A DNA stretch of 64,000 nucleotides, taken from contig PBSL01000074.1 of assembly GCA_002726205.1 (NCBI GenBank), positions 1 to 64,000 on the forward strand, read 5' to 3'. The number at the start of each line of letters is the position of its first letter. Within the stretch, counting starts at the first letter, position 1. The notes below the pieces were generated by a model that did not search any database, was not told where the DNA came from, and worked only from the letters and a program-made list of their open reading frames with translations. Below are positions 1 through 64,000 of the stretch, piece by piece. A program made the position numbers and the translations under genes. The DNA comes from Planctomycetaceae bacterium. Lineage in GTDB: Bacteria > Planctomycetota > Planctomycetia > Planctomycetales > Planctomycetaceae.

Positions 1-103
1 CTTGGGGTCGGCTTTCTTGGGGTCGGCTTTCTTGGGGTCGGCTTTCTTGGGGTCGGCCTTCTTGGGAGCGGCCTTCTTGGGAGCGGCCTTCTTGGGAGCG
101 GAT
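1..103 (-). repeat. 15-bp tandem repeat encoding PKKA(D/A) units
   Basis: About seven 15-bp units (cttggggtcggcttt, then the variant cttgggagcggcctt) run to the left edge. Read on the minus strand they encode Pro-Lys-Lys-Ala-Asp, then Pro-Lys-Lys-Ala-Ala. The array is in frame with the PpiD-like gene and gives a lysine-rich tail or linker. Confidence 0.85.
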
Positions 104-1755
104 GGTTCGTTCTGGAAGGAGACGAGCTGATGGGAATCCAGAAGCTCTAGTGCCGCATTGCCAGCGTCACCTTCTTTCTTGGTGTCAGTTTTCTTGGTGT
201 CAGTTTTCTTGGTGTCAGTTTTCTTGGTGTCAGTTTTCTCTGGAGCTGGCTCGGCTGTTTCTGGATCGGGCAATTGTCGGAATCGCGGGTTGAGAAATTC
301 GGTTTCGCGGTGCTTGTTGTAGTAGGCGGTGATCTCGTCGTCGGTCACCGGCTGGATATCGTCATTGGTCAGGGGATCGTTGGCTTCGACGAGTTCCTGA
401 AACCGGTCAAAATCGGCGACAAAAACGCCGAGTTTGACACGGCGAGGTTGAAGGAATCCGGGCATCCCTTCTCCTCTTTGGTTGGGAGAGACATCCTTGA
501 AACTGTCGAACAAGTTGCTCAGCATTCCCGGATCCGGTTCGCGTTCCTTGTCGATGAACGCTGCGACGGGCAACATCGCCACGTCGAGTGACTGCTTCTC
601 ATTGCGTTGACGGAACTGCGACCATGCTTCGTGGGGGCTGAAATGCCTTGCTGGTGCCAGCAGGTCCACGGCGGTCTGGATCCGGATTTCTTCCCTCATG
701 GCCTCGAAGAGGTCTTTTTCCGAGAGCCCGACCCGTTTGAGCACCCGGTTGTAGATGTCGAGGCTGAGCATGTTGCCGTCGGCCAGTTGTTCTGCCAGCG
801 ACTGGAGTTCGCGGGCCTGGGAGAAGATTTGCATCACCTGGTTGAGGTTTGAATTGTCGGAAGTCATCTGGCCACGTTGCATCATCGTTTGCGCTTCTTG
901 CATCATGAGCGTGGCTTGTTGCAGCAATCCCGGCTTGTAACGTTTTCCACTGGTGAAACGTTCGATATAGGCTCGGACCGAGTCGTCGTTGATCTCGATC
1001 TGCAGCCGATCCGCCTCGCGACGAAACAGCTCGCCGAGGACCACGTCGTGTCGAACCGAGGTGCGGTTCCCGAAACGGACGCCGACGTGAAAGCTGTCCT
1101 GCATCGAATTGCCGAATCCGGGGACGACGGCATCGACGGCGGAGACCAGGAACTGCGTCACGAGCGAGCGTCGCCGTTCGAGTCGGTCGAGATCGCTTTC
1201 AGAGAGCGTCTCCTCACCGAGTGTCACCGGCGCTAACGGCGGGACCACGGCATTGCCGACAATTCCCATCGTGGTGCCAAACAGAACACCGGTAATCACG
1301 GCGGCGATGGGAGCATTCAGGTTCCATTCCCGGCCGCGAATCAGCTTGATCTTGGTCTGATCCGCGATCCGCGATTTCCAGCTCCGGGTGGCTCCTGTGA
1401 CATCTCGGCTGCTGGCAACGCTCCAAAAGGCAAAAGCCACCGTACCCGTTCCACCGATAAGGACCGCATACGAAAGGCCCGCATTCTCCATTCGCAGACC
1501 CATTGCCACCACGGCCCCACCGACGGCTCCCCAGAGACCATATTCCATTGCCTGTCCACTGCCGGCCTTGATTGTCCAGGCCAGTCCGGCACCCAGCAGT
1601 GGCAGCAGAAAGACCGAGAGACGTTCGATCTGGCCGGGATTTTGTGCCAGTTGCATCAACGGGTCAAGGATGACAAACGACGCCATCGAAAGCCCGACGA
1701 GGACAACCATCATCACGCCGGTGTGCTTTCGGAAAAAACTGAATGGAGAAGCCAT
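1..1755 (-). CDS. PpiD/SurA-like membrane-anchored chaperone, C-terminus beyond window
   Basis: The first 585 residues are present and the reading frame is open to the left edge. ATG at 1755 follows a GAGGG ribosome-binding site. About five hydrophobic segments (roughly residues 10-30 and on to about 165) precede a helical region that resembles the SurA/PpiD N-terminal chaperone domain, including DDEITAYYNKHRETEF, typical of the segment just before the rotamase domain in PpiD. Two low-complexity stretches follow: KTDTK repeats and PKKA/PKKAD repeats. A likely role is folding of exported proteins at the membrane. Whether a parvulin (rotamase) domain follows cannot be seen. The several N-terminal membrane segments are more than the single anchor of classical PpiD. 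It is divergent from topA with a 172-base spacer. Confidence 0.7.
   Translation of the reverse strand, partial: MASPFSFFRKHTGVMMVVLVGLSMASFVILDPLMQLAQNPGQIERLSVFLLPLLGAGLAWTIKAGSGQAMEYGLWGAVGGAVVAMGLRMENAGLSYAVLIGGTGTVAFAFWSVASSRDVTGATRSWKSRIADQTKIKLIRGREWNLNAPIAAVITGVLFGTTMGIVGNAVVPPLAPVTLGEETLSESDLDRLERRRSLVTQFLVSAVDAVVPGFGNSMQDSFHVGVRFGNRTSVRHDVVLGELFRREADRLQIEINDDSVRAYIERFTSGKRYKPGLLQQATLMMQEAQTMMQRGQMTSDNSNLNQVMQIFSQARELQSLAEQLADGNMLSLDIYNRVLKRVGLSEKDLFEAMREEIRIQTAVDLLAPARHFSPHEAWSQFRQRNEKQSLDVAMLPVAAFIDKEREPDPGMLSNLFDSFKDVSPNQRGEGMPGFLQPRRVKLGVFVADFDRFQELVEANDPLTNDDIQPVTDDEITAYYNKHRETEFLNPRFRQLPDPETAEPAPEKTDTKKTDTKKTDTKKTDTKKEGDAGNAALELLDSHQLVSFQNEPSAPKKAAPKKAAPKKADPKKADPKKADPKKADPK
176..238 (-). 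repeat. 15-bp tandem repeat encoding KTDTK units
   Basis: Four near-perfect copies of a 15-bp unit (ttcttggtgtcagtt). On the minus strand they encode Thr-Asp-Thr-Lys-Lys repeats inside the PpiD-like gene. Copy number could vary between strains without breaking the frame. Confidence 0.85.
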
Positions 1756-1806
1756 TGAGACCCTCGAATCAACTGCGGACGGAAGTCGCCTGCTAAGACC
1801 AGCCAC

Positions 1807-1834
1807 TTGACAGAAGTACCGATCATCGTTTAAC
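1807..1834 (+). promoter_or_regulatory. Candidate sigma-70 promoter of topA with palindrome on the -10
   Basis: Consensus -35 TTGACA (1807-1812), 16-base spacer, -10-like TTTAAC (1829-1834). An inverted repeat ATCGTT-T-AACGAT (1825-1837) covers the -10 and could be an operator. The match rests on sequence only. Confidence 0.45.
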
Positions 1835-1927
1835 GATCGTCGAGACGCCTGTCGATGGCGAACCATTCTAGTTTCCATGAAAAATGCGTGACAAGTCCAG
1901 CAGCCCGGGCAAACGGTCGACCTGATC

Positions 1928-4753
1928 ATGGCAAAGACAGTCAAGAACACCGGTGGCGGGACCGCGTCGACATCCGGCCGCGGACGTCAGTTGGTGATCG
2001 TTGAATCGCCGGCGAAGGCCAAGACGATCAACAAGTACCTTGGCCCCGATTTTCAGGTCGAGGCTTCTGTCGGCCATGTCCGTGACCTGCCCAAGCGGAA
2101 TCCCAAGGGGGTTGATTCGCCGGTGCCGGGCATTGATCTCGACAACGACTTCCAGCCGAACTACGTGCCGATCGATGGCAAGAAGAAGACCATCCGGGAA
2201 CTCAAGAAAGTCGCCAGGACCTGCGACGACATCTGGCTGGCCACCGACCTTGATCGTGAAGGAGAGGCGATCGCCTGGCATCTGGCCGAGGAACTCGAAC
2301 TGCCCGTCGATCGGCTCAAGCGGGTGGTTTTCAACGCGGTGACCAAGCAGGCCATCGAACGCGCCTTCCAGAATCCTCGCGCGATCGACATGGACATGGT
2401 CAACGCGCAGCAGGCCCGCCGAATTCTCGACCGGATCGTCGGCTACCAGGTTTCGCCGTTGCTGTGGAAGAAGGTCGCCGGTGGACTCAGTGCCGGACGG
2501 GTTCAGAGCGTAACAGTCATGCTGGTCGTCGAGCGGGAACAACTGATCCGCGCGCATGTTCCCGACGAATCCTGGAGCATCGGCGTTTGCCTGGCCCGGG
2601 ATCCCGCCGAGGCGGCGGGACTGGTTGATTCCTGGGCGGAGTTCATTGCCCAGCGCGACGAGAAGGGTAAGCCGCCCACACGAAAGCAGAGAAATGCCTG
2701 GCTCGACCAACACCGTGGACTGCGGACACAACTGGTCGAAGTTGGCGGGGCGCCTTTCCTGCTGGAGTGCTCGGGCGAGGATCCGCCGGATCTTACCGAC
2801 GACGTTCGTGCTGCAGCCGAGGCGGCCGGCCTGGTCGATGTGGAGATCGTTTCCGTCGAGGACGAAGATGGCAAGGGACCGGCGCGTTACCGTCGCGAGG
2901 TCACCGGCCGGATCGATCCGGCGACCGTTTATCGCGTCAAGGAGATTTCGACACGTCCCAGCCCCGCCTCACCACGGCCTCCCTTCAAGACCAGCACGCT
3001 GCAGCGTGCCGCGGCGACCTACCTGGGATTTACCGCTGATCGCACGATGAGAGCCGCGCAGTCGCTCTACCAGGGAGTGGCACTTGGTGGCGGTGACCAG
3101 GTCGGCCTGATCACCTACATGCGAACCGACTCGACGCACCTGGCCGACGAGGCGATTCAGGCGGCACGAACTCTGATCGAATCCAACTACGGTGAGGCAT
3201 TCCGGCCGGACACGCCACGGATCTACGAGACCAACCGTGACGATGCACAGGAAGCCCACGAGGCGATCCGGCCAACCGACGTCAAACGTACTCCCGACGA
3301 TCTGCGATCCAGGCTCAATGACGACCAATGGAAACTCTACGATCTGATCTGGCGGAGATTTCTGGCCTGCCAGATGACCGATGCGCAATGGGAATCGACG
3401 ACGGTGCTGATGGAACGGGCCGACCGGGAAACCGGCGCGGTGTTGAAGGCCAAGGGACGTGTCCAGGTCTTCGCCGGGTTCCAGGAGGTGGCTGGAGTTG
3501 CCGAGTCCGATGAACAGGTGTTGCCGGCGTTGACCGAGGACGAGCGGTTGGCCCCGTTCGACATCCTCCCGCGCCAGAAATTCTCGTCGCCTCCTGCAAG
3601 GTACAACGAGGCTTCGCTGATCAAGAAACTCGAGGAGGAAGGCATCGGCCGCCCCTCGACTTATGCCTCGATCCTCAAGGTCATCCAGGACCGGCGTTAC
3701 GCCGAGAAGCGTGGCGGGGCGGCGCTGTTTCCGACCGATCTCGGGGAGGTCGTCACCGAGAAGCTCAAGCAGGGTTTCCCCCGCATCATGGACGTCGGTT
3801 ACACGAAATGGATGGAGGGGCAGCTCGACGCGGTCGAGGGGGGAGACACCGACTGGGTCGAGTTCTTGCGGGAGTTCTACGGTCCGTTTCGCGAAAGCCT
3901 GGAATCGGCTCACGAGGCGATGACGCATGCGAAGGCCGAAACCGAACTGGCACCCGACGAATACCGTTGTCCCGACTGCGGCAAGCGGACCGAGTACCGC
4001 TTCGGGAAGAACGGGAAGTTCCTCAGTTGCACCGGCTTCAACGTCAAACCGATCCCCTCGGAGATTGATTGTCCCGAGTGTCAGGCGGTGCCGCTGGACG
4101 TCAATCGGGGGAAAACCGCCCGGGCCCGGCCGTTCCTGACATGTTCGGATTGTCAGCACAAGCTGACCTGGAGGAAGTTGACCGCCGAGCAGAAGGAAAC
4201 CGTTGCCGAAATGGCGGCGAAGATTCCCGAACCGTGTCGTTACGCCGCGCCGATCGATTTCCGGGGACGGCCCATCGAGCCCGAGCGGACCAACGTGGCG
4301 TGCCCGAAGTGCGGGGAGGCGATGATCCGGCGAACCGGCCGATTTGGGCCGTTCCTGAGTTGCCCGGACTATCCCGCCTGTGACGGTGTCGCCAACCTCG
4401 ACAGGAAGACCGGCGTCGTCAAGCTGCCCAAACCGCCACCGCTGGAAACCGACCTGTTGTGCTCCAAGTGCGATCAACCACTGAACCTCCGCAACGGCAA
4501 ACGCGGTCCTTGGCTGGGTTGCTCGACGTTCCCCAAGTGCAAGGGGCGGCAGGGATGGGTGAAACTCGAGGAAGAAATTCGGGATCGCTGGGCGAAAGCG
4601 CTGACCGACTGGGAAGCCGAGAACCAGCCGTCACCCCTGTTGACCACTGACGGAGAACGGCTCGAGGAAGGTTTTCAGCCGGTGGTTCAGGACGACGACG
4701 ACGACGACGACGACCAGGAAGACGGTGGCGTCGACGAACAGGCCCAAACCTAG
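1928..4753 (+). CDS. topA: DNA topoisomerase I (type IA)
   Basis: A 941-residue type IA topoisomerase that relaxes negative supercoils. The TOPRIM domain starts with VIVESPAKAKTI near residue 22 and carries the acidic metal motif ATDLDREGEAIAWHL. The catalytic tyrosine is Tyr397 in TYMRTDSTHL, and GIGRPSTYA follows. From about residue 680 there are four cysteine-pair modules (CPDC, CPEC/CSDC, CPKC, CSKC), matching the C-terminal zinc-finger region of the family. The protein is longer than E. coli TopA (865 residues) because of extra sequence between the TOPRIM/archway part and the tyrosine (about residues 220-340) and an acidic tail with eight consecutive aspartates. Its stop codon shares a CTAG with convergent ubiX. 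Confidence 0.97.
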   Translation: MAKTVKNTGGGTASTSGRGRQLVIVESPAKAKTINKYLGPDFQVEASVGHVRDLPKRNPKGVDSPVPGIDLDNDFQPNYVPIDGKKKTIRELKKVARTCDDIWLATDLDREGEAIAWHLAEELELPVDRLKRVVFNAVTKQAIERAFQNPRAIDMDMVNAQQARRILDRIVGYQVSPLLWKKVAGGLSAGRVQSVTVMLVVEREQLIRAHVPDESWSIGVCLARDPAEAAGLVDSWAEFIAQRDEKGKPPTRKQRNAWLDQHRGLRTQLVEVGGAPFLLECSGEDPPDLTDDVRAAAEAAGLVDVEIVSVEDEDGKGPARYRREVTGRIDPATVYRVKEISTRPSPASPRPPFKTSTLQRAAATYLGFTADRTMRAAQSLYQGVALGGGDQVGLITYMRTDSTHLADEAIQAARTLIESNYGEAFRPDTPRIYETNRDDAQEAHEAIRPTDVKRTPDDLRSRLNDDQWKLYDLIWRRFLACQMTDAQWESTTVLMERADRETGAVLKAKGRVQVFAGFQEVAGVAESDEQVLPALTEDERLAPFDILPRQKFSSPPARYNEASLIKKLEEEGIGRPSTYASILKVIQDRRYAEKRGGAALFPTDLGEVVTEKLKQGFPRIMDVGYTKWMEGQLDAVEGGDTDWVEFLREFYGPFRESLESAHEAMTHAKAETELAPDEYRCPDCGKRTEYRFGKNGKFLSCTGFNVKPIPSEIDCPECQAVPLDVNRGKTARARPFLTCSDCQHKLTWRKLTAEQKETVAEMAAKIPEPCRYAAPIDFRGRPIEPERTNVACPKCGEAMIRRTGRFGPFLSCPDYPACDGVANLDRKTGVVKLPKPPPLETDLLCSKCDQPLNLRNGKRGPWLGCSTFPKCKGRQGWVKLEEEIRDRWAKALTDWEAENQPSPLLTTDGERLEEGFQPVVQDDDDDDDDQEDGGVDEQAQT

Positions 4754-5358
4754 TCGATCTCTGCTGGCGACCCCCACCGCCTTGTCAGTTCGACCTCGAC
4801 GCCCAGTTGGTCGCAGACGCGGCCGACGATGAAATCGACCAGGTCGTCGATCGATTGTGGCGCGAGGTAGAATCCCGGCGCGGCCGGCAGCACCACGCCT
4901 CCGGCGGCGGCGACGGTCTGCATGTTCTTCAATTGCACCACGCCCAGCGGTGTTTCCCGCGGCACGACCACCAGCGGTCGCTGTTCCTTGAGATGCACGT
5001 CGGCGGCTCGTTGGATGAGGTTTCGCGAGAGCCCCGTGGCGATGGCGGCGAGCGTGCCCATCGAACAGGGGCAGATTGCCATCCCTGCTGTCGGGAAGGA
5101 TCCACTGGCAATGCCGGCAGTGAAGTCCGCATGGTGATGGTAGACCAGTTCGCCGTTGGACTCACTGCCGCCGGTGATCACGGCAGGGTCAAAATGGTCC
5201 AGATCCACGACGAGTTCCAGTTCGTGTGCGAGCACCTGGGCGCCGGCGGGGCTGATTGCCAGATGGACTCGTCGTCCGGCTGTCAGCAGGACCTGCAGGA
5301 GCCGAAGACCGTAGGCGGCTCCGCTCGCTCCCGTGATTGCAACGACCAGGTCTGGCAT
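4750..5358 (-). CDS. ubiX: Flavin prenyltransferase UbiX
   Basis: A 202-residue protein that makes prenylated FMN, the cofactor of UbiD-family decarboxylases in quinone biosynthesis. The N-terminal nucleotide-binding loop ITGASGAAYG, the ICPCSMGTLAAIATG region and the VVPRETPLG motif are all characteristic. ATG at 5358 is preferred over the in-frame GTG at 5361. It lies 42 bases downstream of ubiE on the same strand, so the two probably form a quinone-biosynthesis operon. No UbiD is visible in the window. Confidence 0.93.
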   Translation of the reverse strand: MPDLVVAITGASGAAYGLRLLQVLLTAGRRVHLAISPAGAQVLAHELELVVDLDHFDPAVITGGSESNGELVYHHHADFTAGIASGSFPTAGMAICPCSMGTLAAIATGLSRNLIQRAADVHLKEQRPLVVVPRETPLGVVQLKNMQTVAAAGGVVLPAAPGFYLAPQSIDDLVDFIVGRVCDQLGVEVELTRRWGSPAEID

Positions 5359-5400
5359 CACCGTGTTCTCCCGGTCGGGAATTCCGACGCGTACTGCAGT

Positions 5401-6144
5401 CTAGTCGATCCGGCCGCCGCGCTCATCCCGTCGGGGTCCCGGCTTGCGGCCGACATAAACGGTGACAGTTCCCAGTGTCAGGGGATGGACGGTTACGTCG
5501 ACCAACCCGACCTCGCGCATCAACTCGGCAAACGCCTCGCCCTGGAGAAACTCGGCGGAGGAGGCGGCCAGGTAGGAATAGGCGGCGTCGGGATCCGGGG
5601 AAAGCCAACGGCCGATCCTGGGCATCACGTGGTTGAAGTACAGTCCGAACAACTGCCTGACCACCGGCCAGCGAGGTGCCGAGGTTTCGAGAATGACGAC
5701 GTGGCCGTCGGGACCACAGACCCGGGTCATCTCGGCCAACCCGTGGCGGGTTTCACCGACGTTGCGGATGCCGAATCCGGCCGAGACGACCTGGAAGCGA
5801 TTGTCGGGACAGGGCAATCGAAGCGTGTCGGCGCCCACGTAGCGGATCGTCTCGTTGATCCCGGGAGACTTGTCCCTGGCATACATGAGCATCGTGTGCG
5901 TGAAATCCGTGCCGAGAACAATCGCGTTTTGTCCAAGACGCCGGGCCCACGCCAGCGCCAGATCTCCGGTGCCGCAGCAGACATCCAGCACCGGTTGATC
6001 GGGAATCAGCGGGACCGATTGTACGGTCCGCTTTCGCCAGTACCGGTCCAGGCCCAGTGTCAGTAACTGGTTCATCCGGTCGTATCGCGGGGCGATCGAC
6101 GCGAACATCCGGCGGACTCGCAACTGTGATTTGTCGACGGGCAT
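5401..6144 (-). CDS. ubiE: Demethylmenaquinone/ubiquinone C-methyltransferase UbiE/MenG
   Basis: A 247-residue class I SAM-dependent methyltransferase that performs C-methylation late in quinone synthesis. The SAM-binding motif is VLDVCCGTGDLALAW, and the UbiE signature SAGFGIRNV is present. The frame stays open far upstream on this strand, but homology begins at MPVDKSQLRVRRMFASIAPRYD, so ATG at 6144 was chosen. Planctomycetes usually make menaquinone, so MenG activity is the likely one (inference). ubiX follows immediately. Confidence 0.93.
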   Translation of the reverse strand: MPVDKSQLRVRRMFASIAPRYDRMNQLLTLGLDRYWRKRTVQSVPLIPDQPVLDVCCGTGDLALAWARRLGQNAIVLGTDFTHTMLMYARDKSPGINETIRYVGADTLRLPCPDNRFQVVSAGFGIRNVGETRHGLAEMTRVCGPDGHVVILETSAPRWPVVRQLFGLYFNHVMPRIGRWLSPDPDAAYSYLAASSAEFLQGEAFAELMREVGLVDVTVHPLTLGTVTVYVGRKPGPRRDERGGRID

Positions 6145-6290
6145 TGCCGCGGTCTCGCCTGCTCGTGGCACCGGTTGCCGTCCACCTGCCGGGTCAGGGT
6201 GTTTTTCACCGTCAGGTGGTTCCAACGGCGTACTTGTCCAGCCTACAGCAGGCTGCCGGTGACAGCGAGTCACCACCACCAGGCCCGGTC

Positions 6291-6319
6291 TTGGCCTTTT
6301 TGCCGACTTTCCATAGACT
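6291..6319 (+). promoter_or_regulatory. Candidate sigma-70 promoter for the 6402 gene
   Basis: TTGGCC (6291-6296), a 17-base spacer and TAGACT (6314-6319), each 4 of 6 to consensus. It lies in the divergent gap between ubiE and the large exported-protein gene, which has a GGAGG-rich ribosome-binding site at about 6381-6393. Confidence 0.35.
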
Positions 6320-6401
6320 CCCGTCGCGATTGTTTCGAACGCTCTCGATGACCATCGCCCGACGGCCGACGGCCGACGGAAGGAGGAAAGGAGTCCTCCC
6401 C

Positions 6402-9311
6402 TTGCAGAACCAACACGCCGAGATGCCGCGCCAGTCGATGGTGAAGGGGTCGGTTGCGCAACTGGCGTGGCTGGCTGCGATTGCGGTGTCGGGCGGAGTT
6501 TTCGAGACCGTCGCCACCGCTTCGGTCCGAGAGACATTTGACGAACCCGAGCTTTCGTCGCGGGTTGATGTGTCGGCGTCGACGGCCCGCGTTGACGTTC
6601 ATCGCCGCGAGGCGACCGGGGGGTTCGACGAGGCCGGATGTGAGCGGGTGGTCGTGAAGACGAGTCGGCTGGGAACGGTTGCCACCTGGCAGCAGGACAT
6701 TGTGCCGGCACGGGTGATCGACGAATTGCAGGTCGCTCTGGTCACCAGGTGTTCGGTGACCGGCCTGCAATTGGCCGCCCGGGTCGTTTTTCCTCACCAG
6801 GTCGATCCCCGCAACGGCCGGACGCTGACCGATGTGATCAGGGGGCCGGCCGGAACGCGTCCGGGGCGATGGCAACAATTGGTTCTGGAGCGATTTCCCG
6901 CCCGGTTGCGGGAGCGGCTGGTGCTGCTGCGGGCCCGCCTGAAGTTGCCGACCCTCGACAGTCGCGATGCCTATATCGACCGTGTGATCCTGCGGATCGA
7001 GCCGCCGCCCGGGCGGACCGGCTGGCTGATCGATGATCTCCGTGTCCGGCCGGTTGTCGCTCCTCGAAGCAACCTGCTGGCGAGTGTCGCGGCCCGGGAG
7101 CCTGAAGATCGCGAGACCTCACCGGTGACGATGCGACTCGACCGGATGATCGTCGAGGATTATCCATTCTTTCCACGGATCATTCCCTATCACGGCGAAT
7201 CGCCGGAGGTGCTCAAGGCGGCCGGGGCCAACCTGGTGTTGATTTCCGACCATCGCCAGCTCGGCCTGGTACAGCGTTTGCGCGATGCCGGAGTCTGGGT
7301 GATGGCCGAGCCACCTCGGCCGACCACCGCTGACGGGGCCCTCGCCGATGCCCGGACCGCCACGCTGGTGCCGATCGACGAGCGTTCCGACGGCGTCCTC
7401 TGCTGGTACCTCGGATCGAAAATCCCGTCCCGGTCATCACGCGTAGAATTCACCGCTGGTGATCAGTCGGATTGGACCGATTTGACCCGTTGGGTTGGGC
7501 AGGTGCGGTCGGCCGATCGTCGCAGGCAACGGCCGATCCTGGCCGATGTCGTTGGCTTCGAGCATGTCGTTTCGCGGCAACGACTGTTGCCGTCCGTCAG
7601 CCGTGATGTGATCCAGACGGGATTTCCGCTGAGGCTCTACCAGCGATGGCTCGAAGACCGCCGCCGCCGGATGCGGCCGGGAGCCCTGGCCTGGACCTGG
7701 ATCCGTACTGACACCGAGCCACTGTTGATCGAACCCGAGCAGATCGAGTTGCAGGTGCGAGCGGCACTGGCGTCGGGTTACCGCGGTATCGGGTTCGCCA
7801 AATCTCGGTCTCTCGAGACCCGCGGTCCCGGGGCACGTGAACGGCAACTGATGCTTGGATTGATCAATCTCGAACTCGAACTCCTCGAACCGTGGCTGGC
7901 CACATCGACACGGATTGGCCAGTTACCGATCACGGTTGGGCGAGTCCTTCCAGCCGGCAGCCTTGCCGATCAACCCGAGAAAGCAACCTCGCGTTCGTTG
8001 GACACCGGCCGCCGCGCCCGCCGGCGTCGTCGGGTCGTGGTTGCCAACAACTCCCCGGGCTGGTCACGGCCACGGATCGATCGCCGGGTGCAGGCCGTGT
8101 TGTTTCGAACCGAGTACGGACGGTTGTTGATGACGTCCTGGATCGAAGAGAACGCCCAGTTTGTTCCGGGACAGATGGCGTTGACGGATGTGTCGGTGGT
8201 TGTTCCTGGAGGTGACGAGACATCGACGGCCTGGGAAGTGACAACAACGGGCCTGCACAGCGTGCCGATGCGGCGGGTGGCCGGAGGTGTGGAACTGCGG
8301 CTGAAATGGCTGGATCGCGCCGCCAGTATTATCCTGACGTCGGATCATCAACTCGTCGGGATGCTTCGCAAGAAAGTGACCTCGCTGGCACCGCGTGCCG
8401 CCCGCATGGCTCTGGAACTGGCCCAGGCCAAGCTCGGTCGAGTCCGGCAGGTCGATCGACGCCTCCGGCAACTCGGTCAACCGCAGCCCGACGCCGACCG
8501 GTTGCTCTCTCGCGCCTTCGATTGCCTGACCCAGGCTGCCGCGGCCTTTGATCGCAACGACCTCGATGGCTCCCGACGCTGGAGCGACAGCACGCTGCAA
8601 ACGGTCCGGATTCTCCAGCGGGCTCACTGGGAACACACCGTCGGCAAGGCGACCTCACCGGTCGCCAGCACCTGGTCACGGTGTTTTCAGACCCTGCCGC
8701 AACACTGGATAATGCAGCAGACGCTTCTCGCGAACCAGGCAGGTGCCGAGCCCCGGCTCGTCGGTGGTGATTTCGAGGACATCCAGGAAATGATCCGGGC
8801 AGGCTGGACGAGTCGCCACGCCGAAGTCAGCGGAATGACGATGAAGGCCGAGGTGTACGACGGGGGTACCAATGGCGGGACGAGCGGCAGTTGCCTGAGG
8901 TTGGTCGCCCGTCCCGGACCGCGCGTCGCGGTACCTTCGACGTTGCCCTGGCGGACGGTGACCGTCCAGTCGCCGCGTGTCCCGGTCGAGGCTGGTGAAC
9001 TGATTCGGATCAGCGGCCGCGTGCGACTGGTGTCTTCCGGCCCCGGCGGACTGGACGGTGGCGTGATCGAGGACAGCCTGGGAGGATCGGCCGCCGGGCT
9101 GCACTGTCGTCGTCCCGGTGGCTGGCGTCGATTTGAACTGGTCCGTCGAGCCCCACGCGCGACTGATGTTCGCTTGCAGGTGGCGATGGAGGGCGTTGGG
9201 GAATTGCGAGTCGATGACCTGCAGATTGAGGTGATTCCCGGCGGCTTGGCACCGTCCGGGCGATTGCCTAAAGTCGAACCCGACACGGTCTCGACCCGGG
9301 CGGCGCGATGA
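6402..9311 (+). CDS. Large exported protein of unknown function
   Basis: About 969 residues; I do not recognise the family. TTG at 6402 was chosen because AGGAGG/GGAG lies at 6381-6393; ATG codons at 6423 and 6438 are alternatives. A hydrophobic stretch (VAQLAWLAAIAVSGGVF) near the N-terminus looks like a signal peptide. A middle region (LNLVLISDHRQLGL-like, DVVGFEHVVSRQR, ALAWTWIRT, ASGYRGIGFAKS) reads like a TIM-barrel glycosidase-type fold. A helical region follows, and the C-terminus (from about residue 820) resembles a beta-sandwich carbohydrate-binding or discoidin-like module. An extracytoplasmic carbohydrate-related role is only an inference. It stands alone between ubiE and aldolase. 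Confidence 0.7.
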   Translation: MQNQHAEMPRQSMVKGSVAQLAWLAAIAVSGGVFETVATASVRETFDEPELSSRVDVSASTARVDVHRREATGGFDEAGCERVVVKTSRLGTVATWQQDIVPARVIDELQVALVTRCSVTGLQLAARVVFPHQVDPRNGRTLTDVIRGPAGTRPGRWQQLVLERFPARLRERLVLLRARLKLPTLDSRDAYIDRVILRIEPPPGRTGWLIDDLRVRPVVAPRSNLLASVAAREPEDRETSPVTMRLDRMIVEDYPFFPRIIPYHGESPEVLKAAGANLVLISDHRQLGLVQRLRDAGVWVMAEPPRPTTADGALADARTATLVPIDERSDGVLCWYLGSKIPSRSSRVEFTAGDQSDWTDLTRWVGQVRSADRRRQRPILADVVGFEHVVSRQRLLPSVSRDVIQTGFPLRLYQRWLEDRRRRMRPGALAWTWIRTDTEPLLIEPEQIELQVRAALASGYRGIGFAKSRSLETRGPGARERQLMLGLINLELELLEPWLATSTRIGQLPITVGRVLPAGSLADQPEKATSRSLDTGRRARRRRRVVVANNSPGWSRPRIDRRVQAVLFRTEYGRLLMTSWIEENAQFVPGQMALTDVSVVVPGGDETSTAWEVTTTGLHSVPMRRVAGGVELRLKWLDRAASIILTSDHQLVGMLRKKVTSLAPRAARMALELAQAKLGRVRQVDRRLRQLGQPQPDADRLLSRAFDCLTQAAAAFDRNDLDGSRRWSDSTLQTVRILQRAHWEHTVGKATSPVASTWSRCFQTLPQHWIMQQTLLANQAGAEPRLVGGDFEDIQEMIRAGWTSRHAEVSGMTMKAEVYDGGTNGGTSGSCLRLVARPGPRVAVPSTLPWRTVTVQSPRVPVEAGELIRISGRVRLVSSGPGGLDGGVIEDSLGGSAAGLHCRRPGGWRRFELVRRAPRATDVRLQVAMEGVGELRVDDLQIEVIPGGLAPSGRLPKVEPDTVSTRAAR

Positions 9312-9354
9312 TGCGATCGCCGGTGGGGCCTCCGACATGACCGGATGAGCACCG

Positions 9355-10380
9355 ATGCCCGTCGCCACTCCCGAACAATACGCCGCCATGCTCGACGCGG
9401 CACAGCAAGCTGACTACGCCTTCCCGGCGATCAACGTCACCTCGCTGGTCACCATCAACGCGGCGCTGGCGGCATTCTCCGAAAAGCGGTCCGACGGCAT
9501 CATCCAGGTGTCGCTGGGGGCCGGCAGCTTTGCCGCCGGTCTGAGTGTCGCCGACAGCGTGTTTGGGGCAATCGTGCTGGCCGAAGCGACGCATCGGCTC
9601 GCACAACGCCACGATGTTCTGGTGGCATTGCATACCGATCACTGCCAGCCCGGCAAAGTCGATTCGTTCCTTCGGCCCCTGATCGCCGAAACGGCCCGCC
9701 GACGAGAGGCCGGCCTCGGGAACCTCTTCCAGTCGCACATGCTTGACGCGTCCGAGTTGCCGCTGGCCGAGAACATGGCACTGTCGCGGGATCTGCTCGC
9801 CGAGTGTGCGGCCAACGAGATCATTCTCGAGGTCGAAGCAGGGGTGGTCGGTGGCGAGGAGGATGGGATCGACAATTCGGATCAGCCCGCCGAGAAGCTC
9901 TACACCAGTCCCGAGGACATGCTCTACGTTCACGAGCAACTCGACGGACTTGGTCGCTACCTGTTCGCGGCAACCTTCGGCAACGTTCACGGCCATTACA
10001 AACCCGGGGTCGTGCAACTCAGCCCCGACATCCTTCGCGACGGGCAGGCAGCGGTTGTCGATCGCCATGGCGAGGGCGCCCGCTTCGATCTCGTCTTCCA
10101 CGGCGGGTCCGGAACGCCGGTCGAACAGATCCGCGAAACCCTGCAGTATGGCGTCGTCAAGATGAACATCGACACCGATACCCAGTATGCCTTCACCCGC
10201 CCCGTCGTCGATCACGTGATGAAGAACTACGATGGTGTGCTGAAGATCGACGGGGAGATCGGCAGCAAGAAGGCCTACGATCCCCGCGGCTATCTCAAGG
10301 CGGCCGAGACCGGTGTTGCCCAACGACTTGGCCAGGCCTGCGACGACCTGCTCTCGTCGGGCCAAACCATCACCGGCTAG
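9355..10380 (+). CDS. fba: Class II fructose-bisphosphate aldolase
   Basis: A 341-residue zinc-dependent aldolase that interconverts fructose 1,6-bisphosphate with dihydroxyacetone phosphate and glyceraldehyde 3-phosphate. The metal and substrate motifs are present: ALHTDHCQPGK, ILEVEAGVVGGEEDG, NVHGHYKPG, FHGGSGTP and KMNIDTDTQYA. The GGEEDG form and the length fit the longer FbaA-type subgroup. It is convergent with the next minus-strand gene and shares a CTAG stop with it. No strong ribosome-binding site is visible before the ATG. Confidence 0.95.
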   Translation: MPVATPEQYAAMLDAAQQADYAFPAINVTSLVTINAALAAFSEKRSDGIIQVSLGAGSFAAGLSVADSVFGAIVLAEATHRLAQRHDVLVALHTDHCQPGKVDSFLRPLIAETARRREAGLGNLFQSHMLDASELPLAENMALSRDLLAECAANEIILEVEAGVVGGEEDGIDNSDQPAEKLYTSPEDMLYVHEQLDGLGRYLFAATFGNVHGHYKPGVVQLSPDILRDGQAAVVDRHGEGARFDLVFHGGSGTPVEQIRETLQYGVVKMNIDTDTQYAFTRPVVDHVMKNYDGVLKIDGEIGSKKAYDPRGYLKAAETGVAQRLGQACDDLLSSGQTITG

Positions 10381-11246
10381 TCGCGGGATCTTGCCAGTCG
10401 GGTGTGCAGTCGCCGGTCGCGTGGCATGTTGGCCAGGCGGACGACCAGCAGCTTTTTCAGGCCGGTTGCGGTCGTGAAGAACTGCTGGCCGAGAGAGTCG
10501 CCCGAGCTTGTCTCGGCAGCGGTGACCACGGTCATCTCGCCGACCGTCAAATCGACGGTGAATTTCAGCTCGAACAACGGCACGATTTCCTGCCGGGTCC
10601 GAAATCCCCATCCCGCCTCGGTCGCCGTGTGTCTGAGCCTCCGGGGACCGTGGTGAACCTCGGGCAGGCACTCGAGTCGCACCCAACCTTCACGCAGTCG
10701 ACGCGCCGTGATCCTGAGGATGAAGCGGACATCGAAAAACTCCCGTGGCGTCTTGGCCTCTGCGATCTGGATCTTCGCTTCGGCCACCGGTTCGTCGTGC
10801 AGGATGACTTCGGTCTGACCGCCATCCCTCAGGTAAATCCTCCATCCCCTCAGATCCTTGCGGCGAGCAGGTCCAGAGACATCGGCACCACCGAGTTCAG
10901 GAGCTGTCAGACCCAGGAGTTCCTCCAGGGCCGGGGGAGGCGTGGATCCGATCTGACCGACCCGGATACCGTGCCGGGCCAGTGAGGCTCGCATCGCTGC
11001 CGGACGACGGCCAATCGTGTCGAGACGATTCCAGAGGTCCTCTCCCATCAAAGGGTCGTGGCCCGGCCGCTGGGCGAACACGAACTCCAGTTGCATCGCG
11101 TCGCGAGCCATCCCCAGTGGACGCACTCGAAGGCCCACCGCGTCCAGGACCTTGTCGGTCGAAGGCGAAAACACGTGACAGCCGACGGGTGCCAGGCCCC
11201 AGGCCGCGGCCAGGACAGGAAGCAAGGCGAGCCGGAGATCGGGCAT
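10377..11246 (-). CDS. Exported protein of unknown function, possible lipoprotein
   Basis: A 289-residue protein of no family I can name. The N-terminus (LRLALLPVLAAAWGLAPVGC) is a signal sequence with a cysteine that could be lipidated, although the lipobox (PVGC) is poor. The rest looks globular, with mixed beta-rich segments such as WRIYLRDGGQTEVILHDEP. It has its own near-consensus promoter, with an 80-base leader. It ends on the CTAG shared with aldolase. Confidence 0.65.
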   Translation of the reverse strand: MPDLRLALLPVLAAAWGLAPVGCHVFSPSTDKVLDAVGLRVRPLGMARDAMQLEFVFAQRPGHDPLMGEDLWNRLDTIGRRPAAMRASLARHGIRVGQIGSTPPPALEELLGLTAPELGGADVSGPARRKDLRGWRIYLRDGGQTEVILHDEPVAEAKIQIAEAKTPREFFDVRFILRITARRLREGWVRLECLPEVHHGPRRLRHTATEAGWGFRTRQEIVPLFELKFTVDLTVGEMTVVTAAETSSGDSLGQQFFTTATGLKKLLVVRLANMPRDRRLHTRLARSRD

Positions 11247-11333
11247 CCAGGCGATTCGTCAAGACGTGTCGGGACCGGAAACCGAAAACGAACCATGAAC
11301 CAGCATCGTCGGCCGGGCCCGTGACGGGGCGGG

Positions 11334-11363
11334 AGTTTAGGAGAGCCGTGGCGAGACTGTCAA
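11334..11363 (-). promoter_or_regulatory. Strong candidate sigma-70 promoter (minus strand)
   Basis: On the minus strand, perfect TTGACA (11363-11358), an 18-base spacer and TAAACT (11339-11334). It drives the 10377-11246 gene and lies back to back with the ispF promoter, with 20 bases between the two -35 boxes. Confidence 0.55.
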
Positions 11364-11383
11364 TCCGGCTCACTCGTCACACG

Positions 11384-11412
11384 TTGTCACATTCCCGGCG
11401 GCTCGCTATCAT
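11384..11412 (+). promoter_or_regulatory. Strong candidate sigma-70 promoter of the ispF operon
   Basis: TTGTCA (11384-11389; 5 of 6), a 17-base spacer and TATCAT (11407-11412; 5 of 6). The predicted start at about 11419 puts the whole 11-bp tandem array in the 5' untranslated region of ispF. Confidence 0.6.
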
Positions 11413-11434
11413 GCTCGCGGTTTGTCGCGGCTCG

Positions 11435-11500
11435 AACACCGCAGCAACACCGCAGCAACACCGCAGCAACACCGCAGCAACACCGCAGCAACACCGCAGC
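11435..11500 (+). repeat. Six perfect copies of an 11-bp tandem repeat
   Basis: Unit AACACCGCAGC repeated exactly six times with no spacer (66 bp). It sits between the predicted ispF transcription start and the ispF ATG at 11524. The 11-bp period is about one helical turn and is not a multiple of three. Confidence 0.95.
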
Positions 11501-11523
11501 TGCCCAGGCGTCGGGGATCAACG

Positions 11524-12015
11524 ATGCGGGTCGGGATCGGGCACGATACCCATCGGCTGGAGCCGGATCGGCCGTTGTGGATTGGAGGGATCGAGATACC
11601 TGCAGACTGTGGGGCGGTCGGCCACAGTGACGCGGATGTGCTGCTGCACGCGGTGACCGACGCACTGCTGGGAGCCGGTGGTCTCGGGGACATCGGTCGC
11701 TGGTTTCCCGACAGTGACCCTCGTTTCGCCGGAGCCGACAGCAGCCGGTTCGTCGTGACGGTTCGCGAGGAACTGGATCAACGAGGGTGGAAGGTCGTGA
11801 ACCTGGACGTGATTGTGTTTGCCGAGGCGCCCAGGCTGGCGCCTTTTGAGAGAACGATCCGGGAACGGTTGGCCGAGTTGCTGCAGACCGAAATCGCGAG
11901 GATTAACTTCAAGGCGAAGACGGGTGAGGGCGTTGGTCCGATCGGTCGTGGCGAGGCGATATCGGCCACCGCGGCCGTCCTGATCGACACGGATTCACGG
12001 GTAGAGGCACCATGA
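11524..12015 (+). CDS. ispF: 2-C-methyl-D-erythritol 2,4-cyclodiphosphate synthase
   Basis: A 163-residue enzyme of the MEP isoprenoid pathway that converts CDP-ME 2-phosphate to the cyclodiphosphate. The start MRVGIGHDTHRL, the metal-site histidines (GHDTH, GHSDADVLLHA), the FPD motif and the C-terminal NFKAKTGEGVG signature are all intact. The frame is open upstream through the tandem repeat, but homology begins at ATG 11524. The stop overlaps the cysS start as ATGA, indicating coupled translation. Confidence 0.96.
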   Translation: MRVGIGHDTHRLEPDRPLWIGGIEIPADCGAVGHSDADVLLHAVTDALLGAGGLGDIGRWFPDSDPRFAGADSSRFVVTVREELDQRGWKVVNLDVIVFAEAPRLAPFERTIRERLAELLQTEIARINFKAKTGEGVGPIGRGEAISATAAVLIDTDSRVEAP

Positions 12016-13568
12016 CACTGCGAGTCTACAACACGCTGACGCGGACGAAGGAGACTTTCGAGACGGTCGAACCGGGACGGGTGGGGATGTACCTCTGCGG
12101 CCCGACCGTCTACAAGCCCTCGCACATCGGCCACATGGTCGGCCCGGTGATTTTTGACACGATCAAGCGGTACCTGGTCTACAACGGCTACGAGGTCCAA
12201 CTTGTCATCAACATCACGGATGTCGATGACAAGTTGATCAACCGCGCGGCGGAGAACGGTGTCACCGTGGCCGCCTTGGCGGAAGAAATGACCCGGGACT
12301 ATTTCGACAATCTCGCCACGATCGGGGTCGACAGTGTCGATGATTTTCCGAAGGCCACCGATCACATCGATGAGATGCAGTCGATGATCGGCCGGCTGAT
12401 CGAAGACGGGCACGCCTATCCTCTGGAAGGGGACGTCTACTTCGAGGTCTCGACCGATGATGACTACGGCAAACTCAGCCGCAGGACAGTCGAGGAGACG
12501 ATGGCCGGGACACGTGTCGAGGCGAACCAGAGAAAACGGCATCCGGCCGACTTCGCTCTCTGGAAGAAGTCCCGCGACGGTGAACCTTCCTGGGAGAGTC
12601 CCTGGGGACCGGGCAGGCCGGGCTGGCACATCGAGTGTTCGGCGATGAGCATGAAGCTGCTGGGTGAGTCCTTCGACATCCACGGTGGTGGACTCGACCT
12701 CCTGTTCCCTCACCACGAGAACGAATTGGCCCAGTCAGAGTCGTGCAACGGGAAACCGTTTGCACGGTACTGGTTGCACAACGGCCTGATGCAATCTGGT
12801 ACGGGCGGCCGCCAGATCGGTGGTGATCACGATCGCCACGGTGATCTCCGGGAACTGCCACCCCGGGACGAGCAATTGCAGCAGGAAACCAACAAGCTTG
12901 CCGGCTCGCAGGGGGCCGCGTCGGTCAAGGAGCTCTTCGCGGTCCATGATCCCGAGATCGTCCGCTTCTTTCTGCTCGGCACGCATTACCGCAGCCCGAT
13001 CGACCTCAGCGACGAACGAATCGCCGAGACCGGTCGCAGTCTGCAGGGATTTTATCGCCTGTTCGAGGCCTTCGAGCGGATCACCGGGAGCTCGGTTTAC
13101 GAGTTGAAGATTTCCACTTCACGAGAGACTTCCGTCGAGATCGACGAGGAACTCGCGTCGTTCCGTGACCGGTTCGTCGAGGCCATGGACGACGACTTCA
13201 ACACCGCTGGTGCCGTCGGTGTGCTCTTCGAGTTGAGGACGGCCGTCAATGCCTTTGTCGACGACAGTGGTCTGGACGCGGCGGCGGCCCCCACCGGGGC
13301 GGAGGATCGCGAACGACTTGTGGCCGCGCTGACGCTGATTCGTGAACTGGGTGGGCTGCTGGGCGTTTTCCATCATCCCCACGCCGCCGCTGCCGACGGT
13401 GATGCCGACGGGCTCACCGAAGAGTTGATGCAACTGCTGATCGACTTGCGGGCCGAGGCCCGGGTGGAGAAGAACTTCTCGATGGCCGATACGATCCGTG
13501 ATCGGCTGGCCGAAATCGACATCACGCTCGAAGATCGAACCGACAAGACACTCTGGCGACGCGGGTGA
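12012..13568 (+). CDS. cysS: Cysteine-tRNA ligase with divergent KMSKS loop
   Basis: A 518-residue class I aminoacyl-tRNA synthetase that charges tRNA-Cys. The HIGH motif (PSHIGHM) and the zinc ligands (LCGPTVY, HIECSAM, HHENE) are present. After YWLHNGLM there is an insertion of roughly 28 residues (GGDHDRHGDLRE region), and the expected KMSKS is KLAGS at residues 295-299 (AAGCTTGCCGGCTCG, 12894-12908). The reading frame is intact throughout and the helical C-terminal domain is normal, so this looks like a functional lineage variant rather than decay. It is second in the ispF-cysS-ruvC-ruvA operon. Confidence 0.95.
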   Translation: MTLRVYNTLTRTKETFETVEPGRVGMYLCGPTVYKPSHIGHMVGPVIFDTIKRYLVYNGYEVQLVINITDVDDKLINRAAENGVTVAALAEEMTRDYFDNLATIGVDSVDDFPKATDHIDEMQSMIGRLIEDGHAYPLEGDVYFEVSTDDDYGKLSRRTVEETMAGTRVEANQRKRHPADFALWKKSRDGEPSWESPWGPGRPGWHIECSAMSMKLLGESFDIHGGGLDLLFPHHENELAQSESCNGKPFARYWLHNGLMQSGTGGRQIGGDHDRHGDLRELPPRDEQLQQETNKLAGSQGAASVKELFAVHDPEIVRFFLLGTHYRSPIDLSDERIAETGRSLQGFYRLFEAFERITGSSVYELKISTSRETSVEIDEELASFRDRFVEAMDDDFNTAGAVGVLFELRTAVNAFVDDSGLDAAAAPTGAEDRERLVAALTLIRELGGLLGVFHHPHAAAADGDADGLTEELMQLLIDLRAEARVEKNFSMADTIRDRLAEIDITLEDRTDKTLWRRG

Positions 13569-14170
13569 TCAGCCCGCGTCGTCGCTCCTTGTTTCCTGAC
13601 CACTGGATAGCGCAACGGATGGCCCGAATCCGACCAGGCGGTTCCGCAGGCAGCGACGTTGGCCGCGATCCCGGGCTGTGCGTGGGAGTCGACCCCGGAC
13701 TGAACCGGACCGGGTATGCCGTGATATCGATCAAGGCAGGGAAACTCGTGCTGCACGAGGCCGGCGTGGTGCGATCGACCAACGGGTGTTCGCTTGCCGA
13801 GCGGGTCGCCGAGATCGGCCAGGGACTCGACGAGGTGTTGACCGAGTTTCGGCCGGACGTGCTCGCCATCGAGCAGGTGTTCTCGCTTGTTCGCAACCCG
13901 AAGTCCGCGTTGTTGATGGCGCACGCCCGGGGCGCGATTCTGATGACCGCGGTAAATCATACCGCGGAGGTGGTTCATTACACGCCGACGCAAATCAAGC
14001 GATTGCTGACCGGCAGTGGGCGTGCCGACAAGGACCAGATCGGCCGGGTCGTGCAGGCTGAACTGAAACTCGATGCTCCCCCCAGGCCACACGATGTTGC
14101 CGACGCATGCGCGGTGGCCATTTGCCACCTGCACAGCAACGGAGATCCCAGCAGGAGAATTTCCGCGTGA
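13565..14170 (+). CDS. ruvC: Holliday junction resolvase RuvC
   Basis: A 201-residue endonuclease that cuts Holliday junctions. The acidic catalytic residues are visible in [18 protein letters not shown] and [13 protein letters not shown] at 13565 overlaps the cysS stop as GTGA, a pattern used repeatedly here, so I chose it. ATG at 13619 would remove an 18-residue N-terminal extension and is a good alternative. It is followed by ruvA with another GTGA overlap. ruvB is not adjacent. Confidence 0.94.
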
Positions 14171-14802
14171 GAACTCGAATCACCGGGCGACTGATCACAC
14201 TGGACGACACCGAGGCGTCGATTGACGTGGGCGCGTTCGAGTACGCCGTCTACGTGCCCCAGTTTGTCCAACGGCAATTGCAGACACGGATTGGCGAGGA
14301 GATCAGCCTGAGAACGATCGAGTATTTCGAGGGAAATCCACAGAAGGGGCGGCTGACTCCCAGGCTGATCGGCTTCACCAGCGATGCTGAACGCGAGTTC
14401 TTCGAACTGATCTGTTCGGTCGATGGCGTCGGCGTCAAGAAGACACTCAAGGCCATGGTCCGCCCGGTTCGTGATGTGGCCGAGGCAATCGTGGAGAAGG
14501 ACGCGGAACGACTGACGATGTTACCCGGCATCGGACCCGCGGTTGCCGATCGGGTGATTGCCAAACTGCACCGCAAGATGACCCGGTTTGCACTGATGGT
14601 CGGCCAGGAACACGACGAATCCGCGTCCGGAGTTGACCGAAACCTCGTCAACGAGGCCCACGAGGCGTTGATCGGGCTGGGGCATTCCACGGCCGATTCC
14701 CGGGCGAAACTCGAAGCAATCTTCTCCTCCGGTGAGAAGTTCGAGTCGGTCGAAGACGTCCTCCGCGAAGTCTACCGGCAGCAGCGACACGACGGCGGCT
14801 GA
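14167..14802 (+). CDS. ruvA: Holliday junction DNA helicase subunit RuvA
   Basis: A 211-residue protein that binds four-way junctions and loads RuvB. GTG at 14167 overlaps the ruvC stop and follows an AGGAGA ribosome-binding site. The N-terminal OB-fold begins with [10 protein letters not shown]. Two helix-hairpin-helix motifs follow ([11 protein letters not shown] and [13 protein letters not shown]), then the C-terminal RuvB-interacting helical domain ([13 protein letters not shown]). It is diverged from the E. coli protein but complete. A weak terminator-like hairpin follows. Confidence 0.92.
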
Positions 14803-14822
14803 GAACGCTTTGCTGGGGCCGC

Positions 14823-14846
14823 CCGGCGACGGCAACTGCCGGTTTT
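14823..14846 (+). terminator. Weak intrinsic terminator candidate after ruvA
   Basis: Stem CCGGC (14823-14827) with GCCGG (14838-14842), or the inner alternative CGGC-AACT-GCCG, followed directly by TTTTCT. The stem is short but the placement, 20 bases after the ruvA stop, is right. Confidence 0.35.
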
Positions 14847-14942
14847 CTCGACGGCAGACTCCACCGCGTCGCAGCGGGGAAACCCCCGGTTGCTGGAAGC
14901 GGCAAGTTGAGAGAAATTGATTTTTCCCTCAAATCTTATCAA

Positions 14943-15029
14943 GTCCACCCAGTGGGACTGCCGATTCCACCGGTAGGACGAGCCGGGAAGGCGACCACAA
15001 GGAACGTGGTTACGGGGCAGGGAAGCCCC
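14943..15029 (+). promoter_or_regulatory. Structured 5' leader with tandem hairpins and GGA loops
   Basis: The 271-base gap holds an AT-rich promoter-like stretch (14908-14942) without confident hexamers, then consecutive hairpins: CCAC/GTGG (14945-14955), CTGCCG/CGGTAG with one G-U pair (14958-14976), GCC/GGC with loop GGGAA (14982-14992), ACCAC/GTGGT with loop AAGGAAC (14994-15010) and GGGGC/GCCCC with loop AGGGAA (15014-15029). Two loops hold ANGGA, and a third ANGGA (15058-15062) overlaps the ribosome-binding site. This resembles CsrA/RsmA targets. Confidence 0.4.
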
Positions 15030-15073
15030 AGTCAACGTCATCGTCGCTCGTTGCGTCACGGAGGATTGAGACC

Positions 15074-15292
15074 ATGCGACCACGGTTGAGGATCTACAAC
15101 GGCGAGGATCAGCTGGCGACTCTGCCGGAACCGGCGGTAAACGTCCGTTTCGGGGAAATCACCGAGATCCTGGCCGACGCCAGCCGGACGGGACGGACCT
15201 GGTTGCAGGACTTCGCGGACGACGAAGTTCAGATTTCCTCGGATCTCTACGAGATCCTCTGCTCTTACCGTCACCTTCGACCCAGTGCCTGA
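15074..15292 (+). CDS. Small conserved hypothetical protein
   Basis: A 72-residue acidic protein (RLRIYNGEDQLATL at the start, DDEVQISSDLYEILCSY near the end). ATG at 15074 follows GGAGG (15060-15064) at ideal spacing. The stop overlaps the start of the glycerate kinase gene as TGATG, so the two are translationally coupled. I recall similar short proteins in planctomycetes but know of no function. Its unusually structured leader suggests that this gene pair is regulated after transcription. Confidence 0.75.
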   Translation: MRPRLRIYNGEDQLATLPEPAVNVRFGEITEILADASRTGRTWLQDFADDEVQISSDLYEILCSYRHLRPSA

Positions 15293-16650
15293 TGGATGAG
15301 GCAGTCCGCGGTCAGGCCCGGGCGATCTGGCAGGCGGGCGTCGATGCGGTGGATTCCGGCCACCTGATTCGCAGGGCGGTTTGCTGCGACGGGACGACGC
15401 TGGATGTCTGTGGCCACCGGTTTGTACTCGACGAACTGGAACGGTTGATCGTTGTCGGCAGCGGCAAGGCTGGCGCCGGCATGGCGGCGGCACTGGAGGA
15501 TCTGTTGCCCCCGGATCTTGTGGCCGAGCGTCTCAGTGGTTGGATCAATGTGCCTTCGGATTGTGTCGCGGCGCTGTCCCGGATCACGTTGCACGCGGCA
15601 CGACCGGCTGGGGTCAACGAGCCGACCGTCGAAGGGGTGATGGGGGCCCAGGCGATCCTGCGGCTGGTTGCCGAGGCGGGACCGACCGACCTGGTCCTGG
15701 TCCTGATTTCCGGCGGCGGCAGCGCGCTGCTCCCGGCACCGGCTGCCGGAATCTCACTTGTCGACAAACAGGTGGTGACGCGATTGCTGATGCACTCTGG
15801 AGCGACGATCAATGAACTGAATTGTGTCCGCAAGAGACTCAGCGCCGTCAAAGGCGGCAACCTGGCCCGCGCGGCCAGCGAGGCACGAGCGGTCCTGGGC
15901 CTGTTGATCTCCGATGTCATCGGTGACCCACTGGATGTCATCGCCTCCGGTCCCACGGTTGCCGACAGCGGCACCGATGCGAAGGCCCTGAAGATCCTCA
16001 AGAAGTTCATCACACGCATTGATGACGTACCCGAGGTGGTCTGGCGGTTTCTGGAAGCGCGAAGCGAAGACACCGAAGTGCATGACATGGCTTTACCCGA
16101 CTCGGTCTCCAATCACGTCATCGGCAACAACCAGGTTGCCGTCGCCGCCGCCATCGCCCATGCCCAAGCACTTGGTTACCACGTCCACTCGCTTGGATCG
16201 GACAACCAGGGCGTGGCCCGTGAGGAGGGAGTTCGCCTGTGGGAATTGTGCCAGCTGATCCGATCCGGTGCGGGACCGGTTCCGGCGCCTGCCTGCGTGG
16301 TGTCCGGCGGCGAACCTGTCGTGCAATTGACCAGCAGCGACGAACCACGACGCGGCGGCCGTAACCAGGAACTGGTTCTCGCGGCTCTCGTCGCGGCCTG
16401 GGAGAGTGGTCTGGATCACCAGGTGATTCTCTCGGGTGGCACCGACGGTGAGGATGGCCCGACAGATGCAGCCGGTGCAGTGATCGACCAGGAACTGTGG
16501 CGATCGGTGAGGACCCGTGACCTGCCGCCCGACCCGTTCCTGGCCAGGAATGACTCCTACACGTACTTTGAGCGGGCCGGGGGATTGCTCAAGACCGGCC
16601 CGACGCATACCAATGTCATGGATCTGCGAGTGGCGCTGGTTACCGGTTGA
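15292..16650 (+). CDS. Glycerate 2-kinase, GckA/TtuD (MOFRL) family
   Basis: A 452-residue kinase that phosphorylates D-glycerate to 2-phosphoglycerate. The N-terminal DUF4147 region shows VVGSGKAGAGMAAALE, LISGGGSALLPAP and NCVRKRLSAVKGG. The C-terminal MOFRL domain shows GGRNQELVLAAL and SGGTDGEDGPTDAAGA. The length matches the family. It is coupled to the small upstream gene and its end overlaps the convergent transporter gene by 11 bases. Confidence 0.93.
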   Translation: MDEAVRGQARAIWQAGVDAVDSGHLIRRAVCCDGTTLDVCGHRFVLDELERLIVVGSGKAGAGMAAALEDLLPPDLVAERLSGWINVPSDCVAALSRITLHAARPAGVNEPTVEGVMGAQAILRLVAEAGPTDLVLVLISGGGSALLPAPAAGISLVDKQVVTRLLMHSGATINELNCVRKRLSAVKGGNLARAASEARAVLGLLISDVIGDPLDVIASGPTVADSGTDAKALKILKKFITRIDDVPEVVWRFLEARSEDTEVHDMALPDSVSNHVIGNNQVAVAAAIAHAQALGYHVHSLGSDNQGVAREEGVRLWELCQLIRSGAGPVPAPACVVSGGEPVVQLTSSDEPRRGGRNQELVLAALVAAWESGLDHQVILSGGTDGEDGPTDAAGAVIDQELWRSVRTRDLPPDPFLARNDSYTYFERAGGLLKTGPTHTNVMDLRVALVTG

Positions 16651-17566
16651 GCGGATCCCGTGACGGGTCGGCGCTGCCACCGTTCGTTGGTTCTCCATCC
16701 CCCGGCGCAGACCACACGGTGTATCTCAGCACCAGGCCGCTCAGGATCAGGCCACCACCCAGCCAGGTCCACGCCGCCGCGGTTTCCCATCCCACCAACC
16801 AGACCCAGACCGGTGTCAGGACAGGTTCCAGCAGCGCGATCAGGGAGGCGTCCTGTGCGCGGGCGGACTTGAGCCCGCGGGCGAACAACAGGTAGGGGAT
16901 CGACATCTGGAAGACACCGAAGGCTGCCAGCAGCAGCCATTGCTGGATCGACAGCACGGGAGGATGCAGGTACAGCCAGGGCAGCAGCACCAGGCAACTG
17001 GCGGACTGGTTGACCAGGATGAGAAAAACCGGTGACTCGTCACGCAATCGTCGCAGCGACACGATCACACCGGCAAAGGTGAGTCCGCTGGCGATGGCCA
17101 GCAGGTTGCCCCAGGCGGTCTGGTTTCCGCCGGAGCCGGTCACGATGCAGGCAATTCCGGCCACGGCCAATCCGACCGTGACCAGGCTTCCCCTGTGCCA
17201 GCTTTCTTTCAGGACCAGCAGTCCCAGCAGAAAGGTCCAGGGGATGGCCGTGTATTGCAGGAACACGGCGGCGGCGGCTGTGGTCATCGTCATCGCCGTC
17301 AGGAACAACACGTTCATTGCCGCGAAGGAACCGGCCATCGGAACCAGTCCTGGCCGAAACCTGATGTCGGATCGTCGAACCAGCGGCAACAGGCACGCCG
17401 CCGCGAAGAATGCCCGCAGGCACGCCAGCGTTGGTCCCGGGATGTCCCGGAGTGGCCCGGCCTTGACGAACAGCCCGGTGGTACTCCACATCACCGCCGC
17501 GACAACCAGCAACCAGTGGCCGCGCGACGCGAGGACAGGAAACGGGTTGTGGAAGCGATTGATCAT
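16640..17566 (-). CDS. EamA-family (DMT) permease
   Basis: A 308-residue integral membrane protein with about ten hydrophobic helices arranged as two EamA repeats (first repeat begins WLLVVAAVMWSTTGLFVK; second begins WGNLLAIASGLTFAGVIV). Such drug/metabolite transporters move small molecules across the inner membrane; the substrate cannot be told from sequence. It is divergent from the archease gene with only 33 bases between the starts and convergent with glycerate kinase. Confidence 0.9.
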   Translation of the reverse strand: MINRFHNPFPVLASRGHWLLVVAAVMWSTTGLFVKAGPLRDIPGPTLACLRAFFAAACLLPLVRRSDIRFRPGLVPMAGSFAAMNVLFLTAMTMTTAAAAVFLQYTAIPWTFLLGLLVLKESWHRGSLVTVGLAVAGIACIVTGSGGNQTAWGNLLAIASGLTFAGVIVSLRRLRDESPVFLILVNQSASCLVLLPWLYLHPPVLSIQQWLLLAAFGVFQMSIPYLLFARGLKSARAQDASLIALLEPVLTPVWVWLVGWETAAAWTWLGGGLILSGLVLRYTVWSAPGDGEPTNGGSADPSRDPLNR

Positions 17567-17599
17567 TGGCGTGGTCGATCATGGTATAAGGTCGACACC

Positions 17600-18010
17600 G
17601 TGTTTGAAATGTTCGACCACACCGCCGATCTCGGCCTGCGGATCACCGCCGATGACCTGCCGGGGCTGTTCAGCGAGGCCGCTCGCGGCCTTTCGGCCGT
17701 GCTGTTGGACGCACCCGATCGCCTGGCCGTCGATCGGCAGTTGAGGTTCAGCGTCGAGGGGACCGCCGAGGATCACCTGCTGCTGGACCTGCTCAGCGAA
17801 CTCCTGTTTCGTTTTGAAACCACGGGATTCGTTGGACGGGAGTTTTCTGTCGAGCGGACCAGCGAGGGACTGCGGGTCCAGGCCGCCGGCGAGCTGGTCG
17901 ATCCGGCCCGGCACCGCTTCGCTCACGAGGTCAAGGCGGTCACCTATCACGGTCTCCGTGTCGATGAACATCCCCACGGGTGGTCGGCGGAGTTGATTGT
18001 CGATATCTAG
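17600..18010 (+). CDS. Archease
   Basis: A 136-residue archease, the cofactor that accelerates guanylylation and turnover of the RNA ligase RtcB. The N-terminal signature FEMFDHTADLGLRI contains the conserved metal-binding aspartate, and HEVKAVTYHGL near the end is also typical. GTG at 17600 gives MFEMFDHTAD, matching family N-termini. rtcB starts 6 bases after the stop, confirming the functional pair. TATAAG at 17585-17590 lies only nine bases before the start, so the transcript may be leaderless. Confidence 0.92.
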   Translation: MFEMFDHTADLGLRITADDLPGLFSEAARGLSAVLLDAPDRLAVDRQLRFSVEGTAEDHLLLDLLSELLFRFETTGFVGREFSVERTSEGLRVQAAGELVDPARHRFAHEVKAVTYHGLRVDEHPHGWSAELIVDI

Positions 18011-18016
18011 GCACCC

Positions 18017-19501
18017 ATGGCGTCAACGGAGACCATGATGGGCAACTCCACGTTTTCCGGGCCGATCGAGCGAGTCGACGAGTTCTGCTGGCGGATCCCC
18101 AGATCCTACAAGCCCACGATGCGCGTTGACGGCCTGATTTTTGCCAGCGAGGAGTTGATGGCACACATCCGCGGTGACCAGGCTCCCGAGCAGGTCGCCA
18201 ACGTGGCGACGTTGCCGGGAATTCAGCAGGCGAGCCTGGCGATGCCGGACATCCACTGGGGTTATGGGTTTTCGATCGGAGGCGTGTGCGCGACCGATCC
18301 CGACCAGGGAGGTGTGATCTCGCCGGGCGGAGTCGGTTACGACATCAACTGTGGTGTGAGACTGATCCGCACCAGGATCAGCGAGGAGGACCTGGCGGGA
18401 CGATTGACCGACCTGGTCGAGGAGTTGTACGCCTCGATTCCCGCCGGCGTTGGCCGCGGTGGACCGTACCGGTTTTCAGCCGACGAGCTGCGAACGCTGA
18501 TGGCCGAGGGACCCCGTGCTCTGGTGGATCGCGGTCTGGCGACGGTCGAGGACGTTGAGATGACCGAGGCGGGTGGTCGCTTGGAAGGGGCTGATCCCGA
18601 TCGCGTCAGCCAGCGGGCCCTCGCTCGCGGTGCCAACCAGTGTGGCACGCTCGGGGCGGGCAACCACTTCCTGGAAGTCCAGGTGGTTGACGACATAGTC
18701 GATGAATTCGCCGCCGCCGCCATGGGACTGCAGCGGGGCCAGGTCTGCGTCATGATTCACTCGGGATCCCGTGGCCTGGGATACCAGGTCTGTGACGACG
18801 CGCTGCGGGACCTGAGAGGAGTCCCCGAAAAGTACGGGATCGAGCTTCCCGATCGTCAACTTGCCTGTGCCCCGGTGCTCAGCCCCGAGGGCCAAGCCTA
18901 CGTGGGCGCGATGCGGGCGGCGGCCAACTACGCCTGGTGCAATCGACAGCTGCTGATGTGGCAGGCCCGCGAGGCGTTTGCTCGTGTCCTGGGAACCGGT
19001 TGGCAGGATCTCGGGATGGAACTCGTCTACGACGTTGCACACAACATCGCGAAGTGCGAAGAGCATCTGATTGCCGGAAAACCACGACAGGTCTGGGTTC
19101 ATCGCAAGGGAGCGACCCGTGCCTTCCCCTCCGGCCACGCCGAGATTCCCGAGAAGTACCGGCATGTCGGCCAACCGGTCCTGATTCCCGGTGACATGGG
19201 ACGGGCCAGTTGGGTACTGGTGGGGCAACCCGGCAGCATGCAGCGTTCCTTCGGGACCACCTGTCATGGCGCCGGCCGCCGGATGAGCCGGACGCGGGCG
19301 GTCAAGCATGCCGCGGGACGGCGGATTGATCGCGAGCTGCTGCGACGCGGTGTCGTGGTCCGGGCACACAGTCGACGCGGACTTGCCGAGGAACAACCCG
19401 ACGCGTACAAGGACGTCGACCAGGTCGTCGATGTGGTCGCTGCCGCCGGATTGTCCGGGAAGGTCGCACGGATGAGACCGGTGGGCGTGATCAAGGGCTA
19501 G
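18017..19501 (+). CDS. rtcB: RNA-splicing ligase RtcB
   Basis: A 494-residue RNA ligase that joins 2',3'-cyclic-phosphate (or 3'-phosphate) and 5'-OH RNA ends using GTP and manganese. Metal and guanylylation motifs are present: GVGYDINCGVRL, QCGTLGAGNHFLEVQ, IHSGSRGLG and CHGAGRRMSR, whose histidine is the guanylylated residue in this family. It is directly downstream of archease. The substrate in bacteria is uncertain; repair of cleaved tRNA or rRNA is the usual proposal. ATG at 18035 is a possible shorter start. Confidence 0.96.
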   Translation: MASTETMMGNSTFSGPIERVDEFCWRIPRSYKPTMRVDGLIFASEELMAHIRGDQAPEQVANVATLPGIQQASLAMPDIHWGYGFSIGGVCATDPDQGGVISPGGVGYDINCGVRLIRTRISEEDLAGRLTDLVEELYASIPAGVGRGGPYRFSADELRTLMAEGPRALVDRGLATVEDVEMTEAGGRLEGADPDRVSQRALARGANQCGTLGAGNHFLEVQVVDDIVDEFAAAAMGLQRGQVCVMIHSGSRGLGYQVCDDALRDLRGVPEKYGIELPDRQLACAPVLSPEGQAYVGAMRAAANYAWCNRQLLMWQAREAFARVLGTGWQDLGMELVYDVAHNIAKCEEHLIAGKPRQVWVHRKGATRAFPSGHAEIPEKYRHVGQPVLIPGDMGRASWVLVGQPGSMQRSFGTTCHGAGRRMSRTRAVKHAAGRRIDRELLRRGVVVRAHSRRGLAEEQPDAYKDVDQVVDVVAAAGLSGKVARMRPVGVIKG

Positions 19502-19552
19502 GGCCCGGTTATGCTCTGGTCGTTGGAGAGAGTCGCAGCAAGGGGAGGCGTG

Positions 19553-20134
19553 ATGGATCTGGCATCGATTATCGCCGTCGGTGCCGGCCTGGTGGTCGGG
19601 GCCGTTCTGGCGTGGATCGTCGCTGGTCTGCGTTGGAAACGGGCGCTGACGGTCCACGATGCCGAGCGGAAACACCAGTCGCAGGCAATCGTCGATGTCG
19701 GGGACCGGCTGAAAATCGCCGAGGCCGAACGGGATGCGGCGGTTGGCGAGATGCAACAGTCCGGGGAGACACTGCGGCAGTCACAGCAGACCTGGATCCG
19801 GGAACAGGCTGTTGCGGCGGAGTTGTTGACGACGACTGAAGGAAGAATCGACCGGCTGTCGGCTGAGATCGGACAACTTCGCGAGCAACTCGGCCTGACG
19901 CAGCGAGACCTCGCCACGCAGAGAAAGACCGGCGGTGATCTGGAGAAACACGTTGAGTCGCTGGGAGAAGAAGCCAGGAGGGCACGGGCCGTGCTCGACG
20001 CCCGACAGCATGAGCTGGTTCAATTGCAGCAGGAAGGCGACACGCTGCGTGACCAGTTGGGGCGCACGGCGGCCGAGCGACGGACGACCAGGCGAGGGCG
20101 TCGCTGGCGGATCGACACGTTCTTTGATGGCTAG
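19553..20134 (+). CDS. Membrane-anchored coiled-coil protein
   Basis: A 193-residue protein with one N-terminal transmembrane helix ([23 protein letters not shown]) followed by about 130 residues of heptad-like, glutamine- and glutamate-rich coiled coil and a basic C-terminus ([11 protein letters not shown]). ATG at 19553 follows GGGGAGG. The topology resembles RmuC or envelope scaffold proteins, but there is no nuclease domain. The function is unknown. It is 51 bases after rtcB and converges on hisA with a shared CTAG stop. Confidence 0.75.
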
Positions 20135-20883
20135 GCCCGGGTGACCTCGATGGCCTCGCCAAGATCGAGCGTGCCCTCGTAGAGAGCACGGCCGACAATC
20201 ACTCCGATCAGGCCGGGACATTCGTCGGCCAGCTCGGTCAGCATCCGGACATCGTCGATACTCGTCACGCCGCCGGAGGCAATCACCGGCAGACCGAGAT
20301 CGGCGATACGGCGAAGATCGTCGAGTGTTGCCGGATCGATTCCGGCAAGCATGCCGTCCTGGGCGATGTTGGTGTAGATGACCGCGGCCAGTGGCAGGTC
20401 GGCATACCCGGTGGCAAGGTCGAGTGCGGGAGTTTTTGACACGTCCCGCCAGCCCTCGGTTGCCACCATCGAGTCGCGGGCGTCGAGCCCGAGGCAGACG
20501 CGTTGCGGAAAGTCCCCGGCCATCGCCCGGAACCACTCGGGATCCTTCAATGCTCCGGTCCCCACGATCACGCGGTCGATCCCGATGTCCTCGATGAGAC
20601 CGCGGACGGCCGCCTGGGAACGAATTCCGCCTCCCAACTGGCACGGCACGTCGACGGCGGCGACGATCTCGCTGACGATCTCCGCATTGGCCGGGATCCC
20701 GTCGCGGGCACCGTCGAGGTCGACCAGGTGCAACCGGGTGCCTCCCAGGCCAATCCAGCGGTGCGCCATTGCGACCGGGTCATCACCGAAAATTGTCTCG
20801 CGGTCGTAATCTCCCTGCCGCAACCGCACGCAGCGTCCGCCCCTGAGGTCGATGGCGGGGATGATCTCCAGCGACTGTTTCAC
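20131..20883 (-). CDS. hisA: 1-(5-phosphoribosyl)-5-[(5-phosphoribosylamino)methylideneamino]imidazole-4-carboxamide isomerase
   Basis: A 250-residue (beta/alpha)8 isomerase of histidine synthesis (ProFAR isomerase). The first catalytic aspartate lies in [21 protein letters not shown] and [11 protein letters not shown] are phosphate-binding segments, and the second catalytic region is DGMLAGID. It is last in the hisH-phyH-hisA run and ends on the CTAG shared with the coiled-coil gene. Confidence 0.95.
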
Positions 20884-20906
20884 CAGGCTCTCCTTGGACG
20901 GGGCAC

Positions 20907-21683
20907 TTATTCCAGGAACCCGCTTCGAACCGCCGAGGCGAGATTGACGCGATCGTTGAGTGGACTGTCGATCGCCAGGATCTCGCGTTGTCGATCCGTC
21001 AGCGCGGCTTGGGTTTCCGGCCGCAGCAGCCGTTTCTGGTCTTGCTGCTGAGGTTTGTCGTAGCGGGCGTAGAAGATGTGCAACGCACGGCGTGGGCGGT
21101 TCGTGAGATTGGGCAGGCCACCGTGCCAGAGATGGGCGTTGGTCACCAGGACGGTCCCGGCCTCTCCGGTCAGCAACTGCTGGTTGGGGTGCACCGCCTC
21201 GGGATCGTCGAGTGCATCGGCGGGCAGTTGGCCGCTGGTGTGTGTGCCGGGGATGTAACGAATCGCCCCGTTGTCGGCAGTGAAGTCGTCGAGCATCCAG
21301 ATGGTATTACAGACCCAGAAACCATCGTCGTCGGGCAGGGCTGCCATGTCGGCGTGCAGCGGTTGAATCCGAAGGCAGTTGGCATTGATGCTGCGGGCGT
21401 TGAGACTGCTGAGCTTGATGCGGGGGCCGAGCACGTGGTGAATGTAGCCCAGCAGATCCTCCCGGACCATCAGGTCGCGGAACAACGCGTCCTTGTCTGC
21501 CAGGTTGGCCAGTCGCCGGCAGCCGTCTTCGGGTTTGAATTCGCTGCCAGCGTTTTTTCCTTCCCGTTCGAAGAGTTCCTCGATCCGGTCGGTGATCCGC
21601 TGCCTCGTTTGCGGATCACAGAAACCCGGCAGTGCGACGCAGCCGACCTCGTCGAGTTGCCGGAAGTGTTCGGGAGAGGGCAT
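20907..21683 (-). CDS. Phytanoyl-CoA dioxygenase (PhyH) family protein
   Basis: A 258-residue Fe(II)/2-oxoglutarate-dependent dioxygenase. The iron ligands are probably His and Asp in [12 protein letters not shown] and the distal His in NAHLWHGG; the 2-oxoglutarate-binding arginine would be in the following [10 protein letters not shown]. The substrate is unknown. It sits between hisH and hisA with gaps of 10 and 23 bases, so it is probably co-transcribed with histidine genes even though no histidine-pathway step needs a dioxygenase. Confidence 0.88.
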
Positions 21684-21693
21684 GACGTGGTGC

Positions 21694-22314
21694 CTAGAGG
21701 TCCGCGAAATTCGAGAGCAGTTGCAGACCGATTCGCTGGCTCTTCTCCGGGTGAAACTGTGTCGCGAACATCCGGCCGTGGCCGATCATCGAGGCGAACG
21801 GCAGGCCGTAGTCGGTGCGACCGACGACCCAGTCATCGTCGGTCGGGGCCACGTAGTAGCTGTGGACGAAATAGAAGCTGGCCCCGGACGGGATGTCGGT
21901 CAACAGCGGGCAGGTGGGACCGACCGGGTCGAGCGTGTTCCATCCCATGTGAGGGATTTTCAGATCGGCCGGAAAATCCTTCTCCGCGTCGAAACGCACA
22001 ACCTCGCCGGGCACGATCCCCAGCCCGTCCCATTCCCCATCCTCGTGGCTGCGATCGAACAGCAGTTGCAGGCCCAGGCAGATGCCGAGGAAGGGCCGAT
22101 CCGCGGCCACGTGTTCGCGGATCGGATCGACGAGTCCCTGGCGGGTGAGTTCGGCGATGGCGTCGCGGAAGGCGCCGACACCGGGCAGCACGAGGCTGCC
22201 TGCGGTCGCGATCTGCTCGGGCTGTGAACAGATTTCAGCCTCGTGCCCCAGCCGCTCGAAAGCCTTCTGCACGCTGCGGAGGTTGCCCATGCCGTAATCG
22301 ACGATCGTGATCAT
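21694..22314 (-). CDS. hisH: Imidazole glycerol phosphate synthase, glutamine amidotransferase subunit
   Basis: A 206-residue class I glutaminase that supplies ammonia to HisF. The nucleophile elbow is [10 protein letters not shown] and the catalytic His-Glu is QFHPEKS. ATG at 22314 gives the canonical [15 protein letters not shown]; the open frame further upstream has no homology. TACAAT lies ten bases before the ATG with no ribosome-binding site, which suggests a leaderless start. hisF is not in the window. Confidence 0.95.
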
Positions 22315-22393
22315 ACCGCCGTCGATTGTAGCGGACGGCCGGGAGGCCCGGGAGTCGGTCCACGCGGGCTGAGTAGAACAGCGGGTCGAGCGT

Positions 22394-23731
22394 TTACCTG
22401 TTGCGGCCACGCCAGTTGGATTCGTGTCGTTGTCCGCGACCGGCCTCTTCGCCGACGGGGTGGGTTCCCGGTCCACACCGCCAGCGGCCCTGGAATCGAT
22501 CGATGGTTTCACCGGCGAAGTAGTGCAATTGATCGGCGGCTCGCCAGGTGTCCTCCTGGCTCGGCAGCGGGTCGGGGATCCCCATCAACCGTCGCAGGGC
22601 CCGGGTCAGAGTCAGAAGCGGAACGAAGGCGATTCCGCCACAGGCGAGCAGGACGAGGAAGAACGGGCCCCAGCCGAAAATCGATTCGGCGCGAGGCCAG
22701 ATGTGGTTCCAGCCGCACAGCAGGTACAGCGTTCCCGCCGCCAGGAACGGGCCATAGGGCAACTCCCTCTGCCGCCGCAGGAACCAGCCGGCCAGGCCGA
22801 AGACGACAGCCAAGAGCGGGGCAACAAAGAAGACGACCAGTACGGGTTGCCAGCCGATGAAGCTGCCGATTGCCGCCATCAAGGTGACGTCGCCGAATCC
22901 CATGGCCTCCTGCTTGAGTACCCAATGGCCGACAAGACGTACCAGCCAGATAACGCCTCCTCCGGTGATCAGCCCGGCGACACTGACGGCCAGTCCGTGC
23001 AGGTGTGGCGACGCCACCGGCCAGGCGGGGGTCGCCGGGGCGTGGCGGATCGCGTTGACCCAGCCGGGCAGGCTGTCGAAGGCTCCCAGGAAGCCGTCGA
23101 TCAACGACCGCACGCTGCCGGGATCCTGGACCCAGAGCGGGACGATGTGGACGCAGCCCATCGTCCCGCCGGCCAGGCCCAATAGCATCGCCGGCGCCGT
23201 TACGCTGTCGGGGATCATCTTCAGGTCGTAGTCGATCAGCGAGGCGACCAGCAGCGCTTCGACCAGGACCAGGTGGTAGAGGTACCGCCAGTGAAGGATT
23301 GCCGGCGGGGAAAACCATGCCGACGTCGGGGTGCCCCGCGGTCCGAACTCGTGGAAGAGTTGGCTGGCACGTTCGAGCGTAACCCCCCCGGTCGAGGCGA
23401 GATCACCCACCTCGACCATGTACAGCACGACCAGCAGCAGGCCGTTGAAGAACTCGACGAGCGGGTAGCGGATCGAGATGTTTCCCCGGCAGTCGCGGCA
23501 GCGGCCGCCGAGTCGGATCCAGCCGAAAATCGGAACGTTGTCAAAGAGTCGAATGGAATGCAGGCAACGGGGGCAGTGGGATGGCGGGTGCCAGAGCCCT
23601 TTCCAGCCATCCAGGGGCGAGTCGTGCTCCGGCAGGCGGTGGATGCAGACGTTCAGGAAACTGCCGATGACCGTGCCGACGATAAAGATCGACGGCAGCA
23701 CAAACCAGGTTGGCAGACCGAACAGGATCAC
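22394..23731 (-). CDS. Prepilin peptidase (A24 family, PilD-like)
   Basis: A 445-residue membrane aspartyl protease that cleaves and methylates type IV prepilin or pseudopilin leaders. The N-terminal part has [12 protein letters not shown] and the zinc-type CPRC and CRDC pairs. The two catalytic aspartates are in [12 protein letters not shown] and GFGDV. It is much longer than the usual 250-290 residues: there is an extra segment of about 60 residues between the first helices and the catalytic core, a second one around residues 205-245, and a charged C-terminal tail of about 70 residues. It starts 2 bases after aroK. Confidence 0.92.
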
Positions 23732-23733
23732 GA

Positions 23734-24303
23734 TCAGTTCTCCTTCCGGCCGTCGCCGGTCGCCGGATCCTTTTCGTGGGAGCGGCCGTCTGCCAGAGCG
23801 GACACGATCCGTTCAACCACGTCGTTGATCGTGAGTTGACCGGTTTCGATCATCAACGTTGCACAGTTGCGGTAAACCGCCTCGCGCTCGGCCAGGACGG
23901 CGGAGATTTCTTCCAGGACGCTGCCGTCGGTCAGCGCCGGTCGTCTGGCGTCGGTCGTGGCGTCGGTGGCGATTCTGGATTGAAGTTCCTCGGCCGACGC
24001 GGTCAACCAGACAACCGGACTGTCGGAGCGGGCCCAGTCGGCCCGGGTGTCGGCATCCAGCACGGCTCCCCCTCCCGCGGCGATGACCAGGTTGTCTCGA
24101 CCACACAGTTGGACCATCACCGTTCGCTCGCGAACACGAAACCCCGCCTCGCCTTCTTCTGCGAAAATCCCGGCGATCGTCTGCCCGGCCCGGCTCTCGA
24201 TTTCCACATCGGCGTCGACGAAGTCGAGTCCCAGTCTCGGGGCCAATGCACGGCCGACGACGCTCTTGCCGCTGCCTCGGTAGCCGATCAGGATGACTCG
24301 CAT
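23734..24303 (-). CDS. aroK: Shikimate kinase
   Basis: A 189-residue P-loop kinase that phosphorylates shikimate in aromatic amino acid synthesis. The Walker A is GYRGSGKS, followed by the shikimate-binding DADVEIE and the GGG motif in AAGGGAVLD. The C-terminal tail (DGRSHEKDPATGDG) is extra. It sits between aroDE (39-base gap) and the prepilin peptidase. Confidence 0.94.
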   Translation of the reverse strand: MRVILIGYRGSGKSVVGRALAPRLGLDFVDADVEIESRAGQTIAGIFAEEGEAGFRVRERTVMVQLCGRDNLVIAAGGGAVLDADTRADWARSDSPVVWLTASAEELQSRIATDATTDARRPALTDGSVLEEISAVLAEREAVYRNCATLMIETGQLTINDVVERIVSALADGRSHEKDPATGDGRKEN

Positions 24304-24342
24304 CGCGGCATGATCACTTGGACTGGTGGGGAAAAATAACGT

Positions 24343-25827
24343 TCAGCGGACCGCGGAGATGCCGTGCCGAAGGGCCTCGCGCATCACGCCCAGGGGAGCC
24401 GGGCGGTTGGTGAACTGATCGTATTGCCGCGCCGCCTGGCGGACGAACATCTCGACTCCGCTGACGGTCGGACACCCGCGTTGCCTGGCCTGTTTCAGCA
24501 ACAGGGTGTTCTCGGGATTGTAGACGGTGTCGAAGACCAGCGTGCCCTCGTCGAGCCACTGGGGTTGAAACGGCGTTTCATTGATCTCGGGGTGCATGCC
24601 GACGGGCGTGCAGTTGATCAGGACATCGGTGAACTGCGTGCCACGATTCTCCCAGCCGATTTCCTGGCAACCCAGTTCGGTGGCCAGTTCATTTGCCCGC
24701 GAGCGTGTTCGCCCACTGACGGTCACCGCGGCCTCTTCGTCGATCAGTCCCCCGGCGATTGCCCGCGCGGCGCCGCCGGCGCCCAGCACCAGGCACTTGC
24801 GTCCTTTCAATGATCCCGACGCCCGGTCGCTTCCCAGTGTTGTCTGCAAGGCGTCAATGGCCGCCGGCAGGTCGGTGTTCGACGCCGACCAGTCACTGCC
24901 GGCAGTGCGGCACAGCGTGTTGGCGGCACCCAACCGCTCGACGGAAGCATCCCGGTTCGTGGCGAACTCCAACACGGCCTCCTTATGGGGAATCGTCACG
25001 CTGTAGCCGTCGATTTCGAGCCACTCGAATGCGTCAAGTGTCTGCTGCAACCTGTCGGCGGGAACCCGCAAGGGGAGGTAGACCGCGTCGAGGCCGTCGG
25101 CGTCGAAGGCGGCGTTGTGGATCAGCGGGCTGTGACTGTGACCGACGGGGTCACCGAGAACGCCGAAGACACGCGTCTGGCTACCGATGCGGTCATAACG
25201 GAAGACCTTTGCCATCTCCTCGTAGGATAACTGCCCCGGAGCCAGGGCCCGTTCGCTGGAAAACGTGGCGTAGGTGAATGGGGCGCCGTACTTACCGCAC
25301 AACAGCCGGCTGGCAAGTCCCAGCTCTCCCATGCAGAACCCGACCGTCGGCACCTCTGACCCGGCGACCAGTTTCAGCAGCCGCACGGAATCTTCGGGAC
25401 GATTGGCCATCGTGACCAGCTTGACGATGTCGGGATCGAGATCGCACATCCGCTTGTGGATCTCTTCAAGATCATCGGGCGTTTCGTCGAAGTTGTGGTG
25501 GCTGATGATCCTGCGTGTTTCACCGTACCGCGGGATCGCCTTGGCGATGTCGTCCTCGAGATCGACATAGTCAGCCTGGCAGACGATTGCCGACCGTAGC
25601 ACGGTTTGGCGTTGGTCTTCGGATCCGGACCAGCGGCCCTTGTCGCTGCGGCGGCGACAGGTCAGCACCACCGGTGTCGGTTTCTCGGCCAGCAACCGGT
25701 TGAGGTCGGGAACCCGGGAAAGCCAGTCGAGACGCAACTCGACGAGTTCCGCTCCTTGGTCGGCCAGAGCACGATGCTCGGCCACCACCATCTTGTGGCG
25801 CGTTCGGCCGATACTGACACAGATCAT
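24343..25827 (-). CDS. aroDE: Bifunctional 3-dehydroquinate dehydratase (type I) / shikimate dehydrogenase
   Basis: A 494-residue fusion. Residues 1 to about 220 are a type I dehydroquinase with the acid/base histidine in ISHHNFDETP and the Schiff-base lysine in DIVKLVTMA. Residues from about 220 are an AroE-type dehydrogenase beginning VFGVLGDPVGHSHSP, with the NADP-binding loop LGAGGAARAIAGG. It catalyses two consecutive shikimate-pathway steps, and the product is the substrate of the aroK enzyme encoded next. The bifunctional arrangement is known in plants and in several bacteria including planctomycetes and chlamydiae. Confidence 0.95.
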   Translation of the reverse strand: MICVSIGRTRHKMVVAEHRALADQGAELVELRLDWLSRVPDLNRLLAEKPTPVVLTCRRRSDKGRWSGSEDQRQTVLRSAIVCQADYVDLEDDIAKAIPRYGETRRIISHHNFDETPDDLEEIHKRMCDLDPDIVKLVTMANRPEDSVRLLKLVAGSEVPTVGFCMGELGLASRLLCGKYGAPFTYATFSSERALAPGQLSYEEMAKVFRYDRIGSQTRVFGVLGDPVGHSHSPLIHNAAFDADGLDAVYLPLRVPADRLQQTLDAFEWLEIDGYSVTIPHKEAVLEFATNRDASVERLGAANTLCRTAGSDWSASNTDLPAAIDALQTTLGSDRASGSLKGRKCLVLGAGGAARAIAGGLIDEEAAVTVSGRTRSRANELATELGCQEIGWENRGTQFTDVLINCTPVGMHPEINETPFQPQWLDEGTLVFDTVYNPENTLLLKQARQRGCPTVSGVEMFVRQAARQYDQFTNRPAPLGVMREALRHGISAVR

Positions 25828-25839
25828 CGTCTATCCGAA

Positions 25840-27687
25840 TTATCCAAGTCGTCCAAACTGCCGATCGAGTTCGGCCCGGCTGAGCACCAGTGCCGTCGGA
25901 CGTCCATGTGGGCAGTGATGGGCGTCGTCGATCAGGTGTCGCTGTTCCAGTAGGCTGGCAATTTCCTCGGATGCCAACCGATGTCCTGCCTTGATGGCAG
26001 CCTTGCAGGCCATCATCTGCAGCAGGGAATCCAGTATATCGCGCCGGCCCGGCGCCTTCTCGGGTTGCTCGAGGCGATCGGAGAGATCTTGCAGTAATTC
26101 GGAGAAATTCAGGCCCCGCAGCCGCGAGGGATAGGAATTGACCACCACCGTGTTGTGCCCGAACGACTCGATGCCGAAACCCAGTTTGGCGAGCAGATCG
26201 GCGTGTTCGGTTACCAGGGCCGCCTCCCGCGAGGACAACTCCACGGTTTCCGGGACAAGCAGCTTCTGCTGTTCGATCTCTCCATCGAGCATTCGTTGCT
26301 TGAATTGCTCGTAGAGAATCCGTTCGTGCAACGCGTGCTGGTCGACCACCGTCATTCCCTCGGGTGTTTCCAGGACCAGGTAGCAGTCGTGGATCTGCAA
26401 GGCCCGGACACCCTCGTCGGTCGTCGTCTCCGGGCTGGTCGATTCTGCGGTCGAGGAAACCGGCGAGGAGCCGCCAGGACTCGAGGACGGCCCGTTGACG
26501 GAAACCGTCGTGTTCCCTGCCGACGGGAATCCGGGGCCGCTGGAACCCGACACTGCGGGGGAAGAAACGTGGGGTGAAAACGGTCGATGTGGGCCGCGCG
26601 AGGAATCGATCGAGAGGTGGCGTTGATGGGGATCGGCCGGACCGCGGGCGTGGTGGGACACCGGGCCGGAGGGATCGACACGCAGAGACGTCTCGAGCGG
26701 AAGCCCGAGAAACGTGGTGCGGATTACCGAGAGCAGTTGTCGGTAAAGCTGCTGGCTGTCCTGGAACCGCACCTCGGACTTGGTCGGATGAACGTTGACA
26801 TCGACCAGCGCGGGGTCGATTTCCAGGAACAGGAACGCGATCGGTTGTCGGCCCACCATGACCAGTCCCCGGTAGGCTTCGGTCAGGGCGTGACTGAGCG
26901 AGCGATCCGAGATCGGTCGGCCGTTGAGAAACAGGTACTGGCCTTTGCGGGTGGATTTCGTCTGACTGGGATGGCCGACATAACCCCACAGGCGGCAGTC
27001 GGCCGTTTCGCTTTCGACCCAGATCAGCCCCTCGGACAACTCGCGGCCGTAGAACAACTCGAGTCGTTCCGAGAGCCGCTCGGTGGGAGGAAGGTCGAAG
27101 ACGTCCTTGCCGTTGTGAACCAGTCGCATGTGCAGTCGGGGGTGCGACAGCGCGACACGGGTGAATTGCTCGGCGATGTGGCCGAATTCGGTGGCTGGTC
27201 GCTTGAGGAACTTGCGACGGACCGGCGTGTTGGTGAACAGATTGGTGATGTCGAAACTCGAACCCACGGCGCAGCCACACGGTTGTGGCGTTCCCACGGC
27301 GCCGCAATCGACGACCAGTTCCATTCCCGTGACGCTGTCGGCCGTTCGGCTGCGGACGTGAAATCGGCTGACCTCGGCGATCGAGGCCAGTGCTTCGCCG
27401 CGGAAACCGAGCGTGTGGACTCCGAACAGATCCTCGGCGGTGCGGATCTTGCTCGTGGCGTGCGCGGTGATCGACAACAGCAGATCCTCGGGGTGAATTC
27501 CCTCACCGTCATCGACAATCCGGATCCGCTCGCTGCCGCCGGCCTCGATTTCGACATCGATCCGGTTGGCCAGCGCGTCGACACTGTTTTCGAGCAGTTC
27601 CTTGACCACGCTGGCCGGACGCTCGATCACTTCGCCGGCGGCGATCTTGTTGACGATCGATGCGCCTAGCTGCTGGATGCGGGGCAT
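25840..27687 (-). CDS. mutL: DNA mismatch repair protein MutL (endonuclease type)
   Basis: A 615-residue GHKL ATPase of mismatch repair. The N-terminus has NKIAAGEVIERPASVVKELLENS, DDGEGI and the TLGFRGEALASI lid motif. A proline- and serine-rich linker (about residues 340-410) leads to the C-terminal dimerisation domain. That domain carries the metal-site motif DQHA-x2-E-x4-E (DQHALHERILYE), ACKAAIKAG and CPHGRP, which mark MutL proteins with intrinsic nicking activity, as in bacteria lacking MutH. ATG at 27687 follows a GGAG; upstream ATGs at 27720 and 27744 are alternatives. Confidence 0.96.
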   Translation of the reverse strand: MPRIQQLGASIVNKIAAGEVIERPASVVKELLENSVDALANRIDVEIEAGGSERIRIVDDGEGIHPEDLLLSITAHATSKIRTAEDLFGVHTLGFRGEALASIAEVSRFHVRSRTADSVTGMELVVDCGAVGTPQPCGCAVGSSFDITNLFTNTPVRRKFLKRPATEFGHIAEQFTRVALSHPRLHMRLVHNGKDVFDLPPTERLSERLELFYGRELSEGLIWVESETADCRLWGYVGHPSQTKSTRKGQYLFLNGRPISDRSLSHALTEAYRGLVMVGRQPIAFLFLEIDPALVDVNVHPTKSEVRFQDSQQLYRQLLSVIRTTFLGLPLETSLRVDPSGPVSHHARGPADPHQRHLSIDSSRGPHRPFSPHVSSPAVSGSSGPGFPSAGNTTVSVNGPSSSPGGSSPVSSTAESTSPETTTDEGVRALQIHDCYLVLETPEGMTVVDQHALHERILYEQFKQRMLDGEIEQQKLLVPETVELSSREAALVTEHADLLAKLGFGIESFGHNTVVVNSYPSRLRGLNFSELLQDLSDRLEQPEKAPGRRDILDSLLQMMACKAAIKAGHRLASEEIASLLEQRHLIDDAHHCPHGRPTALVLSRAELDRQFGRLG

Positions 27688-27814
27688 CGGTTCGGCTCCG
27701 TCCTGGTTCGCCCGCGCCATTCGGGGCGGCGTTTCTCCTGTCATACCCACCGCCGTCGCGATTCGCAACGCTGGGTTTTCCGCTGCCGGTGGCCACGGTA
27801 AAGCCCGACACGGT

Positions 27815-27843
27815 TTGCCGCACGGACGGCCCTGGACTACAGT
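27815..27843 (+). promoter_or_regulatory. Candidate sigma-70 promoter of the M50 protease gene
   Basis: TTGCCG (27815-27820), a 17-base spacer and TACAGT (27838-27843), each 4 of 6 to consensus or better, 45 bases before the ATG at 27889, in the mutL divergent gap. Confidence 0.45.
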
Positions 27844-27888
27844 ACGCCCGCGTGGCCACCCCGCAGGCCAACAGCCCAGGACAAACTG

Positions 27889-28611
27889 ATGCTCGGCCAG
27901 ATTCCTCCAACCAGTTTCGACCTCCGCTTCAGTGTGGCCGGGATCCCGGTCCGGGTGCACCCGGTGTTCTGGGCGACGGCGGCGTTTCTGGCATGGGACG
28001 GCAGTGATCCACCGGCGACGTTCCTGGGAGTTCTCTGTGTTTTCCTGAGCATTCTTGTCCACGAACTCGGCCATGCCGGCATGACACGATGTTTCGGCTG
28101 GGATTCGGAGATCGTGCTCGGTTTTTTCGGCGGCTATGCCACGACGGTCCGTGAATCGACCGCCCGCAACATCGCCGTACTGATCGCGGGTCCAGGCGCC
28201 GGCCTGCTGCTGGCGGTGGGCACGTTCGTTGTGCTGCGGCAGGTCGAGGGCCTGTCACCCAGGACAGTCGACGCGTTGAGATTTCTGCTGTTCATCAACC
28301 TGATCTGGTCACTGGTCAACCTGTTGCCGGTCCTGCCACTGGATGGCGGGCAGTTGCTTCGCGAGATTCTCGTCTGGGCAAATCGTCAACGGGGACAGCA
28401 GCGGGCGGTTGTACTCTCGACGATTGTGGCCGGGGTCATCGCCGTTTCCGGCTACCTGTTCGGACGACGCGTCGGACTCGACGGGACCTTCCTGGCGATC
28501 CTGTTTGGCCTGTTGGCCTACCAGAACTACGCGACCTGGCAGGCGCTGCGGGGCGGGGGACGACCGCCGACGAACATGGATGTGCCACCGCCACCCGGTC
28601 GCCGGTTTTGA
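27889..28611 (+). CDS. Site-2-type intramembrane metalloprotease (M50 family)
   Basis: A 240-residue membrane protein with about six hydrophobic segments. The zinc motif HELGH is at residues 58-62, and the third ligand lies in NLLPVLPLDGGQ, the conserved LDGG box. It has no PDZ or CBS domain, so it is a minimal rhomboid-sized S2P homologue (SpoIVFB-like class). The substrate is unknown. It is divergent from mutL and convergent with the enolase-superfamily gene. Confidence 0.9.
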   Translation: MLGQIPPTSFDLRFSVAGIPVRVHPVFWATAAFLAWDGSDPPATFLGVLCVFLSILVHELGHAGMTRCFGWDSEIVLGFFGGYATTVRESTARNIAVLIAGPGAGLLLAVGTFVVLRQVEGLSPRTVDALRFLLFINLIWSLVNLLPVLPLDGGQLLREILVWANRQRGQQRAVVLSTIVAGVIAVSGYLFGRRVGLDGTFLAILFGLLAYQNYATWQALRGGGRPPTNMDVPPPPGRRF

Positions 28612-28621
28612 GCAACTCTGT

Positions 28622-29974
28622 CTAGAATCCCAGGCCGATGCCGGCCAATTCGCTGGTGGCAACGGTACCGTCGGTGATGTTGAACATCCCGGGGAACTGC
28701 TTGGCCCAGGCGCGATTCGGCCCCGGGCAGTATTGCCGTCCGTTGCCTTCGATCGCCTGGACACCCGGCACGCGCGCGGCGAGGCTGGCCGAATGCAGGA
28801 AGGAGAGGCCCGGGCAGGTGAGATCCTGGACGCACAGGAACATGTCGAATTTCTGGGCCGCGGCGGCCAGCAGCAGCGAATCGGTCTGTCCCTTGCAGGC
28901 CTTCAACGCCACGCCGCTGTAGCCCTGCTCGCGGCACAGCAGCAACGAGTCGTAGTCAACCAGTGCCTCGTCGATCACCACCGGTTTGATCGCCGCGGCC
29001 TCGTGCATCTTCACGTCGGGATGAGCCTTGAGGTCGCGACTGGTCGGCTGCTCGATGTACTGGATCCGCTCGTAGGCCGACCCGGATCCCTCGCGGACCT
29101 TCGCCAGGAACGCCAGCACGTACTCGACGTTTTCGCACTTCTCGTTGAAGTCGGTCGAGTAAAACCACTCGTTGCAGCCCCGGTCCGCCTGGGCCTGGGC
29201 CGCGACCGCTTCGATGGCCAGCACCCGGGCGACGTCCCAGTCGAGATCGTCGCCGTTGAGCTTGATCTTGAGGTGAGTCAGCCCGTCAGCGGCGATCCAC
29301 TCGGGCAACGTCTCGGGCAGCCCGTCATCGATGCGTGTCTCGATGTCGGCGTCGGTCAGTGGGTCGAGTGCCCCAACGAGATGGTACAACGGCAGGGTCG
29401 GCTTGGGCTCACGCAGCGTGTAGGCGTCGAGGTACTCTCCGGCAAATTGCTCGTCGAGGTACTCCGCCAGGTCGCACGCCATGTACTCGGCCGAGAGCGC
29501 GTTGAACGAGTTGACCTGGTTGGCGCGTCCGAAGGCATCGTGGACGGCGGCATCGATCGGGCTGGCGGCTACCAGTTGAGCCAGTTCGGGGATCGGCTCG
29601 TCGAGGCCCATCTGCGAGGCCACGGCGCGACCCAGGTGATGGTATTCGGCGGACAACTGGAACATGATGTCCATCGGATGGCCGAACTCGGGATACGAAT
29701 CGACCAGGGCAGCAACCCGTTCGGCGAATTCCTGCATGGCCGCTTCGGCCTGGTCAGGTGAGACCGTCGCTGACGGCCACGCCCAGATATTGCCCAGCGG
29801 CATGCTCCCGTAACCGGCCGCATGAACGCCCCGGCCGTTTTCAACGCCGATCTCAACGTTGATCAACGTTGAGTTCTCGGTGATCCTTCCGCCGAATTTC
29901 AACGGCGTGCGAAACGCGACGGCCTCGAACGTGCAGGCGACGTCGACAATCCGAATGTCGGTGGATTTGGTCAT
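28622..29974 (-). CDS. Enolase-superfamily enzyme (mandelate racemase/muconate lactonizing type)
   Basis: A 450-residue protein with the capping domain at the N-terminus and an MR_MLE barrel. The catalytic lysine region is LKIKLNG. Metal ligands are likely in YSTDFNEKC, QYIEQPTSRD and VVIDEAL, and the second base region is ALKACKGQT. These enzymes abstract a proton alpha to a carboxylate (racemases, dehydratases, cycloisomerases). The substrate cannot be assigned. The nearest upstream gene on its strand is the ATP-grasp gene, 160 bases away. Confidence 0.88.
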   Translation of the reverse strand: MTKSTDIRIVDVACTFEAVAFRTPLKFGGRITENSTLINVEIGVENGRGVHAAGYGSMPLGNIWAWPSATVSPDQAEAAMQEFAERVAALVDSYPEFGHPMDIMFQLSAEYHHLGRAVASQMGLDEPIPELAQLVAASPIDAAVHDAFGRANQVNSFNALSAEYMACDLAEYLDEQFAGEYLDAYTLREPKPTLPLYHLVGALDPLTDADIETRIDDGLPETLPEWIAADGLTHLKIKLNGDDLDWDVARVLAIEAVAAQAQADRGCNEWFYSTDFNEKCENVEYVLAFLAKVREGSGSAYERIQYIEQPTSRDLKAHPDVKMHEAAAIKPVVIDEALVDYDSLLLCREQGYSGVALKACKGQTDSLLLAAAAQKFDMFLCVQDLTCPGLSFLHSASLAARVPGVQAIEGNGRQYCPGPNRAWAKQFPGMFNITDGTVATSELAGIGLGF

Positions 29975-30133
29975 GGATCTCCGAGAGGGCGACGCAGGAA
30001 AGCGGGTGGGTCAATCAAGAGACGATGGCCCGATCCTACCGCTGCATCTCGTGTCGTTCAACATCTCCGGGGAGTTCTTCTTGATGAAACCCGGGTCGCA
30101 GGCGGGCCAATCGGCCTCGCAGAAGTGTTGTCG

Positions 30134-31348
30134 TCAGCGTTCCTGGGATTGGTAGACCGCCTCGGCCGCCGACTGCAGGTTCTCGCGGCAACTGTCGTTG
30201 GTGGCGGCCGAGGTGAGAACCGTGCAGATCGGCCGGCCGGCGGGAATCGTCGTGCCTTCGTGGGGGACGTCGGCGAGGTACCAGGGGGAAGCGGCCGTCA
30301 CGGGTTCCGGGGACGAGAGTGGCAGGTCCCGGATCTCGAGGTCTGCGGGAGCAAACAGAACCGCCTTGCCGTGACAGGCAAGGCCGTCGCTTCTCGCCAT
30401 GCGACTCGTCTCGGAGCGGGCGCGAGTTGTCGAGAAGACTGCCAGATGTTCGGCGATCATCGATTCGCCACTGGCCGATTCCAGGACCTCGGCCGAGGCG
30501 GTGTAGCGTGGATTGATCTCGACTGGCCAGGCCCCGTGATCGTTGATCACCATGTCGATGCCGAACAGTCCTCTCAACCCGGCAGCAGACACCAGGACTT
30601 CGGCCAGCCGACGGACCCGGTCGTCGATGGGCTGGGGCAGGGCCAGGGGGCCGATCGAACCGCACCACGCCCAGCGGGTCGCAGACAACCACGGTTGGCC
30701 CACCAGCTGGATCGTTGTTCCCAGCAGGCGTGCCGATCGACCGTCCCCCACGCACAATGCGGCGGCCGCCCGGCCGTGGATCTTCTGTTGAAACACCAGC
30801 CCGCCGCGGTCGCGATCCGGCAGCGATTCCGGAGAAAATTCCGGGGACCAGTCGACCACTCCCGAACCACCACCGCTGCGTGTTGAGCGGAGGATCCAGT
30901 TCCCATCTCGAGGTGGTGGATCGGTGCCGGGCCTGAGTGTCGGGCAGGGCAGGTCGTGGGCCTGACAGAGTCGAGCGACCCACCAGGGATCACGGATCAA
31001 TGTCAGCACGTCGGAGGGGTTGCCCCAGAGAGGGCCGTTGGCTGCCAGGGCGTCGATGATCTCGGGATGATTTTCCAGGGCGCCGGTGTAGACCCGCGGG
31101 CAAGGCCCCGGCAGGCCCTCGGCCAGCTGCCCGACCGCGGCGGGAAGCCCGCGGGGGTAATCACCGACGGTGATGACCCGCGTCAGCGAGGCCAGGTCCC
31201 GGTCGCCGAACAGATCGGCACACAGTGGTCGCCAGCCGGCCCGGATCGCCGACCACGCTGCCGCCCGTGTGCTGGCGCCGACGAGAATCAGTGGAGGCGC
31301 CGATGGATCGGGCGGGGCCGGTTCGACTGGGAATGGAGATGACGGCAT
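30134..31348 (-). CDS. ATP-grasp protein of the C1 block
   Basis: A 404-residue protein with the ATP-grasp fold. The phosphate/ATP loop is RSTRSGGGSGV, and the metal-binding end motif is GIDMVINDHGAWPVEINPRYTAS. ATG at 31348 gives a short proline-rich N-terminus; an open frame extends to 31513 but overlaps the fae upstream region. ATP-grasp ligases of this general kind (OrfY-like) accompany fae in tetrahydromethanopterin-linked C1 gene clusters of methylotrophs and planctomycetes. A role in pterin cofactor assembly is inferred from that association only. It is divergent from fae. Confidence 0.82.
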   Translation of the reverse strand: MPSSPFPVEPAPPDPSAPPLILVGASTRAAAWSAIRAGWRPLCADLFGDRDLASLTRVITVGDYPRGLPAAVGQLAEGLPGPCPRVYTGALENHPEIIDALAANGPLWGNPSDVLTLIRDPWWVARLCQAHDLPCPTLRPGTDPPPRDGNWILRSTRSGGGSGVVDWSPEFSPESLPDRDRGGLVFQQKIHGRAAAALCVGDGRSARLLGTTIQLVGQPWLSATRWAWCGSIGPLALPQPIDDRVRRLAEVLVSAAGLRGLFGIDMVINDHGAWPVEINPRYTASAEVLESASGESMIAEHLAVFSTTRARSETSRMARSDGLACHGKAVLFAPADLEIRDLPLSSPEPVTAASPWYLADVPHEGTTIPAGRPICTVLTSAATNDSCRENLQSAAEAVYQSQER

Positions 31349-31404
31349 TGGGACGGGCTGGTGCTGGAATTCCCCGCGGTGACGTGGTATCAAGGTCGCC
31401 TGAG

Positions 31405-31410
31405 GATAAT
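31405..31410 (+). promoter_or_regulatory. Possible -10 element of fae
   Basis: GATAAT (5 of 6) in the 158-base divergent gap, about 95 bases before the fae ATG. No convincing -35 lies at standard spacing. fae itself has an excellent ribosome-binding site, GAGGAG at 31492-31497. Confidence 0.3.
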
Positions 31411-31506
31411 GGAGAGCCGGGATCGAGGCTTGCCTCCGCTGGCGAAGTCGGCGGGACGGGTGAGTGAACCCGGTGACGGGACACAACTGTTGAGGAGAGA
31501 ACCGAG

Positions 31507-32055
31507 ATGTCAATTCTAGTCGGTGAAGCCCTGTGTGGTGATGGAAATGAAGTTGCTCATATCGATCTGATGATCGGCGACAAGTCGGGGCCGGTCGGTA
31601 CCGCGTTCGCCAACGCCCTGGCGCGGCAGTCGGCCGGGCACATTAACCTGCTGGCCGTGCTGACACCCAACCTGGCCGTCAAGCCCTCGACCGTGATGAT
31701 TACCAAGGTCACGATCAAGGGGGCCGGGCAGGCCGTGCAGATGTTCGGTCCGGCCCAGAAGGGTGTCGCCAAGGCCGTTGCCGATTGTGTCGCCGAGGGG
31801 ACAATTCCCGCCGACCAGGCCGAAGACCTCGTCATCGTCTGCGGTGTCTTCATCCACTGGCTGGCCGAGGACGACGCCAAGATCCAGCAGTACAACTACG
31901 AGGCGACGAAGTTGTCGATCGAGCGGGCGATGGCCAACAATCCCTCGGCCGCGGAGATGGTCGAGCAAAAAGATACGGCCAAGCATCCGTTTGAAGCGGC
32001 CGACGGGCCGGCTGAAGAGTCGGCTGAAGAGTCGGCTGAAGGCGACGGCGACTGA
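31507..32055 (+). CDS. fae: Formaldehyde-activating enzyme
   Basis: A 182-residue Fae that condenses formaldehyde with tetrahydromethanopterin to methylene-H4MPT. The catalytic histidine is His18 in [10 protein letters not shown], and the conserved [23 protein letters not shown] and [14 protein letters not shown] blocks are intact. The C-terminus adds a short acidic tail with repeated ESAE units absent from well-studied Fae proteins. The methylene-H4MPT dehydrogenase gene is next on the same strand, 105 bases away and separated by a strong hairpin. Confidence 0.97.
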
Positions 32056-32080
32056 GTCGCCGTTCGGCCGTGAATGGAAA

Positions 32081-32128
32081 CGAAGCACGGGCCCGGTTTT
32101 CCCTTTCACCAGGGGCCGGGCCGCTTCG
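32081..32128 (+). promoter_or_regulatory. Strong hairpin between fae and the dehydrogenase gene
   Basis: CGAAGC (32081-32086) and GGCCCGG (32090-32096) pair with CCGGGCC (32116-32122) and GCTTCG (32123-32128), giving 13 base pairs with a three-base bulge and a 19-base loop. There is no T-run after it, so it is more likely a processing or stabilising element than a terminator. Confidence 0.55.
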
Positions 32129-32160
32129 TTGCGGGACGAGTTGAGCCTGGATGACATGTC

Positions 32161-33024
32161 ATGAAATCGATCCTGATCCAGCTTGATACCGATCCGCAGC
32201 CGAGCGTGTTTGACCGCGTTGTCGCGATCGACGCCGGAATTGATCATCTGTTTGCCTATGGAGGCGTGACGCCGGAGACGGTCGAGTCGCTTGTCCACGG
32301 GGCCATCTTCACCCGCGGTGTGACCGATCTCTCGCAAACGGCGATCTTTGTCGGCGGCAGCGATGTGATGGCCGGGGAACGCGTGTTTGCCGCGGTGCAG
32401 CAGGCCTTCTTCGGTCCGATGAGGGTGTCGGTGATGATGGATTCCAACGGGTCCAACACGACGGCCGCGGCCGCGGTACTGAGAGCCCGGCGGCACGTGT
32501 CGCTGTCGGGAACCGTTGCCGTGGTGCTGGGCGGGACCGGGCCGGTTGGGCAGCGGGCCGCGGAATTGTTGGCTCTGGAGGGGGCGGAGGTGAGGCTGGG
32601 GAGTCGCTCCCAGGAGCGGGCGGCGGCGACCTGCGCGACGATCTCTGCCCGGCTGCCCGAGTCGCGGCTGGTTCCGGTTTCGACAGCCGATCCCGATTCC
32701 ATCCCGGCAACGCTCGCCGGAGCCTCGACGGTGATCGCCGCGGGCGCGACGGGTGTGCAACTGGTATCGGTCGAGGCACGATCTGGTGCCGCAGACCTGC
32801 AGGTCGCCATCGATCTCAACGCCGTTCCCCCCCTGGGAATCGAGGGGGTCGAGATGACCGACAAGGCCGTCGATCGCAACGGGGTTGCCTGTTACGGGGC
32901 GATCGGGGTTGGCGGGACAAAGATGAAAATCCACACGGCCGCTTTGAAGCGGCTGTTTGATGGGTCCGAAGGGGTGCTCGACAACGAGGCGATCTATCGC
33001 ATCGGCGAGTCGCTGGAGAGCTGA
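32161..33024 (+). CDS. mtdC: NAD(P)-dependent methylene-tetrahydromethanopterin dehydrogenase (MtdA/B/C family)
   Basis: A 287-residue dehydrogenase that oxidises methylene-H4MPT to methenyl-H4MPT. The N-terminal Mtd domain carries SNGSNTTAAAAV, and the Rossmann loop is VLGGTGPVGQRAAE. Planctomycetes are known to carry the MtdC subclass, so that symbol is used, but the subclass needs a phylogeny. It follows fae on the same strand, giving consecutive enzyme steps. Two sets of overlapping hairpins lie between its stop and the BamA gene. Confidence 0.88.
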   Translation: MKSILIQLDTDPQPSVFDRVVAIDAGIDHLFAYGGVTPETVESLVHGAIFTRGVTDLSQTAIFVGGSDVMAGERVFAAVQQAFFGPMRVSVMMDSNGSNTTAAAAVLRARRHVSLSGTVAVVLGGTGPVGQRAAELLALEGAEVRLGSRSQERAAATCATISARLPESRLVPVSTADPDSIPATLAGASTVIAAGATGVQLVSVEARSGAADLQVAIDLNAVPPLGIEGVEMTDKAVDRNGVACYGAIGVGGTKMKIHTAALKRLFDGSEGVLDNEAIYRIGESLES

Positions 33025-33040
33025 GACCCGGGGGATCGAA

Positions 33041-33088
33041 CCACGGGAATTCGCCTTGTTGCCTGCCGTGGAATTCACTATATCCACG
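33041..33088 (+). promoter_or_regulatory. Mutually exclusive hairpins downstream of mtdC
   Basis: CCACGG (33041-33046) can pair with CCGTGG (33066-33071). The overlapping CGTGGA (33067-33072) can instead pair with TCCACG (33083-33088). Only one stem can form at a time. Confidence 0.4.
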
Positions 33089-33091
33089 CCC

Positions 33092-33128
33092 CCAGCAGGT
33101 GCCGTTCTGCTGGCACCCCTCTCTTTTT
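33092..33128 (+). terminator. Terminator-like hairpin with an alternative fold before BamA
   Basis: CCAGCAG (33092-33098) pairs with CTGCTGG (33107-33113). Alternatively GGTGCC (33098-33103) pairs with GGCACC (33112-33117), closer to the pyrimidine run CCTCTCTTTTTCT. The BamA start is 31 bases further on. It could end the fae-mtdC transcript. Confidence 0.4.
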
Positions 33129-33158
33129 CTCCAAGCGTTCAAACAACGAGATCCTGCC

Positions 33159-36041
33159 ATGCCGGCTGTCCTCCGCGACCGGCTCCTGCGCCGTTTCCCG
33201 GTCTCCGCTGCTGCCGGTTGGGCCGTCGCGCTGGCCTGTGGGGTTGTTGCCTGCGTCGGCTGCCAAACGGGACCGTTGATCCGGGGTCAATCGCCCCCGG
33301 TCGCTGCAGGTGGCGAGACGGGCGATCAGTGGGATTCGCGACCGACGATGCCGGATGCCCGGCAGGCCGCGCCGAGAACGCTTGATCTGCCCCCCGTCGA
33401 TGGACCCGTCGAAAAGAAACAGGCACGACCGCAACCCGGTAAGCGACCCGATCTCTCGAAACAGACACTCGTCGCCATCGTGGTCGAAGGCAATCAGTCG
33501 ATAACGACGAAAGACATTCTCCGCCTGCTTCGTCTGCAACCGGGCCGTATGATCACCGAGGCCCAGGTCCGCGACGATGTCCGTCGCCTGTTCGCCACGA
33601 GATGGTTCTTCAGTGTCGAACCGTTCTACCGCAATGACGTCGACAATCCGGGCGGGTTGACGCTTGTACTGCGTGTCGTCGAACGGCCGATGATCCGGGC
33701 GATTCGCTACGAGGGAAACAAGCACTTCGATGATGAGGAACTGACCGAGGCCACCGGGCTGAGGATCGGCAGTCCCTACGACATCAGTGCCAACCGTGAA
33801 GCCGTTCGAAAACTCGCCCAGATGTACCGTGACAAGGGATTCGCCTTCGCCAGGGTCGAGCTCGTCAAGGGCGACCGCCGCGGCGACCGCGACGTGGTGT
33901 TCCGGGTCGAGGAGGGGCAACAGGTCGTGGTGGCCGACGTGACCTTCGAGGGCAACAACTACCGCTATGCCACGGCGGGGATCCTGCGAACCAAGACCAA
34001 GACCAAGCGGGCGATGCTCGGTGTTGATCTGTTTGGCGGCAAGTTCAAGCCCGAGACGATTCCCCAGGACAAGCAGGCCCTGTTGGAGTACTACCGCGGA
34101 CTGGGGTTCTTCGACGTCAAGATCACGCACCGCGTTTCGACTGCCGATGTCGTCTTCAACCCGTTTCGGCAGGGCGACGGCAACCTCACGATCGAGTACA
34201 CGATCAGCGAGGGAACACAGTACAAGATCCGCACCGTCTCGTTACGGGGGAACAAGGTCTTTTCGACCAAGACCCTCGCCGATGAACTGCAACTGACGGC
34301 CGGTGAGTTCTTCAACAAACGGTACCTGGCCGACGACGTGCGCAAGATGAAGGACCGGTACGGGCGACTGGGGCGGCTTTTCGCGCGGGTCGAACCATTG
34401 ACCCGTTTCGATGATTCCCAGCCGGGCGTTGTCGATGTGATCTACGAGATCGACGAGGACCGCCCGTACCTGATCGGTCCCATCGACGTGAACTTCCACG
34501 GGGACAATCCTCACACGAAAGAGACCGTCGTTTTGAACCGGTTGCTGATCCAGCCCGGAGAGGTGGCCGATCCGAAACTGATTCGACGTAGCGAGCGTCG
34601 GCTTGCCGGCATGATCTTCGAACGGGGACCGATGAACGGTCCACGGATTCGAGTGCGGCCGATGGAACCGGAAGAACTGGTGCCCAAGCGGATCCCCGCG
34701 GATCCACTTTCAGGTTTGATTCCTCGGACGCGGTTCGACCGGGACGTGTTTGACCCGTCGGGCCTTGATCGAATCGACACCGGCCTGGATGCGGTCGTCT
34801 CCGGACCTCCGTTCGAACGAGGCCCGGAGTTGGAGTCAGAGATCTTCCGGGCACAGAGCAAGGAACCGATCCCCGCCGCGCAACCCTACAACCCGATCAT
34901 CGAGAACTCTCCACTCGGCGACCCGTTCGGCTCGCTTGGTCGGGCGCTGGTCGACCCCAATTACGGGCTGCTCGATGTCGACATCGACGTGACCGAAGCG
35001 CGGACGGGCCGCCTGATGTTCGGGGCCGGCGTCAACAGCGACTCGGGAGTGGTCGGATCGATCGTACTCGACGAGAACAACTTCGATCTGCTCCGTCTGC
35101 CCTCGAGCATGCAGGACATCTCCGACGGCACCGCCTGGCGGGGGGGGGGACAGCGGTTGCGGATCGAGGCGATGCCGGGCAATTACTTCAGTCGCTATCT
35201 GCTCAACTGGTCGGATCCCTACTTCCTGGACACCGACTTCAGCCTCAGTGTCGCCGGATTCTACTACCAGCGGTTCTACTTCGACTGGCACGAGCACCGT
35301 ACCGGGGGACGGGTCACACTGGGTCGGCAGTTGACCCGCGAGTGGTCGTTGTCGGGGACGCTGCGACTGGAGAGCGTGGATATCGACAATCCGGATGTGC
35401 CGACACCCGACCTGTTACTGGCTGCACTTGGCGAGACCTGGTTTACCAGCGGCCGCGTGTCCCTGGCTCACGATACGCGTGACAACGCCTTCCTGCCCAC
35501 CGAGGGGCATTTCCTGCAGGCGAGCTTTGAGCACGCCTTCGGTGATTTCAGTTTTCCACAGTTCCGCGGGGATGCCAAGCAGTACTACACTCTCTCGGAA
35601 CGTCCCGACGGCAATGGCCGCCAGGTGCTGTCGCTGTCGAGCCAGGTGGGCTGGACCGGCGTGGACACGCCGATCTACGAGCGGTTCTTCGCCGGTGGCT
35701 ACCAGAGCTTCCGGGGATTCGACTTCCGTGGCGTCTCGCCTCGCCAGGACGGGTTCCCCAACACCGGCATCGGTGGTCGTTTCATGGCACTGGGTAGTGT
35801 CCAGTACCAGTTCCCGATCACCGCCGACGAGATGATCTCGGGTGTGGTCTTCACCGATTTCGGTTCGATTGAAGACAGGATCACGCTCGACGACTTTCGG
35901 CTGACACTGGGCGGGGGCTTGCGGGTGATGATTCCCGCGATGGGGCCGGTTCCGATTGCCGTTGACTGGGGTGTCCCCCTGGTCAAGCAGGATTTCGACG
36001 ACGAACGGATGTTCAGCTTCTACATCGGAATCAACCGCTAG
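33159..36041 (+). CDS. bamA: BamA/Omp85-family outer membrane assembly protein
   Basis: About 960 residues. A signal sequence ending VVACVGC could be a lipoprotein signal. Several POTRA-like repeats follow from about residue 100 (LVAIVVEGNQSITTKDIL; MIRAIRYEGNKHFDDEEL; TVSLRGNKVFSTKTL; IGPIDVNFHGDNPHTKE). A proline-rich insertion (about residues 490-610) precedes the C-terminal beta barrel, whose lid-loop motif RGFDFRGVSP is near residue 850, the counterpart of the VRGF/Y motif. It would insert beta-barrel proteins into the outer membrane. ATG at 33159 is preferred over 33099 because the latter overlaps the hairpins. Confidence 0.9.
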   Translation: MPAVLRDRLLRRFPVSAAAGWAVALACGVVACVGCQTGPLIRGQSPPVAAGGETGDQWDSRPTMPDARQAAPRTLDLPPVDGPVEKKQARPQPGKRPDLSKQTLVAIVVEGNQSITTKDILRLLRLQPGRMITEAQVRDDVRRLFATRWFFSVEPFYRNDVDNPGGLTLVLRVVERPMIRAIRYEGNKHFDDEELTEATGLRIGSPYDISANREAVRKLAQMYRDKGFAFARVELVKGDRRGDRDVVFRVEEGQQVVVADVTFEGNNYRYATAGILRTKTKTKRAMLGVDLFGGKFKPETIPQDKQALLEYYRGLGFFDVKITHRVSTADVVFNPFRQGDGNLTIEYTISEGTQYKIRTVSLRGNKVFSTKTLADELQLTAGEFFNKRYLADDVRKMKDRYGRLGRLFARVEPLTRFDDSQPGVVDVIYEIDEDRPYLIGPIDVNFHGDNPHTKETVVLNRLLIQPGEVADPKLIRRSERRLAGMIFERGPMNGPRIRVRPMEPEELVPKRIPADPLSGLIPRTRFDRDVFDPSGLDRIDTGLDAVVSGPPFERGPELESEIFRAQSKEPIPAAQPYNPIIENSPLGDPFGSLGRALVDPNYGLLDVDIDVTEARTGRLMFGAGVNSDSGVVGSIVLDENNFDLLRLPSSMQDISDGTAWRGGGQRLRIEAMPGNYFSRYLLNWSDPYFLDTDFSLSVAGFYYQRFYFDWHEHRTGGRVTLGRQLTREWSLSGTLRLESVDIDNPDVPTPDLLLAALGETWFTSGRVSLAHDTRDNAFLPTEGHFLQASFEHAFGDFSFPQFRGDAKQYYTLSERPDGNGRQVLSLSSQVGWTGVDTPIYERFFAGGYQSFRGFDFRGVSPRQDGFPNTGIGGRFMALGSVQYQFPITADEMISGVVFTDFGSIEDRITLDDFRLTLGGGLRVMIPAMGPVPIAVDWGVPLVKQDFDDERMFSFYIGINR

Positions 36042-36104
36042 GGCCCCTCCGGGTCGGTCCGGGTTCGCGTGGAGCGTTGATCGGCGGGCTGTTATCCTGA
36101 TCCC

Positions 36105-37667
36105 ATGATTCTCGAGGGATTGGTGACGACCGTCTCGCCCTCCGGCGAACTCAACCTGGCACCGATGGGGCCCGAGGTCGACGGGTCGATGTCGCGGTTC
36201 GTGCTGCGGCCGTTCCAGACGTCAACGACTTTCAGCAACCTGGTCGAGCGGTCCGAGGGAGTATTTCACGTCACCGATGACGTGCTGTTGCTGGCTCACG
36301 CGGCGACCGGAACCGTGGTACCGCCCCCCGAGACCTTCGCAGCCGAAGTGGTCCAGGGGCGGGTGGTTGCCGGGGCCTGCCGGTGGTACGAGTTTCGGAT
36401 CGAAGAGATCGACACCAGCAGCGAGCGGGCGGAATTGACGGCTCGGGTTGTCCATTCGGGTCGGCTGCGTGATTTTGCCGGCCTCCACCGCGCCCGCCAC
36501 GCGGTCGTGGAAGCGGCGATCCTGGCCACCCGTGTTCACCTGCTGCCCCCCGATGACCTCCGCCGGCAATTTGCCGACCTGGCCGTCATCGTCGACAAGA
36601 CCGCCGGACCGCGGGAACGGGAGGCATTTGAATTGCTCGAAAGTCACGTCGTCGAGGCGATGGATCATCCCCTGACGGTGAAAGTGTCGACGGGGGCACG
36701 ACTGCACTTGGGGCTGCTTTCCCATGGAGGAAACAGCCCGCGGCAGTTCGGCGGGGCCGGGATGATGATCGAGGATCCGGGTGTTCGACTCACCGCCAGC
36801 CCGGCCGACCACGACCAGGTCGTGATGGTGTCCGAGGGTGACCGGATCGAGGATTCCAACCGCGCCAGTCGATGGTTGGAGCGGATCGGTGCGCACGGCG
36901 ACTGCCGGCTGCCCGGCGTTCGTATTGAGATCAGCGACGTGATTTCCCCGCACGCCGGTCTGGGCTCGGGCACGCAATTGGCATTGGCCGTGGCGCGTGC
37001 GGTGGCGGGGTTGAGTGGTGCCGGTTTCCGGGCAGTCGAACTGGCCGCAGCGGTCGGGCGTGGTGAACGGTCGGGCGTTGGGATCCATGGATTCGAACAC
37101 GGAGGATTTCTGGTCGATGCCGGAGGCCGTACGGGGCAGGTTGCCGCGTTGGTTGCTCGTGCCGATGTTCCCGCTGCGTGGCGGATCGTGCTCGCCGGGC
37201 CGGCAACCGGCAAGGGACTTACCGGCGAGGCCGAGCGCGAGGCGTTCGCCCGCTGTCGCGAGATGCCGTGCGAAGCGACCAGGGCTCTTAGCAGCCTGTT
37301 GTTGCAACAGGTGCTTCCGGGTTTGAACGAGGGTGACATCGACGAGGCCGGTGAGGGACTGTTCCTGTTCGGTCGGCTGGTGGGCGAGTCGTTTGCGGCG
37401 GTGCAGGGGGGATGTTACGCCGATCCGCAAATGGCGTCACTGGTCGAGTGGGTTCGCGGCAAGGGCATCCGCGGCGTCGGCCAGTCATCGTGGGGTCCGA
37501 CGATCTGGATGCTGTGTCCCGACCGGGCCACGGCCGACTCGCTGGCCGCCGATGTCGCCGGTCGCCCGGGAGTGGGCTGGTGCCGCGTCGTGCGGCCGTT
37601 GAACCGGGGCGCTGATGTGCGGGCCGTGATCGATCAGCCCCGCAGGACCCTGTCGAAGAGCGGGTAG
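36105..37667 (+). CDS. DUF447 - beta-ribofuranosylaminobenzene 5'-phosphate synthase fusion
   Basis: A 520-residue two-domain protein. Residues 1 to about 190 match DUF447 (ILEGLVTTVSPSGELNLAPMGPEV), a flavin-reductase-like archaeal family. Residues from about 192 are a GHMP-kinase-fold beta-RFAP synthase: KVSTGARLHLGLLSHGG, the GHMP glycine/serine motif SPHAGLGSGTQLALAVARA, and QSSWGPTIWML near the end. Beta-RFAP synthase makes the first committed precursor of the methanopterin arm from PRPP and p-hydroxybenzoate or p-aminobenzoate, so it belongs with fae and mtdC upstream. TATCCT lies six bases before the ATG. The 3' end overlaps the convergent hydrolase by 34 bases. Confidence 0.88.
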   Translation: MILEGLVTTVSPSGELNLAPMGPEVDGSMSRFVLRPFQTSTTFSNLVERSEGVFHVTDDVLLLAHAATGTVVPPPETFAAEVVQGRVVAGACRWYEFRIEEIDTSSERAELTARVVHSGRLRDFAGLHRARHAVVEAAILATRVHLLPPDDLRRQFADLAVIVDKTAGPREREAFELLESHVVEAMDHPLTVKVSTGARLHLGLLSHGGNSPRQFGGAGMMIEDPGVRLTASPADHDQVVMVSEGDRIEDSNRASRWLERIGAHGDCRLPGVRIEISDVISPHAGLGSGTQLALAVARAVAGLSGAGFRAVELAAAVGRGERSGVGIHGFEHGGFLVDAGGRTGQVAALVARADVPAAWRIVLAGPATGKGLTGEAEREAFARCREMPCEATRALSSLLLQQVLPGLNEGDIDEAGEGLFLFGRLVGESFAAVQGGCYADPQMASLVEWVRGKGIRGVGQSSWGPTIWMLCPDRATADSLAADVAGRPGVGWCRVVRPLNRGADVRAVIDQPRRTLSKSG

Positions 37668-38755
37668 GCCAGTTTGCCATTCCAGCGGTGTCCGCCTTCG
37701 AAGCGGTCGAAGTGTAACCGGTCGCCGGCGCCCAGAGCCTTGTACGCCCGGTGGAGTCGCCCACGAAAGACCTCGTCCCACTGCTTCACGATCAATCCGT
37801 CCCTCGAGCCGGTTTCCCAGACCGCAGGCCGCGGAGCGATCAGTGATCCGATTTCCGAATAGTCAGCGTACTCGAGCAGCCCGGGAATGATCTGCGATCC
37901 GCAACTGTAACGACCTCGGATTCGCTCCTGCAGCAGGTTGAGCGCACCGCTGACGGCTGCCACCTTGATACGGCGGTCGATGGCCGAGACCATCATCGTC
38001 ATCCGACCTCCGTAGGAAAGCCCCGCGCAGCCCAGTCGCGATCCGTCGGTCTCGGGACGTTGCCCGAGCAGGTCGAGTGTCCAGCGGAGGTCGCGGAGAT
38101 TGGCGGTGAGCGAGAGGCGGCCAAGTGCCTGCATGCGAACGAAGGTGGTCGCACACGGGTCGGTGCCACCGTACTTCAGCTTGTCCACCCGCCGGCCGAA
38201 CGGGATCATGCAGGGGGCGGCGACCACGTAGCCCCGTCGGACGAACTGCAAGCCGTAGTCGTAATTTGCCGTCTGGATCGCCTCGGCCACGCCCTCGATG
38301 TCGGTCCGTCCCACGACCGGATGATGGCCGTAGGTTCCGTGCCCGTGGACACACAGCACGGCCGCCCGTTTCTGGCCGGGCTTCCAGTCGGACGGGACCA
38401 GCAGGTAGAGCGGCAGGCTGTCGATGCCGGGTGACTGCAGGAGCAACTCGTAGCGGAGATGGTCTTTTTGCTTGACCTGCGATTCCTTTTTCACGGTGAA
38501 TCGCCTGGGTGGTCGGCTCTCGCCAAGTAACCGGTTGAGGGTGCGGCGAAATTCGGCCTGCCAGGCCAGGCACTCGTCCCGGGTCTTTCCGGTGAAGAGC
38601 ATCGAGAGCCGGGCCGTTGTGGCCGTGGCCCGGATGGACTGGTTGACGGTACCCTCACCCTCACCGCGGTCGGCTTGTGCGAACGAGCGGGAGGAGAACA
38701 GTGGGGCGATTGCTGCAGGCAGCGCGGCCAGCAGTTCTCGACGATGCAACGTCAT
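37634..38755 (-). CDS. Exported alpha/beta hydrolase
   Basis: A 373-residue alpha/beta hydrolase with a Tat-like signal (HRRELLAALPAAIAPLF). The nucleophile is in GLSYGGRM, the acid probably in ETGSRDGLIV, and the histidine in FEGGHRWNG. VLCVHGHGTYGHHP is the oxyanion region. It resembles the dienelactone-hydrolase/acetyl-xylan-esterase-like (abhydrolase_7) proteins that are common in planctomycetes and often act on carbohydrate esters. It lies 36 bases downstream of the kduD-like gene, so a shared sugar-acid or polysaccharide pathway is plausible. Confidence 0.85.
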   Translation of the reverse strand: MTLHRRELLAALPAAIAPLFSSRSFAQADRGEGEGTVNQSIRATATTARLSMLFTGKTRDECLAWQAEFRRTLNRLLGESRPPRRFTVKKESQVKQKDHLRYELLLQSPGIDSLPLYLLVPSDWKPGQKRAAVLCVHGHGTYGHHPVVGRTDIEGVAEAIQTANYDYGLQFVRRGYVVAAPCMIPFGRRVDKLKYGGTDPCATTFVRMQALGRLSLTANLRDLRWTLDLLGQRPETDGSRLGCAGLSYGGRMTMMVSAIDRRIKVAAVSGALNLLQERIRGRYSCGSQIIPGLLEYADYSEIGSLIAPRPAVWETGSRDGLIVKQWDEVFRGRLHRAYKALGAGDRLHFDRFEGGHRWNGKLAYPLFDRVLRG

Positions 38756-38791
38756 GAGAGATTCCCTGCGAATGACCGGGAGAAGGGGCGG

Positions 38792-39553
38792 CTATCCCAC
38801 CAGCCAGCCGCCGTCGATGGGGATGATGCTGCCGTGCATGTAGTTGGAAGCATCGGAGGCAAGGAAGACGGCCAAGCCGGCCAGCTCTTCGGGTTGTCCC
38901 CAACGCCCCATCGGGATGCGGTCGAGGATCTGTGGCCCGCGAACCGGGTCCTCCTTGAGCACCGCGGGCAGGTCGGTGTCAAAGTAACCCGGGCAGATGC
39001 AGTTGACGTTGATGCCTCGACCGGCCCACGAGTTGGCCAGCGCACGGGTCAGACCGGCGATGGCATGCTTGGCCGAGGCGTAGGCGGGAATGTCGAGACC
39101 TCCCTGGAAGGTCATCACCGAACCGATGTTGATGATCTTGCCACGGCCGCGGGTGAGCATCGACGTGACAGCCTGTTGGGAGAGATCAAATGCTGCGGTC
39201 AGGTGGACTTCCAACTGCCGTCTCCAGATCTCCAGCGGAAACGACTCGGGCGCACCGCGGCCACCACCACCGGCGTTGTTGACCAGGATGTCGATCGATC
39301 CCAGTTCGTCGGAGACCCGGGAGATGAGTCCCTCGCGGTCGGCGGCGTTGGAGAGATCGACCTGGAGATCCAGGAATCGCCGCCCGACCGCTTCAACCCG
39401 CTCTCGCGTCTCGGTTGCCTCACCGCTCTTGGAGACGCAGGCGATGTCGGCTCCGGCCTCGGCCAACCCGACCGCGATCGCACGTCCCAGGCCACGTCGG
39501 CCACCGGTGACCAGCGCCGTGCGGCCATCAAGCTGGAAGAGATCGAGGATCAT
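38792..39553 (-). CDS. SDR-family oxidoreductase, KduD-like
   Basis: A 253-residue short-chain dehydrogenase. The NAD(P)-binding motif is TGGRRGLGRAIA, and NNAGGGG follows. The catalytic Ser-Tyr-Lys are in NIGSVMTFQGG and YASAKHA, and PIDGGWLVG closes the protein. The overall pattern is closest to 2-dehydro-3-deoxy-D-gluconate 5-dehydrogenase (KduD), which acts in pectin or uronate breakdown. SDR substrate calls by eye are unreliable, so no symbol is given. It heads a two-gene unit with the exported hydrolase. Confidence 0.88.
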   Translation of the reverse strand: MILDLFQLDGRTALVTGGRRGLGRAIAVGLAEAGADIACVSKSGEATETRERVEAVGRRFLDLQVDLSNAADREGLISRVSDELGSIDILVNNAGGGGRGAPESFPLEIWRRQLEVHLTAAFDLSQQAVTSMLTRGRGKIINIGSVMTFQGGLDIPAYASAKHAIAGLTRALANSWAGRGINVNCICPGYFDTDLPAVLKEDPVRGPQILDRIPMGRWGQPEELAGLAVFLASDASNYMHGSIIPIDGGWLVG

Positions 39554-39579
39554 TGGTCACACTCCCTGGGGTTGGGATC

Positions 39580-39585
39580 GTTATA
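39580..39585 (-). promoter_or_regulatory. Possible -10 element of the kduD-like gene
   Basis: TATAAC (5 of 6) on the minus strand, 26 bases before the ATG at 39553, with AGGGAG as ribosome-binding site in between. The -35 is poor (TGGCAT). The rest of this 280-base gap shows no gene or repeat. Confidence 0.35.
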
Positions 39586-39833
39586 CGGTGGAAGATCCCG
39601 GCATGCCACCGGTTGTCGGAATCTCTGGCAAACTCGACAACAGTATTGAAGGGCGGAAGAACAACGGTACAGTATGGGAAGAACGGTTGGCTTCGTGGGT
39701 CGAGGGCAACCGGGCTGGGATGTCGGGCCGGAAGAAACCGCAAGGCTATCCGGTCAGGCACTGGTGATCATGATTAACAACTGGACAGGGACGGCCGGTT
39801 CGGCCCCGGGAGGAGGGGTCGGAAAGGGACGCG

Positions 39834-41051
39834 ATGTTTGTGGTGGGTCGTGATGAAGGGATTGGTTCAGTGGTTTCACGACGAGACTTCCTGCGTGTTG
39901 GTGGACTGAGCGTCGTCAGCCTCTCGGTAGCCGAGAAGGCCGCGCTGGCGCGGCGGTCCGGCGCCGAAAATCGCAGCGTTATTCTGCTGTTGATGAGCGG
40001 TGGGGCTAGCCAGCTGGAGACTTTCGATCCCAAGCCCGACGCGCCGTCGGGGATTCGTGGTCCGCTGCGAGCGATTGACACGGCGGTTCCCGGTCTGCAG
40101 TTTTCAGAAGGGCTGCCGCGTCTGGCCGAGCGAGCCGATCGTCTCTCGATCGTTCGCACGCTCAACCATTCGGCAGCAGCGATCCATGAAACCGGTTTGC
40201 AGTTGCTACAGACCGGGCGGCTGGCCAGCGGTGGTCAGGACTTCCCGTCGTTCGGCGCTGCGACAAGCCGGGTGTTCGATAGCAACCGCCCCGTTCCCGC
40301 TTACGTTGTCCTGCCCCGGGTGATTGACCGGACCGGTGTCAATGTCTCTAGAGGACAGGGCGCCGCATTCCTGGGATCGGCCTACGAACCGACCATCATC
40401 GACCGCGAACTGCCGGCGGTGTTTCAGCAGGTGCCGTCGGAGACGCTTCCGGCACTCGACCCGGATGTCTTCGCCTGCGAAAAAGACGCGGTTCGACGCG
40501 GGTACGGAGAGACCCGCTTTGGACGTCTCTGCTGCCGGGCACGCCAGTTGATCGAACGGGGAGTGGCCGTCGTGACGGTCAACCTCTTCGATCGACTCTA
40601 CGGCCAGGTCACCTGGGACGCTCATGCGGCTGCCGACGCGGCGCCGGGGACGTTGTTCGATTACCGCGATCAGCTCTGTCCGGAATTCGACAAGGCCGCC
40701 GCTGCACTTCTCGACGATCTCAGTCAACGAGGTCTCTGGCAGGATACCCTCGTTGTCGCCGTCGGCGAATTCGGTCGGACACCGCGGTTGAATCCCAACG
40801 GTGGTCGTGACCACTGGTCCAACGCGTGGTCGGCAATGCTGGCCGGAGGCAAGGTGCCCGGAGGACAGGTCATCGGCAGCACCGATGCCTGTGCCGGTAG
40901 TGTCATCGATCAACCGGTCGATCCATCCGAGTTGACCGCGACGATCTACCATCACCTGGGGATTGATCCGCATACGGAATTGACCGTGGCGGATGGATCA
41001 ACAATCCCGCTGCTCGAGGCGGATCCGCTGCGGGCACTCGGCGATGCATGA
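39834..41051 (+). CDS. DUF1501 protein with Tat signal
   Basis: A 405-residue protein of the DUF1501 family, abundant in planctomycetes and remotely related to alkaline phosphatase/sulfatase folds. The Tat motif SRRDFLRVGG is near residue 17. Core motifs are LLLMSGGASQLETFDPKPDAP, IVRTLNHSAAAIHETG, VVAVGEFGRTPRLNPNGGRDHW and the C-terminal TIYHHLGIDP. In other planctomycetes DUF1501 genes pair with DUF1549/DUF1553 cytochrome-like genes; none is adjacent here. The function is unknown and its location is probably the periplasm. Confidence 0.92.
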   Translation: MFVVGRDEGIGSVVSRRDFLRVGGLSVVSLSVAEKAALARRSGAENRSVILLLMSGGASQLETFDPKPDAPSGIRGPLRAIDTAVPGLQFSEGLPRLAERADRLSIVRTLNHSAAAIHETGLQLLQTGRLASGGQDFPSFGAATSRVFDSNRPVPAYVVLPRVIDRTGVNVSRGQGAAFLGSAYEPTIIDRELPAVFQQVPSETLPALDPDVFACEKDAVRRGYGETRFGRLCCRARQLIERGVAVVTVNLFDRLYGQVTWDAHAAADAAPGTLFDYRDQLCPEFDKAAAALLDDLSQRGLWQDTLVVAVGEFGRTPRLNPNGGRDHWSNAWSAMLAGGKVPGGQVIGSTDACAGSVIDQPVDPSELTATIYHHLGIDPHTELTVADGSTIPLLEADPLRALGDA

Positions 41052-41111
41052 GCCGGTGTGACCGTCTCGCAGCCAATACCCCCATGTTCCCGGCAGAAGC
41101 CCCGGCCCGGG

Positions 41112-42419
41112 CTATTGGTCATGGTCGTGGTCGTGGTCGTGTGAGTGGTCGTGGTCGTGGTCGTGGTCGTGTGAGTGGTCGTGTGAGTGGTCGTGTGAGT
41201 GGTCGTGTGAGTGGTCGTGTGAGTGGTTGGCGGGTGTCGGTGACTGGTTCGGAGCGGGTATGAAGGCCGCGTTGGCCGCCCGGTAGACATCACGCAAGGG
41301 GATTCCCGCCGCTGCAGCCACGCGGGCACAGTCCTCGAATTCCGGTGTGAAGACTTCACGTTCGCCCGACCGCCATCCTCGCTTTCCCGCAACCGGTCCC
41401 CAGGGCGTCTCGACAATCGTCGACTCTCGCAATCTCACCGATCGTTCGAGAAGGTGCCGGCGGATACCAAATGTCGCGGTTTCGTCAAAGAGAATCGATT
41501 CCATTCGCTCCTGGTCGGCCTGTCGGCAGAGAACCGAGAGCACAACTCCGGGGCGATCTTTCTTCATCTGGGCGGCCACTGCGAAAACATCCAGCGCACC
41601 GGCTTCCAGCAACCGTGTCCGGACATAACCAATGGTCTCGCCCGGGACATCATCGAGGTTGGTTTCCAGGAGCCAGACACGGTCAGTGTCCGGTGAAATC
41701 GTCGCGGTGCCCACGAACAGCCGCAACAGGTTGGCTCGCTGTGGAAAGTCCTTTGTGCCGGCACCGTAACCAATCTGCTCGATCGTCATCTCCGGTAGAC
41801 TCGCGAACCGATCGACCACCGTCCTGACAATCGCCGCACCGGTTGGAGTCGTCAGTTCGGCCTCGATGGGCACATCGACCAGCGGGATACCCTTGAGCAG
41901 TTCCGCGGTGCCGGGAGCGGGAACGGTGCAGATGCCATGGTCGATGTGTATCTGGCCACGGCCCGTCGGGATGGGGCTGCAGACGATCGTGTCGGCTCCC
42001 AGCAGATCGAACCCGATGGCAGCACCAACGATATCAACGATCGAGTCGATGGCGCCGACCTCGTGAAAGTGCACCTGGTCGATTGTTGACCCATGAACGC
42101 GGGCCTCGGCCGTCGCCACCGCTGTGAAGATCTCTCTGGCCAGCGTCTTCTGCGAGGCGGTGATCCGGTCGCCCCGGTCAAGCAGGGACTCGATGTCGGA
42201 CAGGTGCCGGTGGGCGTGCTGTTGGGGATGTTCGACGTGAACGTGGGTTGCTCGGAAACCACCCTTGACGACGGTCTGGCACTCCAGGCGGACACCATCG
42301 AGCCCCATCGAGTCGATGCCCGAACGGATCAATTCGATGTCGACGCCGGCGTCGATCAACGCTCCCAGCGTCATGTCGCCGCTGATCCCAGTTGAGCAAT
42401 CCAGGTAGACTGTCCGCAC
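41112..42419 (-). CDS. larC: Nickel-insertion protein LarC with His/Asp tail
   Basis: About 435 residues. LarC inserts nickel into the pincer nucleotide cofactor of lactate racemase and related enzymes. The N-terminal LarC1 region starts RTVYLDCSTGISGDM and includes VHFHEVGAIDSIVDIVG; the C-terminal region includes ETNLDDVPGE and RQADQERMESILFDETATFGIRR. GTG at 42419 follows GGGGAG. The protein ends in a run of HSHD and HD repeats with 18 histidines, a probable nickel store. LarB, LarE and LarA are not in the window. It appears to be the last gene of the minus-strand run that begins with batA at 53022. Confidence 0.93.
   Translation of the reverse strand: MRTVYLDCSTGISGDMTLGALIDAGVDIELIRSGIDSMGLDGVRLECQTVVKGGFRATHVHVEHPQQHAHRHLSDIESLLDRGDRITASQKTLAREIFTAVATAEARVHGSTIDQVHFHEVGAIDSIVDIVGAAIGFDLLGADTIVCSPIPTGRGQIHIDHGICTVPAPGTAELLKGIPLVDVPIEAELTTPTGAAIVRTVVDRFASLPEMTIEQIGYGAGTKDFPQRANLLRLFVGTATISPDTDRVWLLETNLDDVPGETIGYVRTRLLEAGALDVFAVAAQMKKDRPGVVLSVLCRQADQERMESILFDETATFGIRRHLLERSVRLRESTIVETPWGPVAGKRGWRSGEREVFTPEFEDCARVAAAAGIPLRDVYRAANAAFIPAPNQSPTPANHSHDHSHDHSHDHSHDHSHDHDHDHDHSHDHDHDHDQ
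41118..41226 (-). repeat. Tandem hexamer/12-mer repeat encoding the LarC His/Asp tail
   Basis: Runs of ggtcgt and gtgtgagtggtc units. On the minus strand they read CAT/CAC-GAC and CAC-TCA-CAC-GAC, i.e. HD and HSHD repeats. The array stays in frame with larC and could change length by slippage. Confidence 0.9.
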
Positions 42420-42451
42420 GGCAACTCCCCGAAACCCCGGGCACCAGATTC

Positions 42452-43309
42452 CTAGCCACCATCCTGCGCCCGGCACGCAGCCAGGATAGCCTCCACTCGT
42501 TCCGGACCACTCGCGGGAATATCCGTTGCAGCCACGGCCGGAATTGCCTCTGCTGCCGCACTCTCGTCGGCCGATTCCTCGACATCGCCTGCCGGTGTTT
42601 CTTCAGCCAGTGTTTCTTCAGCCGGTGTTTCTTCAGCCGGTGTTTCTTCAGCCGGTGTTTCTTCAGCCGGTGTTTCTTCAGCCGGTGCCGCCCCGTCACC
42701 GTCCTGCAAGCGAGCCAGTTCCAGTGGCGAGAGGTTACTGGTGTCGGCTGGGGCTGAAGCTTTCGGGGCAGCTTCCTGGGCCGGAGCTTCGGGGGCGGCG
42801 GCGGGAGCTTCGGTGGCAGGTGTTTCGCTGACCGCGGTGGCGGCTTCGCTGTCCTGCAGTCGCGCCAATTCCAGCGGCGAGAGGTTGCTGGTATCGGCCG
42901 GGGCGGGAGTTTCGGGGGCGGCGGCGGGAGCTTCGGTGGCGGGTGTTTCGCTGACCGCGGCGTCGGCTTCACTGTCCTGCAGTCGCGCCAGTTCCAGCGG
43001 CGAGAGGTTGCTGGTATCGGCCGGGGCAGGAGGTTTCGCGGCGGGTGTTTCCGTGGTCGCAGCGACCGACGGTTTGTCGTCCGGTGTTGATTCGGCAGGT
43101 GTTTCGACGGTGACAATCTTCAGGTACTGAGGATGGATGTCGTACCAGCCGATGTCCTCGCTTCCTTTGAATTCGACCAGCGCCTGACCATTCATGCTGA
43201 CCGTCTTGACTTGACCGGTCAGACCGGTAAACCGCTTGAGTTCCAAGGGCGAATCTTCGACCTGAACGAACCGCCCGGTCCATTCCTGCTTGAGCAATTC
43301 GATGGACAT
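42452..43309 (-). CDS. SH3-like domain protein with SPLELARLQD repeats
   Basis: A 285-residue protein. Residues 1-70 look like a small SH3/KOW-type barrel (GRFVQVEDSPLELKRF, TGQVKTVSMNGQALVEF, GWYDIHPQYLKIV). The rest is Ala/Pro/Glu-rich, with NLSPLELARLQD repeated exactly at residues 101-112, 142-153 and 192-203, a degenerate SPLELKRF at 20-27, six AEETP-type units at about 210-240, and a final helix (ERVEAILAACRAQD). I recall planctomycete proteins with this SH3-like start and helix end but no known function. The repeated motif may be a docking peptide (inference). It lies 32 bases upstream of larC. Confidence 0.75.
   Translation of the reverse strand: MSIELLKQEWTGRFVQVEDSPLELKRFTGLTGQVKTVSMNGQALVEFKGSEDIGWYDIHPQYLKIVTVETPAESTPDDKPSVAATTETPAAKPPAPADTSNLSPLELARLQDSEADAAVSETPATEAPAAAPETPAPADTSNLSPLELARLQDSEAATAVSETPATEAPAAAPEAPAQEAAPKASAPADTSNLSPLELARLQDGDGAAPAEETPAEETPAEETPAEETPAEETLAEETPAGDVEESADESAAAEAIPAVAATDIPASGPERVEAILAACRAQDGG
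42590..42692 (-). repeat. 15-bp tandem repeat encoding AEETP units
   Basis: About six near-identical copies of gtgtttcttcagccg within the SH3-like protein gene, giving Ala-Glu-Glu-Thr-Pro repeats (one unit has Leu in place of Pro). Confidence 0.9.
42700..43030 (-). repeat. Three long direct repeats carrying the SPLELARLQD motif
   Basis: Three blocks of about 50-60 bases, at roughly 42706, 42852 and 42972, are nearly identical at nucleotide level. The flanking gcggcgggagcttcggtggc segments also repeat, which points to recent duplication inside the gene. Confidence 0.8.
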
Positions 43310-43408
43310 CCGCGTTCCCTGTTCGATGTGCTGTTCGACGGTTTCCCGCTCAACCGAGCGGTTATTGTGTGAGATGCTCGGTGGGGATTCAAGGCCCTGG
43401 TTTCAGAC

Positions 43409-44545
43409 CTATCGCTGATAGATTGGCAGATACTGGTACTCGACGGCCAGTGCCAGTACCGACATGCAGGTGGCGTAATTGGCTCCGTGCGTTCGCTCGC
43501 TGCCGTGTTTCGCCTGCCAACTGCCGGCGGTCTCCTGCTCGGCCAGCAGGATCGGTACAAGGTGATTTCGGGTTTCGGTCCAGTAGTTTCCCCCGACCTT
43601 GAACATCCCGACACTGCAATAGTAGACGCCGTAGAAGAAGTAATGGTCGGTATATTTCAAGGGGCGTGCCAGGAGATATTCGGCGGCTCCCAGGGTCTCG
43701 TCACTTCGGTGTTTCCCGCAGATCTCCAGGGCCAGGATCCCGGTTCCCGCCCGCGTCGGTGTGGGGGCTCCTCCGGGCTGGTAGGCAAAACCTCGCTGGT
43801 TCCGCACGCTGCACCGGCGAATGTACTCGACCGCACGGTCGATGTTCTCGGCGGGGACATCCGCGCCGACGTTGCGGGCCGCTCTCAGGGCCAGTAACTG
43901 CCAGCCGCTGACACTGATGTCGCTGTCGGTGCTGGTCGGTTGGTAACGCCAGCCACCGGCATGGTGATTGGCCTTGGCGACATTTTGAGATTTGAGGATC
44001 AGTGCGATGGCCCGTTTCAGGGCCTGTCGGCAGTCGTTTGCCAGTGGTTGATCGACCATCCCGATCACCTCGGCGAGCATCAGCGAACTGATGCCGTGGC
44101 TGTACATCGGTCCATGGCTGCGGCGATGAACCAACATGTCGTCGGGACGCTGGTGATCGACGACCCAGCGAATGCCCCGCTGCAGTTGACGACCGTAGGG
44201 ACCCTCACCGGGGACATGTCCGGCGGCCATGAAGGCCATCACCGCCAGGGATGTTGTTGCTGTGGATTCCCCCAACCGGCCCACCGTCCACGCGCCGGAG
44301 GGCTGTTGCTCTCGAGCCAGGAACTCCAGACCCTTGACGATCGCCGAATCGACCTGCCGTTGTTGTTCGGAGATCTGGCCGGGACGCTGTTGCGGTTTCG
44401 TGGCCTTGGCGGGGGGAGTCGCTGGCTTGGTGGCCGGGGACTGGGCGGCGATGCTTGAGACGGAAAACGCGGTGATTGCGACCAGCAGAGCCCGGGCGAT
44501 TGATTGTAGCGGTCGAGGATGTTGCTGCGGTGCCATGATGGTCAT
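43409..44545 (-). CDS. Exported prenyltransferase/squalene-oxidase-repeat protein
   Basis: A 378-residue protein with a signal peptide (ARALLVAITAFSVSSIAAQ) and an alpha/alpha-toroid made of terpenoid-cyclase-type repeats (GLEFLAREQQPSGAWTVG; GLAMLAEVIG-like helices; GGWRYQPTSTDSDISVSGWQLLALRAAR; GTGILALEICGK). It lacks an obvious DxDD cyclase motif (TSTDSDISV is the nearest), so it is probably a non-enzymatic relative, as often seen in planctomycetes. Its ATG overlaps the stop of the preceding DUF4175-like gene as ATGA, tying it to the first Bat cassette. Confidence 0.85.
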   Translation of the reverse strand: MTIMAPQQHPRPLQSIARALLVAITAFSVSSIAAQSPATKPATPPAKATKPQQRPGQISEQQRQVDSAIVKGLEFLAREQQPSGAWTVGRLGESTATTSLAVMAFMAAGHVPGEGPYGRQLQRGIRWVVDHQRPDDMLVHRRSHGPMYSHGISSLMLAEVIGMVDQPLANDCRQALKRAIALILKSQNVAKANHHAGGWRYQPTSTDSDISVSGWQLLALRAARNVGADVPAENIDRAVEYIRRCSVRNQRGFAYQPGGAPTPTRAGTGILALEICGKHRSDETLGAAEYLLARPLKYTDHYFFYGVYYCSVGMFKVGGNYWTETRNHLVPILLAEQETAGSWQAKHGSERTHGANYATCMSVLALAVEYQYLPIYQR

Positions 44546-47500
44546 GGTGACAGGTCTCCACGACCGTCACGGGCAATTTCCTCGAAGTAGAACCGGATCA
44601 GTTTCGCATAGTCTCCGTTGGGGTCCCGCCGGGCCGCTTGCAGAATCTCGGTCTTCAGCGAACCGGGCAACCGGCCCCAGGCCCGACCGGAAAGCCGTTG
44701 CAGTTGCGCTTCCAGTCGCTTCAATTCCATGGGCACCGATGATCCGGTGCCGGTATTTCCCTTGGTGTCGCGAGACGTTGGGTCGTCCTGTCCTGGGGGT
44801 GCGACGGAGTTGTTGTCCTGGGGTTGTCCTGGTTGGAGTTTCCGGGAGGCCCGCGCGAGCGAACGGGCGGCACGCCGCAATTGGCTGGCGGTGCGGGACA
44901 GGGGCCCCTGGCCGGCATCTTGCCCGGGTTGTTTTCCCGCTTGCTGGCCGGGTGACTTTCCCTGTCCCTTCTGTTGCGACTTGCCCTTGCCGGATCCCTT
45001 CTTGCCCTTGCCGGATCCCTTCTTGCCCTGGGATTGGTTGCCGGGCCGGCGCGATGAGGCGGTCTGGCGGTCGTCGAACTTGGCTTGTGCGAGGCCTTGC
45101 CGGGCCTGTTCGAGTTGGTCCGAGGCCGAGGCCACCTGTTTGCCGACCTCACCGGGTACCGGAGTTTCGGGACGATCCTTGGGATCCCCCGCCCCCAGGG
45201 CCAGTTTGGCGGTGAGCTTGAGAGATTCGGATGCACGTTTCGCACCGCTGGCAGCGGCCGCGTGACGCGAGGCGGCGACATTCTCACGAACGCCGGTCAT
45301 CAGCTTTCGACCGGTTTGTGCCACCTGGCTGGCACGCGTGGCCTGTTGAGCGGCCTGGGGAAGATCCAGCGGAGAGCGACCAAGACGGCGGGCCGCATCG
45401 TCGAGGCCGCTGCCCAGCGCCTCGGTGGCAACGGCAATCACCCGTTGTGATTCGCCACGGGCGTCGCGACGGGCGGTTGCGGAGTTCTTGAGGGTCAGCA
45501 GACGGGCGGTTTCGGCGACCTGTTGCCCGGCCAGGGCCTCTGCTCTCCGGACCAGGGCGGGATCCGGTTGCGGTTCGGTGGTTTCGGCCAGCGTGCTGGC
45601 GGCCCGCTTGGCCTGGGCACGCGCGGAGGTCGAGGCAGTTGTGGCTGGTGTGAAGCGGCCCCCGAGAATTTGCTGGGCCGCTTCACCCGCCTGGCGAGCA
45701 TATCGTGCCGCCTCGCGGGCGGCCGGAGCCTCGGTTCCAGTCTGGCCGGCGACATCCAGCGCCTGGCGAGCGGCCTGCCGCGCCAGTTCCTGCTGGCGGC
45801 CCAGCACGGTGGCCGATGGATCGACGGCCGGACGGTCGATCACCGGTGGCTTGCTGTTCGGCAAGGCGGCTTCTTCATTTAACGCCTGGCCGAGCTCTTC
45901 CTGGGGCCGGGCGAGTTCCAGCGCACGTCGGGCCAGTTCGCGGAGCAGGGCCAGCTGGTCCTGTCGGGCGGCTTCGACCACTTCGGGACGCCGCTCGAGC
46001 AGGTTGTCGAGATCTCCGGCGAGCTCTTTTTGTCGAGCAGAGAGCTCCTGCTTTCGCTGCGTGAAATCCTCGCGTCGCTGCGCCCTGGTATCGGCCGTCT
46101 CGCCGGGAGGGCTGTCGCCGGCCATTCGCGCCAGAGTGTCCACGTCGTCGGCCAGTCGTTTCGTCTGGCGCGCCAGCCGGTCCAGTTGCATCAGCTCGCG
46201 TTCGAGTGCCGCCAGCTTGTCGAACGCGGTGCCCAGCCGTGTCAATGATGTCACCACCTGTGACAGGTCTTCCCCGGACTGGGCCAGGCGAGTTGCCTTG
46301 TCGGCCAGGGGGGCCTCGAGCGCCGGTTCCAGTCGACGGGTTGCCGTCGGCAGGATCGTGCGGGCGACGTCGCGGGCCAGCGGGGCGATGCTGCGAAAGA
46401 GCGGATGAGCGCCCAGCTGTCGTGCGATGCCGTCAACACGGCCGGCCAGTTCCCGCTGCCCGGCCCCGGCCTTGCGGATGGCGTCGTTGGCCGGAAACGG
46501 TGTTTGGTTCTTCAACGCCGCGAGGACCTGTTGCCGGAGTTCGACCAGGGTCGATCGGCCGGCAACCGCATCGCGCCGCGCCTGCTCGATCTGGGCCTTC
46601 AGTTTTGCCTGCCGTTGAGCAATGTCGGCCGCACCCGGTGGCCGGGCCGCCCGGTCGATCAGCAGGGTCCGTGGTGTTGACCAGGTTTCATTGGCAACCG
46701 GTGATGGACGATTGTCGACGGCTCGAACACGATAGGTCAGCCGGTCGCCGTGCTTGAGTTGGAGTTTCGAGAGGTCGAGCGTGAAATGTTCGACCACGTG
46801 ACGTCCTCCAAGTCGATTCTGATCGACGGCCTGGACGTCCTGAGTCCGGGGGTTAATCTGCAGGTGCAATTCCAGGGCGGCCAGACCGAAGTCATCAGTG
46901 GCCTCGGCCCGGACGGCGAGTACGTCGCCGGGGCGGACCGCGCGGGGGCGGTCGTGGCCGTCGAGTCTGAGGATCGGGGCCGCGTCGCCGGTGACTACCA
47001 GTTGCCGGTACGTGTCGTCATCGCGGGTGAGCCCGTCCCGATCGGTCAGTGCGACCAGCAGTGGACCACCCTCGGAGGCTGCGAAGTCGACATTGGCTGA
47101 TCGGCCGTCATCGGCAAGTAACGCCGGCCAACTCCGCTCGCCATCGACGGCTCCCAGCCTCAGGCGAGCCGTCTTCAACGGCTTGTTGAACTGCATCCGC
47201 CAGTGAAGCCGACTGCCGCCCAGGACGCTCACCTCACCGACGACGGCATCGGTTGTGCGTGGCTTGCGACCGGTGTAGCCGGGTGGAGTGATTTCCAGAA
47301 CCAGGCCTCGCAGGGCAGGAGGGTCAACGACCCTGACCTCGTGTCGTCGCGACCGGTTGACACCGCTGGCCACTTCGAAATGAAATCCCTCCAGGACTTC
47401 CGGCCAGGTCGTCGTGAAGGCGGCGCCATCGGCTGTTCGCTCCAGCAACCTCCTGTCCACGGCCCCGGATCGTGTGGTCCAGTGGCACCAGAGTTCTTCG

Positions 47501-48213
47501 GGCAGGACACGGGCAGCTGTTGGTTTGCTGTGGGTGGGGGAGGTCACCTGCACCTGGATTCGCACGTCGCTTCCCCGGGCGACCACGCGGTCGCCATCCT
47601 CGACGGTGATCCGGTACAGCACGGCCCGTTCGAGATTCGACCACGGCAGGAAAAACCGTGTCAGGAATAACGAGTAACCGGACCCCGGCATTGCGAGTGG
47701 CCCCAGCAGCAGGCTGACGGCGAGCAGAGCCCAGCCCAGCATCACGCCGGCCGTGCGGAGTTGGATCACTCCGCCCATGTTGATCGACCGGGTCGCGATC
47801 TCGGTTTCCTCCACGAGCAGCGCACACAACGGAGCGGCACTCGGCTGGTCGGAACCACTTTCGAGCAACTCGACGCTGCTGGTCAGTCGCTCCTCGAGTT
47901 CCGGATGGACCCGTTCGACCAGTGCGGCCAATTCGGCCGGAGAAATCCGGGCCAGGATACGGCCAACGACCAGGCGACAAAACGCCCACACCGTGACACC
48001 GACGACCAGCACCAGCAACAACATCCGCAAGGCCAACGGCAGTGGACACAGCAGGTCGACTACCAGGCCCAAACCCAGCACCGCGGTGGCGACGAGGCCG
48101 AACAGGCCGCTGCCGTGCAATACCGTCAGCCAACGCCAGCGGCGGCGCAGTTGCTGCAGTCCGGTGGCCAGGCCCGGTGGCAGTTGCTGTGCTGGTGTGA
48201 AACTCTCGGACAT
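44542..48213 (-). CDS. DUF4175-like membrane protein with long coiled coil (Bat cassette 1)
   Basis: About 1,223 residues. Two N-terminal transmembrane helices are followed by a cytoplasm/membrane-proximal segment (ALVERVHPELEERLTSSVELLE), a third helix, Ig-like beta domains (LVLEITPPGYTGRKPRT; VRAEATDDFGLAALELHLQINP), then some 600 residues of Ala/Arg/Gln-rich coiled coil and a Lys/Gly repeat tract (GKKGSGKGKKGSGKGK). The C-terminus contains a short folded domain (LKTEILQAARRDPNGDYAKLIRFYFEEIA). I recall planctomycete relatives labelled DUF4175. ATG at 48213 fits better; ATG at 48291 has an AGGAAGG site and overlaps the upstream gene, so it remains possible. It is paralogous to the gene at 62198. 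Confidence 0.8.
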   Translation of the reverse strand: MSESFTPAQQLPPGLATGLQQLRRRWRWLTVLHGSGLFGLVATAVLGLGLVVDLLCPLPLALRMLLLVLVVGVTVWAFCRLVVGRILARISPAELAALVERVHPELEERLTSSVELLESGSDQPSAAPLCALLVEETEIATRSINMGGVIQLRTAGVMLGWALLAVSLLLGPLAMPGSGYSLFLTRFFLPWSNLERAVLYRITVEDGDRVVARGSDVRIQVQVTSPTHSKPTAARVLPEELWCHWTTRSGAVDRRLLERTADGAAFTTTWPEVLEGFHFEVASGVNRSRRHEVRVVDPPALRGLVLEITPPGYTGRKPRTTDAVVGEVSVLGGSRLHWRMQFNKPLKTARLRLGAVDGERSWPALLADDGRSANVDFAASEGGPLLVALTDRDGLTRDDDTYRQLVVTGDAAPILRLDGHDRPRAVRPGDVLAVRAEATDDFGLAALELHLQINPRTQDVQAVDQNRLGGRHVVEHFTLDLSKLQLKHGDRLTYRVRAVDNRPSPVANETWSTPRTLLIDRAARPPGAADIAQRQAKLKAQIEQARRDAVAGRSTLVELRQQVLAALKNQTPFPANDAIRKAGAGQRELAGRVDGIARQLGAHPLFRSIAPLARDVARTILPTATRRLEPALEAPLADKATRLAQSGEDLSQVVTSLTRLGTAFDKLAALERELMQLDRLARQTKRLADDVDTLARMAGDSPPGETADTRAQRREDFTQRKQELSARQKELAGDLDNLLERRPEVVEAARQDQLALLRELARRALELARPQEELGQALNEEAALPNSKPPVIDRPAVDPSATVLGRQQELARQAARQALDVAGQTGTEAPAAREAARYARQAGEAAQQILGGRFTPATTASTSARAQAKRAASTLAETTEPQPDPALVRRAEALAGQQVAETARLLTLKNSATARRDARGESQRVIAVATEALGSGLDDAARRLGRSPLDLPQAAQQATRASQVAQTGRKLMTGVRENVAASRHAAAASGAKRASESLKLTAKLALGAGDPKDRPETPVPGEVGKQVASASDQLEQARQGLAQAKFDDRQTASSRRPGNQSQGKKGSGKGKKGSGKGKSQQKGQGKSPGQQAGKQPGQDAGQGPLSRTASQLRRAARSLARASRKLQPGQPQDNNSVAPPGQDDPTSRDTKGNTGTGSSVPMELKRLEAQLQRLSGRAWGRLPGSLKTEILQAARRDPNGDYAKLIRFYFEEIARDGRGDLSP

Positions 48214-48277
48214 GCGGTTTTTAGCGAGTGGAGGGGAACGGTTTGGTGGAGTGTAGCATTTCCGGCCATCGACGGGC

Positions 48278-50809
48278 CTAGGGAAGTCCATGCACCTTCC
48301 TGATGACCCATTCGGCCGTCATCAGCAGGAAGAAGACCAGCAGTATCGACCAGTGATTCCACAGCGCGACGTCGTCGGTGTGCGTCGTGCGACGCGTGGC
48401 TCGTTGCAGGAGTCCGGCCAGGGTGTCAAGCCGGTCGATCGGGATGAGTCGGCCGTTCGAAGCGGCGGCCAGGTCAGCGAGCTGTTCGGGGTCGGCCGAG
48501 AGGTTGGTGAGTTCGCCGGAGGTCGGTGGATGAACAAAGACGTTGGCCGTGACGTCATCGGTATCGATCTCGGACGTCGAGACCCGGAGCCGAACCTGGT
48601 AGTCGCCCGACGGCAGCGCGGTCGTTCGTCCTCGCCACAGCAGTGGCCGGTTATCGATGGCCACCAGCGGGACAACTGCCAGCGGCTGATCGTTGTGGCC
48701 GGCCCCGGCCGAGTGAAATTCGGCGTGGGCTGTCAAGTTCTCGAACTTCTCGATCACGTTGCGGCGCCATCTCGCGGTGACCACGACCGGTTCTCCCTCG
48801 GTGACCTCGGCTGACTCCAATCCCAATCGGACCGATGCATTGCTGCTGACCGCCTTGTTTCGGGCCGCCCAGCGTGCCAACTGACCCCAGAACCGGTGGT
48901 GGTAGGTGTCGCCGATGCGATGTCGCCATCGCCAGGTACTGTCGATGCCCAGCCAGAGGACCTGGCCGAGTCCATAGAACTGGTGCACGAACAGGGCCCG
49001 GCGACCGTCGATCGCCGGGTGATTCGTGTCCGGGTTGCCCCGCGGTTGTGGCCGGGCCAGAACGGTGCTGCCGGGACGCGGTGTCCCGGCCAATCCCCAG
49101 AGATGTCCGGGGAGCGCATCCCAGATTCGACGATTCTCGGACGGATCGAGATGAAACTGCAGGATCGACTCGCGTTGGCCTTCGGGGGTCAACGCGATGC
49201 CGAAACCGCGTTCGGTAGGAGAAGTGCGGGCGTCGTCATCCTGGAATTCCAGCGGGACCAGGCCGGTGACCGGCAGGAGTCGCTCCAGGATGTCCAGGCC
49301 GTAGGATGACGGCAGGTCTTTCTTTCCCGCCACGAGCACGAGTGTCCCACCAGTCTCACCGACGAACGACTCGAGCAGCTGCCAGGCCGTTTTTCCCAGC
49401 GAGCGGGGACTCACATCTCCCACGATGACCAGATCGGTTTCGGCAAGCACCGACCGCTCGACCGCATCTTTGCCGTCGGGTACCTCCAGCCGGTTGGCGA
49501 AGAATGGTTCTTTCTGCAAGCCCAGGAACGGCTGCTCAAACACGACCTGTTCCACCTCGGCGCGTTCGTCACGCGACAGAGCATTGTCAATGAACCGGAA
49601 CTCCCAGCGGGCTTCTCCATCGACGAGCATGACCTTCGCCACGTCGTCGACGACGTTGACCAACAGTTCCTTCTGGTTGTTGTCGTCACGGAGTTCTTCC
49701 GGGTGTGGTTCGGCCCGGACGACCAGTTTCCGCCGTCCCAGTCGGGCGGCAGGCCACTGGAACGAGACGGTCTGGCTGTCGGTAGTTGGTGTGATCGTCT
49801 GTACGATTGCATCGTCGGGGGCATCGGCGGGGAAGAGACGGATCGCGACCGGGCGATTGCGGAAGCCGCCGGTCCTGACGGTTGCCGTCAGTCGCAGCGT
49901 GTCTTGCTGGAAGACGGTACGCGGGGCGTCGACGGCCACGATCGCCAGGTCCCGCGGCAGACGGGGTGAACCAATGAGCACGGGGAAAATCGGAATCGAC
50001 TGTGACCCCAGTCGCGATGCCGCCGCCAGTGGATCACTGTTCTCGGTCTGCCGGCCGTCGCTGAGCAGGACGATTCCGGCGACGGGGGTCTCGTCGCCGT
50101 GAGAGACCGGTCCCAGCGCCGCGGCCAGGTCGGTGCGGTCGATCGTCAGTGATTCCGAAGGTGGCCGGGTCAGTGCCTGGGCGGTTACCGTTTCAGCCGT
50201 TCCGCCGAAGACCCGGAACTCGAGCTCACCGACGGCTCCCAGGGAGTTCAACAACGGGGAGTTTTCTCCAAGGATCCGCCCGACGATCTCCTGCCGTGAC
50301 AGCTTGCTGACAGCCTGGAACACGTCATCGAGGTTTCGCCGGCGAATCTCGGCCAGGCGGCGGCGTTGGGACGGGTCGATGGCTTCCCCGGGGTCAACCC
50401 ATCGCGGCTCCTTCCCGGCATCGAAGTCGGAAGACCAGCGGTCGAGCCGCTCGTTGATTCGGTCGTTGCCGATCAGGCCCAGGCCCCGTGCCCAGCGCAG
50501 CTTTTCCGCTCCGGTCGCCTGCGCGTCGATGATCGCCATGCTCTCGGAAATATCGACGGCCACCAGGACCCGGCCGCGGTGCAACCGGCCACGGGACCAG
50601 CTCAGCACCGGTTCGGCCAAGGCCAGCCCCAGCAGGATCACGACCGACAGCCTCAGGCCCAGCAGCCAGCGGCCCACACGAACCGGTACCAGTTGCCGTT
50701 CGAACTGCAGCAGTCGGACGATGAGCCCGGCAGCGATGAGCACGGCCAATCCGCCCAGAGCGAGCCAGCCAGGCGAATCGAGGGCCTGGAAGAGCAGGTG
50801 ACGGCTCAT
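48278..50809 (-). CDS. VWA/glutamine-amidotransferase-like membrane protein (Bat cassette 1)
   Basis: An 843-residue protein with two N-terminal helices (GLAVLIAAGLIVRLL and LGLRLSVVILLGLALA), a von Willebrand A domain with a complete MIDAS core D86-x-S88-x-S90 (VAVDISESM), Ig-like domains, a GATase1-like region (VMLVDGEARWEFRFIDNAL and DLVIVGDVSPRSLG), and a C-terminal helix (SILLVFFLLMTAEWVIRK). This architecture matches the large VWA proteins encoded with BatA and MoxR in planctomycetes. It overlaps batA by ATGA. It is paralogous to the gene at 59606. Confidence 0.87.
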   Translation of the reverse strand: MSRHLLFQALDSPGWLALGGLAVLIAAGLIVRLLQFERQLVPVRVGRWLLGLRLSVVILLGLALAEPVLSWSRGRLHRGRVLVAVDISESMAIIDAQATGAEKLRWARGLGLIGNDRINERLDRWSSDFDAGKEPRWVDPGEAIDPSQRRRLAEIRRRNLDDVFQAVSKLSRQEIVGRILGENSPLLNSLGAVGELEFRVFGGTAETVTAQALTRPPSESLTIDRTDLAAALGPVSHGDETPVAGIVLLSDGRQTENSDPLAAASRLGSQSIPIFPVLIGSPRLPRDLAIVAVDAPRTVFQQDTLRLTATVRTGGFRNRPVAIRLFPADAPDDAIVQTITPTTDSQTVSFQWPAARLGRRKLVVRAEPHPEELRDDNNQKELLVNVVDDVAKVMLVDGEARWEFRFIDNALSRDERAEVEQVVFEQPFLGLQKEPFFANRLEVPDGKDAVERSVLAETDLVIVGDVSPRSLGKTAWQLLESFVGETGGTLVLVAGKKDLPSSYGLDILERLLPVTGLVPLEFQDDDARTSPTERGFGIALTPEGQRESILQFHLDPSENRRIWDALPGHLWGLAGTPRPGSTVLARPQPRGNPDTNHPAIDGRRALFVHQFYGLGQVLWLGIDSTWRWRHRIGDTYHHRFWGQLARWAARNKAVSSNASVRLGLESAEVTEGEPVVVTARWRRNVIEKFENLTAHAEFHSAGAGHNDQPLAVVPLVAIDNRPLLWRGRTTALPSGDYQVRLRVSTSEIDTDDVTANVFVHPPTSGELTNLSADPEQLADLAAASNGRLIPIDRLDTLAGLLQRATRRTTHTDDVALWNHWSILLVFFLLMTAEWVIRKVHGLP

Positions 50810-53022
50810 GAATCACCGGTCTCCTGCTGGTACCCGCCACGTACCATCCTCCGGGTCAATGTGACCTCGGCCAGCAGCAGTCCCAGGAACAGCACCAGTA
50901 CAAGATGCCAGAGTTCCGTGTGGGGCGCCCCGCGGTTGATCGCTTCCCGCAGATCCTGCTGGTCGGCCACGAATCGTAACCGATCACTTCCCGCCAGCCG
51001 GCCACGGGTCGTTTCATCCAGCCGTTGCAGCGACGATTCGTTGCGGTCGCTGTTGACGACGAAATGCTCGGGAGATTGCCCGGACCGCCCCTTCGAGCGG
51101 CGGGGGATCATCGAATAGTGACCGGGGAACCCGGTATCGGCCAGGCGAACCTGTTGACCCTGGCGGTTGTCGCCTCGCTCGACGGCGAAGCGTTGTCCGG
51201 TTGGTCCAATAAACACGTGCTCGGAGATATCGAAGTCGGCCGGGACCGTCATCAACAGGGGATCGCCGGTCGTGATGTTGCGGGTCGATTGGCCACCGGC
51301 AAGCCGAAACAGGAGCTCGTGCAGAAACGAGACGTAGTCAGGTCGGGCCGGCAGGGTGTTCCAGTCGGCGTCCAACGACGAGGCCCAGATTGCCGTACGT
51401 CCCTGTTGGAGACGCCCGGTCACCAGCAACGGATCGCCGCTGGTCAGGCGAGCGGCCACCTGGGCCGGCTCGGGAGATTCGCCGGGGGCCAATGACCACC
51501 AGCGGGTGAATCGGGCCTCGGTGAATCCTCCTTGCCGTTCACCTCGAAAACGCGTCAGCCAGGACCGGTTGAGGCTCTCGTCGGCAGGATGAACGGCGGC
51601 TGCAGTGGAGTCCTCGGGGTCGAGCGGATCTCCACCCTGGTCGAGGATCCGTGCGGGAAGGATACCCGAGTCGTCAGACCACGTGTTCCAGGCCGCCGCG
51701 TTGGTCCGATCGCCGAGTGTGATCAGCAGTCCCCCTCCATTCGAGACGAACTCGATCAACGACGCTCGGTGTTCGGGTTCGGGCCGAGTGAGATTTGCCA
51801 GCACGACAACCTGGGCGGATTCAAGATCGGTCGGCTTCAATCGGTCCCAGGTGACGACACGGCCGTCGATCCAGGGACGTTCGTTGGCGGTCGCCGACAA
51901 CGCAGCGTGGGCAAAAAAAGTCTCGCTGCGAATCACGTCAGGGTGCGGAGCTCCATCGACAAGCAGAACCGGCAGGGCTTCGACCGAGACCACCGCCGCC
52001 TCGCTGCGGTCATCGCCCGGCAGGGGGTCTTCGTCGAGAACGACGGCGAGGCGATGGGAGCCGGGGGCCTGCAGCCGATGCTCGAATTCGACCGTGGTTT
52101 TCCCGGAAGGTGGAACACGGACCGAGAGGGCTCGATTCGACAGTCGTTGTCCATCGACTTCCAACACCACCCGCCGTGTAGCCGTTTCCGCGTTGCCGTG
52201 GCCGTGGATCGTCGTCCGCAGTGTCACTGCCAGACCCGAGGGGACGAGTTCACGGGAGAGTTCGAGTTGGTCGAGGTGGTAATGGGCGACGGCGGTGTCG
52301 CGAGGTTCTCCCGGAGTCGCCACCAGGATCCGTGGCCGCGTGGCATCCGGAAAACCGTCGAGCTGATCATCGAGAGTCTCCCAGGCCACCGGGTCGTCGC
52401 TTCGCCAGCCAATGGCCTGGCCGTCGGTCAGGATGATGATCTCCCGACGAAGATTGCTGGTCTCGCGCAACAACCCGATCGCGTGATGGATCGCCGCGGG
52501 CAAGTCGGCGGTGCCAGCCGGCGGTGCCAACCGACTCAGCGAGGCGCGGGCGACGTCGTGGTTGACCGTCGGCGGGTCGATGACTCCTCGCACCTGGTCC
52601 CGGGCCTCGAGCACTGCAACACGGTCGCCGGGACCAAGCTCTTCGAGATAGCGATGGGCCCACTGGATGGCCGCTGCGTGAGGCGTCTGACGCCCGTCTC
52701 GCCAGCCCATGCTGTAGGAACCGTCGATCACCAGCACCACATCACGACGTGTCTTCTTGAGCAGGCTGGCCAGCCAGCCCCCGGAACTCGCCGGCCGACA
52801 CAGGGCCACGACCAGCAGGGCGACCAGGGCCATGCGGAGTACGATCAACAGCAATTCCTCGAAGCGCACTTTGCGCCGGGCGGTCTTTTCAAGTTCGAGA
52901 AACTGCATCGCCGCCCACGGGACCACCTCGTGCCGCTTTCGTGAAAGCAGGTGAGTCAGGACTGGCAGTGAGAGCCCCGCGAGACCCCACAGCATCGGCG
53001 TGTTCAGCAATTCCCAGCCCAT
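50806..53022 (-). CDS. BatA/VWA membrane protein (Bat cassette 1)
   Basis: A 738-residue protein beginning with the BatA N-terminal domain (NTPMLWGLAGLSLPVLTHLLSRKRHEVVPWAAM), two transmembrane helices, a VWA domain with MIDAS core D100-x-S102-x-S104 (VIDGSYSM), a GATase1-like domain (QVVVLANLTRPEPEHRASL; SNGGGLLITLGDRTN) and a C-terminal helix. Bat proteins are linked to MoxR AAA ATPases and oxidative or envelope stress, but the mechanism is poorly known. It heads the minus-strand cassette. TATGAT (53036-53031) lies eight bases before the ATG, suggesting a leaderless message. Confidence 0.88.
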   Translation of the reverse strand: MGWELLNTPMLWGLAGLSLPVLTHLLSRKRHEVVPWAAMQFLELEKTARRKVRFEELLLIVLRMALVALLVVALCRPASSGGWLASLLKKTRRDVVLVIDGSYSMGWRDGRQTPHAAAIQWAHRYLEELGPGDRVAVLEARDQVRGVIDPPTVNHDVARASLSRLAPPAGTADLPAAIHHAIGLLRETSNLRREIIILTDGQAIGWRSDDPVAWETLDDQLDGFPDATRPRILVATPGEPRDTAVAHYHLDQLELSRELVPSGLAVTLRTTIHGHGNAETATRRVVLEVDGQRLSNRALSVRVPPSGKTTVEFEHRLQAPGSHRLAVVLDEDPLPGDDRSEAAVVSVEALPVLLVDGAPHPDVIRSETFFAHAALSATANERPWIDGRVVTWDRLKPTDLESAQVVVLANLTRPEPEHRASLIEFVSNGGGLLITLGDRTNAAAWNTWSDDSGILPARILDQGGDPLDPEDSTAAAVHPADESLNRSWLTRFRGERQGGFTEARFTRWWSLAPGESPEPAQVAARLTSGDPLLVTGRLQQGRTAIWASSLDADWNTLPARPDYVSFLHELLFRLAGGQSTRNITTGDPLLMTVPADFDISEHVFIGPTGQRFAVERGDNRQGQQVRLADTGFPGHYSMIPRRSKGRSGQSPEHFVVNSDRNESSLQRLDETTRGRLAGSDRLRFVADQQDLREAINRGAPHTELWHLVLVLFLGLLLAEVTLTRRMVRGGYQQETGDS

Positions 53023-53030
53023 GACCGACG

Positions 53031-53036
53031 ATCATA
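53031..53036 (-). promoter_or_regulatory. -10 element placed for a leaderless batA transcript
   Basis: TATGAT (5 of 6) on the minus strand ends eight bases before the batA ATG at 53022. No ribosome-binding site and no clear -35 are visible. Confidence 0.35.
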
Positions 53037-53074
53037 CGCCCTCGAACGTCCGACGCGTAGCGACCCGGCGGCCG

Positions 53075-53103
53075 TTGATCGTGAGAGCGGTCACACGTAT
53101 GGT
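53075..53103 (+). promoter_or_regulatory. Candidate sigma-70 promoter of the isomerase/pseudosulfatase operon
   Basis: TTGATC (53075-53080), a 17-base spacer and TATGGT (53098-53103), each 4 of 6 to consensus, 94 bases before the GTG at 53197. It sits in the divergent gap with batA of cassette 1. Confidence 0.4.
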
Positions 53104-53196
53104 GGTTTCCACGCCGTCCGGGTGATCGCGGCTGCTCGACTTCTCGCGCGGGTGGCGAACGGGCCAAGTCAACGGGTTGGTTTCCAGGGACAACAC

Positions 53197-54039
53197 GTGA
53201 AGCTATCGCTTTCTGTTCGCGTCGCCGAGGCGGCCTGCAAGACACGGTTGAATGTCCCCTTCGGCGATCTCGTCGATCTCGCCGTGGAGTTTGGCTACCA
53301 CGCTGTCTGTCTGCGGGCAAGTGCCGGTGGCGTACAGACGGCTCGGGCCGATCTCGATGCCATGCGCCGCGAGGTCGAGCGGGCGGGGTTGTTTGTCTCG
53401 ATGGTCACGGCCGATTTTGATGTTCCGTTGAACAACCGGCAGGGGCCGGATTCGTTGAAGGACATCGGACCCAGCCTCGATGTTGCCGAAGCCTTCGGTT
53501 GCGATCTGATCCGTGTTTGTCTGAAGACCGCCCAGGACATCGATCTCGCCCGGGCCGCCGCCGACCGGGCCGCCGACCGCGGAATCCGTCTCGCGCACCA
53601 GTGTCACACCACGTCGCTGTTCGAACAGGTCGCTGCGATGGTCGAGGTGCTCGAGGCGATTGGCCGCGCGAATTTCGGGCTGATCTACGAGCCGGCCAAC
53701 CTGATGCTCTGTGGTGAAGACTACGGTCCGGCCACACTGCAGTTGCTGGCCCCGTGGTTGATGAACGTCTACGTCCAGAACCACGTGATCGATCGCGAGG
53801 GGCCGGTGTCGCTGGAAACATGGTGCCTGGGTGAGCGTCGTTTTCGGCACATCCCGTTGTGGGAAGCTGGTGGCGTGGAATTCTCGAGTGTCTTCGAAGG
53901 GCTCGAGCAAATCGGCTACGACGGTTGTGTCACCGTTCACCAGGCCTATGCCGAATTGATGGGGCCACGGGAGGCTGCGGCCGAGAGTGCCGGATTCCTG
54001 AGGACAGCCGGCCGATTCGAACCGGCGGCGGTCCTGTGA
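53197..54039 (+). CDS. Sugar phosphate isomerase/epimerase family protein
   Basis: A 280-residue AP-endonuclease-2-like TIM barrel (xylose-isomerase-like). Typical features are KLSLSVRVAEAACK at the start, LVDLAVEFGYHAVCLRASAGG, GCDLIRVCLK, YEPANLMLCGEDYG, and the metal-site region YVQNHVIDREGP; GYDGCVTVHQ is near the end. GTG at 53197 follows AGGGA, and the upstream frame is not homologous. The substrate is unknown. It is translationally coupled (GTGA) to the sulfatase-fold gene and lies between the two Bat cassettes. Confidence 0.86.
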   Translation: MKLSLSVRVAEAACKTRLNVPFGDLVDLAVEFGYHAVCLRASAGGVQTARADLDAMRREVERAGLFVSMVTADFDVPLNNRQGPDSLKDIGPSLDVAEAFGCDLIRVCLKTAQDIDLARAAADRAADRGIRLAHQCHTTSLFEQVAAMVEVLEAIGRANFGLIYEPANLMLCGEDYGPATLQLLAPWLMNVYVQNHVIDREGPVSLETWCLGERRFRHIPLWEAGGVEFSSVFEGLEQIGYDGCVTVHQAYAELMGPREAAAESAGFLRTAGRFEPAAVL

Positions 54040-55166
54040 CCGTCACCGTGATTCTGACACTGGATCATTGGCATGCCGGCCTGTCAGGTTTTTGTGGCGG
54101 TGATGCCGGTTTGACCCCTCGGCTGGACGCCCTGGCGGCTTGCGCGGTTGTTTTTGATCAGCATTTTGCGACCGAGCCCGTATCCCGGGTCAACTCCGGT
54201 TGCGCGTGGGCCGGTGATGCCTGGGGAGCAAGCCCGGAAAGTCCGGTGGCGGCAACACGTCTGTTGAAAGCGGGTGTCGCCGTCGAGCTGGTAAGTGATC
54301 TGCCGGCGCCCTGGTTGACATTGGCCGGATGGGACCGGGAGCACGGAGCGGGAACTGTCGAACTGGCGGGCGAGAGGCTGGTCGATCGGTTTGTCGAACG
54401 CGTCGGGGCGTTGGCTGACAAACCCGACGGCCGCCAGCTTCTCTGGGCCGCCCTGTCGGCACCGTCGCAGGTTGGTGGCGGGGAATGGCCGTCCTGCCGG
54501 CAGGCAATCGACATTGCCATGCGGGAATGGGATCGGTTGGTGGGAGCCACCGTCGACGCGATTGACGAACTGGGCCTGGCCGACGAGTTGCTGTTGGTCG
54601 TCTCTGGTGGTTGCGGTGCCTGGTTGGGGAATCGGGGTTTCGAGGATTTCGAACCGCCGACCCTGCACGAGGAACGTCTGCGGACTCCATTGATGCTCCG
54701 CGGCCCCGGCATCGTGGGTGGTCAGCGGCGACTGGAACTGGTGCAGACGACCGACCTGTTGCCGACCACGCTTGACTGGTTCGGGGAAGACCCCACGGCA
54801 GATCCGCTTCCTGGAATCAGCCTGTTGCCACTGGCACGCGCTGAGCCTGGCGAGTGGCGTGACGCGATCGTGGTTCGCGACGCCGAAACCTGGGGGTTGC
54901 GGACCGAGGAGCTCTTTCTGTCGAGGCCGGCAACGGCAATCGAGGGACGGATCACCGCGGCCGACGACCCCGAAACCAGGTTGTACAGCAAGCCTGACGA
55001 TGCCTGGGACCTGGTCGACGTCGCCGAGCAGGGGCGGCTCGAGGTAGAGGAGTTGGGGATGCGGCTGGATGCGGCGATCGGGTGGATTGCCGGCGGACAC
55101 CAGGGTCCACCGCCGGCGCTTTCGGCCGGGTGGTCGGTGGAACCAGGTGAGACTGGTGGCCGGTGA
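54036..55166 (+). CDS. Sulfatase-fold protein, probably catalytically inactive
   Basis: A 376-residue protein of the alkaline-phosphatase/sulfatase fold. The framework is clear: [18 protein letters not shown] and [21 protein letters not shown] at the start, [31 protein letters not shown], and [17 protein letters not shown] at the end, as in sulfatase C-termini. The usual tandem aspartates are reduced to one, and the Cys/Ser-x-Pro-x-Arg formylglycine site is replaced by EPVSRVNSG. It is shorter than most sulfatases. It is coupled to the upstream isomerase gene. It could be a regulatory or binding protein; this is inference. Confidence 0.8.
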
Positions 55167-55330
55167 CACGGCCCGTGTGGCGGGCCGCAGGGAAGTGCTC
55201 TTTCCTGTCGGATTCTGTCGAAAACCCGATGTCGAATCGCTACGATGAGTCGGCCGGTCCGGATGGGGCGCGTGAAACCCGCCCGTGGGATCGGCAATCC
55301 TCTTTGACTCACCAGGAAGGCGAGCAGACC

Positions 55331-56452
<1,122 letters not shown>

Positions 56453-57335
56453 GGAGATCTCGCGGATCGCCCGGCTCGAGGTCCGTGCCCGGCACATCGT
56501 CGAGGGGTTTCTCTCCGGGTTGCATCGCAGTCCCTATCTCGGCCAATCGGTCGAATTCGTTCAGCACCGGGAATACGTGCCCGGTGATGATGTGCGTCGC
56601 ATCGACTGGAAGGTGTGGTCGAAGACCGACAAGTACTTCATCAAGCAGTACGAGGAGGACACCAACCTGCGGACGACGTTGCTGGTGGATTGCAGCGAGT
56701 CGATGCGGTTCGGTACCGGGCCGTTGTCGAAGTACGAATACGCCTGCACGGTTGCCGCGGCGATGGCGTTTCTGTTGTTGCGACAGCAGGACTCGGTCGG
56801 GTTGACCGTCTTCGACGAATCGATCCGGGAACGGGTCAGGTTCGGCAGTCGTCCCAATCACCTGGTGGCATTGCTGGCCGCGCTGGATTCGCCCGAGCCT
56901 GCCAGCAAGACCGACATGTTCGGGATCCTCGAAGAAGTCGCTGCCACACAGAACCGGCGAGGCATCGTCGTGATCGTCTCGGACCTCTTCGTCCCTCGCG
57001 AGGGGCTGTTTCGCGGCCTGAGGATGCTGAGACATCGTGGCCACGACGTGTTGATTTTTCACGTGATGGATGACGAGGAACTGGAGTTCAATTTCAGCGG
57101 GACGACGCGATTCGAGGGGCTGGAGGAAGCCGGGGACCTGGTCTGCGATCCCCGCAGTCTCCGCGACGGATACCTCGAGGCGGTCGAATCGTTCCGCAGC
57201 GAGCTGAAAAGAAAGTGCGCGGCTGAACTGATCGATTTTCAGACAATCCGCACCAGTGAGCATCTCGACGCCGCACTGGCCCATTATCTCAATCACCGCA
57301 TCGGCATGCGGCAATCGGTCCGGAGCTGACACGCG

Positions 57336-59609
57336 ATGGGTTCGTGGTTTCTGAACGCGGGATTTCTTGGCTGGGGGGCTGCCGCCCTGGTCTCGGCCCC
57401 GGTGATCATTCACCTGATCAACCGCTACCGCTTCCGGCGGGTCGAGTTTGCGGCGATGGAGTTCTTGCTGGCCAGCCAACAGCGTAATCGCCGCCGCGTC
57501 CTGATCGAACAGCTGTTGTTGCTGTTGCTGAGAATGCTGCTGGTGATCGGGCTGATCGCCCTGATCGCTCGGCTGGTGCTGGACCCGTCGACGCTGTCGA
57601 TGTTGCAGGGCGCCGAGGTCTACCACGTGGTCCTGATCGATGACAGCGCGTCGATGCAGGACCGCTGGGGCGAGACGAACGCGTTTGACGAGGGGAAGTC
57701 GGTCATCGGGAAGCTGGTGGCGGCAAGCCTGGCCGAGGGGGGCGGGCAACGATTGACGTTGCTGAGACTGTCTCGGACAGCGCAACCGGACTACATCGAC
57801 CAGCCAATCGACCGGGCTTTCCAGGGCGAACTCGACGCCCGCCTGCAGTCGATTTCCTGCTCGCATCAGCGACTGGAACTCGCCGACGGCCTGGATGCCG
57901 CCGCCCAACTGCTCGCCAAGCAGCCCACCGGTGTGAAGCATCTGCACGTCGTGTCGGATTTCCGTCACAATGACTGGCAGGATCCCAGGGCCCTGGTCGA
58001 ATTCCTGGAACGCCTTGATGGAGACGGTGTTACCGTCAACCTGGTCCGCACCGTTCCCGCACGGCACGAGAATCTCGCGGTGACCGGCCTGCGGGGCGAA
58101 CTCCAGGTGGCCAGCGCGAGGGTTCCGGTGCGATTGACCGCGGTCGTGGCCAATCGAGGAGAGACACTTGTCGGACAGGTCAATCTCGCGGTCTTCGTCG
58201 ATGGCGAACGCCTGCCCCTGGCGGTGACCGTCGAACGACTCGAAGCCGGGCAGGAGGTCGAGCAGTCTTTCGAGGTGACCTTCGACACCCCGGGCAAGCA
58301 TCGTATCGAGGTGGTCCTGCCCGGTGATTCATTGGCCGCCGACGACCGTTGGCATCTTGCCGTCGACGTGGCCGCTGCCAACCGGGTGTTGATCATCGAG
58401 GGCGATCCGGCTGCCGAGGAGGGACTGTTCCCGACACTGGCTCTGGCCGCCAACCCGCAGGCCTCCGGGTACCAGACCGTCGTTGCCTCGGTGGACTACC
58501 TCTATCGACAGAATATCGATGGTTTCCAGAGCATCCTGGTACTCAACGTCCCGGAACTTCCACCGGATGCCATCGAAGCACTGGAAACGTTCGTGCAAGG
58601 CGGCGGGGGGCTGGTGTGGTATGTCGGCGATGCCATCAATCCCGCCTCCTACAACACCGCCCTGTATGCCGAGGGCAACGGGTTGTTCCCGGTCGTACTG
58701 GCCGACGCGCCGCGTGAGCTTCCCCGCGACGAGACCGCCGCACCTGGTCCCGACCTGGTGCTGGCAGAACACGCCATGTTGGCCGGACTGCAGGGGCAGG
58801 ACAATCCCGAGATCGAGGCGACGCGGATCTTCCGGTACTTTCCGGTCGACGACGACTGGGAACGCGACGACCGGAAACGCGATGACGACGTGAAGACAAT
58901 TGCCGCGTTAAGGACCCGGGAACCACTACTGTTGGAACACCGACTCGGCAGCGGACGCATCATCACCTGTCTGACGAGTTGCGGAACCGGCTGGACCAAT
59001 TTCCCACAGTACCGCAGCTTCGTGCCGTTCCATTTTGAACTGCAGAAGTACATTTCCCGGGCCGATCGCGTGTTGCCCAGTCGCGAGGCGGGTGCGGCGA
59101 TTCACCTCGAACTCGATCCCGCCCAGTTCGGCCCCTCGATCCGGATTGATCCGCCGGAAAATTCCGGGCAGGTGACCACCGAGTTGCAGGTCCAGCCGGT
59201 TTCGGTCCCCGTTGACACGGCGGCCCCGGCCGATCAAAAGGACGAATCGAAGGCCCCGCTGCAGCGGGTGGTTGATTACGAACGGACCGATATGCCGGGA
59301 ATCTACCGTGTCAAGCTGGTTGATGCTGCCGACGTGAACGTCGAGCGATGGTACGCCTACAACACCGGCAGCGACGAGGGACGCCTGGAACTGGCCGACA
59401 GTGCCGCAATCCGGCAGGCCCTGGGACCGGCGTTGTCCGAGAAAGTGAGGATCCAGGAGGCGGGATCGACCGAGTGGCTGGCAGGACGGGAGTCGGATCG
59501 GGATGTGCGGGAATGGATTCTCGTTCTGCTCGTGCTCGTGCTCCTGGCCGAACAACTGCTGGCCTACCGCTTGAGCTACCATTCCACCGCTCAGGGGGCC
59601 CGCAGATGA
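57336..59609 (+). CDS. BatA/VWA membrane protein (Bat cassette 2)
   Basis: A 757-residue paralogue of the gene at 50806. The BatA N-terminal domain (FLGWGAAALVSAPVIIHLINRYRFRRVEFAAMEFLL, seen in parts) is followed by two helices, a VWA domain with D102-x-S104-x-S106 (LIDDSASM), an Ig-like domain (VPVRLTAVVANRGETLVGQVN), a GATase1-like region (VLIIEGDPAAEEGLF; GGGGLVWYVGD) and a C-terminal helix (WILVLLVLVLLAEQLLAYRL). It is coupled to the next gene by ATGA. Confidence 0.9.
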   Translation: MGSWFLNAGFLGWGAAALVSAPVIIHLINRYRFRRVEFAAMEFLLASQQRNRRRVLIEQLLLLLLRMLLVIGLIALIARLVLDPSTLSMLQGAEVYHVVLIDDSASMQDRWGETNAFDEGKSVIGKLVAASLAEGGGQRLTLLRLSRTAQPDYIDQPIDRAFQGELDARLQSISCSHQRLELADGLDAAAQLLAKQPTGVKHLHVVSDFRHNDWQDPRALVEFLERLDGDGVTVNLVRTVPARHENLAVTGLRGELQVASARVPVRLTAVVANRGETLVGQVNLAVFVDGERLPLAVTVERLEAGQEVEQSFEVTFDTPGKHRIEVVLPGDSLAADDRWHLAVDVAAANRVLIIEGDPAAEEGLFPTLALAANPQASGYQTVVASVDYLYRQNIDGFQSILVLNVPELPPDAIEALETFVQGGGGLVWYVGDAINPASYNTALYAEGNGLFPVVLADAPRELPRDETAAPGPDLVLAEHAMLAGLQGQDNPEIEATRIFRYFPVDDDWERDDRKRDDDVKTIAALRTREPLLLEHRLGSGRIITCLTSCGTGWTNFPQYRSFVPFHFELQKYISRADRVLPSREAGAAIHLELDPAQFGPSIRIDPPENSGQVTTELQVQPVSVPVDTAAPADQKDESKAPLQRVVDYERTDMPGIYRVKLVDAADVNVERWYAYNTGSDEGRLELADSAAIRQALGPALSEKVRIQEAGSTEWLAGRESDRDVREWILVLLVLVLLAEQLLAYRLSYHSTAQGARR

Positions 59610-62098
59610 TTGGTCCGCTGTTGGCCGCCGAGCAGATTGTCCGGGAAATCGAGTGGAGCCTGCCCGAGTCTCCCCTGGCATGGATCGCGATGGTGATCGG
59701 AGTCATGGCGCTGGTCGTGTTCGTCGTCGTCTGCTACCGGCGGGATACCAGTGACAGGTCACGCTGGTGGACGGCCTGGCTGTTGCTGTTGCGATTGGGG
59801 GTCGTCGCGGGCTTGTTGCTTGTCCTGGTCAACCCTCGCCAGCGGGTTCGCCTGAGGACCTTCCGGCCGTCCCGGGTGATCCTGCTTGTCGACAGTTCTT
59901 TGTCGATGAGTTTTCCGGAAACTCGACCCGGTTCCGGTTCCGACGGCGAGCGGTCCCGCGCGATGGCGTTGAGAGAATTGTTGGCTGAGTCGTCATTGAT
60001 CGAGCGATTGACGCGAGACCACCAGGTCCGTGTCTACACGTTTGATGCCGGGCTCAAGGAAGACCCCGTCTTTGATTTCCCCAGCCGTGATCCTCGAGGT
60101 CGCGGTGAGCAGGCAGTCGCCGGTCTTGACGCGGCGGCGGGTGGGACCGCGGACAACGAGAACGGGTTGAATCTGCCCGGTGTCGAGGAGTGGGATCGGG
60201 CGATCCGGCCGTGGTCGGTGGGCGGGGATGCCAACGTCGTGACGGGAGGGTTGGAAACCCGATTGGGAGAAGCCCTGTTGGCGGTCCTGCAGCGGGAAGG
60301 GGGCGAGGGATTGGCGGGAGTTGCCGTGATGACCGACGGGGCCAGCAATGCAGGGACCGATCCGGCACCGGCAACCGAACTGGCGGCCGATCGGAAAGTC
60401 CGGCTGTTTGCCGTTGGTGTGGGCAGTCTGGAACTGCCCGACAACATCCAGTTGATCAATGTCCAGGCCCCGACGGATGTTCACGTCGGCGATGCCTACG
60501 GCTTCAGTGTGTTCGTCAAGGGGCAGGGGGCCGGGGTCCTGGACAAGGACATCCAGGTCGAATTGCTCCGCAAGCCGGAGTCGGCCGAGGGAGAGCCCGA
60601 CGAAAAGGTCGACGTGCAGACCGTGCGGTTGCCTGACGACTCGGGGCCGATCGAAGTGAAGTTCGAATTGACTCCGGATACGGCCGGACGATTCGAGTTC
60701 CTTGTTCGGGCGGTTTCACCCGAAGCGGTCAGTGAACTCAGCGACGACGACAACCGGCGACGGCGGTTGGTCAACGTGACCGAACGCAAGCTGAAAGTGT
60801 TGCTGCTGGCGGGGGGGCCGATGCGGGATTATCGCTTCGTACGGAACATGCTGTTCCGTCACCCGGGTATCGAAGTCGACGTGCTGCTGCAGTCGGCCGA
60901 TCCCGGCGATGCCATCAGCCAGGAGGCGGATCACCTGCTCCAGGAATTTCCGGAAACCCGCGAGGATTTGTTCACCTACGATGTGATTGTGGGCTTCGAT
61001 CCCAACTGGGCAGCGATCGCCGAACCTCGCCGACAATTGCTCTCCGAATGGGTTTTCAAGCAGGCCGGCGGCCTGGTGGTCGTGGCCGGGGATGTCTACA
61101 CGCCGGAACTGGCCGCGGCTGAAAACCAGCTCGATGACATTCGCACGCTGTATCCCGTGGTGTTGGAGCCGGTGTCGCTGGAGGTCGATCTTACCCGAAA
61201 ATCCGACCAGGCCTGGCCGGTTGAGTTTTCCGACGACGGCAGCGGCGCCGCCTTTCTGCAGCTCTCCGACGACGCCGAGGATCCCCTGGAAGTCTGGGGG
61301 GAGTTCCCCGGTGTCTACCGCTGCTATCCGACATCCGGGCCCAAGGACGGGGCACTGGTCTACGCCCGGTTCTCCGACCCTCGCAGCGATCATCCCGTGC
61401 TGATGGCCTCGCAGTTCTTCGGTGGCGGACGTGTGTTGTACGTGGGATCTCCGGAGTTGTGGCGGCTGCGATCGCTGGAAGAGGAAGTTTTCGATCGGTT
61501 CTGGATCAAGGCGATCCGCGAGATGGGGCAGGCGAGGTTGAAGCGAGGTACCAACCGTGGCACGTTGTTGCTGGACCGTACCGAGTACCTGCTTGGCCAG
61601 ACGATCGCCGTGCGGGCACACCTGCTCGATGCCCAGTTCCAGGATCTGACCAACGAAACCGTCCCGATCGAACTCTTCGATCCCGACGGGCGGCAACTGG
61701 GGTTGCGAGAACTGAACCGACAACCCAATCGGCCCGGTCAATTCGTCGGCAGTTTCCGCGCCAGTCGGCCGGGCACGTTCCGATTGGCGTTGCCGATTCC
61801 TCCGGAGGGTGACGAGCGGCTGACCGGACGGATCGACATCATACTTCCGGACCTCGAGTCGCTCGATCCTCGGCAGAACCAGCCTTTGCTGACCGGGCTG
61901 GTGAGAAGTACCGGGGGCGAGTACCTGCGGCTGGCCGACGCGGAGACGTTGCCCGAGAAACTGCCGAACCAGGGGTCCGAACTCCTGGTTGATGAAGGCC
62001 GGCCGGCGCCATTGTGGGATCGCCAGTGGGTGCTGTACCTCCTGGTCGGCCTGCTGTGTTTTGAATGGGTTACCCGCAAGCTGCTGAAACTCGCCTGA
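59606..62098 (+). CDS. VWA/glutamine-amidotransferase-like membrane protein (Bat cassette 2)
   Basis: An 830-residue paralogue of the gene at 48278 with the same order: two N-terminal helices, VWA domain with D96-x-S98-x-S100 (LLVDSSLSM), Ig-like domains (DVHVGDAYGFSVFVKG), GATase1-like region (KVLLLAGGPMRDYRFVRNMLFRH; GGLVVVAGDVYTPE) and a C-terminal helix (VLYLLVGLLCFEWVTRKLL). ATG at 59606 overlaps the preceding stop; the longer open frame upstream lies inside the previous gene. MIDAS residues are intact, so both paralogues look functional. Confidence 0.9.
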   Translation: MIGPLLAAEQIVREIEWSLPESPLAWIAMVIGVMALVVFVVVCYRRDTSDRSRWWTAWLLLLRLGVVAGLLLVLVNPRQRVRLRTFRPSRVILLVDSSLSMSFPETRPGSGSDGERSRAMALRELLAESSLIERLTRDHQVRVYTFDAGLKEDPVFDFPSRDPRGRGEQAVAGLDAAAGGTADNENGLNLPGVEEWDRAIRPWSVGGDANVVTGGLETRLGEALLAVLQREGGEGLAGVAVMTDGASNAGTDPAPATELAADRKVRLFAVGVGSLELPDNIQLINVQAPTDVHVGDAYGFSVFVKGQGAGVLDKDIQVELLRKPESAEGEPDEKVDVQTVRLPDDSGPIEVKFELTPDTAGRFEFLVRAVSPEAVSELSDDDNRRRRLVNVTERKLKVLLLAGGPMRDYRFVRNMLFRHPGIEVDVLLQSADPGDAISQEADHLLQEFPETREDLFTYDVIVGFDPNWAAIAEPRRQLLSEWVFKQAGGLVVVAGDVYTPELAAAENQLDDIRTLYPVVLEPVSLEVDLTRKSDQAWPVEFSDDGSGAAFLQLSDDAEDPLEVWGEFPGVYRCYPTSGPKDGALVYARFSDPRSDHPVLMASQFFGGGRVLYVGSPELWRLRSLEEEVFDRFWIKAIREMGQARLKRGTNRGTLLLDRTEYLLGQTIAVRAHLLDAQFQDLTNETVPIELFDPDGRQLGLRELNRQPNRPGQFVGSFRASRPGTFRLALPIPPEGDERLTGRIDIILPDLESLDPRQNQPLLTGLVRSTGGEYLRLADAETLPEKLPNQGSELLVDEGRPAPLWDRQWVLYLLVGLLCFEWVTRKLLKLA

Positions 62099-62197
62099 TA
62101 AGACGATCGAGGAGTCTGCTGATACCATGACAGTTCAGAGCCACGGAGCGGTCCGGTGGAAACGCGTCGATCCGGATCCGTGGGAGAGACAACGCCG

Positions 62198-64000
62198 ATG
62201 AACAGTACAGGATCACCACTGTCGGGAAACCCGTCGGTGACAGTCCCGGTTTCCGAGGAACTGGCCGCCGTTCTGGCGCGGTTGAGGCGTCGGATCCGGC
62301 TGTACGTGGCCATCGAGGGAACTGCCCTGTTGCTGGTGCTGCTGGCCGTGCTGTTCTGGGCCAGCCTCGGGATTGACTGGGCCTGGTTTCGGCTCAATCG
62401 CCTGGAACTGCCCGTCTGGTTTCGCGTTCTGTTCGACGTGAGTGTGGCCAGTGTCGCCACGGTGGCCGCGGTCACCTGGATCGGTCTTCGCTGGCTGCGG
62501 CGATTCCGGGCTCGCGCGCTGGCGCTGGTGCTGGAACGACGGTTTCCCGAACTTGATGATCGGCTGATTACCGCGGTTGAAATCGCTGACGTTGACCGCG
62601 GTGGGTACACGCCACTGGGACAGGCGATGATCAATCGCACGTTGCGGGACGTGGTCGAGGCCAGTCGTCGGATCGAGGTCGACGATGTCTTCCAGAAACG
62701 CCCCCTGCTTCGCGCCGTGGCGCTGGCCGTCGGGCTGTTGGTATCGATCGGCGGGTTGGCCATGGCCGATTCGAGCATCATCTCCCGCTGGGCCGATGGC
62801 TACCTGTCGCTGAAAGAATCCTACTGGCCGCGGGAATACGGGCTGTTTGTGACCGTTGTTCGCGGTCCCGGTCACTCCGATGCCGAGTTCGACGTCGACG
62901 GGGTCTATCGACATCCACGTGGCGAGGACCTGGTATTGGCGATCGAGGTCAGGCCGGATCCGTCGCGGAAGGAAGTCAAACCGCTTGATCGGGTCGAAGT
63001 CACGTTTCGGCAGGCCGGCGGATCGGGGCGGGCCGTGTGTGCCAAGACCGACTTGCGGCAATTCCGTCACACCCGTGCCGCATTGCTCGAAGATCTTCTT
63101 TTCTGGGTCAGCGGGGGTGATTACGTCAACCGTCGCCCTTACCAGATCAGGGTCGTCGATCCACCGACGGTCGAGAAGATCGTTCTCAACTGCCGGTACC
63201 CCGAATACACCGGGCTCGAACCGGTTCAACAAGAGGTCCAGGGCATCCAGGTCGAATTGCCGCTGGAGACCGATGTTCTCCTGCAGGCTCGCACTAACAA
63301 GTCGTTCACGGGGATGCGGGTCGAGTTCGACCAGTTCCGACTGGTGCTCGTTGCCGGCAGCGACGGTTCACCGACAGCCTGGTTCGAACAGGAAACGTCC
63401 GAAGGGCAGGCGATCAGGAAACGGGCGATCGATCCGGCCCTGCTGCTGGGGACATCCCTGGAACTGCCGTCCCGGATTTTCCGGTTGCCCGTAAAGCTGA
63501 CGACTTCCGCTGCCAGGGGATTGGACGAGATCTTCGGCGACGAGAACGGAAACACCGAACCATTGTCCGGGCCGATCCCATTGCCGGCCGATGTGCTGTT
63601 GAGATTTTCGGTCCATGATACCGATGACATCACCAGTCGCGATCCAGCCCGATTGACGATCAACGGGATCGTTGACCAGCCACCCGTGATCGAAACCACA
63701 CTCCAGGGCATTGGTATCGAGGTGACCCGGATCGCCCGGATCCCGATCGCCGGATTGATCCGGGACGACTACGGCATCGACAATGCGCATTTCGAGTACC
63801 AGCTGGTTGCCGCCACGACCCGGGTCGATGCATTGAAGGGTCCGTGGTTGAAACGGTCTCTCTCGCGACCACCGCACGACCGGCCTCGCGAGTTTTCCCT
63901 GGCCACCGCCGCTGATGACGTCCCGCGAGATGACGCGCTCAAGATCCCCGAAAACCAACAGGCCGCCTGGTTCGATCTGCGACAACTCAACCCCGAACCC
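62198..64000 (+). CDS. DUF4175-like membrane protein, C-terminus beyond window (Bat cassette 2)
   Basis: The first 601 residues are present, with the frame open to the right edge. ATG at 62198 follows GGGAGAG. Layout matches the gene at 44542: two N-terminal helices (ALLLVLLAVLFWASLGI and VASVATVAAVTWIGL), a segment ALVLERRFPELDDRLITAVEIAD equivalent to ALVERVHPELEERLTSSVELLE, a third helix, then Ig-like domains (KIVLNCRYPEYTGLEP parallels LVLEITPPGYTGRKP; AGLIRDDYGIDNAHFEYQL parallels AEATDDFGLAALELHL). A long coiled coil is expected beyond the edge. Confidence 0.85.
   Translation, partial: MNSTGSPLSGNPSVTVPVSEELAAVLARLRRRIRLYVAIEGTALLLVLLAVLFWASLGIDWAWFRLNRLELPVWFRVLFDVSVASVATVAAVTWIGLRWLRRFRARALALVLERRFPELDDRLITAVEIADVDRGGYTPLGQAMINRTLRDVVEASRRIEVDDVFQKRPLLRAVALAVGLLVSIGGLAMADSSIISRWADGYLSLKESYWPREYGLFVTVVRGPGHSDAEFDVDGVYRHPRGEDLVLAIEVRPDPSRKEVKPLDRVEVTFRQAGGSGRAVCAKTDLRQFRHTRAALLEDLLFWVSGGDYVNRRPYQIRVVDPPTVEKIVLNCRYPEYTGLEPVQQEVQGIQVELPLETDVLLQARTNKSFTGMRVEFDQFRLVLVAGSDGSPTAWFEQETSEGQAIRKRAIDPALLLGTSLELPSRIFRLPVKLTTSAARGLDEIFGDENGNTEPLSGPIPLPADVLLRFSVHDTDDITSRDPARLTINGIVDQPPVIETTLQGIGIEVTRIARIPIAGLIRDDYGIDNAHFEYQLVAATTRVDALKGPWLKRSLSRPPHDRPREFSLATAADDVPRDDALKIPENQQAAWFDLRQLNPEP

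Follow-up and report, generated by a model that had tools for sequence, protein, structure and literature searches.

A single open frame in a planctomycete contig joins DUF447, a protein family in which we found no member with an assigned reaction, to beta-RFAP synthase, and so raises the question of what DUF447 does for this enzyme. The question matters because tetrahydromethanopterin (H4MPT) is a one-carbon carrier in methanogenesis and in much of methylotrophy, and several steps of its biosynthesis are without an assigned gene. An inventory from 2011 left about seven methanopterin proteins unassigned (PMC3087415). Our literature search for DUF447 and COG2457 found no relevant paper, and part of the association between DUF447 and methanopterin may already be known, given earlier mutant work in M. 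extorquens. Here we analysed the locus in its 64,000-nucleotide stretch of DNA (the window) and its counterparts in other genomes.

Results

The fused gene and its neighbours

The features of the window on which the analysis rests are as follows.

30134 to 31513, reverse strand: ATP-grasp protein, divergent from fae (PF02655, E = 8e-16; tblastn E = 6e-19 to ATP-grasp genes of proteobacterial H4MPT clusters)
31507 to 32055, forward strand: fae, formaldehyde-activating enzyme (TIGR03126, E = 3e-78)
32161 to 33024, forward strand: mtdB/mtdC-type methylene-H4MPT dehydrogenase (Mpt_N, E = 2.4e-32; tblastn to Azospirillum MtdB, 6e-29)
33099 to 36041: Omp85/POTRA outer-membrane assembly gene, between mtdB/C and the fusion
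36105 to 37667, forward strand: fused gene of 520 aa, DUF447, short linker and beta-RFAP synthase (open frame with ATG start; same fusion in L031 and L032)
36114 to 36461, forward strand: DUF447_N, residues 4-119, flavin-reductase-like split barrel with predicted FMN binding (Pfam E = 1.2e-18; AF2 model and Foldseek match to FMN-bound 2nr4, 2iml and 2ptf)
36486 to 36641, forward strand: DUF447_C helical domain, residues 128-179 (Pfam E = 8.5e-14; R129, A133, E136 and R143 in 52/52 sequences)
36651 to 36680, forward strand: variable linker, residues 183-192 (junction codons, high pN)
36681 to 37613, forward strand: beta-RFAP synthase domain, GHMP fold, residues 193-503 (TIGR00144, 133.7 bits; best Foldseek match ForT, 6yqq/8ap0)
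36720 to 36743, forward strand: pABA-binding loop with R213 and S206 (ungapped hand alignment with primer sequences in PMC6787355)
36951 to 36977, forward strand: H283-xGxGxGTQ291 loop, predicted to bind the PRPP phosphate (all 54 sequences agree at the H, G, T and Q positions)
37482 to 37499, forward strand: Q460-xSWGP465 motif (invariant in 54 sequences, x unscored)

The preliminary description of this DNA had read the frame as DUF447 (residues 1 to about 190) followed by beta-RFAP synthase (from about 192), and domain searches of both halves, which it had proposed as a check, agree with it on the domains and on the boundaries. DUF447_N (67.5 bits) and DUF447_C (51.8 bits) exceed their Pfam gathering cut-offs of 24 and 24.8, the C-terminal half is covered by GHMP_kinases_N/C, and TIGR00144 (beta_RFAP_syn) matches residues 193-503 above its cut-off of 113.5 bits (E = 8.4e-39). 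The linker between the two halves is about 10-15 residues long. The protein scores 153.5 bits on the equivalog model NF040726, short of its cut-off of 328, and has no match to TIGR02699 or TIGR02700 (AfpA/DmrX family). Given that RFAP-family proteins of Azospirillum (186) and Thiodictyon (155) also miss the NF040726 cut-off within H4MPT clusters, the cut-off seems to have been set on other, probably archaeal, members; the haloarchaeal RFAP-family proteins tested likewise fall below it.

The fusion had also been described as sitting with fae and mtdC, and indeed fae and an MtdB/MtdC-type gene are found 3-4.6 kb upstream on the same strand, with the Omp85/POTRA gene intervening. Four other planctomycete loci (L031, L032, G299 and G385) likewise have fae and mtdB/C some 4-6 kb ahead of DUF447, and the two genes are also near it in G361 and G377. 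The gap between mtdB/C and DUF447 in those four loci is similar in size to the one filled by the Omp85/POTRA gene in the window. The genome of the window carries an H4MPT pathway (fae, mtdB/C, mch and a DHPS-like protein), and its DUF6513 and PabB genes adjoin each other on another contig. Further along the window, positions 41112-42476 encode a LarC-type nickel insertion protein with a long His-Asp-rich C-terminal tail, and positions 42452-43309 a predicted protein in which NLSPLELARLQD and PAEET units recur.

A genuine fusion that recurred

A sequencing error or frameshift, earlier named as what could undo the fusion, is ruled out by three assemblies and by purifying selection. Two other MAGs, L031 and L032, have the same fusion in frame, with proteins 74% and 71% identical to that of the window. 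Both halves have a dN/dS of roughly 0.09-0.19; compared between the window and L031, each half shows a dN of 0.19-0.20 and a dS of about 1.1. No in-frame ATG, GTG or TTG codon occurs at the junction of the fused genes in G064 and G133, so separate halves can hardly be made there by a restart.

Of the 47 planctomycete pairs, 9 are unlinked and 4 fused; in the other 34 the two genes adjoin on one strand. DUF447 is always the upstream partner in the 38 adjacent or fused pairs. L033 and L035 (the G274 locus) appeared as fusions in tblastn and are actually adjacent genes that overlap at an ATGA-like junction. An overlap of this type is one step short of fusion. On a tree of concatenated DUF447 and RFAP synthase from 50 planctomycete pairs, the fused state requires three changes, and a single fused clade, with one origin of all fusions, is rejected (p-AU = 1.6e-4). 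The fusion therefore recurred; with the long branches and modestly supported nodes of this tree, the number of gains is probably 2 or 3.

The adjacent genes extend the association. Six genomes (G121, G327, G339, G353, G369 and G381) have the run DUF6513-PabB-DUF447-RFAP synthase, and four loci (G205, G333, G274 and L033) have PabB-DUF447-RFAP synthase. The DUF6513 proteins have sub-threshold matches to TIGR00284 ("dihydropteroate synthase-like"), so the longer run can be read as supply of pABA, synthesis of RFAP, DUF447 and, putatively, condensation with the pterin.

Co-occurrence with RFAP synthase

DUF447 exceeds its cut-off in 47 of 392 planctomycete genomes, and RFAP synthase occurs in the same 47; the search for the latter gave only weak GHMP-type matches (E > 1e-6) in six further planctomycetes. 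Fisher's test for the co-occurrence across the 392 genomes gives p = 6e-62, a value that ignores shared descent. G127 has a DUF447 match of 21 bits, below the cut-off, which a planctomycete profile failed to recover and which we attribute to chance. Mch was found in 50 of the 392 genomes: the 47 with DUF447, two genomes of low completeness (55% and 62%), and G352. This last, 95% complete, has adjacent FhcD-type and divergent Mch genes (L108, G352:C1:1008000-1020000); no DUF447, RFAP synthase or DHPS-like DUF6513 was found in it, and it may use another one-carbon carrier.

In a control set of 14 named genomes, the four with DUF447 are precisely the four with RFAP synthase (M. jannaschii, H. volcanii, S. 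acidocaldarius and M. acetivorans); three of these have Mch and two have DUF6513. The phylogenetic profile of DUF447 is thus that of RFAP synthase.

Structure models and conserved residues

The AlphaFold model of the whole protein (pLDDT 83, pTM 0.72) resembles ForT, an enzyme akin to beta-RFAP synthase, in its C-terminal half (Foldseek TM 0.83) and DUF447 structures in its N-terminal half. Modelled alone with AF2 (pLDDT 92), the DUF447 half matches 3b5m from Rhodopirellula baltica (Foldseek E = 2e-19, TM 0.84-0.90, 39% identity) as well as three archaeal DUF447 structures deposited with FMN (2nr4, 2iml and 2ptf). Next in the Foldseek ranking are the flavin reductases SMOB and HpaC and the nitroreductase NbaA (E about 1e-7 to 1e-6). 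By analogy with the archaeal structures, the DUF447 half of the window protein is predicted to bind FMN. Bacterial and archaeal DUF447 proteins differ greatly in sequence. Eight residues (E4, G22, T42, N45, R129, A133, E136 and R143) are shared by every one of the 52 sequences compared, those of Azospirillum and Halobellus included.

In MTH0830, R26 affects pABA binding, and D19 is the second pABA-site residue compared (PMC6787355). By ungapped hand alignment, R213 of the window protein corresponds to R26, and S206 occupies the position of D19, which varies in planctomycetes and is also Ser in ForT.

Loci in Proteobacteria and haloarchaea

A survey for adjacent or fused pairs had been set as a check on the association, and beyond the planctomycetes the proteobacterial and haloarchaeal plasmids covered here yield proteobacterial operons and a haloarchaeal pair. 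In the methylotrophy clusters of proteobacterial plasmids, an AfpA-like flavoprotein is followed by DUF6513, DUF447 and MfnB, with slight variations in this order; some DUF447 clusters are without the AfpA-like flavoprotein, and nearly all plasmids with close RFAP synthases also carry DUF447. Given that the methanotroph island is ordered orf19-orf20-afpA-orf21-orf22 (PMC3615186), and that Orf21 is MfnE and Orf22 is MfnB (PMC8141765), DUF447 is probably orf19 or orf20 by synteny.

A Halobellus limi plasmid (L067:7965-9667) has mer, DUF447, an RFAP-synthase homologue and metE in a row, and in Natrinema DUF447 and the homologue share one plasmid. Haloarchaea are reported to use folate, not methanopterin, and Haloferax HVO_2628 has been doubted as an RFAP synthase (PMC8305020). 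Since these reported folate users keep the pair, the link of DUF447 is to RFAP-type chemistry; haloarchaea may produce an aryl C-riboside or ribitol that has gone unrecognised.

Mesorhizobium and Aminobacter plasmids from Lotus (L132:6426-16658; L134) have an RFAP-synthase homologue beside SAICAR synthase and PurH, together with phosphoribosylanthranilate isomerase and a MutT-type gene. The Mesorhizobium homologue scores 192 bits on TIGR00144, as high as RFAP synthases. In the formycin pathway, ForT makes a closed C-nucleoside, which purine-like steps follow (PMC8724604); by analogy, a formycin-like C-nucleoside cluster in these Lotus symbionts is possible. DUF447 was not found on the plasmids with these clusters, as expected if the ribose ring stays closed.

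Discussion

The preliminary description had argued from the fusion, as a Rosetta stone, that DUF447 is implicated directly in methanopterin-precursor synthesis. That DUF447 belongs with this synthesis is supported, and chiefly by co-occurrence in 47 of 47 genomes and by operons. Taken by itself the fusion is weak evidence, since the genes that joined were neighbours beforehand, in some cases overlapping ones; it is the weakest leg of the argument, and the haloarchaeal pair stands as an exception.

With the two domains, their association, the recurrent fusion, the reductase-like fold and the FMN of the archaeal structures established, the reaction of DUF447, its substrate, its electron donor and its order relative to pterin attachment are what we infer. 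RFAP has a closed ribofuranose and methanopterin a 1-deoxyribitol, going by the title of White 2011 as it appears in PMC8141765, so a two-electron reduction is needed between them. DUF447 is tied to the enzyme before this reduction in planctomycetes, and to the condensing DHPS-like enzyme in Proteobacteria. Given its FMN-type fold, its place beside RFAP synthase or the DHPS-like enzyme, and the AfpA-type reductase already present in Proteobacteria, the ring-opening reduction is the best assignment by elimination. We suspect, at a probability of about 0.5, that the window protein has two activities in (dephospho)tetrahydromethanopterin synthesis, and that its DUF447 half is an FMN reductase for opening the ring of RFAP or pterin-RFAP.

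In this scenario, the C-terminal half would condense pABA (or 4-hydroxybenzoate) with PRPP to beta-RFAP, with loss of CO2, and the DUF447 half would act next, as an FMN-dependent reductase, on the aryl C-riboside. The ribofuranose ring would be opened at the benzylic C1'-O4' bond, where the para-amino group would push out the ring oxygen, probably giving an azaquinone-methide-like intermediate. This could take a hydride from FMNH2 to yield the 1-(4-aminophenyl)-1-deoxyribitol part of methanopterin. Such a route has an analogue in plants, whose benzylic ether reductases use NADPH as the donor. The substrate may be RFAP itself or its adduct with the dihydropterin from the DHPS-like protein (DUF6513/TIGR00284), and the fusion would make an existing partnership of DUF447 and RFAP synthase permanent. 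Several observations speak against the ring-opening model: the haloarchaeal pair despite the reported use of folate, the divergence of bacterial and archaeal DUF447, and the order of the pathway. Attachment of the pterin precedes reduction of the ribose in the pathway, an order that would suit a fusion to the DHPS-like protein better than one to RFAP synthase. More tentatively, DUF447 might be an FMN benzylic ether reductase that turns the ring of RFAP or pterin-RFAP into the deoxyribitol, a step of an ancient C1 cofactor pathway, and that planctomycetes repeatedly fused to RFAP synthase, the haloarchaeal pair making an unrecognised aryl C-ribitol compound.

The FMN-type fold would also suit a dihydromethanopterin reductase (H2MPT to H4MPT, the last step) that stands in where AfpA/DmrX and DmrA are absent, planctomycetes included. 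Consistent with this, AfpA (TIGR02699) exceeded its cut-off in none of the 12 H4MPT-type planctomycetes searched (G000, G373 and G299 among them), and Afp was not recognised in planctomycetes elsewhere (PMC5020050). However, an AfpA/MJ0208-like flavoprotein shares the proteobacterial operon with DUF447, so the two do different jobs there, which weakens the case for DUF447 as a replacement. The fusion partner, moreover, is the first committed enzyme and not a late one, and DUF447 is kept in haloarchaea, reported to be without methanopterin; we regard a role in this last step as improbable.

DUF447 could also partner RFAP synthase without opening the ring, as a flavin-bound structural, redox-sensing or regulatory protein or by acting on the benzoate precursor; phenol-to-aniline exchange, an example of the latter kind of step, is known from archaea. 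Its phylogenetic pattern, which follows RFAP synthase closely and not the pathway as a whole, the PabB genes adjoining it in several planctomycetes, and the pair in folate-using haloarchaea would all fit such a partner. Against this, the fold is that of flavin reductases, and the strict conservation of the polar residues E4, T42, N45, R129, E136 and R143 in all 52 sequences is enzyme-like, so that we think a partner of this kind unlikely. A neutral accident of neighbouring genes, with the DUF447 step elsewhere in H4MPT or methylofuran synthesis, would explain why most pairs are unfused and why adjacent ones overlap at ATGA-type junctions, and MfnB adjoins DUF447 in Proteobacteria. We give it little credence, given that three changes on the tree, the rejection of one fused clade and purifying selection on both halves stand against it, as does the exact tracking of RFAP synthase in the control genomes.

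Through its RFAP synthase profile, the operons shared in bacteria and haloarchaea and the repeated fusion, DUF447 is a concrete and assayable candidate for the reductive ring-opening. The single-chain fusion would be a convenient enzyme for work starting from pABA and PRPP.

Comparison with known systems

The window protein has the fold of the DUF447 family (PF04289/PF20766; 3b5m, 2nr4, 2iml and 2ptf), with both Pfam domains above cut-off. In the structures known so far, DUF447 is a protein of its own, about 200 aa long, whereas here it is the N-terminal half of a fusion. The flavin-reductase-like split-barrel proteins SMOB, HpaC and NbaA share the fold of DUF447_N but do not have the extra C-terminal helical domain. 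The AfpA/DmrB/DmrX dihydromethanopterin reductases are likewise FMN-type and act in the same pathway, but belong to an unrelated sequence family, and an AfpA-type reductase coexists with DUF447 in one proteobacterial operon.

The closest solved structure to the C-terminal half is ForT, the formycin C-nucleoside synthase (6yqq, 8ap0), which differs in that its substrate is a pyrazole, the ribose is left closed, and there is no link to DUF447 where such clusters were seen. With beta-RFAP synthase (MptG; TIGR00144; MTH0830, MJ1427, AF2089) the window protein has in common a full-length match, the predicted PRPP loop, QxSWGP and the pABA arginine. It differs in being fused to DUF447, in having Ser at the D19 position of MTH0830 and in lying below the NF040726 cut-off. 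In architecture, the fusion is a new version of an established enzyme.

What the first reader, a model, noticed from the sequence alone, without database searches (positions are those of the whole stretch)
44542..64000. Two paralogous Bat-type cassettes arranged head to head
Minus-strand genes 53022 to 44542 (BatA - VWA/GATase-like - DUF4175-like) and plus-strand genes 57336 to 64000 have the same order, domain layout and transmembrane pattern. All four VWA proteins and DUF58 keep the DxSxS metal site. Only the plus copy has MoxR and DUF58. The divergent core holds an isomerase and an inactive sulfatase-like gene. This suggests an inverted duplication followed by specialisation, with one MoxR possibly serving two membrane VWA complexes.
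Basis: partly seen in the sequence, partly recalled or inferred. Interest (0 to 1): 0.75.

Follow-up and report, generated by a model that had tools for sequence, protein, structure and literature searches.

The report
Two ancient MoxR systems, one scattered
Two old, related membrane-protein gene sets sit back to back here, and the one that seems to lack its ATP-driven chaperone has its own chaperone genes elsewhere in the genome; across 121 relatives five of its genes are nearly always kept or lost together even though they usually lie far apart.

Summary
The minus cassette (BatA, VWA protein, DUF4175-like, plus a squalene-cyclase-like gene) and the plus cassette (isomerase, pseudo-sulfatase, MoxR, DUF58, BatA, VWA protein, DUF4175-like) are paralogous at 26-30% identity. 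The proposed history fails. The two BatA clades each span several planctomycete families, so the duplication predates the family and is not a local inverted copy. The head-to-head layout is an old linkage, kept in the sister genus and one other genus, rearranged or broken elsewhere. One MoxR serving both complexes is unlikely: in other families minus-type cassettes carry their own MoxR-DUF58, and this genome holds their orthologues apart (MoxR at contig C16, DUF58 at contig C2). In 121 family genomes at least 90% complete, five minus-type genes (BatA, VWA protein, MoxR, DUF58, cyclase-like) are all present in 85, all absent in 22, partial in 14; at 97% or more the counts are 64, 13 and 2. This holds although the genes are mostly unlinked; losses recur about ten times independently. 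Best reading: two complete MoxR/VWA envelope systems, one operonic and nearly universal, the other scattered but kept or lost as a unit. Function is inferred, not shown.

The parts
43409..44545 (-). SQCY: squalene-cyclase/prenyltransferase-like alpha/alpha-toroid protein with an N-terminal hydrophobic segment; fourth gene of the minus unit
   Evidence: Pfam SQHop_cyclase_C 6e-09; orthologues next to the minus cassette in Gimesia, G017 and outgroup G076; shares the all-or-none profile
44542..48291 (-). Minus-type DUF4175-like membrane and coiled-coil protein; ATG at 48213 is an alternative start
   Evidence: no Pfam hit itself; 2 of 8 orthologues hit PF13779, best 4e-08
48278..50809 (-). Minus-type VWA protein (VWAG-): two N-terminal TM helices, VWA with DxSxS, beta-sandwich domains, GATase-like region, C-terminal TM
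   Evidence: fold search finds VWA and CARDB structures
50806..53022 (-). Minus-type BatA: BatA double-TM anchor, VWA, CARDB, GATase-like domain without catalytic cysteine, C-terminal TM
   Evidence: Pfam BatA 1.4e-12 and VWA_2 5.5e-16; model pLDDT 79.6; tree
53023..53121 (.). Divergent intergenic region between the minus unit and the plus unit
   Evidence: 99 bp from the BatA start to the isomerase ORF; an inner GTG of the isomerase is at 53197
53122..54039 (+). ISOM: sugar-phosphate isomerase/epimerase-like TIM barrel (AP_endonuc_2)
   Evidence: Pfam 3.7e-17; also divergent from the minus BatA in G017 and Gimesia
54036..55166 (+). SULF: pseudo-sulfatase; metal and catalytic motifs degenerate, also in relatives
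   Evidence: Pfam Sulfatase 7e-11; alignment of 8 members; starts inside the isomerase stop
55163..56452 (+). Plus-type MoxR AAA+ ATPase
   Evidence: AAA_3 match; Walker A GVPGLAKT, Walker B ADEINR; tree
56418..57329 (+). Plus-type DUF58 protein (cytosolic, VWA-like, DxSxS)
   Evidence: Pfam DUF58 5.7e-51; tree
57336..59609 (+). Plus-type BatA
   Evidence: Pfam BatA 1.1e-12, CARDB 2.4e-07; tree
59606..62098 (+). Plus-type VWA protein (VWAG+), ATG start overlapping the BatA stop
62198..64000 (+). Plus-type DUF4175-like protein, running past the window; its ORF is closed before the contig end (64987)

Best explanation
These are two separate, anciently diverged MoxR/DUF58/BatA/VWA systems. The plus system is one operon. 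The minus system keeps its membrane part here (BatA, VWA protein, DUF4175-like, cyclase-like), while its own MoxR and DUF58 are encoded at two other places in the genome. Likely mechanism: a cytosolic MoxR hexamer with a DUF58 VWA adaptor uses ATP to act on a membrane VWA complex whose VWA, CARDB and GATase-like domains face the periplasm. Each MoxR-DUF58 pair serves its own membrane partners, probably in assembly or upkeep of the cell envelope. Shown by computation: paralogy, age of the split, separate orthologous MoxR and DUF58, linked gain and loss. Inferred: topology, physical complexes, partner specificity, envelope role.
For: Trees: BatA, DUF58, MoxR (own C16 MoxR with the outgroup minus-type MoxRs, support 94/98). 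Outgroup minus-type BatA genes have MoxR-DUF58 directly upstream (L078, L079, L082). A clear score gap separates the true orthologues of MoxR-m (483 bits or more; one contig-end fragment accepted at 454 bits and 76% identity), DUF58-m and the cyclase-like gene from paralogues. Five-gene profile: 85 all, 22 none, 14 partial of 121 genomes; 64, 13 and 2 at 97% completeness or more. Nine to ten independent tree contrasts, none in the opposite direction, sign test p about 0.002-0.004. In nine complete genomes from nine genera MoxR-m is 45 kb to 3 Mb from the minus BatA. In G029, DUF58-m, a DnaA-type gene, BatA- and a cysteine desulfurase cluster together; in this genome MoxR-m sits beside the desulfurase and a DnaA-type gene, a trace of former linkage.
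Against: No physical interaction, expression or phenotype data. Co-loss could reflect a shared pathway rather than one complex. Seven of 98 genomes (at least 90% complete) with the minus BatA lack a detected MoxR-m, six of them drafts at 90-93% and one at 99% (G026). Deep relations among paralogous cassettes are unresolved: holding the plus and minus BatA clades together as one group is not rejected (p-AU 0.559). Orthology cut-offs and the presence table were read from the search output by eye.
Confidence: 0.72

Rival explanations
1. Inverted local duplication: the minus cassette arose here by inverted copying of the plus cassette, lost MoxR-DUF58 and now borrows the plus MoxR.
For: Same gene order, domain layout and head-to-head placement.
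Against: Each cassette type forms its own clade spanning several families and both occur separately in most of the family; cognate MoxR and DUF58 exist elsewhere in the genome.
Confidence: 0.03
2. Shared chaperone: the plus MoxR also serves the minus membrane complex, with MoxR-m doing something else or acting redundantly.
For: The plus MoxR is nearly universal and adjacent here; some draft genomes show the minus membrane genes without a detected MoxR-m.
Against: MoxR-m is gained and lost with the minus genes while the plus cassette stays; outgroups pair minus genes with their own MoxR-DUF58.
Confidence: 0.15
3. Shared lifestyle only: the five genes are lost together because the same niche makes them dispensable, without forming one machine.
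For: Some genomes lacking all five are small (for example G104, 4.7 Mb) and no interaction data exist.
Against: All-or-none pattern in about ten independent losses, also in large complete genomes such as G001 and G125; in outgroups the genes are one contiguous cassette.
Confidence: 0.15

Closest known systems
MoxR AAA+/VWA pairs: NorQ-NorD, RavA-ViaA, CbbQ-CbbO
   Same: MoxR-type AAA+ with intact Walker motifs and VWA partners with DxSxS; a MIDAS-dependent adaptor role is shown for NorD (PMC9976466).
   Different: Two extra membrane VWA proteins whose VWA domains are predicted to face the periplasm, a DUF4175-like and a cyclase-like protein; target unknown.
Bacteroides/Riemerella Bat operon (MoxR-DUF58-BatA...), stress resistance (PMC11834572)
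   Same: MoxR, DUF58, BatA double-TM anchor and VWA proteins in the same order on the plus side.
   Different: No BatC/D/E-type gene seen among the cassette proteins; much larger BatA with CARDB and GATase-like domains; minus system lacks the operon form.
Rhizobium leguminosarum RL3499-RL3502 operon, cell morphology and envelope defects (Vanderlinde 2011, known here only as a reference cited in PMC5118466)
   Same: From memory: MoxR, DUF58, double-TM DUF4159 protein and a VWA/GATase-like protein in one operon.
   Different: Not compared by sequence here; the paper itself was not available.

Membership tests
MoxR AAA+ ATPases | AAA_3 domain with Walker A and B | tested here: met
   AAA_3 above cut-off for the plus MoxR and MoxR-m; GVPGLAKT and ADEINR in both
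MoxR AAA+ ATPases | VWA partner encoded next to it | tested here: met
   met for the plus MoxR; MoxR-m stands apart from its VWA partners in this genome
BatA family (double-TM anchor plus VWA) | PF07584/TIGR02226 N-terminus and VWA with MIDAS | tested here: met
   both BatA proteins over cut-off for the anchor; DxSxS and the later Asp conserved; the MIDAS Thr is not conserved in the plus-type BatA
Bacteroides-type Bat operon | BatC (TPR) / BatD / BatE genes in the operon | tested here: not met
   no TPR or BatD match among the Pfam-scanned cassette proteins
DUF4175 | PF13779 match | tested here: inconclusive
   2 of 8 minus-type orthologues, not P0003 itself; 0 of 9 plus-type
Type 1 glutamine amidotransferase | catalytic cysteine | tested here: not met
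   minus BatA has one cysteine, in a TM helix; the minus VWA protein has none
Sulfatase | C/S-x-P-x-R motif and metal-binding Asp residues | tested here: not met
   motif and metal ligands degenerate in all 8 members aligned
MoxR/VWA chaperone system | ATP-dependent action on a target complex | not testable with these tools
   needs biochemistry

The most novel reading that the evidence does not exclude
A complete second MoxR/DUF58/BatA/VWA/cyclase-like machine has been taken apart into unlinked genes across Planctomycetaceae yet is gained and lost as a unit, with its own AAA+ motor and adaptor kept specific in trans beside a sister system that stayed an operon.
Probability: 0.6. Interest if true: 0.65.

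Novelty: new variant of a known kind. Interest (0 to 1): 0.5.

Why it matters
MoxR partners are normally assigned by gene neighbourhood. Here the neighbourhood points to the wrong MoxR, and phylogenetic profiles plus trees point to one far away. It gives a natural pair of paralogous MoxR systems in one cell for testing partner specificity, a clear case of an operon scattered while its function appears to stay tied together, and a defined gene list for a planctomycete envelope system of unknown role.

Tried and rejected
Inverted duplication: rejected by the BatA tree. One MoxR for both: made unlikely by MoxR-m and DUF58-m. Claim that the plus and minus BatA clades are non-sister: not upheld, the AU test does not reject their union. 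Layout unique to this genome: rejected, it is in g76 and g72. Pfam for the plus DUF4175-like protein gave nothing usable. Profile search of solved structures with the minus VWA protein gave only weak VWA hits; fold searches confirmed VWA and CARDB folds but no functional target. Literature searches found no paper on these cassettes in planctomycetes; the Rhizobium operon paper was not held. No tRNA or Rfam RNA in the window.

Full report
What is there. The window is one end of contig C75 (64,987 bases) of a Planctomycetaceae genome of 4.86 Mb. On the minus strand lie BatA (50806-53022), a VWA/GATase-like protein (48278-50809), a DUF4175-like protein (44542-48291) and a squalene-cyclase-like protein (43409-44545), overlapping by a few bases at each junction. 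On the plus strand lie an isomerase-like protein, a pseudo-sulfatase, MoxR, DUF58, BatA, a VWA/GATase-like protein and a DUF4175-like protein, also tightly packed. The paralogue pairs are 26-30% identical with E-values from 1e-11 to 2e-34, far beyond chance.

Domain checks. BatA anchors and VWA domains are confirmed by Pfam and NCBIfam. The model of the minus BatA (mean pLDDT 79.6) and of the minus VWA protein (84.8) match VWA and CARDB structures. The GATase-like match of the minus BatA is below Pfam's cut-off and neither minus protein has a usable cysteine. DUF4175 is supported only through two minus-type orthologues. The sulfatase-like protein has lost the catalytic and metal motifs, as have its relatives, so it is a conserved pseudoenzyme.

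Age of the two cassettes. In 150 genomes of the family, a plus-type VWA protein is found in 142 and a minus-type one in 114 by identity. In the BatA tree (77 rows) plus-type proteins of families f1, f3, f4 and f5 form one clade (support 100) and minus-type proteins of f1, f2 and f3 another (99). The split therefore predates the family. Whether the two clades are each other's closest relatives among all BatA paralogues is open: the AU test does not reject it (p 0.559). This genome has eight well-matched MoxR genes and further BatA cassettes at C16 and C58, to which the minus BatA scores higher than to its neighbour.

The head-to-head layout. It is shared by three genomes of the sister genus g76 with nearly identical spacing, and by genus g72, where the isomerase was not detected. 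In genus g4 the cassettes lie in tandem 7.4 kb apart with the plus DUF4175-like gene stranded upstream, as a single inversion would produce. In Gimesia the isomerase and pseudo-sulfatase still lie next to the minus cassette, and in the Gimesia-like genus g38 the plus cassette is about 42 kb away. In seven complete genomes of other genera the two are more than 160 kb apart, six of them about 1 Mb or more. I infer an old linkage that has been broken repeatedly; this is an inference from a handful of lineages.

The missing MoxR and DUF58. In outgroup genomes L078, L079 and L082 the minus-type BatA follows its own MoxR and DUF58. A solitary MoxR in this genome, C16:88446-89585, groups with those MoxRs (94/98), and a solitary DUF58, C2:12108-13010, groups with those DUF58 proteins and with solitary DUF58 genes of G029 and G024 (98/92). 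Orthologues are separated from paralogues by a clear gap: MoxR-m from 483 bits up, with one contig-end fragment (G129, 454 bits, 76% identity) also accepted, against paralogues at 458 bits and below with 64% identity or less; DUF58-m at 48% identity or more; cyclase-like gene at 47% or more.

All or none. Scoring presence of the minus BatA, minus VWA protein, MoxR-m, DUF58-m and cyclase-like gene in 121 genomes at least 90% complete gives all five in 85, none in 22, partial in 14; at 97% completeness or more, 64, 13 and 2. With independent genes about 0.05 genomes lacking all five would be expected. On a tree of the plus-cassette proteins the losses recur about ten times; nine to ten independent pairs go the same way and none the other way (sign test p 0.002-0.004). 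In complete genomes the genes are mostly hundreds of kilobases apart; MoxR-m is 45 kb to 3 Mb from the minus BatA in all nine examined. The presence table was typed in from search output, so single entries could be wrong; the pattern does not hinge on any one.

Traces of former linkage. In G029, DUF58-m, a DnaA-type gene, the minus BatA and a cysteine desulfurase lie within 7 kb. In this genome MoxR-m is followed by an isopropylmalate/isocitrate dehydrogenase, the cysteine desulfurase, a DnaA-type gene and dnaN; MoxR-m and the desulfurase are neighbours in G037, G039 and G084 as well.

How it likely works. MoxR proteins remodel targets with ATP through a VWA adaptor, as shown for NorQ-NorD (PMC9976466). 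By hydropathy and the positive-inside pattern the BatA and VWA proteins expose a short basic loop and tail to the cytosol and place the VWA, CARDB and GATase-like domains in the periplasm. I propose that each cytosolic MoxR-DUF58 pair drives its own membrane VWA complex, acting in envelope assembly or upkeep. The envelope role rests on analogy with Bat operons (PMC11834572) and, from memory and a cited title only, the Rhizobium RL3499-RL3502 operon.

Verdict. Novelty lies in the scattered yet co-inherited second system.

Noticed in passing
G000:C16:88446-94368 (L088 6447-12369): MoxR-m lies beside an isopropylmalate/isocitrate dehydrogenase, a cysteine desulfurase, a DnaA-type gene, dnaN and a gyrB-like gene; MoxR-m and the desulfurase are also neighbours in G037, G039 and G084.
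   Followed up: partly
window 54036-55166; L049, L051, L069, L031, L030, L141, L036: A family of pseudo-sulfatases without catalytic or metal residues is kept next to either cassette across the family.
   Followed up: partly
G000:C58:37000-74999 (L086, L048): Two further MoxR-DUF58-BatA cassettes lie in tandem, with a cyclase-like gene between them.
   Followed up: no
L009, L017, L018 and others: In many family genomes the minus BatA stands alone, in L009 directly behind a gene that looks like a DUF1501 gene.
   Followed up: no
L177, L179, L182: A third cassette type with its own MoxR-DUF58 forms a tight clade in G022, G017 and G039.
   Followed up: no
window 57336-59609: The plus-type BatA keeps DxSxS and the later Asp but not a conserved MIDAS Thr, so its metal site may be partly altered.
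   Followed up: partly
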